From contig JBAMJV010001391.1 in NCBI GenBank assembly GCA_037951105.1, forward strand, positions 124,001 to 188,000: a stretch of DNA of 64,000 nucleotides, read 5' to 3'. Shown piece by piece: positions 1 to 64,000 of this stretch (within the stretch, counting starts at the first letter, position 1; each line of letters begins with the position of its first letter). Position numbers and translations under genes: made by a program. Below the pieces are notes generated by a model. That model had not been told where the DNA came from. It saw only the letters and a program-made list of their open reading frames with translations, and did no database searches. The DNA is from Echinarachnius parma (Eukaryota > Echinodermata > Echinoidea > Clypeasteroida > Echinarachniidae).

Positions 1-367
1 AATCAATCAATCAATCAATCAATCAATCGATCGATCGATCGATCGACCGACCGACCGACCGACCGACCAACCGACCGACTCACCGCCCGACCCACCCACA
101 AACCCAACCAACCAACCAACCAACCAACCAACCAACCAACCAACCAACCAACCAACCAACCAACCAACCAACCAACCAACCAACCAACCAACCAACCAAC
201 CAACCAACCAACCAACCAACCAACCAACCAACCAACCAACCAACCAACCAACCAACCAACCAACCACCCAACCACCCACCCAACCTACCAACCAACCAAC
301 CAACCAACCAACCAACCAACCAACCAACCAACCAACCAACCAACCAACCAACCACCCAACCACCCAA

Positions 368-399
<32 letters not shown>

Positions 400-600
400 C
401 CAACCAACCAATTCCAACCAACCAACCAACCAACCAACCAACCAACCAACCAACCAACCAACCAACCAACCAACCAACCAACCAACCAACCAACCAACCA
501 ACCAACCAACCAACCAACCAACCAACCAACCAACCAACCAACCAACCAACCAACCAACCAACCAACCAACCAACCAACCAACCAACCAACCACTCACTCT
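1..600. repeat. tetranucleotide microsatellite tract
   Basis: AATC repeats (1-about 30) shade into ATCG/GACC repeats and then a long AACC tract to 594 with a few interruptions (CACCC, ATTCC). It ends in a CT-rich stretch that serves as the polypyrimidine tract of the first exon. The long reading frames on both strands (VGWL or GWLV repeats) are a by-product of the repeat and not genes. Confidence 0.95.
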
Positions 601-624
601 CTCTTTTCTCTTTTCCCTGAACAG

Positions 625-748
625 TGGGTGACCGGGACTTCCCTGCCGAAGGACTTTATCGGGAGTAGCTTTGAGATCACACTAACTACTGACAACGTGA
701 ATACACCGGGCTCCGGATTCAGAATGCTAATCGATGAATATTTTCAAG
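625..748 (+). CDS. CUB-1, second half (exon 1 of window)
   Basis: After the acceptor cag at 624 the exon reads [13 protein letters not shown] and ends [12 protein letters not shown] before the donor gtaaca at 749. This is the C-terminal half of a CUB domain. It starts in phase 0, as the second exons of CUB-5, CUB-6 and CUB-10 do; its motif VTGTSLPKD matches LTGSEIPDD in CUB-5 and LTGSDLPGE in CUB-10. The first half must lie upstream of the window, beyond the tetranucleotide tract. Confidence 0.8.
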
Positions 749-2707
749 GTAACATTTTATGTCTTGCTTCGAAATTCTGTAGGATTTCTAGTTACATTGT
801 CAAAATCGACAAAATGCACTCAAGACGTTAGCGGTTCTCACATGCCTCGTTGTATTCATATTAGCAATAGAAGCATGAAACAGGTTTTGCAAATTTCTGT
901 TTTGTTATCAAGATATTTAGGATTGAAGTGAATATGCAAACAAAGTTACTAGATCCCTTACAAACCCCATTGGCCCGAATTTTATCAGAGATTTAAATTT
1001 AGACCTAGGCTATTTCAGTATGCTTGTTTAATGTATCACATGGTTGATAAAACCAAATGTAATAGGTCTGTGGGTTGGATAATTATAGTCCATGACGTAA
1101 GATATCGAGATTTAACCAACTGTTAAGAATCTGGGCAAGAGTTAATACATTGTAAATTTGTGATGATTGAATCAAAGTTTATTGTTACCCCGATACTGGA
1201 AGATGAATCGAAAATGTTAAACTTTGAAAATAGTATTAAAACAAACACACACACTATAAAAGACATTGAATCGTTACTTAAACATGAGAGACCGTGGTAC
1301 GTCTTGGCTATTTTGATAGGCCTGATCAAGGCGTTATGAAATTATCAATTCGAGTTGGAAAATTAATAGATTAAATGTAAGTATATTTTCTAAGAATCGT
1401 TGGAAATCTCCATAATTTTAAATCGACGTATTCATAATTTTGTCTTTGTTTTACATTTTTGTTTCGGTCTATAGATGAAATCCCAGATAAACATTACATG
1501 CATCAAGTCGATTTGAAACCGGGAAAGGCGCTGCACTTATACACGAATGACTACCCGATGCTTTACGACGACAACTCGCACTATTTTTGGAATCTGACGT
1601 CATCGAGTAACAATATGCTAATTTCCGTCGTGGATATGGACACGGAGGCGCAACGTGATTGGTTGGAAGTTGTCGGATACGCCAATGGCGTAGGCGAACA
1701 GCTGTTGTACTATTCGGGAACGCCTAGCGATGGTGGTGTTGAACAAATCAGCGTGCAGGATGCAGATTACGTCACGTTCGAATTCAGGAGCGATTACTCG
1801 AGAAATGGGCGGGGCTTCCATATCATCGTGGAACCAGACAGTTGTAAGTAACATATTACATTTTTTAGAATTGTTTTTATGTCTGTTCCTTCCAATTTTA
1901 TACCACATTATTGATGTGCCAGGTCCAATCGTTTTGAATGCGCACATACATTTGTATTTACTTTTATGATCGACCTTTAAACATCGACAAATGTAGGTAA
2001 ACATTTTTGAATTCTTTTAGTAATCATTCATTTTGTAAAAAGGACAACAATATAATGTTATTTCCGATCAAATAACATAACGTATATTACCATTATATAT
2101 ATATTTTTAAATAAATATATTAATCTACGTTTTGAAATTTTAGAACACAAACTTATCCAATAAACCAATCAGTCAAGGTATCAACAAATACATCATAATG
2201 CCATTCACCTGTCACGTTTTAAATTGTTTTTCTCTCGAATGATAACATGTTATTATTTGTGTACAGTTATACCGATGTCTACTATGGATGATCATGTACC
2301 AATCACGGCATGTGGTGGAAATTTCATGCTAGGAACAGAGGGTGAGTACTAGTGGTAGTGGTGATGGTGGCGTTGGTGTCAATTGTGGTAGTAGTGGTTG
2401 TGGTGTTAATAGTGGTAGTAGTGGTTGTGGTGTTAATAGTGGTAGTATATAGTGGTGGTGGTGGTGACGGTGGTGGCCGGTGATGGTGGTGGTGGTGGCG
2501 GTGTTACTGATGGTGTTGGTGGTGGTGTTGGTGGTAGTAGTGGTGGTGTTGGTAGTGGTGGTGTTGGTAGTGGTGGTGGAAGTGGTGGTACCGTATGTGG
2601 TGTTGTTTTAAGTGTTAGTGGTGGTGTTTTAAGTGTTAGTAGTGGTGGTAATTGGTGGTGGTGGTGGTGGTGGTGGTGGTGGTGGTGGTGGTAAAGGCGG
2701 ATGTGGT

Positions 2708-2738
<31 letters not shown>

Positions 2739-5700
2739 GAGTAGCTGTATATTTTTTGTCTGACAAATAATTCAATTTATAGCCAAATAACGGATTTCAT
2801 AGCACAGGTTGCGTCATAAATGTTTTTGTTTTTATCAGGTTGATGATTTAAAATGAATAACAATATTTTTTTTTTACAGAATTGGCGTTCCATCTACCTG
2901 AAGACTCGGCGGATCTGTACTGCGTTTGGAGGATCGAAAACAGTCAACCTGACACCAGAATTGAACTGACAATGTACAGTTCCGACTTTGAAGAAGGGTG
3001 GGTAATTTTGATGACAATCCGACCACACTACGTAATTGTATGTCATGTAGTAACAATCAGCAACAGCTGATATATCCATAAATATATGATCCGATTAAAA
3101 TTAATGTTCGGGCCCAGCAATTCTTCAATATAAAGGAAATTATTTATAATTTATAATAATTTGTAAAGTGGCTTTAAACTTGTTTTTGATGATCACTCGA
3201 TCACAACTGAATACTCATTCTTTGTTGTATAGAATAAAAATGGTTAAAACTTGCATGTGTTGTGAGGGCACTCTGGGGGCACCCTCCTGTATTAACTGCT
3301 GCTTTTTGAATGAAATCAGCCCTGAATCTTAGCCGTTTTTTCTACCATTCAAGCATCTATATGAATGAATTATAACTAAACGTTTTTATTGATAATTTTA
3401 AGTTATTAAAATCAGTTTAACCAGAACTGTGCTACTCTCAATTACATTCGCTATACTTCTGAATTCTGATACACACTTGCTATGCATGACGTATCGAGTG
3501 CCTAGAGGCTAGGGGTTCCCCAGCTCAGGCTGATTATAGGGGTTTCCCCTGGATGGAGTCACGTGGCATAACAAGTACGCAGTCACGTGGCATAACAAGT
3601 ACGAGTTCGATATCATGTGCGATGGTCGCGCACTCGCGGGATTGGAGCTAGCGGGCTAAATGTGGTTCCAACACTGACTTTCACTTCAAGTCCATACCGT
3701 CATAATATATAACTCCGTGCACATGCAGTGTATTCTTGATGCAATGCATGGTATTTGTGTATGATGGCGGCTAGCTGTGCTGTGGCTACTACTAGCAGAC
3801 TAGTAGAGTCACAAGGAACAGTTTTGGGACCTTTACTGTTCATAACCTTCATCAATGACATATCCAATGTAATCTCCTCAAAGCTGAGACTTTTTGCTGA
3901 TGACTGCTTGATATACCGCCCGATCTACAACCAACAGGATCATCCCGCTCTTCAACAAGATCTGAACAAGCTTATAGGTGGGCAGATACATGGCAAATGA
4001 AATTCAACACGGGAAAATGTCACCACATCTCGTTTGCCCTCCGCAACAACCCGACCACCAATGTGTACACATTAGGGGACCACGCTCTGACTTCCATCAA
4101 GGACTTGAAGTACCTTGGCCTCCTATTCTCGTCCACCCTTTCTTGGAATGGCCACATCACCAACATCACAGCACGTGCCAACCGGATGCTAGGCCTTGTC
4201 AGCAGAAACCTGCGGAAAACAACACAGAAGATTCGCCAACAAGCCTATTTTGCACTTGTTAGGCCACATTTAGAGTACTGCTCCTCTGTCTGGAACCCGC
4301 ATACGAACAAAAACATCTCCAAAATTGAAGCAGTTCAAAGACGGGCTGCTAGATTCGTCTCCAGTGACTACCAAAGAAGGAGCAGCGTTTCGGCCATGAT
4401 ACAACATCTTAAATGGGAGACGCTGGATTAGCTTCAAGAAGATTAGCTTCAAGCCTGAATATGATGTTCAAAATACAAAATGGACTTGTTGCTATCGACC
4501 CAACCGCATTCATTATGCCGATGGCGCCTAATAACACTCGTCAATATCACGAAAATAAGTACCAGCTACTCCAATGTCGAACTGAAGTATACAAGAACTC
4601 CTTCTTCCCGCGGACAGTCCTGTCTTGGAATGCTCTTCCAACAAATGCATTAGGTGCCAACTCGCTGGCGACCTTCAGAAGAGCATTTCCCGCCCTCGGC
4701 AATTAGGCCGAGGTCACACACTATATGTTTATTGTTCTGTTTTGTGTTGTCTTGTTTTGTTTTGTTTATTCGTTCCTCGGCATTATATCCAGACTTTTGG
4801 ATCCTGCTGAGTATCGACGTAGAAGTAGAAGTAGAAGTTTAGTTTGAGCAGTGTCAGGTAGTAAAAATATTCAATGTCTATCTCTAGTTTTTGCTTGAAT
4901 CATGTGAATTGTATTTCAAAAAAAAAAAAAAATTCAAAAAATCATCACATTTTTCTGTGAGTCCTTAGACTAAGTCCTATAATAATATGACAAATGTATA
5001 TAGCGCTTATTAATGTAAACAAGCCTCTAAGTCTAACTTCTAAGCGCTTTAGAAAAGAAAATTAGAGTATATTACGAAGTAAAGAAATATCAAATAGAGA
5101 GTGGTTGAGCTATGACTGATAATGTTGTTTGAAGAGATGATTTTTTAGATTATCTTTGAATGAGTCTATTGAGGGAGAGTTCTTGACCCAGTTAGGCAGA
5201 GCGCTCCATAAATACGGTCCAATAAGGAGAATGTCCGTTCACCATAAGATCTTGAAAGCACTTTTGGTATTATGGCAATGGATGTTCATATTTTAGTAGT
5301 CCTAGTATAATGTTATGGCCATGGTGGCCTCTTTATAAATTAACTGAACAAGTTCTGTCATTTAATTACGCTATTACTTTAGTATTGAACTAGTAGAACG
5401 GGCGACAATGTAGGACAGTTCATTTATCAGGAAGAAGTACATTAGGCCTACTCATATTTATCAGACTACAAGTCTACAAGTACAAATTAGTTTTTGTTTT
5501 AAATCTCGACAGGACGGACTATTTCCAGGTTTCGACTGGTCTAGATCCATCTGACTGGCAGAGCTACCGCCGGCGTCTGACGGGAGCGGTGACGTACGAA
5601 CACCTCTTCATCGATGCGGGAAGTGTGTCGTTTGTGTTTTCGTCGGGCAGCGCGAACATCAGTCGGCCATTCCACTTGCTCGTCAGTCAAGTCAAAGGTA

Positions 5701-8700
5701 ATTAAAGGGATAGTTGAGTTCTGGTAAGGAGAGTACAGTTTTAGTGAAACTGAATTTTAGTAACCAAAACCTGCATCATTACATTACAAACTAATAGTTA
5801 TAACTAGAAAGGAACACAAAATTACAAATGACGTAGTAAAGATCATGTTATCATTCAAAAAGAGCCGTTAAAACGTAAGAGGGCGCTCTCTAAACACTCA
5901 TCGGTTTTAACCATTTGGAATAAAATATTGTGCATGTGATGCTTTGTTGAAATAGTGATTAGATAGAGAAATAACCAACAACTATTTAAATACCTATTTT
6001 GTAACCTTTTGAAAAGAGGAAGCATTTTTTTGAATTTTTAACGGCTGGTTCAAAATTCTCTAATAAACCCGGGGCCCCAGGTTTATTACAAATTGTTATA
6101 TTTATGGATATTTCAGCCGTTTCTGAACCGATTTTGATCAAACAAAGATGATTTTATTGTTTAAATATTATGCTCTTTCAAATTTTACACTCAATTTTTC
6201 ATTACCTCACAAACCAATTAAGTAGTCTAACGCCCTCTCTACCAAAACTCAACTTTCCCTTTAACCGTCTGGGCCTATCTCTAATTTGGCATTCTCTATG
6301 ACTCGATCTATACCAAGATGTGTCTGTGACATTTACCTGGTGATGTGCATCACAGCATGACAGAAAGAACGTTTGTTTGTTTTGTCATCGTGCTCTGGCC
6401 TGGGCATATCTCGGTATAGAGAATGCCCTCTGTGTAAATGATGGAAAACCTGATTGAACAATATAATCTATGATCGAGACATCTCTGCAATAAACAATAT
6501 CATATGATTGAAATGAATCTCTTACTCATGCATATATTATAAACTATGATGGGACATCTTGACTGCAATAAACTATATCTGATTGATATGAAACTCTTAC
6601 TCATGCATATTAATATGGTTTGAAATTAAACTAAGTTGAGTTGATGTACTAATCTTGCCCCCCACATCCAAATTTATTATAGTCATGCATTTATCAAATA
6701 TTAACTCAAGACCCTCTGTTTTTCCCCCTCCAGACTATGGGTGCAGCGGAGAGCTCGATCTTACCAGGAATGGCCGCGGTACCATCTCAATCGGTGACCT
6801 ACCGGCAAACCTCACCAGTGCCTACTGCCGGTGGCTCATCAAGACGCCGCTACAGACCAACGTCAACTTCCGAGTCGACTCTTTGCAGTCTGGTTAGTAA
6901 CTGTACATTGTCGGGATGGAAATGCATGCATGCAAGTCCCTATAATGTTGGGTTATAATAGCATTTTGATGGTTCGGGTCAGCTTGCATCATCCGTCATC
7001 TACTCAGCCAATGATCTCATCATGTTTAAATCATTTTTAAGTTCAAAACTTCAAAATAATACTAAATCTGGGCAAACAACCATATACGCATGATCAGGCA
7101 GTAAGCCCTTTGACTTGCAGCCCTGCATGAACCTGGAAAATTAAAGAGACAATCCCTGGGGAAGTAAAAACTGGGATGAAAAATGATGCCCTTTCATTTC
7201 TCTGGCAGCATTTGGTTCCCTTTAAGTTAATAAATTCAATTTAGGGCAAACCATCATATATTCATGATCTTGCAGTCACTTGTAAGCCTATGATTTGCAG
7301 GGATGATAGTAGACCGAAAAAATTGGTCTCATTTCCGCAACGGTTGATTTTACCGCTCCATTTAGAACAAAGTCTGATATAAAAAAAAAAACCCATGTAG
7401 AGTCTGTTATTTCTGATTTGGATGTTAATACCATTTTCTATCTCCCTTGTGTGTGCACAGAGGATTATTATGACATCATGGAGGTTGGTATGGGGTCCAA
7501 CCCCTCCGATGTGGCCTCCAGACAGAAGCTCCTCGTCGGCAATGTCATGGACCAGACCTTCTCGACCTACTCCGGAGACATGTGGCTCGTCTTCTCTGCT
7601 GAAGACCTTGCTGCTGAGGACGATGTCATGATATCACTCTCTTTAGATGACAGTAAGTCAGATAATATTCCTACTAATGATTAATAATAGATAGAACTCG
7701 AGCGCGATTGCAAAAGAGCTTCTAACCGTAACAGATCCAAACATAACTAGAAGTTTATTGAATAAGTAAAATAGTAAATCTCAATAGACACTTGCAGAGC
7801 ATATGGTTGACCAAACCTTTTCCACCTACTCTGGAGACATGTATAGCTCGTCTTTACTCTCTTTAGGTAGCATTAAGTCAGATAACAAACTCAAAGATTT
7901 AGAGATGTCAAAGACATGTAGCTCGTCTTTTCTGCCGAAGAGCTTGCTGCTGAGGACGATGTCACGATATCACTCTCTTTAGATGACAGTAAGTCAGATA
8001 ACATATTCATATGTCTAGAGACCTACAAGTTTATTTTGAGAAAGTTAATCACAAAAGACACTTGCATGGCATGTTTTTGTCAAGACCTTCTCGATCTACT
8101 CCAGAGACATGTGGCTTGTCTTTTCTGCGGAAGACATTGCTGCTGAGGACGATGTCAAGATATCACTCTCTTTAGATGACAGTACGTGAGAAAAAATATT
8201 CACATGTCTAGAGATGTACAAGTTTATTTTGAGACATGTGGCTTGTCTTTTCTGCGGAAGACATTGCTGCTGAGGACGATGTCAAGATATCACTCTCTTT
8301 AGATGACAGTACGTGAGATAACATATTCACATGTCTTGAGATGTACAAGTTTATTTTGAGAATGTGAACAGGAAATAATTAACTTGAATAATTTTGAGCA
8401 AATGAAGAAATTCCTCTATGTTATTTGATCCTCAACATCCTCTACCTTTAATAAAAGAGGAAGAGGATGAAGATGCCTGCCTTCATGATATTGATTCTAA
8501 GAATTTCTAACATGTCTCTACACCTTCCAGTTCCTAGATGCTTGTCGAATCAAGGCAGTCCTCGAGCTGTCAGGAGAAATTTATTCACCCTAGCTCTCAA
8601 GTAGACTTTACCCTTATATACCATCATTAGCAAAAGTTTAAGACCACCTGGGAATTTGTGGGTATTACAATAATTTGGACTGCATTCTTAATGATTACAT

Positions 8701-11700
8701 AACATGTTTACTACAGTGGTCAGTAGCAAAAGAGTAATGGTCAGCGATAAAATTAATATTTTTATTTCAGGGGCTCTATTTTCGGGGGCTCCATTTTCGG
8801 GGGCTACTTTTCCGATTTTCGGGGGCTACAAATTTCCAGGCTCTTTTTCGAATTTCAGGGGCTAATAATAAGCTATAATGCTGTAAGTGATCATTTATAA
8901 ACATTTGATAACAATCCAAACAGAAAAATCCCACAAAAAAATCTCGAAAATCCCCAAAAATAAAAAATAAAATTCGGGGGCGAATTTTTTGTTCCGGGGG
9001 CGAATTTGGGAATTTCGGGGGCGAATTCGACCCGCCGCCCCCATGTATTTTTTTGCTGGTAATGGTATTAGCCCAGCAGTTCAAGTGTGATACAAAGGTT
9101 ATGCGTTAAAAATAAAAGTATGTTTGAAAAATAAATGTTTAACTTTGTTGTGTTTTTTATTTATTGCATTTTGGAAGGGTGGTCTTAAACTTTTGATAAT
9201 GATGGTATATGCTTGTTGAATCTAGACTGTCCTCAAGCCTTTGGGAGAAATTGATTCCCCTCTGGGTCCAAGTGGACAATGACCTTGATGATGCTGATTG
9301 CAAATGGATAATTTCATGTGTGATTAATTTGAATAGTTTTGAGCAAACGAATGTGCAGATATCTTTCTATAATTTGTATTTTTATTTCATTTTAATCATC
9401 CTCCTCTAAACCTTCCTAGATGCTTGTAGAATCAAGACAGTCCTCGAGCTGTCGGGAGAAATCGACTCCCCCCAGCTCTCAAGTGGACTTTACCCTGATG
9501 ATTCCGACTGTCAGTGGATCATCCAAGTCAGGGGAGGGTTCCAGCTCCGTCTCCGCTTCCTCGAATTCGACCTCGAGTACGGCCACGATCAGCTCATCAT
9601 TGGAGGGACACAGCCAGACGAAGAGGATGTTGACTCGGCATATCTGGTAGGTTCACTTTTATTATTTTTTTTATAGATAGACAAGGTTGACTGGAACTTA
9701 ATTTGATCGCTTGATTGATTTTATTCTATCGTCCAAATTAATGGAAATTCTTTTTCCACATGGTAATACAGAGTTAATATATGCAACAAACATTTTATTC
9801 TTACTTTGAGACATTATTGTGTTGTGAATAATAATACTATTTTGATGGTGCCTGTCCTTTAATGTTAATACATATTACTACAGTCAAACCTGTTCTAATA
9901 CATGATCAGGTCTCTTGACTGTCTCTGTGATTCCTGCTGACGTGGTACGTGAGTTGCTACAATGGTCTCAACCTCTGATTCAAGACAGAGGAACAATTAA
10001 GGATCTGCACTATACTATATGCTGTACATACGCATACATGTCTAAATTCAGATACACACTTGTTCATCCGATCAGATTGGATTGTGTAGTGTGTGGTCCG
10101 CTTTATAAGGTCCGGTCAGCGCAAACGGATAGCATAAACGGATGCACAACGAATAGAAAATTTGCAATATCAAATTATCCGGTAGTGAAAGTTGTCTCCA
10201 TTGCTCCATGCACAAAACATTCCGCAGGATAGAGCAACGTACATCTCCTGACAAGGAACCGACAAGAAACGGATACGAACAGAGACAAACTGATATAAAA
10301 CTTTTCTCTCCGCCGGGCATCGGTTTACGCTATCCCTGCAGTGATATGTGACCAGGCCTTTAGGCACACTCAGGGTATACAGTATACTAGATCGACAAAT
10401 CTAGCATTTTCATGGCCTCTTTACATTTAATTGCGATATTTGTCAATCTAACAGGATATGCATGTTTCACTCCTCTATAATAAACATTTTGTTTGAATAC
10501 ATCACCAGGTATTGACTGGCTCTGAGATTCCTGATGATGTGGTGAGCCGCTACAACGGTCTCAACCTCCGCTTCAAGACGGACAGCTCAGTCGCAAGATC
10601 CGGATTCAAGATGGTCTTTGAAGAATTCTGTGAGTATCATAAACATGCTTTTTGTTTTTCATGCCTCCCTTCCTATATTTCTCTCCCTCTTATAAGTTCA
10701 TAAAATCAAATATGTGACAATTAAAACAAGGTCTAATCAAGACATGTTGGCTTTCCATAATCGAGAGGGTGAGGTAATCAATATTAGAAACACAAATCTT
10801 GTGATCCTCATTTTGATTATTAAACTCATCCTCTCAACACCAATATTGGATAGTGTGTTTGAAGAAAACTTAATTTAACTTCCCCAGTTAGAGCCACCAG
10901 GAAAAAAGAAGAAGGATATTTGCTTAGGATGTTTATATGCAGAGAGATCTGTCCATTAATTTGTTTTGTTCCAATATGTACAGTTATTTTGCCCAGATGG
11001 GTATGGGTACAACCCAACAAAAGACACATGTTACAAGTTTGTCACAATGGAGACAGTCGTGGAGAAGTGCAAGTATGCTTTTATTTCAGTATTTTGGCCA
11101 GGAAAATTGATTACTGATTTCTTATATTAAGGATTTTGGAAAATTTCTCTTTATCATCACAGTTGATTGCCCGGATGGGTATGAATACAACCCAACCAAC
11201 GACACTTGCTACAAGTTTGTCACAGAAAAGACGTCGTGGTGGGAAGCTCGTCAGGACTGCGACAACGTCCCCGACGGCGATCTCGTGGTGGTCAACGATG
11301 AGGAAGAAAACGAGTACGTTTGGAACAAGATGCTGTCTTTGCAGGAGGGCAACGAGACTGAGCAGTGGTGGATAGGTGAGGGGAGAGATTGTAACAAAAT
11401 ATGCTAATTATGTAACATAACATTCTAATATTAAATGTAAGTTCTTTAAAGATAATGTCAGGCCATTTGAAAGTCAAATTTAAAAAAGTTGCGAGATCAT
11501 TTCTTATATGATAGAAATATGATGTAAGATCTACTTTTAAGAAGATTAGAACTGGAAAAATACATTTTTAATGGAATTGTATTGATTTGTAGAGCTCAAA
11601 ATAATGAAGGTCGTTACAATCGTTTATATAGTCTAGCAACTGCAGCTGTATTGTATTTCATGTTTTAACTGAACTAGAAGATAAAGTTAAAGAAGGACAC

Positions 11701-14700
11701 CATCTTAATTAAAAGATACTTTCCTCTTTTTGCAAGACAAAATTCAAAAGTTGCGTGACACTTTCCTAAATTTCTCAATTTTCTTGTATGTTTCTACGAT
11801 GCTGCCGTCTATGGTCAGTGGTCAGAAGACGAAGGACACCATTTTTCATTTCTTAATTTTCTTGCGCGAGGATGTCACATTGAAACGGGCATGACTGCTC
11901 TCTTTAAATCGCAATTATTATTATTAATATTATTATCATTAGGTTTCTACGATGCCGCCATCAACGGTCAGTGGTCCTGGGTGGACTGCGAGGAAACGGG
12001 ACTGTTTGGTCAACGGGCATGACTGCTCTCTTTAAGTCGCAATTATTATTATTAATATTATTATCATTAGGTTTCTACGATGCCGCCATCAACGGTCAGT
12101 GGTCCTGGGTGGACTGCGAGGAAACGGGACTGTTTGGTCAAACCAACTGGCAGATAGGTGCCCCAAATGACAACGATGATGACCACTGCGCTTACATCAA
12201 CGGCGTTAACGGGCTTTACAATGACGACCAGTGCAACAACAACAGGAGCTACGTCTGCGAGATCACAAGAAAGAGTAAGGAAACCATCAATTTTATTTGG
12301 ATATGCGGAGAAAAAAAATTGAGATATTTAGACCGTTAAAAAAAGAGACCTTTGTCATGTGATCTTTCAAGAAAGTTTACCTTTGGATACAGTTTAAAAA
12401 CATTGCCTATTGTATTTGGGAACCCTGTTAATCCTGTTATTTTATTTATATGGGAATTTCAGGATCTAGTAGGAAACGAGTTAATGTGTTCTACACATTC
12501 ATACAGTAGGAGGAATTAGAAGGTTTGCACTGTATCCTATGGCCGGGGGTAATAATATCATTGTAAAGCGCTTAGAGATGATTATCAATCATATTAGGCG
12601 CTATATAAATGGAGTATATTATTATATTATTATTATTTTATTTCCTTCCCTCACTAGACTACGTTGATTCTGACTGCTACCCATCCAACTTCCGCGTCGT
12701 TGACACGACCTTCACCCAGGTCAGCTTGACCTTCATCGTCTCGGACTTCGCCTGTGACGTGTCGGGATACTACGTAAGTTCTTAAAGGGGACCACCAGGC
12801 AAAGAACAACATATAATTATATATGCTTTGGTACCATTTTGTGATATCAAATAGATACCCAACATTTTGCAAAAGGTAATTCATAAACAATGGAATTAAC
12901 TACCACCACTTACGGAACCAGTATTATTTCATGGTTCCGTATGCGCCAAACATTTGCGAGTGCGCCACGCATACGTTAGGAGACAATAGAATCCTGGTCG
13001 ATTCATTCGCTCTGGACAAAGGTAGTCTTCATACACGCAGACCCATGAACGCATGCTTTAGAATGGTGATGCGTTTTCCAATTTTATATTTTTTTCTGGA
13101 AACATATTTTTCTGAACTTGTTGATGGAATGGACTACTAAAGTTGATATCTTTCATTTAAAAGTATATTATTTTTGTGTGGTGGTACCCTTTAATTTTGA
13201 TTTGATTTTGATTTGGTTTGGTTTGGTATGGTTTGGTTTGGTTTGGTTTGGTTTGGTTTGGTTTGATTTGATTTGATTTGATTTGATTTGATTTGATTTG
13301 ATTTGATTTGATTTGATTTGATTACCTTGCCATTTACGTGTGCATACATGTGTATACTGTATGATCTAGCAGACTAGCAACTTGGACGATCGTGTTATAA
13401 TACGCCACTACTGATCACATCTCACACTCACAAATACGAGATATGGCTAAAAGTAGAAAGACAGCAACTGCCAAACTGAGAGAGATTCTAGAGAGCCCCG
13501 AATTCCTACTGGCCATATCTGACGCGGTTGAAAAGAAACTTGATGATATTATGAAAAAGCTACGTAAACAAGAAAAACGCATCTCACACCTTGAAATATC
13601 ACAACAGCAGACAGACAAACTATGTCACGACATCCAGTCCCAAGTCAATGACCTTGGCAACAACATGTCATCAAGATGTGAACAACTAGAGTCCTCATCG
13701 ATGGATCTGAAAGTCGACAACGATGCCAAGACGCACAAGATCCAGTCTCTGGAGAAGGAAGTCAACGCCCAGAGTAACATCATCTCCAGGCTGCAGACTT
13801 CACTAGAGTTTCAAGACCAGAACTCCAGGAGGAACTGCCTCCGCATCTTCGGGGTGCCTGCCGCTCCAGACGAAGTCACCACTGAGGCAGTATGCAACGT
13901 TGCCAAGAGAATCGGAGTCGACCTGAGCTCGGCAGAAATCGACCGTTGTCATCGTGCAGGGAAGCAGACGGCAGATGGCAGCAAACCTCGGGGCATCATT
14001 GTCAAGCTGTGCTCATACCGCGTTCGACAGCATCTTCTTCAAAACCGGCGTCGACTGAAAGGAACAGGAATCACCATACATGAGGACCTCACAGCAAAGA
14101 ACTTCAAGCTACTACGGGACGCTCAGGCACATGAAAAGGTCAACTCGGCTTGGACATCTGACGGGAAAGTCATCATTCTGGTGCCTACAACAAATGGGAA
14201 CACGACCAAGCGGGTGGTAACGTGCCAAGCAGATCTTGCCCGCCTTTAAAGACTTTGACCACTCAGAGACAATAGACCATATGTCATAGGTAATATTTGA
14301 ATTTCATATGCTCAAATCTTTTGCTTCCCGATAATGGTAATTATAAATTTTAAACTGCTCCTTGAAACTAATTATAACCTTGTAGATTTATCTATTTATT
14401 CACTATACGTTTTTAATATATTCATACTCCTGATAGGCACTTTTTAAGAAGCTTTTAATTGCAACTGTACTTTTACTGTTTTAGTTAATTTTTCCTGTGA
14501 TTTTGAATTTTAGATATTGTGGTGTGTGACTGTGTGTGTATGTGATTACAATGCCTAATGTAAGTAGCTATGTAGAATCTTTACGATATATTGATAGACA
14601 AGCTTTACACAATCACTTGTCTCCTCCAGATGATGAAGAATACTCATATGAACCAAAACAAGCTTTTTATACTCCTTTAGAATTTAATAAAGTTGTAAAA

Positions 14701-17566
14701 GACACAAATATTTGTTCAGAACCTCTAGATTCATACAATAAGTTTTCTGTTATTCATGTTAATTCTAGAAGTATGAATACAAATTTTGATAATATGCTTT
14801 CACTCTTTGGTTTGTTAGATGTGCAATTTTCAGTAATGGGTATTACAGAAACATGGTTAAAAAATAATGACTCATTTTATAACATTGATAATTATTATTT
14901 TCTTGCTAATGGAAGAGAGGCAAAACGAGGAGGTGGTGTTGGTCTGTATGTGAGACATGATTTTAATTTTATTCATAGGTCTGATATTGATATAAGTACA
15001 AATTTTATTGAATCTATTTTTATAGAAATTCTAAATTGTAGAAAAAATATTATTGTTGGTGTGATTTACCGTCCACCTAATCAATCTGTGCAATTATTTT
15101 TAGAAGCATTTGAAAATATATTGAAAGTTGTTAATAGTCAAAATAAGTTATTGTTTTTAATGGGAGATTTTAATCTTAATTTATTGGAATATACATCTTG
15201 CCATAGTGTGAATGAATTCTTAGACATTTGCATGACCAATTATATGTATCCTATGATTCACAGTCCAACACGTGTTGCTGAAAACTCACTCTCATTATTA
15301 GACAATATACTTACTAACAGTCCTGATGATATTTTCTCAGGGGTCCTTTTGTATGATATTAGTGACCATTTACCAGTATTTAGTATTTCTAGTACCCAGG
15401 TTAAAGTTTCTACTCAACCCAAAATTATAATACGACGTATAATTAATAATGAGAATATTGCACACTTTATGACTGAAATTAATAACACAAATTGGACTGT
15501 GAATGTTAATAATGCAAATGTTGCTTATACTATATTCATTAATAAATTTATGCAAGTCTACAATGAATGTTTTCCTTTACAGACATGTGTCTCAAGCAAA
15601 CTTAAGAATAAACCTTGGTTCACAAGTGCTTTGCATAAACTATGTTCTAAAAAAAGTCAACTTTATAAAAAATATTTGAAGAATAAGTCTGATTATAGAA
15701 AAAAGGTTTATAATAAATTTAGAAATAAAGTGACAGAAGAAATTAAAGAGGCGAAACATAAGTTTGTTAAAAATAAATTTACTCAAGCAGCAGGAAACAT
15801 GAAAAAAGTTTGGACTGTTATAAATGATTTACTGGGTTCCAAAACAAATATAAATGTATTACCTCACACTATGAAGTGCAATAATCAAACTTTTAATGGG
15901 GAAAATGCAATTAGTAATGTTTTTAATAATTATTTTATTGATATTGGACCAACACTTGCATCTACTTGTGAACCGAATGGTAATTATATGTCACATGTTG
16001 AAAATAATGATTCAAGTGCCTTTTTTAAACCATGCACACCGAAGGAGATTATTGATATTGTATGTAAACTCAAGTCTGGAAAAAGTCCTGGTCATGATGG
16101 AATAGATGGTACAATTGTAAAGAAGGTTATTCATGTTTTATGCTTTCCTTTAAGTGCAATATTCAATTTATCTCTTTTAACTGGTATATTTCCTGATGAA
16201 ATGAAAATTTCTAAAGTTATTCCAATTTTTAAGAACGGTTTGAAAGAAGATATTGCAAACTATAGGCCAATTTCGATACTCCCCTTCTTTTCAAAAATAC
16301 TAGAAAGATGTGTATATAATCGCTTATATAATTTCTTGGAAAAGTGCAATATTATTACTAATAATCAATTTGGATTTAGGCCTGGGCACTCCACGTCATC
16401 TGCATTGACAGAATTTTTATATAAAGTTTTAAAAGCCATGGAAAATAAGGAAATAACGGTAGGCTTGTTTTTAGACTTAAGTAAGGCATTTGATTCTTTG
16501 GACCATACCATACTGCTAGATAAACTTCAACATTATGGAATTAGAGGAGTTCTTTTACACTGGTTTCAAAGTTATTTATTTGATCGTAAGCAGTATGTGA
16601 AAATTAGTGATACAGAATCTCAGTTATTAACCGTAAAATATGGAGTGCCACAAGGCTCAATCCTTGGCCCGTTATTGTTTATATTATACATTAATGATAT
16701 TGTCAATGTTTACGATAAATTACACTTGATTTTGTTTGCGGATGACACCAGCGTGTTCATGTCCCATAGCAGTATTGATATCCTCCTACAGACTTTTAAT
16801 TTGGAAATTGTAAAAATAGTAGATTGGTTGAATAATAATAAACTTGTGCTTAATCTTAATAAAACTAATTTTATGTTATTCTCAAATAAAAATATTCTAC
16901 ATGAAAATGTTGTGATTAAAGTTAAAGATATTGTAATAAAAAGAACCTCTCAGGTTAAATTTTTAGGGGTTACACTGGATGATAAGCTTACTTGGAATGA
17001 ACACACTGGTGCCATATGCAATAAACTTTCTAAAACTATTGGTATTTTTTATAAGTTAAAATCATGTTCGAAAGAGATACTAATGATGTTATATTATGCA
17101 TTCTTCTTGCCACACTTAATTTATTGTATACAAATATGGGGCAATTCCAGCAATAAAAATAGTCTAAGGTTATTAAAATTGCAAAAGAAAGCAGTCAGAA
17201 TTATTTCTCATAGTACTTATCTTGCCCATTCAGAACCAATTTTGAAGAGTCTTAACGTTTTAAATGTAAATGACACATATACTTTTCACGTTGCAATATT
17301 CATGTATCTTTGTTTTAGACAAATATTGCCCAAATCCTTAAGCAATCATTTTAAATTTAATAATAATGTGCATACATATTCTACAAGAAGTATGAATGAT
17401 TTTAATATACCCAAAATACGATTATCAGTCTTTCATAGATCTATATTTTTTCAGGGTCCAAAATTGTGGAATAATATACCCCCTGAAATAAAAGTATGTC
17501 AGACTTTGAATTTATTTAAGAGGAGATTCAAACAATATTTGCTCTCTAAGTACACCTAGCCAGGCA

Positions 17567-17614
<48 letters not shown>

Positions 17615-19134
17615 TGTGCAATGTAGGGTAGTTTTGTAATTATGATGTATCTGTATCTGTGTATTTTTTATTTGTTTGTATACTTTGGAATCGCTTTCAT
17701 AAGGCCTTGCCTTTCTTTTGATTCCAAACACTTTACTTTGTAAATTATATTTTCATTGTATGTTTGCTTTTTAAAGTGTTAAATAAAATTTGAATTGAAT
17801 TGAATAATACACTTTAATACAAATGATATAGAAATGCATTCATTGACCATTAATAACTATTCAATTAGAAACAAAATCGTAGAGCTTGCAATATTAATGG
17901 AAACAAATATGCAGACATCTTTTAAAATATAGTGAATATAATAAGGTCATAAATTCCATTATTTAAACATCGTAAAAGACATTTATATATGGGACTATCA
18001 TGTAGGTAATGCATGAGATAATGATGGTCCAGTAAATTGTTACGCCTTCACAACAAAGCCATGAAGTGATGGATATCTCCGATTTTCAGGTGTACAAAAT
18101 GTACATCATAACTGTAGAAATACTTTTGTTAAAACAAATTGTTAAAAAGCGATTGAGTAAGAAAATCAAATAAATCTTATCGGGGGACTTGCTTGTGTGA
18201 TATGTTTATATCTTGAGGAGACGATAAACTTATTAGAATTGAGTTTGATGAGGTCAAGGTCACGGGGCTCATTATAAAAATTGCGTAATGGCGGAGAGGC
18301 ATCCATTTCACCGTGTGCAGTCAGAGATCCATTAAAAAAAAAAAATGGTACGAAATATAAAACAAAGTCCATAATATTTGGACTGTTTGATTTGAGATGG
18401 CATGCATTGTCTGTTAGTAGACCCCAGCCCTTATTCTGATTTTTTCATATTTGTTGAAGCATCATCAATTAAAATTAATTTTTAAGCAATAATGCAGGTG
18501 TCATTTGTATGACGCACCTCTTGACCCCCAGGAAAGGTGCGTCATGGATGTATCCATGATGCACCCATGATGCAGGTATGACGCACCCATGATACCTTTC
18601 CCGGGGGTCAAGAGGTGCGTCATACAAATGACACCTGCATTATATCCCCAAACCTCATTGAAAGTACATGTATTCTCTCTCTCTTTCATTCAGGTCCGTC
18701 ACAACACAAGTGATCCTGAAGAATTTGTGGAGACCTACTTGGCAGGCGTCTTGAACAACTCTGTAATCATTGGAGGACTGGAGCACGGGAAGACCTACCT
18801 CTTTGAGATAACGACCTGCACACTGACCTATGGTTGCTATGGTTACAGCACTTCTCGCTCTGTGCTTGCCACAACTGAGGGTGAGTAGAAGTATGATGAT
18901 GATCGATAGTGATGAAGATGGTGATGGTGATATGGATCGTAGTAATCATGATGATTATGATGATTATTATTGATGGTGATGGCAGTGATGATGATGATGA
19001 TGACCATGCTTCTGCTGCTGCTTATGACAGTAATGATGATAATGATGATCATCATGTGAAGATGATGCCTGTGTGATAATAAGGTAGTAAAATGGTGATG
19101 GTGGTGATGATGATGATGATGATGTTGATAATGG

Positions 19135-19175
<41 letters not shown>

Positions 19176-22100
19176 TTGATTATGGTGATGGTGGTGATGA
19201 TGATGTTAATGATGATGAGAATGATAATGGTGGTTATAATAGTGAATGATGATGATGATAATAATGGTGATGGTGGTAATGATGATGATGATGATGTTGA
19301 TAATGGTGATGATGATGATGATGATGATGATAATGATGATGTTGATTATGGTGATGGTGGTGATGATGATGTTAATGATGATGAGAATGATAATGGTGGT
19401 TATAATAGTGACAATGATGATTATGATAATAATGATGATGAGGATGATGATGATGATGATGATGATGATGGTGATGATGCTGCTGCTGCCGCTTTTCGTC
19501 ATAATCATTTCTCCATGAGTCAAACATAATTATTATCATCGATCACTATTACTTTCTCACAGCTTGTGATGATGACTTCCCAATCGGTGTTGAGAATACC
19601 TGCTATCATGTTTCCAGCGCCTCTGAAACCTGGGTGAATGCGAGGAGGGCTTGCATTGATCTAGCTGAGGATGCCGAAATGGTGAACATTAAATCGGAGG
19701 GACAGAACGAGGGTCTGAGGCAGTATCTTGGCAGTGGATTCTACTGGATTGGTAAGTTTGCTTTAGTGCTCATCTCTAATTTTTAAATTCATAACTACAC
19801 AATCAGAGTAAAGATGTTTAATAGAAAATGACCTTCAGTAAGGTTTCAAATTGCTAGGTTTACCGATAACTGCCCATTTTTTGTTACCATACTATGGTAC
19901 TTTTTATGCCTCCGCAACGAAGTAGCCGGAGTCATTATGTTTTCGGGTTGTCCGTCCGTCCGTCCATACGTCCGTCCGTACGTCCCGTTCTCGTGATCGC
20001 GTTATCTCAAGAACTGATTGACGGTTTCTCACCAAACTTGTTTCATGTATGTATCATGGGGTGACAATGAACTGATTAGATTTTGGGGTCATGAGGTCAA
20101 AGGTCAAAGGTCAAAGGTCACAGGGCTCATTATATATGCAAAAATAGCTCGTGATCGCGTTATCTCAAGAACCGATTGACGGTTTCTCACCAAACTTGGT
20201 TCATGTATGTATCCTGGGGTGACAATGAACTGATTAGATTTTGGGGTCATGAGGTCAAAGGTCACAGGGCTCATTATATATGCAAAAATAGCTCGTGATC
20301 GCGTTATCTCAAGAACCGATTGACTGATTCTCACCAAACTTGGTTCATGTATGTATCCTGGGGTGCCAATGAACTGATTAGATTTTGGGGTCATGAGGTC
20401 AAAGGTCAAAGGTCACAGGGCTCATTATATATGCAAAAATAGCTATTCGCGTTAAATCTTAAGAAGTGATTAATGGATTTGCACCATACTTGGTACATGT
20501 ATGTATCTCGAGGTGACTAATAACTGGTTAGATTTTTGGGTCATGAGGTCAAAGGTCAAAGGTCGCAGGGCACAATATATGCTAAATTAGCTTGTAATTG
20601 CAAAATCTCATGAACTGAATGTCATATTTCAATCAAACTTGTTACCTGAATGTATCCCAGGAAGCCATTGTAGCCATCAGATTTTGGGGTCATGAGGTCA
20701 AAGGTCAAGGTCACATGACTCATTAAGCCATATTAGCTTATAATTACAATATCTTACAACTAGGAGCTCTTATGTATGATTTGAATGCAGGTTTGCTGCC
20801 AGTAGCCTTGGCCAGAATAAAAAATATTTGTACTGTATAATTTTGACCAAAATTTACCCCTGTGTTGATCATGCAGGTCTTTATGATGTTGTCGAGGAGG
20901 GTGAATTCTTTTGGACGGCCGAGTGTGAGCTACCAGATGACTACACCAACTGGAACGGTACAAACCACCCGAAGAACGATGACGAGGAATGCGTTTCTAT
21001 GGACGCCGAAGGCTTCTGGCATGACAATGATTGCGATAGCCTCTTGGCTGGCTACGTCTGCGAGCAAACAGACAGACGTAAGTTTACCGAGGATCTCTAA
21101 TACCCCATCAGCTTTCATTCTATAATGGAGTACCTGGGGGGGGGGGGGGGGGGGGGGGTTACATGAAGAGTCGCATTTAAACACAAGCAAAACAAAACAT
21201 CAGGGGCAATCAGCTTTCATTCTATAATTAAGTACTGGGGGGGGGGGGGTTGTTGCATGAAGCGTTGCATTTCAATGCAAATAAAAACAAAAAAATTCAG
21301 GGGCACTGCATGAAACCAGTTTACCTCCAACAAAAAGAACCTTATTGAAAATTAAGTTTGAAATATTATTTCTTTCCGCAAAGTTTTATTTCGACCCAGC
21401 TTATTCCTGTAACCAACTCTTTTCAGGGGGGGACTGTGTACAACAAGTTTATCATCAATGATTTCTTTCTTTTTTTGCTGGGTTTAATTTTGACCCAGTA
21501 GCCCTAGAACCCACACTTTTCAGGAGCACTGTGTACAACAATTTCACCATTAAACGTAAAAGATACTTATCAAAATTAAGTTTGAAATATGATTTTTTTT
21601 TTGAGCAGGGATTAATTTTGACCCAGTGGGCCTAGAACCCACACTTTTCAGGGGCACTGCATACAACGATTCTATTAACCATAACCAATATTAAATTTGA
21701 AATGCGATTTCTTTTGGCAGGGTTTAATTTCAACCCGGTGGCCATAGAGCCGACACTTTTCCGGGGCACTGCGTACAACGAGTCTACCGTCGACTTGACC
21801 TGGGTGCCCGCGGACAACACTTGCGACATCTTTGGATACACGGTGGAGGTCAACGGTTTTGACCTAGTAACAGAGGTTAGTTGTTGGTAACATCGCTAAT
21901 AAAAGACAAATTAATAAATGAACGTCTCACAAATTTCATTTAATTTCATTTCAATAATTTTATTTCCAAAACTTTAAATCATAAATTACAAAGTAACATA
22001 CAAGTTCATATACATAAAATGCTTCTGACTATAAAATGATACACATTCAGAGTAACAGAGTAGTGATGACACATTGTTTAGTTATCCCATAGTGATGGTT

Positions 22101-25100
22101 ATAAACAAACTTGCCCTTTGATTCAGGTGTTTGGAAGTGTGCTGAAGCTGGACAATAGCCTGCTTAGCAACCGCTAGGTCAGAAATTTCTTACTTGCCTA
22201 ACATGGTTCAGAACAATTACCTATTGTGATAAATAGCTGTGACTTCATAATTTGGTACTCTATATAATAATCATAATAACACTTTCAGCTTATATAGCGC
22301 ATTATAACCATACTGGTTCCCTTTGTGCTTTACATAATTACAACAAAAAAACACGAAACTAATTAGATCTAAACAAATGCATTTAAAGTACATCATATAG
22401 CATCTGCCTAGCACAAGCATTGAAAAAGGCTTCTGGGAAGTACCACATTCATAGGGTCTTTATGGCTCAATGGTTAGAGCTCTGATCTAGCAATTATAAG
22501 GAGGGCTGGGTGAAGCCCAATTTCATTTGCTCATTTTAATTTTTGTTTATAATTTGTTTTCATTCCAAAATCACATGATGCACATAAGCCTGTCAATTTC
22601 GATTATTGCTCTTAACTGACTGTTTGTTTTTATAAAGGGGTTTACATTTTCTATTAAAGAGTATTTAATTGTCATCTTCATTATGATATAAACAACTTGA
22701 AAAGAAAAGTGTAATTACATACTTACAAATTTACATCGGCTGGAAATTTTTTTTTTTTTTTTAAATTTATAAAAAAATTATAAAAGATTTATTTAAAATG
22801 TATAATAAACAAATAATAATTACAATTACAAATTGTTTCTGTTTCCTAGATCTATGTTGAGGGTGGTGAAACGTCATCGCTTAGAGTCACTGGTCTGTCA
22901 AAGGGAGTCATCTATACGTTCCGCATCCTCGTCAATTCTTTCTCGTTTGACGGACTTGTCGGACCCCGGTCAACTGAAGTGCAAACGCTTGGTAAGTCTT
23001 TCAAATTTCTCATCAGATAGTTTATTAACCAGCCTGTCTAAACTAGTCATTTACTCATTTCCGAAGTCTGGTAGAATCTATCTTGTTTAAAGGATTTGTT
23101 GAACCGCGATCAACTGAAGTGCAAATGCTTGGTAAGATAATCAGATTAAAGTCAGTCAAAGTTATCATATAATATTCTAAACGAGTCATTTACAAATTCT
23201 GCATTCTGGTCACTTTCTTCTCATTTGCTAACTTGTTGGACGGTGGTCAACCCAAGTGCGAATGCTTGCTAAGATAATCAGACTGAAGCCAGTAAAATTC
23301 TCATTATATAGAATTACCAGTCTCTCTTAACAAGTCATCTACATGTACATGTTCCGCATTCCCGACGAATCCATCTTGTATGTTCGACTTGTCATTTAAG
23401 TTGAGTAAAATAATTTTATAAATGCCCTCATTAATTAGGATCATCAGCCTGTCTAAATGTTCATCTCATTTGACGTGCTGGTTTGTTTGCGATAAATCAT
23501 TTGAAACCCATATAAATGTGTTGTTTATTTAAATTGAACTGGGATGAGCAATTCTATTGAAGTCATTAGCTATTACAGTCACAAGACTAAATCTAAATCT
23601 GCATTAAATGGAGTTTAATTCACATTCTTGTTTGATAATGCCTTTGAATAGCTATATAGGTTTCTATATTATGGTAACTTAGATGTTTATTTTATGTCAT
23701 TGCATTTTTATTTGTTTATGTTATAATGATTAAGAACATGCTGACTCAACTATATTGTGACAATCTTCTGTTTAATTCTATTCAAAGGCTGCCCGCTCGG
23801 ATATGCGGCGTCGCCCGAAGGAACGTGCTATCGCTACGTGGAGATTACAACGACCAGGTCACAAGCACGTGCTCAGTGCAACTCGCTAGTGGGTGCTGAC
23901 CTTGTATCGATTAATGACCGGACAGAGTTTGACTACCTCATGGGAGTGTCTCGTGTTGACTCGTGGGTTGGTAAGTAACAAACCTTGAAGTCTAATTTCA
24001 TCATGAACCCGTTCCCTTCGACTCGGCTCCCATAAGCAATGGGTTAACTTTGTCAAAATTGTGTATAATTCAATGCCACAGGATTGAACGATTAAGAAAT
24101 AGAGGGTAACTTTGATTGGGTGGACTATTCCAGTCCAAGCGGTCTATGGAATATATTCCCTCTGATACTGAACTTGACTGAGCTTGCATGATCCCGGAGT
24201 TGGTGGATGGACTGATGGCTAAGAAATTAAATTAGTTTTACTTTTTGAAGGTTTGTATGAGATTGTCACAAGCTAGCTGGAAGCACAGGCTCAATATAAC
24301 TCGCTACTGGGCTTCAACCTCATATTGACTAACCCGTTCCCTATGAGATTTTGAAATTTCCATATACTTTGTACACAACCCACCCGGTTCAAGTGGTCTA
24401 GGGGTTAATGAGCGGACAGAGTTTGACTACCTCAGGGGAGCTGCTCTTGTTCACTCGTGGGTCAGTGAGTAACACACCTTGAAGTCGAATTTCATAATTA
24501 AAGGGATTATATTATTTTTGTCAAATTCAAACCAACATTTATTATGATTCTAACCCACAGGACTGAGTGATTCAGAAGTAGAGGGAAGCTTTGATTGGGT
24601 CGACTGTTCGAATCCAATTGGTCCATGGAGCATTCCAACTGGCAATAACGACGACCGAGATTGCGTGATCCTAGATTTGGTCGATGGACTTGTGGCAAAG
24701 AACTGCAGTGCCGGATATGGATTTGTGTGTGAATATAATGAAGGTGAGTTTATAATTCAACCCAAATTCATTTTTTCTTTTATAGTTTCTTGATATACTC
24801 CTTAAAATTACTCTAATTCCACATACTACCGGCTAACAAGCACGTGAGCCTGCAAAAAACAAACCAACAACACCATTGCCAGGCCTTTTTTTTGGGGGGG
24901 GGGGGGGGGGGTGGGTGGCTCGGGCCCAGGAGCCACCACATACCCCCATTACCCCAATTTGACTTTGCTCAATTAATTTATTCAATATAATTTTGTTCCG
25001 CTTCCTTTATGTTTGAATTATTCTGTTTCTTTTCAGAATTTGACCGCAATCCAAGTAATTTCATGGGAACGGCGGTGTCTGCGACGGAGGTAACGCTGAC

Positions 25101-28100
25101 GTGGACCGTGTCTGACAATCTGTGCGCCGTGACTGGATATCGCGTTCAGTACACGGACCTCGATACGGTGCAATCAGAAGTACAGGTATGTATCAGTATA
25201 GATGATAATGATATCTACCTGAGTTGTAATTACGATGATTCAACTTATGCCGGAACCAATCTTCATTCAATCTTTTTAAAGAACAATTGAAAACTCACCT
25301 CTTTCAATAATATGGACCTACAGCGCTTTTGAACATTTTAGATGGAAAATGCGCTATATAACTTCATTATTATTATGTACGTGGACTGTTTGTGATAATG
25401 TGTGCGGCATGACTGGATACCGAATTCAGTACACAGACCTTGACGTGGCGCAATCAAAAGTCAGTGTGTAAATGGTCAATATCTAGTATGGCCATTGTCA
25501 TTGTAGATGTGGTTTACGGTGCTAACACGGAGAGGAACAGAGTAAAATGGGGTTGAGATATACTTCTTTGCAATATCACATACATTGTAGAATCCTTTCA
25601 TGAAAAATTTCTTGACAATTAGGCCTCAGTGAAATACATTTCTTCACAAAGACTTTTCTAACAATTATCTCACATTTTTTGATGAATTTTAGGTTGAGGG
25701 CGCTAACACAGAGAGCGTTGAAGTGATCAATCTAGACAAAGCTACGTCATACTACTTCACAATTGCACCTATGATCGGAGAAGTCCCGTATCCACAGAGT
25801 GAACCAATCAATGTGACAACACCAGCTGGACCACGTAAGTTATGATTTTACTCTTAACCCTTTTACCACGGCAATAGATATACTGCTTCAATAGCTATAT
25901 ACGAGATTATTTTACGGACCGGTCGAGTTACCCCACTGGGCGCGCACAAAAGAACCGATCGATATCTGGTTGACCATGGCATTGTATTCGCTTCTATTCA
26001 ACCTAGCGTGGGTTCGCTGGTCAAGTAGTTCACACAATAGAGGCGATCGATATGCATAGTATAGGGTCAGCGAAGTGAAATTCTCTGCGAAAACTATGAT
26101 TCTGGCTTGTATGTGTTTGTATACGAATATCCTGAAATTAGACTTGTGTATTACCATGATAAAATTGTAATAAAACAATAATCACGCAACTGTCGGGGAA
26201 ACTTGATGTACATGTAGCCAAGGGTTAAATCTTTGTATTCAGCCAAATTATATTGTACTTACAAGATGCATACATGTATGTTTATGCAATTAATATAGCC
26301 CTTGCTCGGAACCGAGAAATCTCGGTTCCCGTATATGAGTAGGCGCAACGGGGACCGAGAATTCTCGGTCCCCGTAGTGATCGGGTTAATGGCCGAGCAA
26401 GACAATTTTTAGTCAAATTCCATATAACATATTTATTTCGCAATTAAATATATTGCTTAAATGGCCATATATACAAGATTCTTTTATGGACTGGGCGAGA
26501 TACAACATTGAGCGCGCACTTAATGACCAAGATCGATACCTCTCTGACCATGGCATTGTTTTCACTTCTATTCAACCTAGCTAGCAAGCCTGGCAAAAAA
26601 TACTTCCCATAGCTTGCCCACCTGACTAGAACAAGGGCCTGACGGTTTCTGTTATTACTTCAGCATTGATTTCCACACCTAGGTTGATGCTCGCGCTCAC
26701 TGCCTCAAAATTTTGAATAGATAACTTGTGCCAACATTTTAAAATAAATAATGTTACTTAAATGTTACTTACCGTACAAGATGTCCATTCAGAATGGATA
26801 TATTGTGCCAACATTTTCAAATAATGAATGTACATGAACACTATTCTGTTTTAATGTTACAAACCTGCCCACCTGACTACAAAAAAGGCCCTGATGGTTT
26901 CTGTTACTACTTCAGTATCGATTTCTACACCTGGGTCGACGCTCGCGCCAACTGCCTCAAAGTGGAGGATGGAGATCTGTGTTTTATATTCAAATATTTT
27001 TGTTTATCAATGCGCTATTCTGTTTTAATTCTACCTTACAGCCTGCCCACCTGACTATGAACAAGGGCCTGATGGTTTCTGTTACTTCTTCAGTATGGAC
27101 TTCCACACCTGGGCCACCGCTCGCGCTCACTGCCTAGAATCTGAGGATGGAGACCTGGTGGAGATCACCGATGCGGTGCTGTCCGACTATTTGATCTCGC
27201 AGACCGGGAACGGCATCTACTGGATCGGTATGTACAGTTGAAACTGCTCTATTGTGACCACCTGTCTATAACGACCACCAGGGCCCCATTTCATACAACT
27301 TTTGCAATTGTTGTAAGTGTCCAATTATTGTAACTAGTACCTCATCAGCCAATCAGCATGGAGTATTGCAGTTTAGTTACAATAATTGGACATTTACAAC
27401 CATTTGAAAAGTTTTATGAAACGGGACCCTGTTCATTTAGATCTCCTGCTTAATTAAGGCCACCTTTTCTTAACACCTTTTGCAAAAGCAGTTTTTTAAA
27501 TTTATTATTTATTTATTTATTCTCCACTCATGGGATGGATTGCCCTTGTCAGCTACAAGCTGTTTTTCAAAGGGGTCCATGCAGTTTGCATGCAATTGTC
27601 TATTAACCTGTCTATAATAGCCTGGTTATAAAAAACCTCCTGCTTAGGGAGTTTGCTGAATAAAATGCGCTGCAGCTATCCTTGGCTAAGATGCTTACCG
27701 AATGCTTTTGTAAAAGGATCCCGATATCCGTGCACCAGAAAGCTGAAACTGAATGGCCCTCGGATTTTCAAAAGCACACCCTGAAGCATTCTGGTGCACG
27801 AATATCGGGATCTCTATACAAAGCACGGTAATCATCCTAGACAAGGAAAGCCACGAAAGGTGCACTTTATTCAACAAGCTCCCTTAATTATAAGGATCTC
27901 TTGCTTAGGGAGATCACTTGCTTGAAAAGACATCCCTTTTTGTCTCTCTTGAATGGTCTTCATAGATACTAGAAGGGTTTGACAGACATACCCATCCTCT
28001 CCTTACAATAGCTATACCAGCGCTGTAGTTCTTATTAGGACTACATTTATGAGCTCAAGAAAGAATACTAACAGTAATTTCCAGGACTACCAGAGTTCTT

Positions 28101-31100
28101 TTTTAATAGGACTATCCAAGAAAGAAGACCAACAGTCCTTCTCATCAGGACTCACCAATCCTCCCTTCTATAACCCCTTCTCTAACCTTCCAACTGTGTA
28201 TACTGTAATTAGTCAGAATTCTTATACAATTGTTTGCAAAAATCCAAGTCTTTTATTACTTCCTAGTTTCTATGCTTGTCTGTGCTTAATACAAAAATAA
28301 ATAATAATAATGGTGCTTATATAGCGCATTATACATGGTCTCAATGCGCTTTACAATTCAATAATAATAATATACACTCTACAAATATAACATTATATCA
28401 AGCTATACAAAATATGAAACTTCAACTTAATTCACGTTCTGCTCCAGGCCTTTATGATGCCGCTTATGAGCGTGATTGCCATTGAGGCTGGGAGAGCACT
28501 GAACCACTGTATTATGCCTTTTGCATGGTCAAATAAATACTGATAATAATAATTATGATAACAATTATTTTATTGTCTGCTCCAGGTCTTTATGACGTGG
28601 CCAATGAGGGCGACTGGCGCTGGGGCTCCGAGTGCGCTGAACCGCCGTATGAGAGGTGGGCCGAGGGCGCCCCTGGCAATGGGGGCGTGGTTGATGAGGA
28701 CTGCGCTTCCATGAGCGGCGCCACCGGAGATTGGGACGATCAGGTCTGCGAAACAACTCTGCTCTATGTCTGCCAGACAAAACCAAGAGGTAAGTTCTCC
28801 TTTTAACCCGTTCCCTTAAATCCCTGTAGTCAAAACCAAAAGGTAAGTTGAACTTCATTTTTTTTTTTTGAAATCACAAATGTTCCCCTCATTTGATACT
28901 TTTATCTTATTTATCTTTTGATAAAAGATTGTCAAATATTGTTTTGGGTCACCAAGTTTGTATAATCAGTACATGGTTTGTCTGGTTTCATAGCTTCTGA
29001 CAATGTAGGAAGACCCTCGAGTTCCAGCATAGGGCTGTGTAGCACAGTTGGTAGAGCACTGGACATGTATTTTTAGTATTAAACTGGTTCAAATTCCACC
29101 AAAGTCCAATTTACTTACTTAGCACCATTCATTCATTTGATTTTAAAACTACTTTGTAGTGGTTAATTTGCTGAGCATTATAGAAGCGAAAGTATTAGCA
29201 CATCATGCTGTGCAAATTAAAGGACCAATTACTTTTAGTTGCGCGCTAGGACTTGGTGATAAAACATAAGCATTATTAATTAAATCAAGCTGAGAAGATC
29301 AATAACTGACCAGTTACTTTTAATTGTACTCTTTGTCTTGGTGATAAAAGCAAATGTATTATTATCACATCATGCTGAGCAAATTAATTGAAAGACCAAT
29401 TACTTTTTAGTTGTGAACAATGTCTTGCAGATGAAATACAAAAGAAATTGTGATTAACTTGTTCACCAATTTATCCTTTTTGTTGGTTATGTATTTCTAG
29501 TATTTCTTTAATTTCTATTGAAAATCAAAAGCTGACTCAGTGTCTCTGAGTCCCTCCAGCGTCCAGCCCATTGCAGCAACACCGTCATCAGCCATTGTTA
29601 CCTGGACACCGTCAACCCGCCAATGCGACATCGTCGCATATGAGGTTGGCTGGCTCGGACAGGATGGAATGAGCGGTCAACAGACGGTTGCCGGGGGCGA
29701 CAGCTCCTACACGATCATCAACAATCTTACACCGAACACCGGTTACGTGGTTTTCATTGACACCGTGACATACACCTCTGGAAATATCGGCAACTCTGCT
29801 GGATACGAGTTTGCAACCGTTGACTGTAATTACATTGATAATCATGTTTATAATCCTACTTTCCTAAATAGATTAAAGTGCATTCAAAAAAGGACAATTT
29901 CCTTTGAATGTGAATCAAATTGTTTCTTCTCCCCATAATTGATTGTTCAGTAGTGTAGACACGCTTAGGAATACGCATACATGTGGTTTCTGTGCGTTAT
30001 CTTTGATTATTGGTATACAATTATCAATTAGTTATATTTTCTTTATTGTACACAAAAAAAGGTGAATTTTGTTGTTTCTTGTTAAAAATTCCTATCAAAT
30101 CAAGATAATTAAAGGCCTTGATAAAGGACCTGTTGATTTACGTTCGAAAGCTTGCTAGCTCTATTTGACTTACATTTGCTTACATTAATTCAGCGGTAAA
30201 TGTATTTTTGTTTGAGTAATTTATTATTATCGGGGCTATAACCTCGATTAGCATTTTGCTATTTGTTAGCTCCATTTGTTGATCCATTAAATGTATTATT
30301 ATAAATCTGAACTGTGAATTGTAAATTGTAAATATTTCACTGATTGTTATTGACAAAAAAATCCATTTCATTCCATTTCATTCATTTAAAGTGGATAAGC
30401 GTTTCTCAGCATTTGTTTCTATTTTCTAAATCTAGATTGTCCCGATGACTATGTTTACGGCAATGGAGGATGCTACAAGTTTGTACGGACACAGATCGAG
30501 TACGAGTACGCCCGGGATGAATGTCGCCGGACAGAGGGTGGTGACCTCGTCGTCATAGAAACGCCAGCGGAGCGTGCCTACGTCTTGAACATGACAGGAG
30601 GAGGGGACTGGTGGGTTGGTAAGTTTTGCAAGAAAATGTTACCTCTCGTGTGATAATTTAAAAGTCCTAATGTTAAAGCCCTAACCACTTATATTAAAGC
30701 TCTAACCACTGGGTTATCTCGGTGGTCTAGTCGTTATGAGGCCTGTCTTGTATCTCTGGAGGTCGTGGGTTTGATCCCCACACCAATCCGCTTATGATTT
30801 TTGTTAACAGCAGCTCAAACATGCACTGAGCATCCAGGGTTTAAACCATGTCAGGGAAGGACAAAGATTCATACATAATAAAAAACATATGGCAAAAAAG
30901 AAAGAAAAAAGGGAAAACAAAGACATTCAATATATTTTCATGCTGCCCATCTGGCTTTACATTCCAGTTTGACTGTGCTTTCTACATGTAAGTCATCATA
31001 TTTTTACTATTTATTGGGAGCGTGTCTGTTTTCTTTCTCTGGCAGGTTTGTACGACAGCGGTACGGAGGGCACCTTCCGCTGGGTTGACTGCTCCGAGCT

Positions 31101-34100
31101 GAACCTTTGGCAGACGTCCAACTGGGCTGAGGGTCAACCGGACGACTCATCCGGCGCGCAGGATTGCGGTCAGATGATTTCCAGCGGAGAGTGGATGGAT
31201 TGGGAATGCGACCGCCCCAACCAATACGTCTGTGAGATCCACCCAATAGGTAAGTCCAAAACGAGTTCTTCCTTTAAAGGGATCTAGTAACTTTGTTGAC
31301 AAGTGCAAAAAGTGATGAGTGATTAATACAAATGTGTACTGGAGTGATCTGATATGTCCACAAAGTAATGTGTGAACATTTTATGTTAATTGGATGTATT
31401 TTGGCTGAGATATGAGCAAAAATGCAAAGTGATAATCACTAACTCATTGCACTTACTTTGTACATGGCTTAATTATCCAGTAGACAATTTCATAACTGAA
31501 CACTTCAATCGCACATATCTTTTGAACGAAGTGGAAATTTGAAAAACCGAAACCTGTCCCGTGATTCTATTGTTAATATGAATATTTTAAGGTATGAGAG
31601 AACCACTTGAGTTCCAAGTAAGTTTTTGAAGATTTGGCCAATATGTTTAGTCCCTTTAACTTATGGCAACTTTCGATGGCTAATTTGCTGGGTTTGACTG
31701 CCCCGAGCTGAACCTTTGGCAGGTGTCCAACGTACTGGCCAGATGGTCAGCTGGATGACTCGTCTAGAACACAGGATTGCGGTGAACATCGTTGGATATT
31801 GAAAAATTAATGTTATTATTAAGGATGTTTTCAATTTTTGTTTCTTCTATCCAGCCTTAATCCCGAAAGACTAAAGTAATCTGAATTCACTACCATTGAT
31901 CTCTCGCGGCTTTCCTCAGAGTTCAATTGCGACATCATTTATAGATCTTGAAATATTGTTGAAAATTATTATTTTATGATTAAGGATGTTTTCAAACGTT
32001 TATTTGTTCCATCCAGCTTTAATCCCGAAAGTAGAGAGTCCATCTGACTTCACCGCCACCGCTCTTTCCATGGTGAGCATTGGTCTCACGTGGGTTCCCT
32101 CCGACTTCAACTGTGACGTCCTTGGCTACCGCATCCTTGTGCAGCAGGGTCTCCAGACGTTCACTGTTGACGTCGAGGGCGGAGATCGCAGCGCGTACAT
32201 CGTCAATGATTTGAGGATGGACACGGAGTATAGTTTCCGGATTGCCGCGCTGACCCTGTCGGGACCTCTTGCTTATGGCGAGGAAGTTGTTGCGAGTACC
32301 AACAGTGAGCTCGGTAAGTATAGATAGGGCCTGTGGGGTCACTCCCAACATGACAGGCTACGCACCTGTGTCCCAAAAAAGCATTCAAGGGTATCATTTT
32401 CAGCTATACTGTGCTGTCAAGGTTTCCTTACAATAGGGGTGGTTTTCAGCTATCATTGAACTTACAAATAATAGGATCCCTTCAAAAGAAATAAACTACA
32501 AAAATGGTAACTTTTGAGGTGCAGAGGTTTTCAAAATTGTATATATAATATGGAAATATCCTATCTATAGATATTATTGTAGCGAAATGGAGATAATGAA
32601 CAAAGCCCCCAAAATACCTCAATTTCTCTTTTATTTAATTCTTATAGCTGACTGCCCGGAAGGCTACGAAGAAGGCTTCATGGATAGCTGCTACCGTTTT
32701 GTGAAGGGTTCGTTCACTTGGGAACAAGCTAGACTTGAGTGCAGCAAGGACTTCGGAGGGGAGCTTGTCGTTGTCAACAACCAGTTCGAACAGGAGTACA
32801 TCGTCAACAGGACCATAGAGGGAGACTGGTGGATAGGTATAAATGCATTTCAATTTTAATGACAGATCAAATGAAACATGAGCGTTTTAGTTTGGGTTTG
32901 ATATTTAGGATAAAATGTATTGTAATGTAACAACCAGTTCATACAGGAATATATCGTTCACAGGACCATTGAGGGATATTGGTGGATATATAGGTAATGC
33001 ATTTCAATTCCAATGACTTTGTGATCGTTTCCTTTTTTCTCTGTTGAGATGAAATATAACGTTAGCTTTAAAGTTACGGTTTGATATTTAGGATAAATGT
33101 ATTACGATGTAACAACCAGTTCGAACAAAAATACAATCAAACCCTTCATTTATGTATCATTGTAGTATAATCTACATTGTGTCTTGACTATGCAGGCTTG
33201 CACGACATAGCGACAGAGGGCACCTTCCGCTGGACAGACTGCTCCGAGATGACCGTCTGGCAGATGTCCAACTGGGCCCCTGGACAACCGGACCCTGAAA
33301 CTGGAAATGACCAGGACTGCGTCCAGATGATCATTGGCGGTCAGTGGATGGACTGGCCATGCAACCGCCCCAACCAGTTCATCTGTGAAATATTTGCGAA
33401 AGGTGCGTTTTCTTGAGTTGGCATTCTTCTTCTTCTTCTTCTTCTTCTTCTTCTTCTTCTTCTTCTTCTTCTTCTTCTTCTTCTTCTGCTTCACCTCCTA
33501 CTTCTCCTTCCTTGATAGACTATGGGGGTGTTGCATAAAAAGTTATGATTGAAAATATGTGTATTTGAGCCAATCAGAGATGCGCATTTGGCCACATTTT
33601 CTGACTTGCGATTAATCGCAACTTTGCAGATGGTCGCAACACCTTCTATATCTTCTATATCTCTCAAAAATATGCCCCAGACAATTTCAGCAGGGAGGGA
33701 ATTTATGATGCAAGTATTCTTCTAACATGGGAACCTCCCAACTACATCTTTGACATTTAAAAATCTAAATATTCATTCAACTTGATTAAACTATTCAATT
33801 ATTACTCAATAAAATGATTCCTTTTCTGTTAGACTACGTCTCACAACAATACGCCCAACAAGAGGGTATTTCCGACGCAAATGTCTAAACATAGGAGCCT
33901 TCCCACTACATCTGTGTCTATTGTCTGAAGTCTGAATATCTATTTAACTCTATTAAACTATTCAATTTAACCCAAGTGTAAGCTATTCTTTTCTGTTAGA
34001 CTATTTCCCTCAACTATATTCCCCAGCCAACTTCAGCAGTGAATATTGTCTGAAGTCTGAATATCCATTTAACTCAATTAAATTATTCAATTTAACTCAA

Positions 34101-36697
34101 TTGAATTATTCTTTTTCTGTTAGACTATGTCCCTCAGCAATACGCCCCAGCCAACTTCAGCGGCGAGGGGATCTCTGACGCAAGTATCCTCCTAACGTGG
34201 GAGCCTTCAGACTACCTCTGCGACATCGCCGGCTACTCGATCAAGTACACCGACCTGCTGGTAGATGGCGAGGTCAGTGTGCAGGGAGGCGATGCCGACA
34301 TGGTGGTGATCAACGGCCTCCGTGCAAGCACCACCTATCGCTTCTCCATCAAGCCCCTCCTGATCGTCGACCGGCAGTTGGACTACGGTATCGCCATCGA
34401 GGTGGCGACCATTCAGTTTGCAGGTTAGTAAACCCATTATGTGTTATGAATTTATTTGATGTTACACTTTTAGCATTGAAAGGTGTAACCAAACAATTTC
34501 TGCAATCGGAATCATTGCCTATTAATAATTTTATGATGGATGGAAAGGTGTTTCAATGGATGTTCACTGGAAAAAATGTCAATGATAATAATGGCACTAT
34601 TAATAAGAATCCTTTCTTTTCTCCAAAGGTTGCTAGAGGTATTTGTCTACGTCAGCGCTCACGGCAACATCTCCTCTCCCTACTTCCCAAAGAGAACTAT
34701 CATAAAGAATTCATAAAGAATTTTTTATGAGATGTACACTGTACAGCACACATGCATTCTAGTGATAACATGGATGGATAAAAAACCATAACCAAGCATT
34801 CTTCCTTCTTCTCCAACATATCTCGGCAACATATCCTCCCCTTACTTCCTTGAGAGGAACTATGATAATAAAGTAATGACGGGTATTTTTTATGGGATAC
34901 ATACATTGCAGTGATAAAATGGATGGAAAAAAACATGATGCAAATTCTTTCTTCTTCTCCAAAAGGTTGCGAGGAGGAACTTGTCTACCTCAGCGCTCCC
35001 GGCAACATCTCCTCCCCCTACTTCTTGGAGAGGAACTACCCGCCCAACGTCGACTGTGTTTACACCATCACCTTGGAAACCCGCGTCCTCCTGACCTTCC
35101 AGCTATTGTTTGCCATCCCTGATGAGAACGACTACCTCGGCATCTCAGAGCTGGAGGAGGATGGCTACGTGGAGAAAGTGGTGAGTGTTTATAGACGTTG
35201 TTTAAAGGAAAGAGAAGCACTCGTCAAACTTCATTTCAATGGCTGAAACTAAGTGCTATTGTTGAAATTTGATTATTAATAAATACTATTGTGCGTGAAT
35301 GGTATAAGGAAATTGTTGTGTCTCAACTAGGACCCAAAATCTAATATGGAACAGATTAATTTTAAACTCTTGTGATCTTCCAACTCGTTTGCGGAAACTG
35401 AACGGAATTGGCATCCCCAAGCAGGACAACATTTAAATCATTAACATCCTTTCCCTTACTCGTCTTGTGTTATTGTTATCTTGATTTTTTGGTGATGAAG
35501 TTATTTATTCATTCAATTATTCATTCATTCATTCAAGATTACTCTTTGCCTATGTTTTTTTTACTTTACATGTCTTTCTATCTTCAACTTCAATCTATTG
35601 CAGTTATCTTGATATTTTGCAGAGACTTAACAGAATCAGCATACCCAAGCAAGATCCTTTCATAAACTTTTCTTTTATGATCGTTATCTTGTCAAGTTAT
35701 TCATTTATTCATCTGTTCATTTATCACAAATTACTGTTTTTTTGTATTTGATCTATATTTTTAACTTTAAATGATTGCTGTAATTTTGATCTTTCTTTGC
35801 AGAGACTGAGCGGATTAGGAATCCCCAAGCAGTACATCAGTATGTCCAATTCAGTCCAGCTGCAATTTGTGACCAACGGCCGAGTAGAGGGCCCGGGCTT
35901 CTGGCTGGTCTTTGCGGAGTATGATGTCGGTAAGTTTCACTTTTCTTTTATTTGTTAATATGCACATAATGTTCATTGTATATGATTTGTATGAATGTTT
36001 TACAATTAAAATAACAAAGTTTGACACGTTAACTATTTAGTACAGGTATATGATGTGGCACAATCGGATATAAAGCGCTTAACTTCAAATCATGGGAGCC
36101 AAGATCTATGAGCCAGTATTTTTGTCCTATAGCACAGCATTTAATTCATTTTGCTGCTCTCTACTCAGGAGTATAACAGGGTATGGTACTTGGTGGGGTG
36201 TTTGAAATTAGCCCTTTAGCGCTCTAAGCAGCTCGGGCTAGTATGCTCCCAAGGGAGTTGAGATGGTGCACAGGATAATTGCACAGGTATGAACCAAGAT
36301 GACCAAGAGTAAAAATAATGTTAACAAGCGCTTTGAAACCCAATATTAACCTGTTCCCTTTGAGATTTGTAATCTCCATACACTTTGTACTCATACCAAC
36401 CAGTTCCTGTAGTCAAGGGGTTAAGCGCTATATAAATGTAATCTATTGTTATAATTATTATTACTTAGAACTACCTGTTGAGGAGCCATGTACTGAGATG
36501 ATCACCCTCAAGCAAGGCCCCGTCCCCCTCCTCTTCGCCACGCCCGGTTACCCCACTGGATACGACAACTACCAGGCTTGCAACTGGGTGCTCCAACAGT
36601 CTGGGTCTGCCACGACTGCAGGCGCAGGTAACGTGATGGAAGATGATGATAATTCCCACAATTGACGATGGTGATGATGATGATGATGATGATGATA

Positions 36698-36729
<32 letters not shown>

Positions 36730-36736
36730 AATGGTA

Positions 36737-36777
<41 letters not shown>

Positions 36778-39700
36778 AATGATGTTAAGAATATGATGAT
36801 GAGTTTAATGATGACAATGAAAATCACTTGTTAATAATGGTCTGTTTTACCGCTAACAAGATATTTTTGCTGATTTCAATTGAAATACAGTTATTTCTAT
36901 TGAGTATGTATCAATATTGGAGAAAAAATCCATGTATAAACGATAAATCTATTGTTCAGTAAACAGAGAAACGTGTGTTTGAAATTAGAGGTTGATCTAC
37001 AAGTGCAGTGGGAGGTTAAGATAATTTTATTCTAAGTTTTCTTCCCAACCTTTTATTTTCTACTTTCTGGAAAATAAAGCTTACCCTAACCCTAAAAACT
37101 TTAATATCAAACCCTACCCTAAATCGATAAATTAGGGGTTATTTTCAACTATTTAAAAAACGCTTTTGAACATTTTTGCAAAAGTGTAAGCATTAAAAAT
37201 TTTTTTTGAAAATTACATACAGCGCAAGTCGAACGACCATACATGTAGGTTCTTTAAACCCCTTTCCTTTGAGATTCTGAAATCCACATTGACTATGTAC
37301 TTAGCCCACTCAGTTCCCGTAAGCAACGGGTTAAATTTACATATGATTAATCAGATATGTACTAATTGTAATGTTGCAGGTATCGCTGCCGAGGAGAACC
37401 TAATCGAGCTTGTCTTCAACGACCTCGACCTTGAGGAGAGCTACGATTACCTCGTCATCGGACGCGGTTCCAACCCGGCGAACGCTTCCACCGAGATCGG
37501 CCGCTTTACCGGCAACGACGTCCCTTCACTTCAGTACGTTGACGATGCCGTGTGGTTGAGGCTGGAGACCGACTCTTCCAATTCGGGCGTCGTGCGCGGG
37601 TTCTCTTTTGGCGCAACTGAGAAAACCCCAGGTACTTCTAATATTGCTATATTCTCTGTAAATTATTTGCATTTTAAAACCAAGCAAATGAAGGTGATCA
37701 CTAACTTAAATGATCTAGTACTCAAGAGTACTTAGCATGGTAGCTTAGAAGTTAGAGTTACAGTCTATTCTTTTTTACCCATTTAAACATTCTCAATTCA
37801 ATTAAACATCAGTTTATTATCAAAAAATGGGTAAGAAGTTTGAAGACTAATAATTGACAGTGTACAAGTTAAAAAACATAAATAACATCATAACATAGTA
37901 GAAACCAGTACCTCAAACAAACATGCCAGTGAGCAAGGCCCCCCCCCTCCGATAATAAACCCTAATTAACCCGTTAACTATGAGATTATAAAATCCCCAT
38001 AGACTTTGCACATATTCTACCCGGTTCCCGTATGCAATGGGTTAAAACTATGATTCAATTTGTATTATTCAGACAGTAATTACATTTTAAAGTTTTTTTT
38101 AATAAACAAAATAAAGCTTTATTATTTAATTTAATTTTTTTAAAATTCATCCACAGACCAAATCCCTGTGAACAAGCTTCCGCCTCCCATCATCAACCCG
38201 CCGTGGAACGGAACCTGCGGATCTACGATACCCATTCCCGCGGGCACGGGCGTCGTGCTGGTATCTTCACCGAACTACCCTAGTCCGTACCCCGAGAACG
38301 CGCAGTGCGTGTGGTACCTGGAGGCACAACAGGGACGTTTCCGCATCAGCGTGGACGAACTCATGACAGAAACAGGGTGCGTATATAACGTTTAAAAGTT
38401 ACAAAAAAGCCTTTAACCCCTTGACCACGGGAACTGAGTGGTTATTGTACAAAGGCTATGGGGATATCATAAACTCGTAGGGAACAGGTTAATTGTTATG
38501 TTTTGTTTGACCTCAAAGGGCTTTTCCTTAACCTTTTCTTTTAGGTGGCCAAAATGACACCTCAAATAGGCACCCACCATAGACCGTATGATGTAGATCT
38601 TAATTCTTTGGTGGCCAAATTCAATTCTGGCACCTAGGCCATTGCTAAGGGCGAGCCAAGCCTCCTCACTAACTTTTTTCCTTACTGGCCCATTTGGGCA
38701 AGTAAAATCATAACTTTTCAAATTTTACTTGCCCAAACAGAAAGCTTACTTCTAGATGAGATTTAACATAAGAAATTACATTATTCCCTCATAATTGACC
38801 AATAATTTATTTTCTGAGTGGGTAACCAAATTAGGCCATTTATGAATTTTTACTTGGCCGACAGCAATTTTTACTTGCCCCGGGCAAGTGCTAGTGCCCT
38901 GGATAATTGATAATTAATAATTTATCAAGATAAGTTGTCAGTTGATAGTGAGAAGGGTGGACGTTTAATTGATATTAGCTAAATTAAGTTTGCCGTTTTA
39001 TCTTGTAGGTTGAAGGCCTTTCTTGTGTGATGCCAAATTATCAGATTTTGGGAATATTTATCAAAAATAAAAGAGAGCATTATTTAGGGATGTGATATTT
39101 TGTGCATGTTAATACTTGTCTGGTTATGCATATGATTCAATTTCATGTCATTTTTTCCTTCTTTAAAAAACAGCTATGATATCGTTGAGATTGGTCGTGG
39201 TAGCGATGCTTCGGATGCTACCACACGTTACACAACCTTGTCAGGAACAATTGACGATGATTTCAGTCTCGTGGTCGAGGAATCGGTGGCGTGGATCAGA
39301 TTCACGTCGGACTACTCGGTGTCGGACATGGGCTTCCGCTTCTTCGTTCAGCAAGATGTTGGTAAGGAGGAGCAACTGAATTTCCAGATCATTTGTTCAT
39401 GTCTCCTCTAGATATAAATAATGTCCCTCCATCGCAGGATTGTTGTGATGGCCGTCTCATTTACAATATAGTCCTCATGCCAAATTCTCATGCACTCCAA
39501 AATATGGTCCTTTGTTTAATTTCATGACTTTTACTCTTGCGACATCTCCTGTGCTATCAATTTTTCGCGAACCCGCCGAAGAATCTGATTTCAATTTACA
39601 GTCAAACCTGCCTTAGCAAGGAAAAGGCCACCTGCCTGTAATGGTGGGCGCCCACTATTTTCAATTTTTTGTAATCGTAGTACAAACTACATGTCCTGCG

Positions 39701-42700
39701 AGCTCTGACTGCTTGCAGTATTTGCGGTCATTGCCCTAATTTGCTAAATGTGGTGCAAACCCGGAGGATAAGAAATCAACTTAGGAAAAAGTGGGCGGGA
39801 TCATCGAAGTGATACAGCTTTTTGTATAAAGTAAATTCAAACTGACCAGTGGGGTTTTGCATAAATAGTTGTGATTAAATCGCTAGTCAGAAAATATGTG
39901 CATTTGAACCGATCAGATTTCCACATTTAGCCACATTTTCTGAATTTGTGATTGATCGCAACTCTTTATGCAACATCCCCCAGAAATATATAATGTAAAT
40001 TATGTTAATTTTCGGTTATGTTTGTTTTCATCCTCAGATTGTGCGGAGACGCTGGTAGTGACTGCACTGGACAGGACCATTTCATCAAGGAACTTCCCGC
40101 TTCCCTACGATCCCAACGAATACTGTGTGTGGTCCGTCCTCGGATCAAGCTTCCTACCATTGAGGGCAGTTGTCAATTATTTCAACACAGGTCAGTGCTG
40201 GCATTTTTCGCTTTATACCGTTTCTGATAAGTGCATAATTCCTGTCGCTTCTTGTAGTATATTTCCCTCTATACTCCCCACTTCCCTATGATCCCAATGA
40301 ATACTGCGTGTGGTCCGTCCTTGGAGCAAGATGGCAGAAGTAAATTATTTCAGCACGGGTCAGTTCCTTATTAAATTGGAAGCCAAATGCTGGTATTTTA
40401 ATTTATTGTGAAGTGGACTTAGGATAGGTAAACATAGGTAACAATTTGTAAACCACTTTAAATAATAATTTAGCATGTTTAACTTGTTGTTGATATCATG
40501 TTCACTACATATTATGTTTATTTAGCTTGGTATTTTAATTTATTGTGAAGTGGACTTAAGATATGTAAACATAGGTACAAATTTGTAAAGCTCTTTTTAT
40601 AATAATTAACCTCTTTTATACTTATTAGCTACTAATATTGTATTGATATTTATATTAAATTATCAATTAAATAAGCTGTCTAATATTACTTATTTCTTAT
40701 TTTACTTATTACAGAGATGGAGTATGATAGAGTCGACGTTGGTCGAGGACCAGCGAGCCTAGCCGGCAACCTAAACACACGCAGCATGCAGCTGTCTGGA
40801 TTTGTCAACGAATCTTTCACCACAAACTCTGTCTCCATGTGGCTGGCGTTCTCGAGCGATGCAAGCAACCAGTTTGGTGGCTTCGAGATTGCTTTCTTCG
40901 ATGGTAAGTGAACTCGCATGCATTCATTTATTTTCGGTTATTTTTTTTATGCAAACAGAACTCATTTACAATTTGTAATAACAATCTGTAATTGGAGAAA
41001 TGTGAGATTTTACTTCATTCACTTCACTGGCACAATTCTCTTTCTGTATGACATTGTACAAATAATCAGCCAAACTTACAGAACTGATGTTAAAACAGGG
41101 CTTAAGTTCAGTAAGCGCCAAACATTTGCAAGTGTGCCATTACTATACACGCGTACATTTGGAGAAAATAGAACCTGCCCATTCATATGTCCTATACAAT
41201 AGAATAGTCTTCTTCCGCAGACCAATGAACACATAATTTAGTATGACGATGAGTCTTAAAATTACACCATTATTCTGGAAACCTATTTTTCTCAATTTTT
41301 TGGTGGATTGGACTACTAAAACTATTATCTTTCATTAATAAACATTATTTTGACGTGTTGGTTCTCTTTCATCCTGATTTTTTTTCTTCTTTTTTATATA
41401 GATATGTGCTCCACCGAGACACTGACTGGAGCCTCGGGAACAATTGCTTCACCTGGATACGGTATCCAGTACCCCAACGGTGCCGAATGCAGCTGGGTGA
41501 TACAAGTGGACGCACTCTACAACATCCTCCTTACTTTCAACGGTTTTGATCTCGAGAGGGGACACGACACGCTCACTGTTGCTGGAGTGAGGGATAATGG
41601 AGTTGTGGTAAGTATAGTAATATTGATACATTGATTGATTTTCAGTTATCCTTATAGAATATTTTTGTAATTCATGAAATAGTTGATTACTTGATGAGTT
41701 TGTTGGGTATTCAAGTGGGTGAACTCTACAACATCCGCTTTTTATGCCTCCGCCAACGAAGTGGCCGGAGGCATTATGTTTTCGGGTTGTCCGTCCGTCC
41801 GTCCCATTTTCGTTCTCGCGATATCTCAAGAACCAGTTGACGGATCAATTTCAAACTTGGTATGAGTGTACATATTGGGGTGACAATGATCTGATTAGAT
41901 TTTGGAGTCATGAGGTCAAAGGTCAAAAATAGCTTGTAATGGCAAAATCTCAAGAACCGAATGTCAAATTTCAATCAAAATTGGTATGTGAATGTATCTT
42001 AGGGAGCCAATGAAACCATACAATTTTGGGGTCATGAGGTCAAAGGTCAAGGTCATAGGACTCTATAAATACATGTTAAAATAGCTTGTAATGGCAAAAT
42101 CTCAAGAACTGAATGTCAGATTTCAATCAAACTTGGTACCTGAATGTATACTCCGCAAAAAAAGAAACTGGACACTTGTATAAGACCAAATATTTCATAT
42201 TCATTTACGATAAAATATATGATATTGTATATCAAATTAAAGATAAAACGACCCTCTTCAATAATGGCATAGAATCCAGATGAAATCATTCATGCATGAC
42301 TTGTCACGGTCAATTAACCACAGCAAGGTGTGTTTTCAAAAATAGCAAAAATGGAACATCCACTCAACCATATAAATGTTGATAAGCATAATCTAAAACG
42401 CTATATTCATGACTTTGGCATAATGTTTCAATACAAATGTGACCTTTTCTATCTTCATTTCAATAAAAAGTATAAATGAAGACAAATTGTGAACGTTATA
42501 GGTTTTATTTTCATCCAAAGTAACAAAATGGGAATTCCATGGCAAAGGTTTATTAGTCGAAACCACAGTTTGTGCCATTATTTCAGCATGAAAAATGGTA
42601 TAAATTCTTCTCAAGAATTCTACTGTAGTCCAAAGATCTTCAAAACCTGATGTCACCATTGGTCAAACAGTTGGGCAGTCTTTAACATGACTTTTCTCTA

Positions 42701-45700
42701 GGTAACTATGGTTAAAATTGCAGGGGACACACTCAAACAGACAAGCTTCATGCCTCTAATACAGACCAGTATGATGATGCTCTCATAACCTGGCCCTGTT
42801 TACTTGCCCCGCACATCTTGTTCTAAGTGAAACGCTTACTATCATCCTGATCATTTCAGGCGAATTGTGTGGTCCTCTATTGTTTTTGCTATTTTTGAAA
42901 ACTGACCTTGCTATTGTTAATTAACCATGGCATTTCATGCATGAACGATTACACCTTTAATTTATACCCTGCATGCAGAGGACTAAATTCCCTTTAATTT
43001 GATGTATGATAATCTACACTTTATTGTACATTAATATAACATATTTCAACTTTTACAAGTGTCCAGTTTATCTTAGGGGACTGATGTAGCCATACAATCT
43101 TGGGATCATGAGGTCAAAGGTCAAGGTCACAGGACTCATTACAAATGCATATGCCAAAATAGCTAGCTCGTAATTGTGATATCTCAAGATCTGGTTGATG
43201 ATTAACCATCAAAATTGAGTTTACAGTATTAATTCAGTGCATGTTAATTTTGGCTTAATTGATATAAAAATTGCGTGATAGCAGAGGCATAATTTTTGAC
43301 TGCGCGCAGTCGAAGATCCATCTAGCCTTTCACTGGGTTTGATTTCGACACGACACAACACACAAACTGTTGCTGGAGTTAGAAACAGTGGTCACTGTAG
43401 ACAGGTGAACTATATAGACAGTTCCCAAAATAGTGTTTTCCTCTGCAGGGGATCACTTTTGGTGGCCACTACAGGCAGGTTGGCTGCTATAGACAGGTGG
43501 CCTCTATTAAAGACAGGCTTGACTGTTGTTCTTTTATTACTTTCCTTTTTTCTTTCTTGCAGGTACTGACAGGATCTGACCTACCCGGGGAGCTTGTCAG
43601 CATCGGTAGCAATATGCAGATCAACTTCAACGCTGACTTGTCCGGTACCGGACTGGGCTTCTCCCTCGACTATCAACGATTCTGTAAGTATACAGTAAAA
43701 TAGTTTATCCTATTACTGACAAGCTATATTGTCTCACAACAAAAGAGCAGGCATAAGATGCATAAACTTGAAAAATATGCTAGCACCTGAATAAACTCCA
43801 GTAAAACACATCTGCTGCAATTTTTCTTCTTCTAAAAAATGTAAACTTTATTTATTTATTTATTTATTTTATTATTATTATATATATATATATATATATT
43901 TTTTTTTGCGGGGGGAGGGAAAACCCTTCCAAGAGGCTACTCCTGGATTTAAAGTTTGGTATTTTGTTATTGAACGTGTACAATTTCTATGGAAATGCCA
44001 TAGTGTTATGCATGCTGCCACATGTGTGAAGAAAGGAGGTACCTGATCACAACCGCTATAGTTCTATAAAAGTAAACTAAGTTTTTTGGATTTTGACAAT
44101 GTTACTAGATCCCTTTATTAGGCAGAGCCCTGACAATCGTTTTTTTTCTCGTCAGATGACTGTCCTGAAGGATTTGTTGAGGCAGAGCCACACGGTCCCA
44201 CCTGCTACAAGATTGTGAACGAGATAAAGACCTGGGTCCATGCTAGGCAGGACTGTCGATCGACGCCCGGCGCCGATCTCATCATCATCGAGAATGCCTT
44301 GGAGAATAAATTCATCAGGGAAGTGTCCGGAGGGGAAGACTGGTGGATCGGTGAGTAGCAACAATAGGGAGTAACAATATACAGTTGTTAACTGGTGGTG
44401 GAGGGAAAAGCACGGAATGTTCCACTCCGAGGGATTTTAAATGCTATTGAGGGAAGAGTAAATTAGTCGAGGGACTTATTTTATTCACGAAATAGCATTT
44501 TAAATCCAGAGGGAAACATTCCATGATTTTCCTGACAGCAAAGTTAATAACTGTTTTATCATCTGACTAAATCCGGGGGCTTAAATATACACATTCATGC
44601 ATACGCATTGAAACTGAAATCAGTAAAAAACAACATACATTTGGTTCTCATTGTGACGTCATCATACAATCTCTTCTGCAGTGCGCGACACGCGGTTATA
44701 TGCTTTTTGCCATGTAACAGTTAAAAATGTTACATGGCAGCTGATGCACTGTATTTTACTAAGTCAGGTGATAATTTGTAATAGCGGTCCCCCACACTAA
44801 GACCGAGAACTTGCGATAAGGTGTGACTGAAATTGCACGAGACTAGCTGTATATATAACTACATGTAGTGTTGTGCAGGCGTCCACAATTTCGAACATGT
44901 TCAGAACTGTAAAACTACAGTTATCTATTGTAGTTTGTTGTTTTTTATGTCTACATTGACCTAGAAGTCACAATGACCCAATTAGCTTTTTAATTGTTAA
45001 CCCCTTGCCTACAGGAACCGAGTGGGCTGTGTACAAAGTCTATGGGGATTAATATCCTTTATTTTTTAAACCGTTAAGTATCTCCTCTTTTTAATTTTTC
45101 CGCAAGATTATACGACCGGAGATACATTGAGTGTAACACGTCCACCACTGAATGAGCCATCTACAAGCGTTGTGACAACCAGTCCCTCCGTGTTCTGAAT
45201 ATATTGTAGTTTGTTTTACACCCACATTTACTCAAAGTCCCTTCACCCATTTTTAGCTCATCCGGCCCGAAGGGCCCGATGAGCGTATGCCATGGCGTTG
45301 CGTCCGTCGTCCGTCCGTCCTTCCGTCCGTCCGTCCGTCCACAATTTTCAAAATGCTTCTTCTTCGTTATTTTTCAACCGATTTTGATTCTGATTGTTTC
45401 ATAAGATAGGGCTAGGAGGGGGATTTAAAACTTCTACACAGAATCGTGAAATTCATTATATATGCTAATTTATGCAAATTTATTCGAAATCACAAAAAAT
45501 GCTTCTCCTTCATTTCTTGACCGATTTTGATTTGGTTTGCTTTATCTGGTAGAGCTAACTTTGGTACACTAAACTTCTACACAGAATTTTGAAATATTTC
45601 TCCATTAATTAATTATGGTAATTTATGCAAATTTATTCCAAAAATCACAAAAAATGCTTCTTTTTCTTCATTTCTCGACCGATTTTGATTTGGTTTGCTT

Positions 45701-45819
45701 TATCTGGTAGAGCTAACTTTGGTACACTAAACTTCTACACAGAATTTTGAAATTTTTCTCCATTAATTAATTATGGTAATTTTGTATTTATTTATTTATT
45801 TATTTATTTATTTATTTGT

Positions 45820-45875
<56 letters not shown>

Positions 45876-48800
45876 TTTTTTTAAAAATTTTTTTATTTAT
45901 TTTTTAAAATTTTTTTTTAAAAATTAATTAATTTTTTTTTTTTTTTCCCATGTCCCTTCTGGGGCGTCAAATTTATATTTTTTTCACTCTAATTTTTTTA
46001 AAATTAATTTTTATGTCCCTTCCAGGGCATCACATTTTTATTTTTTGACCAGTTGAAAAGTGTACCGCATGAAATTTGCGATATTTGATGTTGCGAGATG
46101 GCGGATGAGCGCTACGTCATTGACGTTCTGGTTTTCTTCTTCTTGTCATTTATTTTTTACACAGGATCGTATGACGGAGGCACAGAGGGCAGGTTAAAAA
46201 ACGTGTTAATTATCTTTCCTTATCGTTAATGATTTCTTATCATTCATTTTCCACAGGACTGTACGACGGAGGCACGGAGGGCACGTTCAGATTTGTTGAG
46301 TGTAACACCTCCACGAATGGATGGGCCGTCTACAACTGGGGTGATGACCAACCGAGTCGCACTCCGGGCAACATCGAGGATTGCGTCTACATCAAGGGTG
46401 CGGACGGGTACTTCTTTGACGAGCGCTGCGACGTCGCAAAGAAATACATCTGTGAAACACTGAAAGGTTTGTAAACTTTATTTGAAAGGGATATAGATCT
46501 GGGGGTAATGTATAATGAGGTCAATGGCAAAGTTACAATTAAACGCAAGTCAGGAAATATGCCTAATTGTGCAAAAATGCACTATTTTCTGCCTTGCATT
46601 GAAGTGAAACTTTGCGATTGATCGCAACTCTTTATGTATAAACACCCCCTTGTTTGGGATTTACATCATTCTATAATATCAAATACAAATTTTAAATATC
46701 CATGCCAATGAATACCATATTTGCCAGTCATTTATATTAAAGAGAACACCGTAGTGAGTTGGTTATTTCTGCCTAGTACATTCCATTATTTCTAGATGGT
46801 CAAAAATGTACAGAGGATAAGCAAAAACATCCTTCTCTATGAGTTTTTGCCCATGAAATATTATACCAGTAACTTATATGTAGCAAAAAACAACAACAAT
46901 TGAAAAACACAAAATATCCTTTGATTACTTATTGTTTATCCTTCTCTCCTTTTCCCCTTCTCTGAACAGGAACTGATGTCATTCCGGATGCCTACTACCC
47001 AACAAACTTCCAAGGAGAGGCTCTGAGCCCCAACGACATACGTCTCACCTTGGATCAAAGCATCTATAGGTGTGACGTTACGGGTTATACCATAGCATAC
47101 ACAGCACCCGGTGAAACTGGTGGGGTGAGTTTGCATTTCACATGCATTTTTTTCACAGACTTCTTAAATTTTTTCAAAATAGATTATCACTTTAAATGGG
47201 TAAGGGTTTGACGTACGTAGGAGAGGCTCTGAGCCCTGATAATGAGCGTCAAAGCTTGAATCCTACTGTAAATGATATCGATAATGATCAATGAAATTGA
47301 TATGAGATAATAATAGCTCTTGCTATTTTTATAATCACTGGTGTAGATCTGTGAGCAATAACTTCTGTTCAAGGGGGGATGATTTATTCATTCATTCCCC
47401 ATTAAGAAAAGAACTTCTTGAAGATCTACGCCAGTGATATACATGTAAATGAAGCATTTCCGTTATTTGATTTTGTTTTCTTTCTACCTTTCTAGGTTGT
47501 CAGTATCGCTAATGGTGCAGGTCAAGGAACCGTTGACGTGACTGGATTGACTTCTGACAAGAATTACACCTTCACTCTCAACACTGAGACGTTCTCCTTC
47601 GGAACCCTTTCAGAAACTGCCGACACCGTTGTTGAGACCCTTGAAGATGGAGGTAGGAGCATGAGAGTGTTGATAATGATGATGATTTTGCGGTGATGAT
47701 AGTGATGATGATGATGATGATGATGATAATGATGGTGATGATGATGCTGATAATGGTGATGATGAAGATTATAATAATGATTTTGGAGGAGAAGTTATTG
47801 ATTATGAAGTTGAAGATGATGTTGCTGTTTTTTTTATTATGTTTCACAAGCTTGCCGGCGCTTTGTCATCTCCTCGGAGATGTGGTGCGGCACAAGGAAT
47901 CTCTGCCAAGAAGATGATCCTGACTTGGATCTGGCTTTCATTAACACCATCGCGTTTGACTTTCGAGTTTGACTTTTTTAATACGACTCAGGGCAAGGAA
48001 AATGATAATGACAAATGGTGATGATGATGATGATGATGATGATGACGATGATGATGATAATGATGATGATGATGATGATAATTATAGTGATGCTAATCAC
48101 GATAGTGACAGTGGTGATGATGATGGTGATGGTAATAATTACTATCTTTCTTCTTCCCTTAAAAACAACCTCATTTCTCTTAGAAACCAACTGCCCACCT
48201 AACTACATCCAGGGGCCGGACTTCACTTGCTGGCGCTTCAGCACCACCGCGGAGACGTGGTACGATGCAAGGAATCTCTGCCAAGAAGATGATCCTAACT
48301 CGGATCTGGCCGTCATTGACACCATCGATGAGTTCAACGTTGTTAATGCAACTAGTAACAACAGTCCTTACTGGATTGGTAAGAAACTATCCCAATCGAT
48401 GCCCCGGCATTTTATGTCCTTCAGCAAGGCATTTAATCCACATTCCTGCTCTCTACCCGGGATATAAATGGGTATTTGGTCGGGTGTTAAGTTTGACTGT
48501 AGCACACTATATAGTAGGGCAGCTTGGGCTAGTATGCTCCCCTGGGAGCGATGACCAACTGTACCTGATGACCAAAGGCAATAATGCGCCTCTGAATAGG
48601 GCACCTAGAGACATGGCACTCAATAAATGCTATATAGTATTATTATTGTTATTAATTGTTCATGTTATTTTGGTATTTTGCAGGCAACTTGATTAATAAA
48701 CAATAACAAAGTTGCTGTTAATCTTACTGAAAACATAATGTGTCCGAATCGTATTTTACTTATATCGTCTTTTATTCTTGTAGAGGTTAAATGTCTCTAA

Positions 48801-51800
48801 TACATGCTGTTTGGAAAAATACTAAAAGGGAGAGGAACTCTAGCTATGTCAGCTTCAAGAGTCTTTAGACATGGCAATCACTATTCGTATGTAGTTCTGT
48901 TTCATACCATATGTTTTTGTACTACTTAAAAATAAACTTTCTTAAATAATAAGTAGTATTTCTATATCTCCCTTCCTACCCTAGGCATGAGTGATCTTTC
49001 TCAAGAGAGGAGCTTCAGCTGGGTGGACTGTCAGGCCCTGCAGACGTGGCAGTCGCTCAACTGGGCGCCCGGTCAACCGACCGATCCTGATGGGAGCCGC
49101 GACTGCGTCCAGATGACTCGATCGGGCCAGTGGGACGACACGCTGTGCGAGAACATAAGACCATACATTTGCAAAGTCCAGCCTAAAGGTTCGTTTTGAA
49201 CAACACGATTATGTAAAAATTATGTTTAGATGACATTTCCTCACTTTTAAGACAAATTTTGCTCAAATAGTTGCCCAGTAATTGGCCTATTATCCCAACG
49301 AAAGCTGTGTCTGAAGGGATGACACGAACAGGCCTGTGGGACGACTCGCTGTGTGAAAACACAAGGCTGTACATCTTTAAAGGTTAGTTTTGCACAACAC
49401 GATTTCTTAACAATTATTTGTTGCTGACATTTCTCCATTTTTGAGACAAATTTTGTTCGACCGTGAAGTGATAACGCGAGCAGGCCAGTACAGTGGAAAC
49501 TGTGCAAGAACACAAGGCCGTTCATCTGTCAAGTCCAGCCTAAAGGTAAGTATATATTGCATAATGACATCATATTTTCATTCATGAGATGAAAATTTCT
49601 CTGCATTTACGATAAGTTGTACTAAACATAATTGTCCAAGGAATTGAAAGATACCGACTAAGCTGCTACTGCACTGACGATGACTCAATTGCATCAGCTG
49701 GATGGCGCATTGCGTGCGAACATGACGCAATACAAATTAAATGCACGGCAAAAGTCGCCTATTACGATGGTAGGATTCAAACTATGTTCGGGAGGATTTC
49801 AGTTCGACGCGCTTATACCACTAAACTAATTTGCCAACCCAATTTCATAACATTTTATAAATTAAGATAAAAATTAATTCTCATCAATTTTTTTCAAATT
49901 CAGGCTTCACCGAAGAGGACCAATACCCCCTCACTTTCTCCGTCGAGGCAACGTCTGCCCTGACCGCCCGCGCCACCTGGGTTCCCGCCCCCAACCGATG
50001 CAACATCCTCGGCTACTACCTCATCGCCTCTGACGGCGGGATCAACGACGATGTCATCATCGATGTCGTTGGTGCTTCTTCGCTCCAGGGAGAGATCACG
50101 GGCCTCAGGCCGGACTTTTTCTACGTGGTGTCGATTGCGCCGTACACCGCACAGGGAGTGCTTGAGACCCGCTTCCACACGACCATCCAGACGTTCAACG
50201 AATCGAGTAAGGCGGATGATTTGTTATTGTATTTTATTAACCAGGAATTCCAGATTTTTTAACTGAGAAAGAATATTGCATTATCCAATTGTTTTATAAA
50301 GTTACCTTACCATACAAAATATATATTATTTAGAATCTAATATTCCTATTACCAATTGAATCATTGAACATGTTTTGGTTTTAAGAATTTCTCTTTGGTT
50401 AAAAAAGATGTTACTGATTGAATTGTTTGGACTTGACATTCTCTACTGGAGAATTTAAAATGTATATGTTTGAGGGACCTACACATCGTCACCCTAAAAT
50501 ATTTCTGACAGTTTTAGACTTAAAAATCGTACAAATTTCATAAAACTTTACTCACACATTGAGAAAATAGTGTAGATTCCGATGCGTCTTCGAACGCCCG
50601 CATTGTTTTTTGGCTCCACGAGTTCACAGTGTTTTTTTAAACCGGCACCCCTCAACTCTGCATTGACAAATGCACGCAACTCAAAATTTCTTGTGCAATG
50701 TTGGCATCATTTCACAAATTTCACAAAAATACACGTAGTGGACGATAAACGCATTATTTCTCCTTGAAGTTTCGACCAGTGCAGTTTCTAAGGGTAGCGC
50801 TCATTATCACATGCGATATTGTACAACACGCGCAAAAACAAATTTTACGCGGGGTGCCGATATTTAAAAAGTACCCCTACCATACAAAGTCAGTCCAATG
50901 AGTTTAATAGCAAACATCAGTTTGCATTTTCGCTCATTTCTCACTCATATGACATTAATTTATCATGGAATTTTTATACATATCACTCAGAAATTAATAT
51001 TTTATCAACCCTTCTTCAGCTTTTGCACATTTTAACAAAGTTACTTGATCCCTTTGATCATAGAACTCCATGGGTCCACCAGCATCACCAAAATGTTTCT
51101 CTCTGAATCTGTTCAAATCAATAAAATTACAACTTTCTCCATTTTGTACAGCTATTTGTCCACCTGGCTATGAGATTGGATACCAGTATGGCTGCTACAA
51201 ATTTGTTACGGATGCGAAGGATTGGGCCGACGCTCGCGCAGACTGTCTCGGAGCGCCAAACGGCGATCTGGCTATTGTCGACACTCAAGATGAGATGACC
51301 TTCATCGAGGACTACGGCTTTGGAGGGTTGGATTGGTGGATTGGTAAGGTTTCTTGTTTCTATTGTTTTGATTATTTTTAATGTATTTCTTTGTTTTTTT
51401 CTTATGTATTTCATTATTTTTTGCATTATTTTATTTTTACACAAATCACGAAAATTAGCGATTTTGGGGCTGACCTGCAAGGACAAAAGGTCACATGACT
51501 CCCATGACGTTTGGTCAGATTTTCGAAAATTTTAGTTTTACCATCATTTGCAAAAGTTTAAGACCACCCTTCCAAAATGCAATAACTCAAAGAAAAAACA
51601 AAGTTAAACATATTTATTTTTCAGACATACTTTTATTTTCAACGCATAACCTTTGTATGACACTTGAACTGCTCTTTGAATGACCACTGTAGTTAACATG
51701 TTATGTAATCATTCCATGAGACAAAAGAATGCATTCCAAATTATTGAAATACCCACAAATTCCAAGGTGGTTTTAAACTTTTGCAAATGATGGTAAAAGA

Positions 51801-54800
51801 TGCGCAAGACCCAAAAATGAAAAGTCACGTAGCTTCTGGGCGTCATCTTCATGCATTCCAGAGCAATCAGGAAAATTGTGGAGGGGGTAGGCATAATGGC
51901 ACCTTGACCTTTTTGGGGTCAGTTAAATTGGATTTCCACCTTGGATAGTACATAGTTGCAATAAAATCAGATGAATGATAGGAACATTAAGAGAAAATTT
52001 TAGCAAAATCAATCTATAAATAAAGAATTAAGTAAATAAAGAAATTATTCCCAATTGTGTCTGTAAATACTCAGTTTCATAATATTATATGAAAATAATG
52101 ACAGACCTGTCTGTCTTGGCCTAGATCCAGCACTCGGACGTACATGTGCATTACATAAAACCAAGCATTCAAGTTATTTCTTTTGTATGACCATGCAGGC
52201 CCAGGAAGGGACCTGGCGCTGGGTGGACTACACTTGGATCTATCTATCTGTGCCCAGGACCAGCCATCAGACATTGATGGAAGTACTAGCTAAATCAAAA
52301 AATTACTTTTTTAAAATGTAAATGCAGGTCTGTACGACCAAGCCCAGGAAGGGACCTGGCGCTGGGTGGACTGTTCAGATCTGTCTATCTGGGCCCAGGA
52401 CCAGTGGGACCTGGGCCAGCCCTCGGACGTGGATGGAAGCGAGAACTGCGGACAACTTCAGGACAACTCCAAGTTTAACGATCGATCTTGTGACAGGCTG
52501 CTTCCTTACGTTTGTGAGATCACAATAAAAGGTATGTTTCTTTTTAATAATAATAATAATACTTAATATTTATATTGTGCAATATCCACCTAATAAGGTG
52601 CTCAAAGCGCATAAGAAAGGAAAGTATATAGTATAGTGAAACAGACTAGAAGAAAGAAGGGGACAGTAGAAGGTCTACTTTAAATGCTGTTTGAAACAAA
52701 TGAGATTTCAATCTGTCTTTAAATGTGTCCACGTGGTGCCACTATCCCGAATATGTGAGGGTAACTGATTCTAAAGGAATGGTCCACCATGTGCAAAGGA
52801 CCTGTCCCCCCCAGATTTGTGCGCGATTTGGGGACAGTGCCAAGTAAGTCAGAATCCAAAGAGCAAAGACGCCAGGAAGGAACGTAATGTTTGATAAGAC
52901 TTATATTATATTCAGGGGTGGAACTATGGTCACAGTAAAGGTTAAACATACAGTCTAGTTAAGCCTTTACACCGTGTCCCTAAAAAAGGAAACCAGTGTT
53001 TGATGGTTATTTCTCAATGATTAAGATATCTTCTCATGTACATCACTGCAAAGCTCATATTCTTTGCTTTCATATGACACCATAGACATTAATAAATACA
53101 TCACACATGACTATTACAAACAATCTGTAGGGGGTACTGTGACTATACTGTCAGAAACCCAATTTTTCTACATTGCTACATTGGGTTCATTATGCTTTTG
53201 AAAAACATGAAACACTCCAATCTGTTGTTTATTGGATCGTCGGCCAAGATTCTATTTTCTTTTTGCAGGGAAAAAATAATAATAGTAGTAGGCTGTTGCT
53301 TATAAAATGTGCTTTTAAAATGTAATTTGTGAATGATCATGTCTAATATTTTGTTGTCCTTCTGAAATCAGAATTCACCCCAGAAGACGTCGACCCAACT
53401 CTGTTCATGGGTACCTCACCGTCCCCAACAACAGTCCTCCTCACTTGGCGTCCATCTGACTACAACTGTGACATCACTGGCTACACGTAAGATGGGAATG
53501 TAACCCTTTTACTAGTGTATATGTGACCTTACACCACAAAACAACCAATAAGTCGGGAAAACTGATTTTGCTGATTTTCATATAACATTTAAATAGAAGC
53601 CATTACTTTTAAAATGGTATATAATTTGTCATATTTGGACTAAGCAAACCCTTTCAAAATGAATGCCAAAGATATGGAATATGGCTGATGCATTTTTAAA
53701 ATAAGGGAGAAACGGGCCGCTTAAAAGATCTGTGTCCATTTATGGGCTGTAATAAGATCACATTTATTAAATAAAAAATTAATATTTAAACATGATTTCT
53801 GACGCTCAAAATTTCCCAGAAGGTAGATGAAGAAATGCTTATTTAGGAAATACCAAAATCCTAAATCTCATATTTTGAACAAAATTTGACTATTTCAGCT
53901 AATAAAAGAGAAACTACCACTGCGACATAATGGTCGTTTTGTGGTGTAAGGTCACATATTTTAAAAATTAATTCCATATTATTTCTGGACAGTTTGCTCT
54001 TTAATTGCTGTTTTATTTTACTTTGCATGATCTATCACACTTACCTATAAAGTGGATTTCATATCTTTTTGGGTTCGTGTCAGGTATATATTGCTTCTGA
54101 CCAGCAAGAGCATTGAAAAGGGTTCCTGGGAAGAACCACCGTCAGTAGGACCTGGTGGCTCAATGGTTAGAGCACAGGTCTAGCAGTTGAGAGGTATTAG
54201 GTTCTATTTTGGGTAAAGTCCAATTAGCGACTGAGATTGCATGGGACCGACTGAAACTTGTGCACTAATCCAAAATTTTGAGCATGTTCAGAAGTGGGAA
54301 ACTGCAGCCTCTGCCCTTGCAACAGTTATATTGCTTGGAACCAAGACCTTTCACAAGATTGATGCATCTTTTTTGTTGCAGTTAATGCTATTGATCTCAG
54401 AAGTTGCAGTATGTTTCATGTCGTACAAGTACAATATGGAGGTGTTGTGGCATGATCGGATAAGTGTTTGACTTCAAATCACAGGAGACGAGTTTGAACC
54501 CATTCGATGCCCCAGCATTTATGTCTCTCAGCAAGACATTTCATTCACATTGCTGCTCTCTACCCTGGAGCATAAATGGGTTCCTTGGTCGAGTGTAACT
54601 TAGCCTGATTTGCAGATAAAGTTGCTTACAATTTGTATTAGTTTGGAATTGTATTAATTCAAAACGCTAACATTTTGAATGACATGTACCTGAATGAATC
54701 ATGTTTTTTTCTTCTTCTTTTTCATCAGAATCTCCTACAACAACAACGGTGCGGTTATGGTCAATGTGCCCGGCGCCGACTCCATGAATCAGCTTATTAA

Positions 54801-57800
54801 CGATCTTGACGAGGAAACGGACTACACATTCACACTGAGGGCTTATACCACTATGGGACCACGCAACGCAACATCCAGGACCACTGTCACTACACAGCCT
54901 CCTGAGAGTAAGTAAATGATTTACATTAAATGCAAAAAAACAAACAGATTACGACTGACATCCCAGAGTTTATGTTATCACCTTTCTTTTCACCAGATAC
55001 TGCATTTCTTTTAGATTTTTGCAATTTAAAGGGATCTATTAACATTGCCAAAATCCACAAAACTTACTTATAACTCTAGAAACATGGAACAGGCTTTTTT
55101 AAATCTCCCTGTTGTTAAAAAGATATTTACGATTGAAGTGTTCAGATTGTTATTATCCACTGGAAAGTTATAACTGTGAACAAAGTCAGTGCAATGCGTT
55201 AACAAATATCACTTTACAGAGTTGCTCATTACTCGGCCATATAACCTCCATTTAATGTGACATTTCCACACATTACTCAGTGGACATATCAGATCACTAA
55301 AATACACATTTTATCAACCATTCATCACGTTTTGCACACATCAACAAAGTTACTAGATCCCTTTAAAGTATCAGTGTCCGAGCTCATTATGTGCAAAGAG
55401 CTCCAAGGTGTGCATATTTGTTTTTATAATGGAAATCCCCTTTGATTCTTTGTGATCTTATCATCTGACTGTGTTGCCATCTTGTATTCTTTTTTCAACA
55501 GATCCTTGTGAGAAGGCCGACGAGGGCTGGTTTGTCGGTTACGGCGGCCGCTGCTACAAGGTCGCCAAGCTTCTGAGGACGTGGGACGAGGCTCGTGCCG
55601 ACTGCATGTCCGTTACAGACGGCGACTTGGTTATCATAGAAACTGCGGATGAGAACCAGTACCTCCTGAATGCAACCCTTGGCAATGACTACTGGATAGG
55701 TACCTGCCATTTTTTCTTTTTTTTCATCTTGGGCATTGATATGTGGGTTTTCTTTACTTTGGGAGGGAGAGAGAGAGGGGGAAAAAGACCACAAGAAATT
55801 CTTAATAAACAAACAAATTCTTTGGCAAATCACAGCCCATGTTGTGCTTCAATTTATTTCAGCATATAAGATTTTAGTTCTCTGCATCATATAGATGATA
55901 TACAAATGAATTAATAAACAAACATACATGTATCACATGCTGAATTGAAATGCAGACAATAAAAGGGGATTAAATACACAAGTTATATTTTAGATCTGTA
56001 TAATACATTTATGAAACAAAAATAGACTTAATGAAATCCAGAAGTATATTAAATATCAAAAGGAAATTTCTTTATTTATAATCCTTAGGATTGTGAAGTC
56101 GTTCTGACCGTCCCAAATTGATTATTCGCTATTAATTCTGAATAAAGTTCCAAAGCATTATACATAACAAAAATAACGATATTTAAATATATATCACAAT
56201 CAAATCAAAATTGTACCAAATTATACAAACATATATTAAGACAAACAGACAAACAGATGGACCTTATGAAAATAAAAGTTATTTTTACATTTTATTCTTC
56301 CTCTTGTGTAATATTCTTCCAGGCTTCTACGACAAGGCCAATGAGGGTGCCTGGAGCTGGGTGGATTGCGCAGCCGACACGACCTACGCGTACTCCAACT
56401 GGGCCCCGGGTCAGCCGAACGACCTCGACGGTTCGCAGGATTGCGGTCAGGTTACCAACTTTGGTGAATTCAACGACTGGGAGTGCAGCCGCACTATGAT
56501 GTACATCTGTGAGGTGTCCCCTAAAGGTAACGTTATTTTCTATTTCTTATTTCCATAAATTGATTGTATTTTTTTTATATGGGTTTAGAAGTTGGGTAAC
56601 CAAACTATTATTGATGGGATGTATGATATATACTTGTCATTCGCCAAGCCAGAGTTGTTTAATTAGTCCTATTGAAATAAATTAAAAATTAAAAATGAGC
56701 AAAATATTCTGGAAATTTTGGAGTATATTTTGGGGACCTAGTTGGAGTGGAACATGTGTGCATTTGTACTTGTAAACTGTTCAGTGCGCCTCATGGCTGC
56801 CAGAAGGCATTGCTCCCATGGGAGTGTATGTGTCAGATGACCGGGGTAATAATGCAAAGCATTTTAATATGTATCGGAAATAATATCGCTAGTGATATTC
56901 GTTTGTCTCGCAATGTATGGTCAACATGGAATCTGAAAGATCACAACGTTTCTTATGCCGCTGGAATACTTTGTCAAGTATTGTCATTTGTCATTTTAAT
57001 ATGATTATCAATATCATATAGGCACTATATAAATAAAAAACCTTATTATTATTAAACAAGGTAAATTAAAATATTATCCCATTCTTTGTTGCCCCAGGTT
57101 ACCTTCCAATCTTCGCCAACCCGACACGCTTCGAGGGCGCAGCGATTAACCCCAACGCCGTAACCCTGACCTGGGTGCCGTCCAACCAATTCAGCTGCGA
57201 CGTCGTCGCCTACCGCATCTCGTACCTGGAGCCTGGCAGCCCCGAACCGACCTCGGTCGACGTCGTCGGCGCGCTGTCCTCGACGGTCACCATCGACCAA
57301 CTGCAGGACGGCGTTACCTACAACTTCTCCATCGCCGCTGTTTTGGCGGCTGGTCCTGTGCAGTCTGCCCAGAGCGCCATTGTGGAAACACCGTCTCTTG
57401 CCGGTTAGTTATGATAATAATGACAAATCGTCAGTGGAGAAAGGGAAGAGAGCTATTAAAGTTACTGTTTGTATTTCAGAGATAATTATTTTTAAGGTTT
57501 GGCAGCACTGTAGAAAACCAAATGGAGCTCTATTTGATTTTTAGATGAATTCCAAATATTTGAAATTATCTGAACAATTTGCATCACATTTAGAAGAAGA
57601 CCCCTATCTACGAGATAGTATGTAGAACTAAATTTAGCCGAAAATACACTAATTGCCCTCACTCTAACCCATTTGATGTATTTCTTTGTTTTTCTGTTCC
57701 CTTTTTTCAGTTTATTGAGGGGGCCATGGGACCTCTATGCCCCCTGTAGCAATATGCCACTGTTGAAATGAACTCCACAAAGGACAAGACATCGCATGAT

Positions 57801-60800
57801 TATTTTGAAGTTGTGCCATCTTAATGATAATTATTTTGTAAAATTGAATCAAAATATGAGTTCAGACAAAATTATAATGAAATAATATGTCACATGACAT
57901 ACTCTATGTATGATAAACTGATTTTATACTGACTGATATTGATACTTGATCATTCAAAATGATCCTTAATAAAGAGTGGGGTCACAACATTGTATTGTAA
58001 TCAAAAGTTTACAAATGTGTCTCCCTCTCTTGACAGATCTATGTGAGCCCGGCTGGGAGTCCGGCTATAACTACCAGTGCTACAAGTTCTCGAGGAGTCA
58101 GGTTTCGTGGGATGAAGCCCGCGCCGACTGCCAGTCAGTGGCAAACGGTGATCTGGTGATTATCGAAACCGAAGCAGAGTTCGACTTTGTGCGAAGCCAA
58201 GCCCCGGAAAATGATTGGTGGATAGGTAAACACACATTTTGTTAAAATATTGGATTAAAGATGATCCAATAAACATAACATTTTTGTTTGTAAAAAACAG
58301 ACTTGAATCATAATTATACCAATATTATTTAATTCCCATTATGTTCCTAGACAATAGATAATAAATAGTATTCTTCTCAGATTCATGATCTAGTACGATA
58401 TAAATGAGTTTTCAAATTATGACAACATTTTTCTAGAAATGTACCCATTTTTGCTGAACAGTTGGTGGAATGGACTACTATTACTACTTTATTTCAGATA
58501 CTAGCAAATTATTTGGGAATGCTGGTTGCATTTCAGCTAAATAAAGAAATATACAAGGCTGATTTTATTAATTTTCTGTTCATCTTGCCGCTTGATAGGA
58601 TTGTACGACAAGGGTATGGAGGGCAGCTTCGTCTGGGTTGACTGTCAGATTACAGCCCCATGGGTTAGGGTTTAATAGGGGTATGACAGTTTCGTCCAAT
58701 GCAGTATAGATACAGTATATACAATGCTGATTTTTATTAATTTTCTGTTAATCTCGTCGCTCGATAGGATTGTATGACAAGGGAACGGAGGGCAACTTCG
58801 TCTGGGTCGACTGTCAGATTTCAGCCACATGGGTCAGGGTTAGGGGTAAGACAGTTTCGTCCAATCCAGTAAAAAAATTCTGGTCACATCAATTTTCTGT
58901 TCTTTCTGCCGCTTGATAGGATTGTATTACTTGATTATATTAATTTTCTGTTCATCCATTGCTTGATAGGATTGTACGACAAGGGTACAGAGGGCAGCTT
59001 CGTCTGGGTTGACTGTCAGATTACAGCCCCGTGGGTCAGGGACAACTGGGCATCGGGACAACCCAATGATCTGTCGGGCAGCCAGGACTGCGTCCAGATG
59101 CTGAACGCTGGGACCTGGAACGACTGGGAGTGCTCCAACCCTGGACAGTACATCTGCGAGGTCAGCCCTAAAGGTAAGCAGGGAAATTAAAATTGAATCT
59201 ACTACTTTTCAAGCTGGTATGTATGAAAATATCACTCTAACATTTATTTTACATTAAAGTAAAATTACAGGGGTTCTATTATAGTTTGGGGGGCTCGTTA
59301 TTGGCTTTTGAGGGCTAAATCGCCCTGAGCCCCAGTGTATTTGTTATCATTGAAGGTTAGTCATATTACACATATGTGTGAATGACTTTAGCAGTTTATA
59401 TAAAATTGCATTGAATCAATTACATTGGAACCTTGTTATGATGACATAACAAAACCGTCTACAAAAAACACCCTTTGTAAAGATCTTAACTATTTATTCA
59501 TATTAACTTAACATTTTAAAGACTATGTAATACATGCTCCTGCTTGTATTGAGCACTATTTGATATTGTTTTAGTTTGTGAACAGCATTTTATTAATTGT
59601 GTTTTTGTGCTACGTACAATTACATGTACATACTTACATTTACCATAAGTTTTTAATACTATGAACTTGCAATCCCTTCATCCTCCTAGAATGGAGCTAC
59701 ATTGACCAGAACCCAACCCTACTCCGAGGCGAGGCCGTGGACCCCAACACCATCCAACTCAACTGGAGACCGTCTGCCTCCAACTGCGAGGTCGCTGGAT
59801 ACCGTGTCTACGTCATCGTTGAGCCCGACGGTGAAGCTTACAGCGTGGACATCGCCGATGGCGATACCAATATAGCACTCCTGAAGAACTTGGAGACAAA
59901 CACGGTCTACACCTTCGACATCGCCGCCATCCTTGCTTCATCGGAGATCCTACCCCCGGTGGGAACAGTGGTGCGCATCGACACACCAGCAAGTAAGTTT
60001 GTCCATTCGTTCGTGTCTCTAGATTTAAATAATGTCCCTTTATCGCTACATTGTTGTTTGTAAGTTGTTTTCATTTGTCTTTTTTTCTAAAGCGCTATGA
60101 AACATTTGTGTATTGACACAGTAGGTTTGCGGAATGCTTGTGTATTTTAATAGCGCTATATGAATAACTATATTGTATTGTATTGCATTATCAGGCGGTC
60201 AGTGCGGCAACACAGAATTCCTGCTCGAATCTGGCTTCATCCTCTCACCAAACTACCCCGAGCCATACCCAAACAGCCAGGACTGCCTCTACACCATCAC
60301 ACTCCCGAACTCCGCCCAGGTCATCCGTATCACCATGGAAACGCTGGACCTGGAACCAGGGTAAGGAATTGGGCCTAAACCCTATAGCACCCATTGTTTA
60401 CGGAGTACCAAATTACAAATACTCCTGTACTAATGTTAATATCTGGGCCCGGTATTCCATAAACACATTTCAGCAAGAAATTTAAGCCATTTTGATTGGA
60501 TTGAATAAGCAAAATTGCTTACAAGCTAAGAAAAAAACATCAAATATCTCGGTAAGCAAATTTGCTATTTTAAAGACAGTCTTCTTGCAGAAATTATGAT
60601 TGATCAAGCGTTTTGTATTTCATAAACAGTTTGGCATAAGCGTTTTTACGTACATTTAAGCTACCTCTTAGCTTGCTTATATCTCTTGGGACTTGAGAGC
60701 GTTGACGTTGTTCGCCTACATTTATGTGCAGTAAATGTATTGATGATGATGACCATTCTAGACATCAAGGTCAGAAGAAGAATTCTCGCAAACTACCTAG

Positions 60801-63455: not shown

Positions 63456-63740
63456 GTAAGTTTCTGCCTTATGACATACCCCAGCAATGGGCAGGAATTC
63501 TTGTAAGTTTCTCCCTTATGACAGACCCCAGCCATGGGCAGGAATTCTTGTAAGTTACTCCCTTATGACAGATCCCAGCAATGGGCAGGAATTCTTGTAA
63601 GTTGCTCCCTTATGACAGACCCCAGCAATGGGCAGGAATTCTTGTAAGTTGCTCCCTTATGACAGACCCCAGCAATGGGCAGGAATGCTTGTAAGTTGCT
63701 CCCTTAGTACATACCCCATCAATGGGCAGGAGTCTCCTTA
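63436..63740 (+). repeat. 47 bp minisatellite of exon ends and splice donors (about 6.5 units)
   Basis: The unit agcaatgggcaggaattctt then gtaagttnctcccttatgacagacccc repeats at 63436, 63483, 63530, 63577, 63624, 63671 and 63718, exactly 47 bp apart. Units 1-6 carry gtaagtt. The first unit is the end of the real exon (AGCAATGGACAGGAATTCAC). Confidence 0.95.
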
Positions 63741-64000
63741 ACCCTAACCAGGCCGGGGGGGGGTGGAATCCACCCCCCCTCGACTTTTTGCGTGATAATT
63801 CCGCAACGCGCGCAGATATTGCCGCGCGACTTCATGAGTTTTTCATTGAAGTCTTGCGCAACTTTTGAGACTAAATTTGCGACGACCGGGTATACGGTTC
63901 TAAAGTCACGTGACCTTTTGTAAGTGAGCGTCGGCCCAAAAATCGCCAAATTTTGTGATTTGTGTACAAATCCTATGGAAATTGATTTTTTCCTATAATA
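63741..64000. other. final stretch: G-run repeat, no exon recognised
   Basis: ccctaaccaggccgggggggg and ccaccccccctcgac form an imperfect inverted pair (63744-63785). The following GC-richer sequence looks like a dispersed repeat; I see no exon with acceptor and domain continuity. Confidence 0.4.

Follow-up and report, generated by a model that had tools for sequence, protein, structure and literature searches.

Partial copies of exon edges in the introns of a CUB/C-type lectin/FN3 gene of Echinarachnius parma and their probable origin in small tandem duplication

Why do the introns of a long echinoderm gene hold so many damaged pieces of the exons beside them? The window analysed here, 64,000 nucleotides of contig JBAMJV010001391.1, carries a CUB/C-type lectin/FN3 gene of 52 exons on the + strand, the exon models being built on domain profiles and splice sites. 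Spliced as 9420-35929 and 41402-63455, 47 of the 52 exons give frames of 1602 and 1430 codons with no stop.

Each exon with 150 bp on either side was compared with its own surroundings (±3 kb, all exons and simple repeats masked, E ≤ 1e-3). The scan yields 50 aligned stretches at 27 of 51 exons, which merge into 40 distinct copies, and 54 stretches at 28 of 52 exons when exon 63350-63455 is added (Table 1). No reverse-strand copy was returned for the 51 or the 52 exons, and order-1 Markov-resampled neighbourhoods, one for each of the 51 exons, gave no stretch. The initial annotation had described same-orientation fragments of adjoining exons at 28 or more loci, ranging from nearly identical to heavily decayed; all of this is borne out, identity running from 100% (11942-12013) to 67% (23034-23278). 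The near-identical pair at 11884-12141 (128-bp unit, 99% matches) is present in the assembly, another young pair lies at 8104-8366, and the tandem units in the window measure 47, 127, 128 and 169 bp. The stretches 24054-24225 and 24405-24501 are parts of one duplication with an offset of 494 bp that covers the intron and both exon edges. At least one of the 54 stretches, 31696-31731, was matched from exon 33196-33402 but sits inside the copy of its neighbouring paralogue, exon 31046-31249.

Thirty of the 54 stretches span an exon edge, 17 at the acceptor and 13 at the donor, all on the same strand. Head-to-tail duplication must place acceptor copies upstream and donor copies downstream of the exon, and all comply (17/17 and 13/13), with the 30 not all independent, four belonging to one minisatellite. 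The copies had been said to be nearly always centred on a splice junction, which describes only about half of them: 26 of 50 extend more than 5 bp past the splice site, and the other 24 abut the exon or fall within it, 22 of these in the exon half nearer the copy. None of the 50 contains both splice sites, and the proposal that they serve as a source of new exons or domain units is not supported.

Table 1. Exon-edge copies and their source exons in the window (positions are those of the window)
Feature	Position	Strand	Remarks
Exon, domain unnamed; source of donor-side cluster	7461-7652	+	
Five partial copies, exon end + donor of 7461-7652	7809-8324 (7809-7854, 7856-7885, 7912-8004, 8071-8197, 8231-8324)	+	85-94% identity; all downstream
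Acceptor + exon-start copy, CUB exon 9420-9646	8531-8617	+	88.5%; in-frame stop
Second, older start copy, CUB exon 9420-9646	9206-9312	+	75%; AG lost, stop, indel
Host gene: repeated units of CUB (mostly 2 exons), C-type lectin (CLA + CLB exons), FN3 (1 or 2 exons)	9420-61197	+	50 modelled exons inside
Acceptor copy, CUB exon 10509-10629	9891-9989	+	79%
Start copy, lectin exon A 11163-11375	10989-11062	+	84%; protein profile match
Two start copies, lectin exon B 12071-12274	11790-12013 (11790-11823, 11942-12013)	+	11942-12013: 100% over 72 bp; tandem unit of 128 bp
Three acceptor-spanning stretches, FN3 exon 21721-21875	21338-21674	+	70-79%
Three stretches from end of FN3 exon 22850-22991	23034-23393	+	67-74%
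Start copy, lectin exon B 24561-24743	24054-24225	+	
Copies from end of lectin exon A 23788-23970	24281-24501 (24281-24332, 24405-24501)	+	71% and 86%
End copy, FN3 exon 25037-25185	25379-25461	+	80%
Two start copies, lectin exon A 27042-27227	26611-26979	+	79-81%
Acceptor copy, lectin exon B 28586-28789	28427-28512	+	72%
Mid-exon copy, lectin exon B 31046-31249	31691-31783	+	78%
Acceptor copy, FN3 exon 32017-32313	31799-31905	+	77%
Stretches from end (and donor), lectin exon A 32648-32836	32929-33135	+	82-88%
Four acceptor-side stretches, FN3 exon 34124-34423	33663-34042	+	73-82%
Two start copies, CUB exon 34966-35180	34608-34862	+	88%
Two acceptor copies, CUB exon 35803-35929	35388-35651	+	72-82%
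Two stretches, end + donor of CUB exon 40038-40190	40273-40364	+	84-88%
Short copy, CUB exon 41402-41607	41709-41741	+	82%; second copy, 43327-43391, 1.8 kb off, 75%
Distant copy, lectin exon B 46257-46466	45120-45181	+	76%; offset 1169 bp
Acceptor copy, lectin exon B 46257-46466	46140-46195	+	82%
Partial copy, FN3 exon 46970-47124	47219-47262	+	73%
Copy of lectin exon A 48184-48378	47851-47952	+	83%
Two copies of end (+ donor), lectin exon B 48985-49188	49318-49547	+	73-74%
Start copy, lectin exon B 52328-52531	52196-52263	+	87%
Two acceptor copies, lectin exon B 58970-59173	58560-58839	+	87-91%; 169-bp tandem unit
Further exon, no Pfam name	63350-63455	+	In frame with preceding CUB exon
Minisatellite, exon end + donor GTAAGT of 63350-63455	63435-63731	+	47-bp unit, 6.3 copies

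What has to be explained is thus a class of copies that are local, on the same strand and directional, that decay near-neutrally, and that occur in other genes and also away from exons. They are probably produced by random small head-to-tail duplication together with selection and the slow decay of exons. The genome would often make such duplications, with a unit mostly of 100-215 bp. Where the unit overlaps one exon edge, the intact outermost exon would remain available for splicing and selection would therefore tolerate the event, while the inner partial copy, freed from constraint, would decay. Duplications wholly inside an exon would be removed by selection, and in introns both partners would fade at the neutral rate; edge duplications would stay recognisable longest because their exon partner is conserved. 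The outcome would be decayed acceptor and exon-start copies upstream, and exon-end and donor copies downstream, of the real exons. Splicing presumably ignores the copies, and the open frames through the outermost exons, as read from the DNA, are compatible with undisturbed normal splicing. The molecular step may be replication slippage, template switching or unequal exchange.

The same pattern is seen in unrelated genes of the genome, where the initial annotation had proposed to look. With near-identical loci included, copies accompany 17 of 29 myosin, 4 of 18 ABC and 5 of 29 p450 exons, none of the three sets contains a reverse-strand copy, and the near-edge rule holds in 42 of 44. Among non-redundant exons the frequency varies by gene (15/26 for the myosin head versus 2/24 for p450, Fisher p 0.0003); the duplication rate is not simply uniform across genes, for which the length of some exons and the youth of some gene copies may be responsible. 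Outside exons, local pairs at 64 loci number 147 direct versus 36 spaced inverted. Head-to-tail units at other loci (n = 41) have a median of 166 bp, with quartiles of 100-190 and a range of 53-371 bp. Two pairs of related contigs (L035/L037 and L058/L073) display unit-sized indels matching the flank, a suggestive observation in a comparison that leaves alleles and paralogues unseparated and in which many pairs align poorly from partial overlap.

Small tandem duplication had been placed specifically at exon borders by the initial annotation; repeated, long-lasting, same-strand duplication is upheld, but a special preference for borders is not established. Borders might be true duplication hotspots (for example through splice-linked R-loops, exon nucleosome phasing or the polypyrimidine tract), with random duplication as background; we regard this, the main alternative, as rather unlikely. 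Uncorrected figures for the window favour it: 4.07 pairs per kb at exons versus 1.00, and copies at 27/51 exons versus 21/125 intron pseudo-exons outside satellites, roughly a three-fold difference. When the exon to non-exon rate ratio is matched for age and exon size, under six settings and four age limits, the window gives values that depend on the setting, from 0.95 to 3.02 (p 0.001 to 1.0). At an age limit of 0.10 the ratio stays at 2.07 to 3.02 (p 0.009 to 0.08), at 0.125 it is 1.5 to 2.9, and in several settings with older limits the exon-edge rate is two to three times the intron rate (p 0.001 to 0.1), with pairs from the same cluster not independent and with the older limits most sensitive to how divergence is assumed to convert into age. 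However, the two youngest limits give only 0.95 to 1.85 (p ≥ 0.53), and neither the 64 other loci pooled (0 to 1.04) nor myosin alone (0 to 1.66) reaches significance (lowest p 0.14). Comparable duplication does occur at intron positions, and junction bias is absent at the young limits and at other loci but not at the older limits in the window. By geometry, with units of 100-200 bp and exons of about 190 bp, 95% of the duplications that overlap an exon and are not contained in it would cross just one of its edges. Most of the seeming concentration at borders is accounted for by this geometry, by selection and by an exon partner that decays slowly, and a strong preference for borders is probably not needed.

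It is very unlikely that the copies are retained for a function, as decoy splice sites, poison exons or alternative tandem exons. Some features would suit such a role: about 70% keep AG (14/20) or GT (8/11), although this is near the roughly 0.64 expected at 80% identity, the array at 63435-63731 keeps all six GTAAGT, spaced 47 bp with the first being the real donor, and 29 of the 50 stretches are free of stops and indels. Against this, the lack of any stretch with both splice sites is joined by a stop in the source frame in 15 of 50 and a stop or indel in 21; counting lost AG/GT brings the total to 27, so that the earlier statement that most copies are damaged holds by a bare majority, and on stops and indels alone does not. 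The codon-position profile further matches the decay of an unconstrained copy and on this functional decoys are judged unlikely. Divergence at positions 1, 2 and 3 is 0.152, 0.133 and 0.259 in the window (165/1083, 145/1092 and 281/1084) and 0.115, 0.113 and 0.284 in 49 uninterrupted exon matches of other genes. The non-coding flank in those genes has diverged by 0.234 over 278 bases, about twice the value at positions 1-2, as expected when only the copy changes at positions 1-2 and both partners change outside. Two figures count against the decay model: third positions in the other genes exceed twice positions 1-2, and in 17 window copies the non-coding part has diverged little further than the coding part (0.208 versus 0.193). 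The copies decay near-neutrally while the source exon stays constrained.

An assembly artefact, in which haplotypes were collapsed or stitched together, is more improbable still. The youngest pairs are 97-100% identical and might individually be assembly errors, and nearly identical stretches on different contigs do exist in the assembly, but the identity of most copies lies at 67-90% and their decay depends on codon position, many other contigs show the same pattern, and a search of the genome DNA with a query from the first copy cluster (7856-8048) gave no second contig. Dispersed copying of exon pieces by retrocopies or transposon capture is hardly credible, its one foothold being three copies at offsets of 1169, 1541 and 1793 bp (one of them matching the copy of a neighbouring exon), against which stand the missing reverse-strand copies, the direction rule (30/30), the intron sequence that travels along with the exon parts and the same genome search, which found copies only within 1 kb.

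Head-to-tail duplication of exon edges had been thought to have no standard name. It has one, mirages, which reportedly originates with Canestro et al. in 2002. Two papers on amphioxus (PMC3087553, PMC3902484) apply the name to direct, minisatellite-like duplications across the 5' or 3' exon-intron boundary in Adh3, the globins BflGb6 and BflGb9, troponin C and PGBD5, with units of 10-72, 60, 108 and about 150-160 bp and with AG/GT retained in many, not all, copies. The stretches described here are likewise head-to-tail direct repeats that include the boundary (30 of 54), involve acceptors as well as donors and keep AG or GT in many but not all cases; some units (47-169 bp in the window, 53-371 bp elsewhere) are longer than reported for amphioxus. 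Two further traits of mirages are a copy number that differs between haplotypes, on which the observation here is the unit-sized indels of the two contig pairs, be they allelic or paralogous, and normal splicing. Unlike the amphioxus examples, the stretches lie in an echinoderm genome, affect about half of the exons in some genes and consist for the most part of old, decayed copies instead of fresh arrays, and the account given here needs no strong border preference. The mitochondrial sequence also marks the host as an echinoderm, by its code (one AAA at a conserved Asn position, 17 ATA at Ile positions and 3 AGA at Ser positions) and by the gene order 16S-COX1-tRNA-Arg-ND4L-COX2, in which ND4L and COX2 were named by eye; such a code and order belong to echinoids and holothuroids. 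Among the matches listed in the CC-licensed PMC literature there were no mirages outside amphioxus and none for echinoderms; mirages are known already, and scale and host look new.

Duplication across an intron-exon boundary with inherited splice signals is also described in PMC4974935, and resembles the present case. The difference lies in the introns that split FN3, five at five different places: two contain a copy of FN3a sequence, but no FN3b-start copy was detected in any of the five, and the duplications here come without a demonstrated new intron. Tandem exon duplication and mutually exclusive exons (PMC9013439, PMC6071210) share local tandem duplication involving exons, whereas the copies here are partial.

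Tentatively, a leading genome-wide mutational process in this echinoderm lineage might be small tandem duplication that favours units of about 120-215 bp, the size of a nucleosome or an Okazaki fragment. Conserved exons would be its fossil record for rate and size spectrum, and it might help introns to grow and perhaps add introns repeatedly to long exons, FN3 among them. The copies described here already turn scattered amphioxus curiosities into something that can be measured, in several gene families and in a second deuterostome phylum. Each fossil dates itself because one partner is a conserved exon, positions 1-2 giving the age and non-coding sequence about twice that value; since these duplications are a proposed raw material for intron gain, the origin and growth of introns can be counted. 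The copies also carry a warning for annotation, in that protein-profile scans match copy fragments as though they were domains.

Aligning each exon, extended by 150 bp on either side, against its own ±3 kb with every exon masked reveals a local copy for 27 of 51 exons, as 50 aligned stretches that collapse into 40 distinct copies. The same scan of the reverse strand gives 0 copies for the 51 exons, and one Markov-resampled neighbourhood per exon gives 0 stretches. Adding exon 63350–63455 (placed by eye as the 52nd) raises the count to 54 stretches, spread over 28 of 52 exons, and the reverse strand again gives 0; a narrower ±1.5 kb scan finds 53 stretches at 28 of 52 exons. This confirms the initial annotation, which had described same-strand fragments of exon edges in the adjoining introns. 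One stretch (exon 33196, matching 31696–31731) really matches a copy of the neighbouring paralogous exon. Elsewhere in the window there are 19 inverted local pairs, none of which touches an exon.

The genome containing this contig is 1.2 Gb, and the + strand of the window carries a long gene with repeated CUB, C-type lectin and FN3 domains, 51 exons of which were located from profile matches and splice sites (five ends adjusted afterwards). Spliced, the 25 exons in 9420–35929 (1602 codons) and the 22 in 41402–63455 (1430 codons) are stop-free. This check backs 47 of the 52 modelled exons and covered all but exon 7461–7652 and the CUB exons at 36469–40190. Between 12658 and 59992, six of the 11 FN3 domains are single-exon; an intron interrupts each of the other five, at a different position every time, a scatter that repeated gain or sliding of introns would leave.

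A head-to-tail duplication across an exon start would necessarily leave the broken copy upstream, and one across an exon end would leave it downstream. All 17 acceptor-spanning stretches lie upstream of their source exon and all 13 donor-spanning stretches downstream, the latter not all independent because 4 of the 13 come from one minisatellite. Among the 24 of 50 stretches without an edge, those upstream derive from the first exon half (12/12) and those downstream mostly from the second (10/12). At 23911–24225 and 24405–24702 the intron is doubled with both exon edges, the real exons lying outermost. Dispersed copying would produce neither the direction rule nor such a doubled intron; small tandem duplication, proposed initially as the process, is confirmed.

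In other loci the unit of head-to-tail pairs (n = 41) has its median at 166 bp and its quartiles at 100 and 190, the search reaching down to ~40 bp, a limit set by the simple-repeat mask and alignment length. Exon–copy offsets in the window are mostly 94–223 bp or larger, some close to multiples; any tie to the size of nucleosomes or Okazaki fragments is conjecture. Related contigs (loci L035/L037 and L058/L073) differ by indels of 148, 156 and 432 bp that match their own flank (best 84–87%), which is suggestive of copy-number change of tandem units.

Mismatches between window exons and copies number 165/1083, 145/1092 and 281/1084 at codon positions 1, 2 and 3; for 49 uninterrupted exon matches in other genes they are 84/733, 84/741 and 208/732, with a non-coding flank divergence of 0.234 over 278 bases. 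A neutral copy, an exon constrained at positions 1 and 2, and drift of both partners outside the exon would produce this profile, although third-position divergence exceeds the simple expectation of the scheme. In the window, 17 stretches contain 20 or more non-coding bases, and they diverge barely more there (0.208) than in coding sequence (0.193), which may reflect splice-signal constraint and the local-alignment cut-off and is weaker support for a neutral copy than the other-gene matches. Copies retain AG in 14/20 and GT in 8/11 cases, about the neutral-sequence rate. Stops occur in 15 of 50 stretches, stops or indels in 21, and stops, indels or a lost splice site in 27.

Without correction, copies occur at 27/51 exons and at 34/150 intron pseudo-exons (21/125 with two satellite arrays excluded). 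This excess needs correction for age, because exon pairs diverge more slowly than intron pairs, and for size, because a ~165-bp unit reaches a 190-bp exon from many starts.

Corrected exon/non-exon ratios by age limit (window: 165-bp unit, factor 1.37; 64 other loci: none significant)
Age limit	Window ratio	Window p	Other loci, factor 1.31	Other loci, factor 1.49
0.05	1.48	0.65	0	0.36
0.075	1.11	1.0	0.37	0.74
0.10	2.43	0.04	0.56	0.78
0.125	1.78	0.10	0.88	1.04

Other unit lengths and factors move the window ratio between 0.95 and 3.02 (p 0.001–1.0), and myosin loci alone give 0–1.66 (lowest p 0.14). Duplication is therefore common away from exons too, and a border preference is invisible in young copies and in other genes. 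Among older copies, the host gene may still have an excess of two- to three-fold at its exon borders. By geometry alone, 95% of tolerated units that touch an exon cross one edge. Thus, of the initial claim of tandem duplication at exon borders, the duplication stands and a special border preference is not established; birth of new exons from duplicated edges, also proposed, was not demonstrated.

The pattern, sought in unrelated genes, is present there: copies lie within 1.5 kb of 5/29 cytochrome P450, 4/18 ABC transporter and 17/29 myosin head exons, none on the reverse strand, and 42 of the 44 copies are on the near-edge side. Removing near-identical loci and applying a stricter E-value leaves 2/24, 4/14 and 15/26. 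Myosin and P450 differ significantly in copy frequency. TCP1 chaperonins have 63 matches in the genome.

These copies are of an already known kind. The amphioxus globin and PGBD5 papers (PMC3087553, PMC3902484) name exon–intron boundary tandem duplications mirages, cite Adh3 and troponin C as examples and suggest mirages as an intron source; a potato gene is described as having gained an intron through such duplication (PMC4974935). In the present genome several gene families carry such copies. A search of CC-licensed PMC papers found no report of mirages in echinoderms.

Other elements share the window. An FN3 intron holds a LINE-like element (13401–17556) whose 1009-codon frame encodes an endonuclease domain and a reverse transcriptase domain; ahead of that frame lies another, of 282 codons, that matches nothing in Pfam. 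Satellite-like arrays at 19990–20754 (units ~144 bp) and 41738–43217 are related (69–89% alike), and long imperfect palindromes of hairpin type lie at 18489–18643, 27279–27431 and 27646–27884. By eye, open frames at 3740–4703 resemble a reverse-transcriptase remnant; the frame 3904–4428 has no Pfam match. Elsewhere in the genome, four P450 matches of near-equal score, spaced ~3.4 kb (contig G000:C9281, 357–10901), are either a tandem gene array of very recent origin or a repeat made by the assembly. Myosin exons recur at an offset of 89173 bp (contig G000:C2768, 33946 and 123119), and loci L076 and L077 are identical across 3162 bp; either recent large duplication or assembly error would account for these. 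Mitochondrial COX1 has in-frame TGA; one conserved Asn position is written AAA, conserved Ile positions carry ATA and Ser positions AGA, and the order is 16S–COX1–tRNA-Arg followed by frames resembling ND4L and COX2; we take this code and gene order to be the echinoid/holothuroid arrangement.
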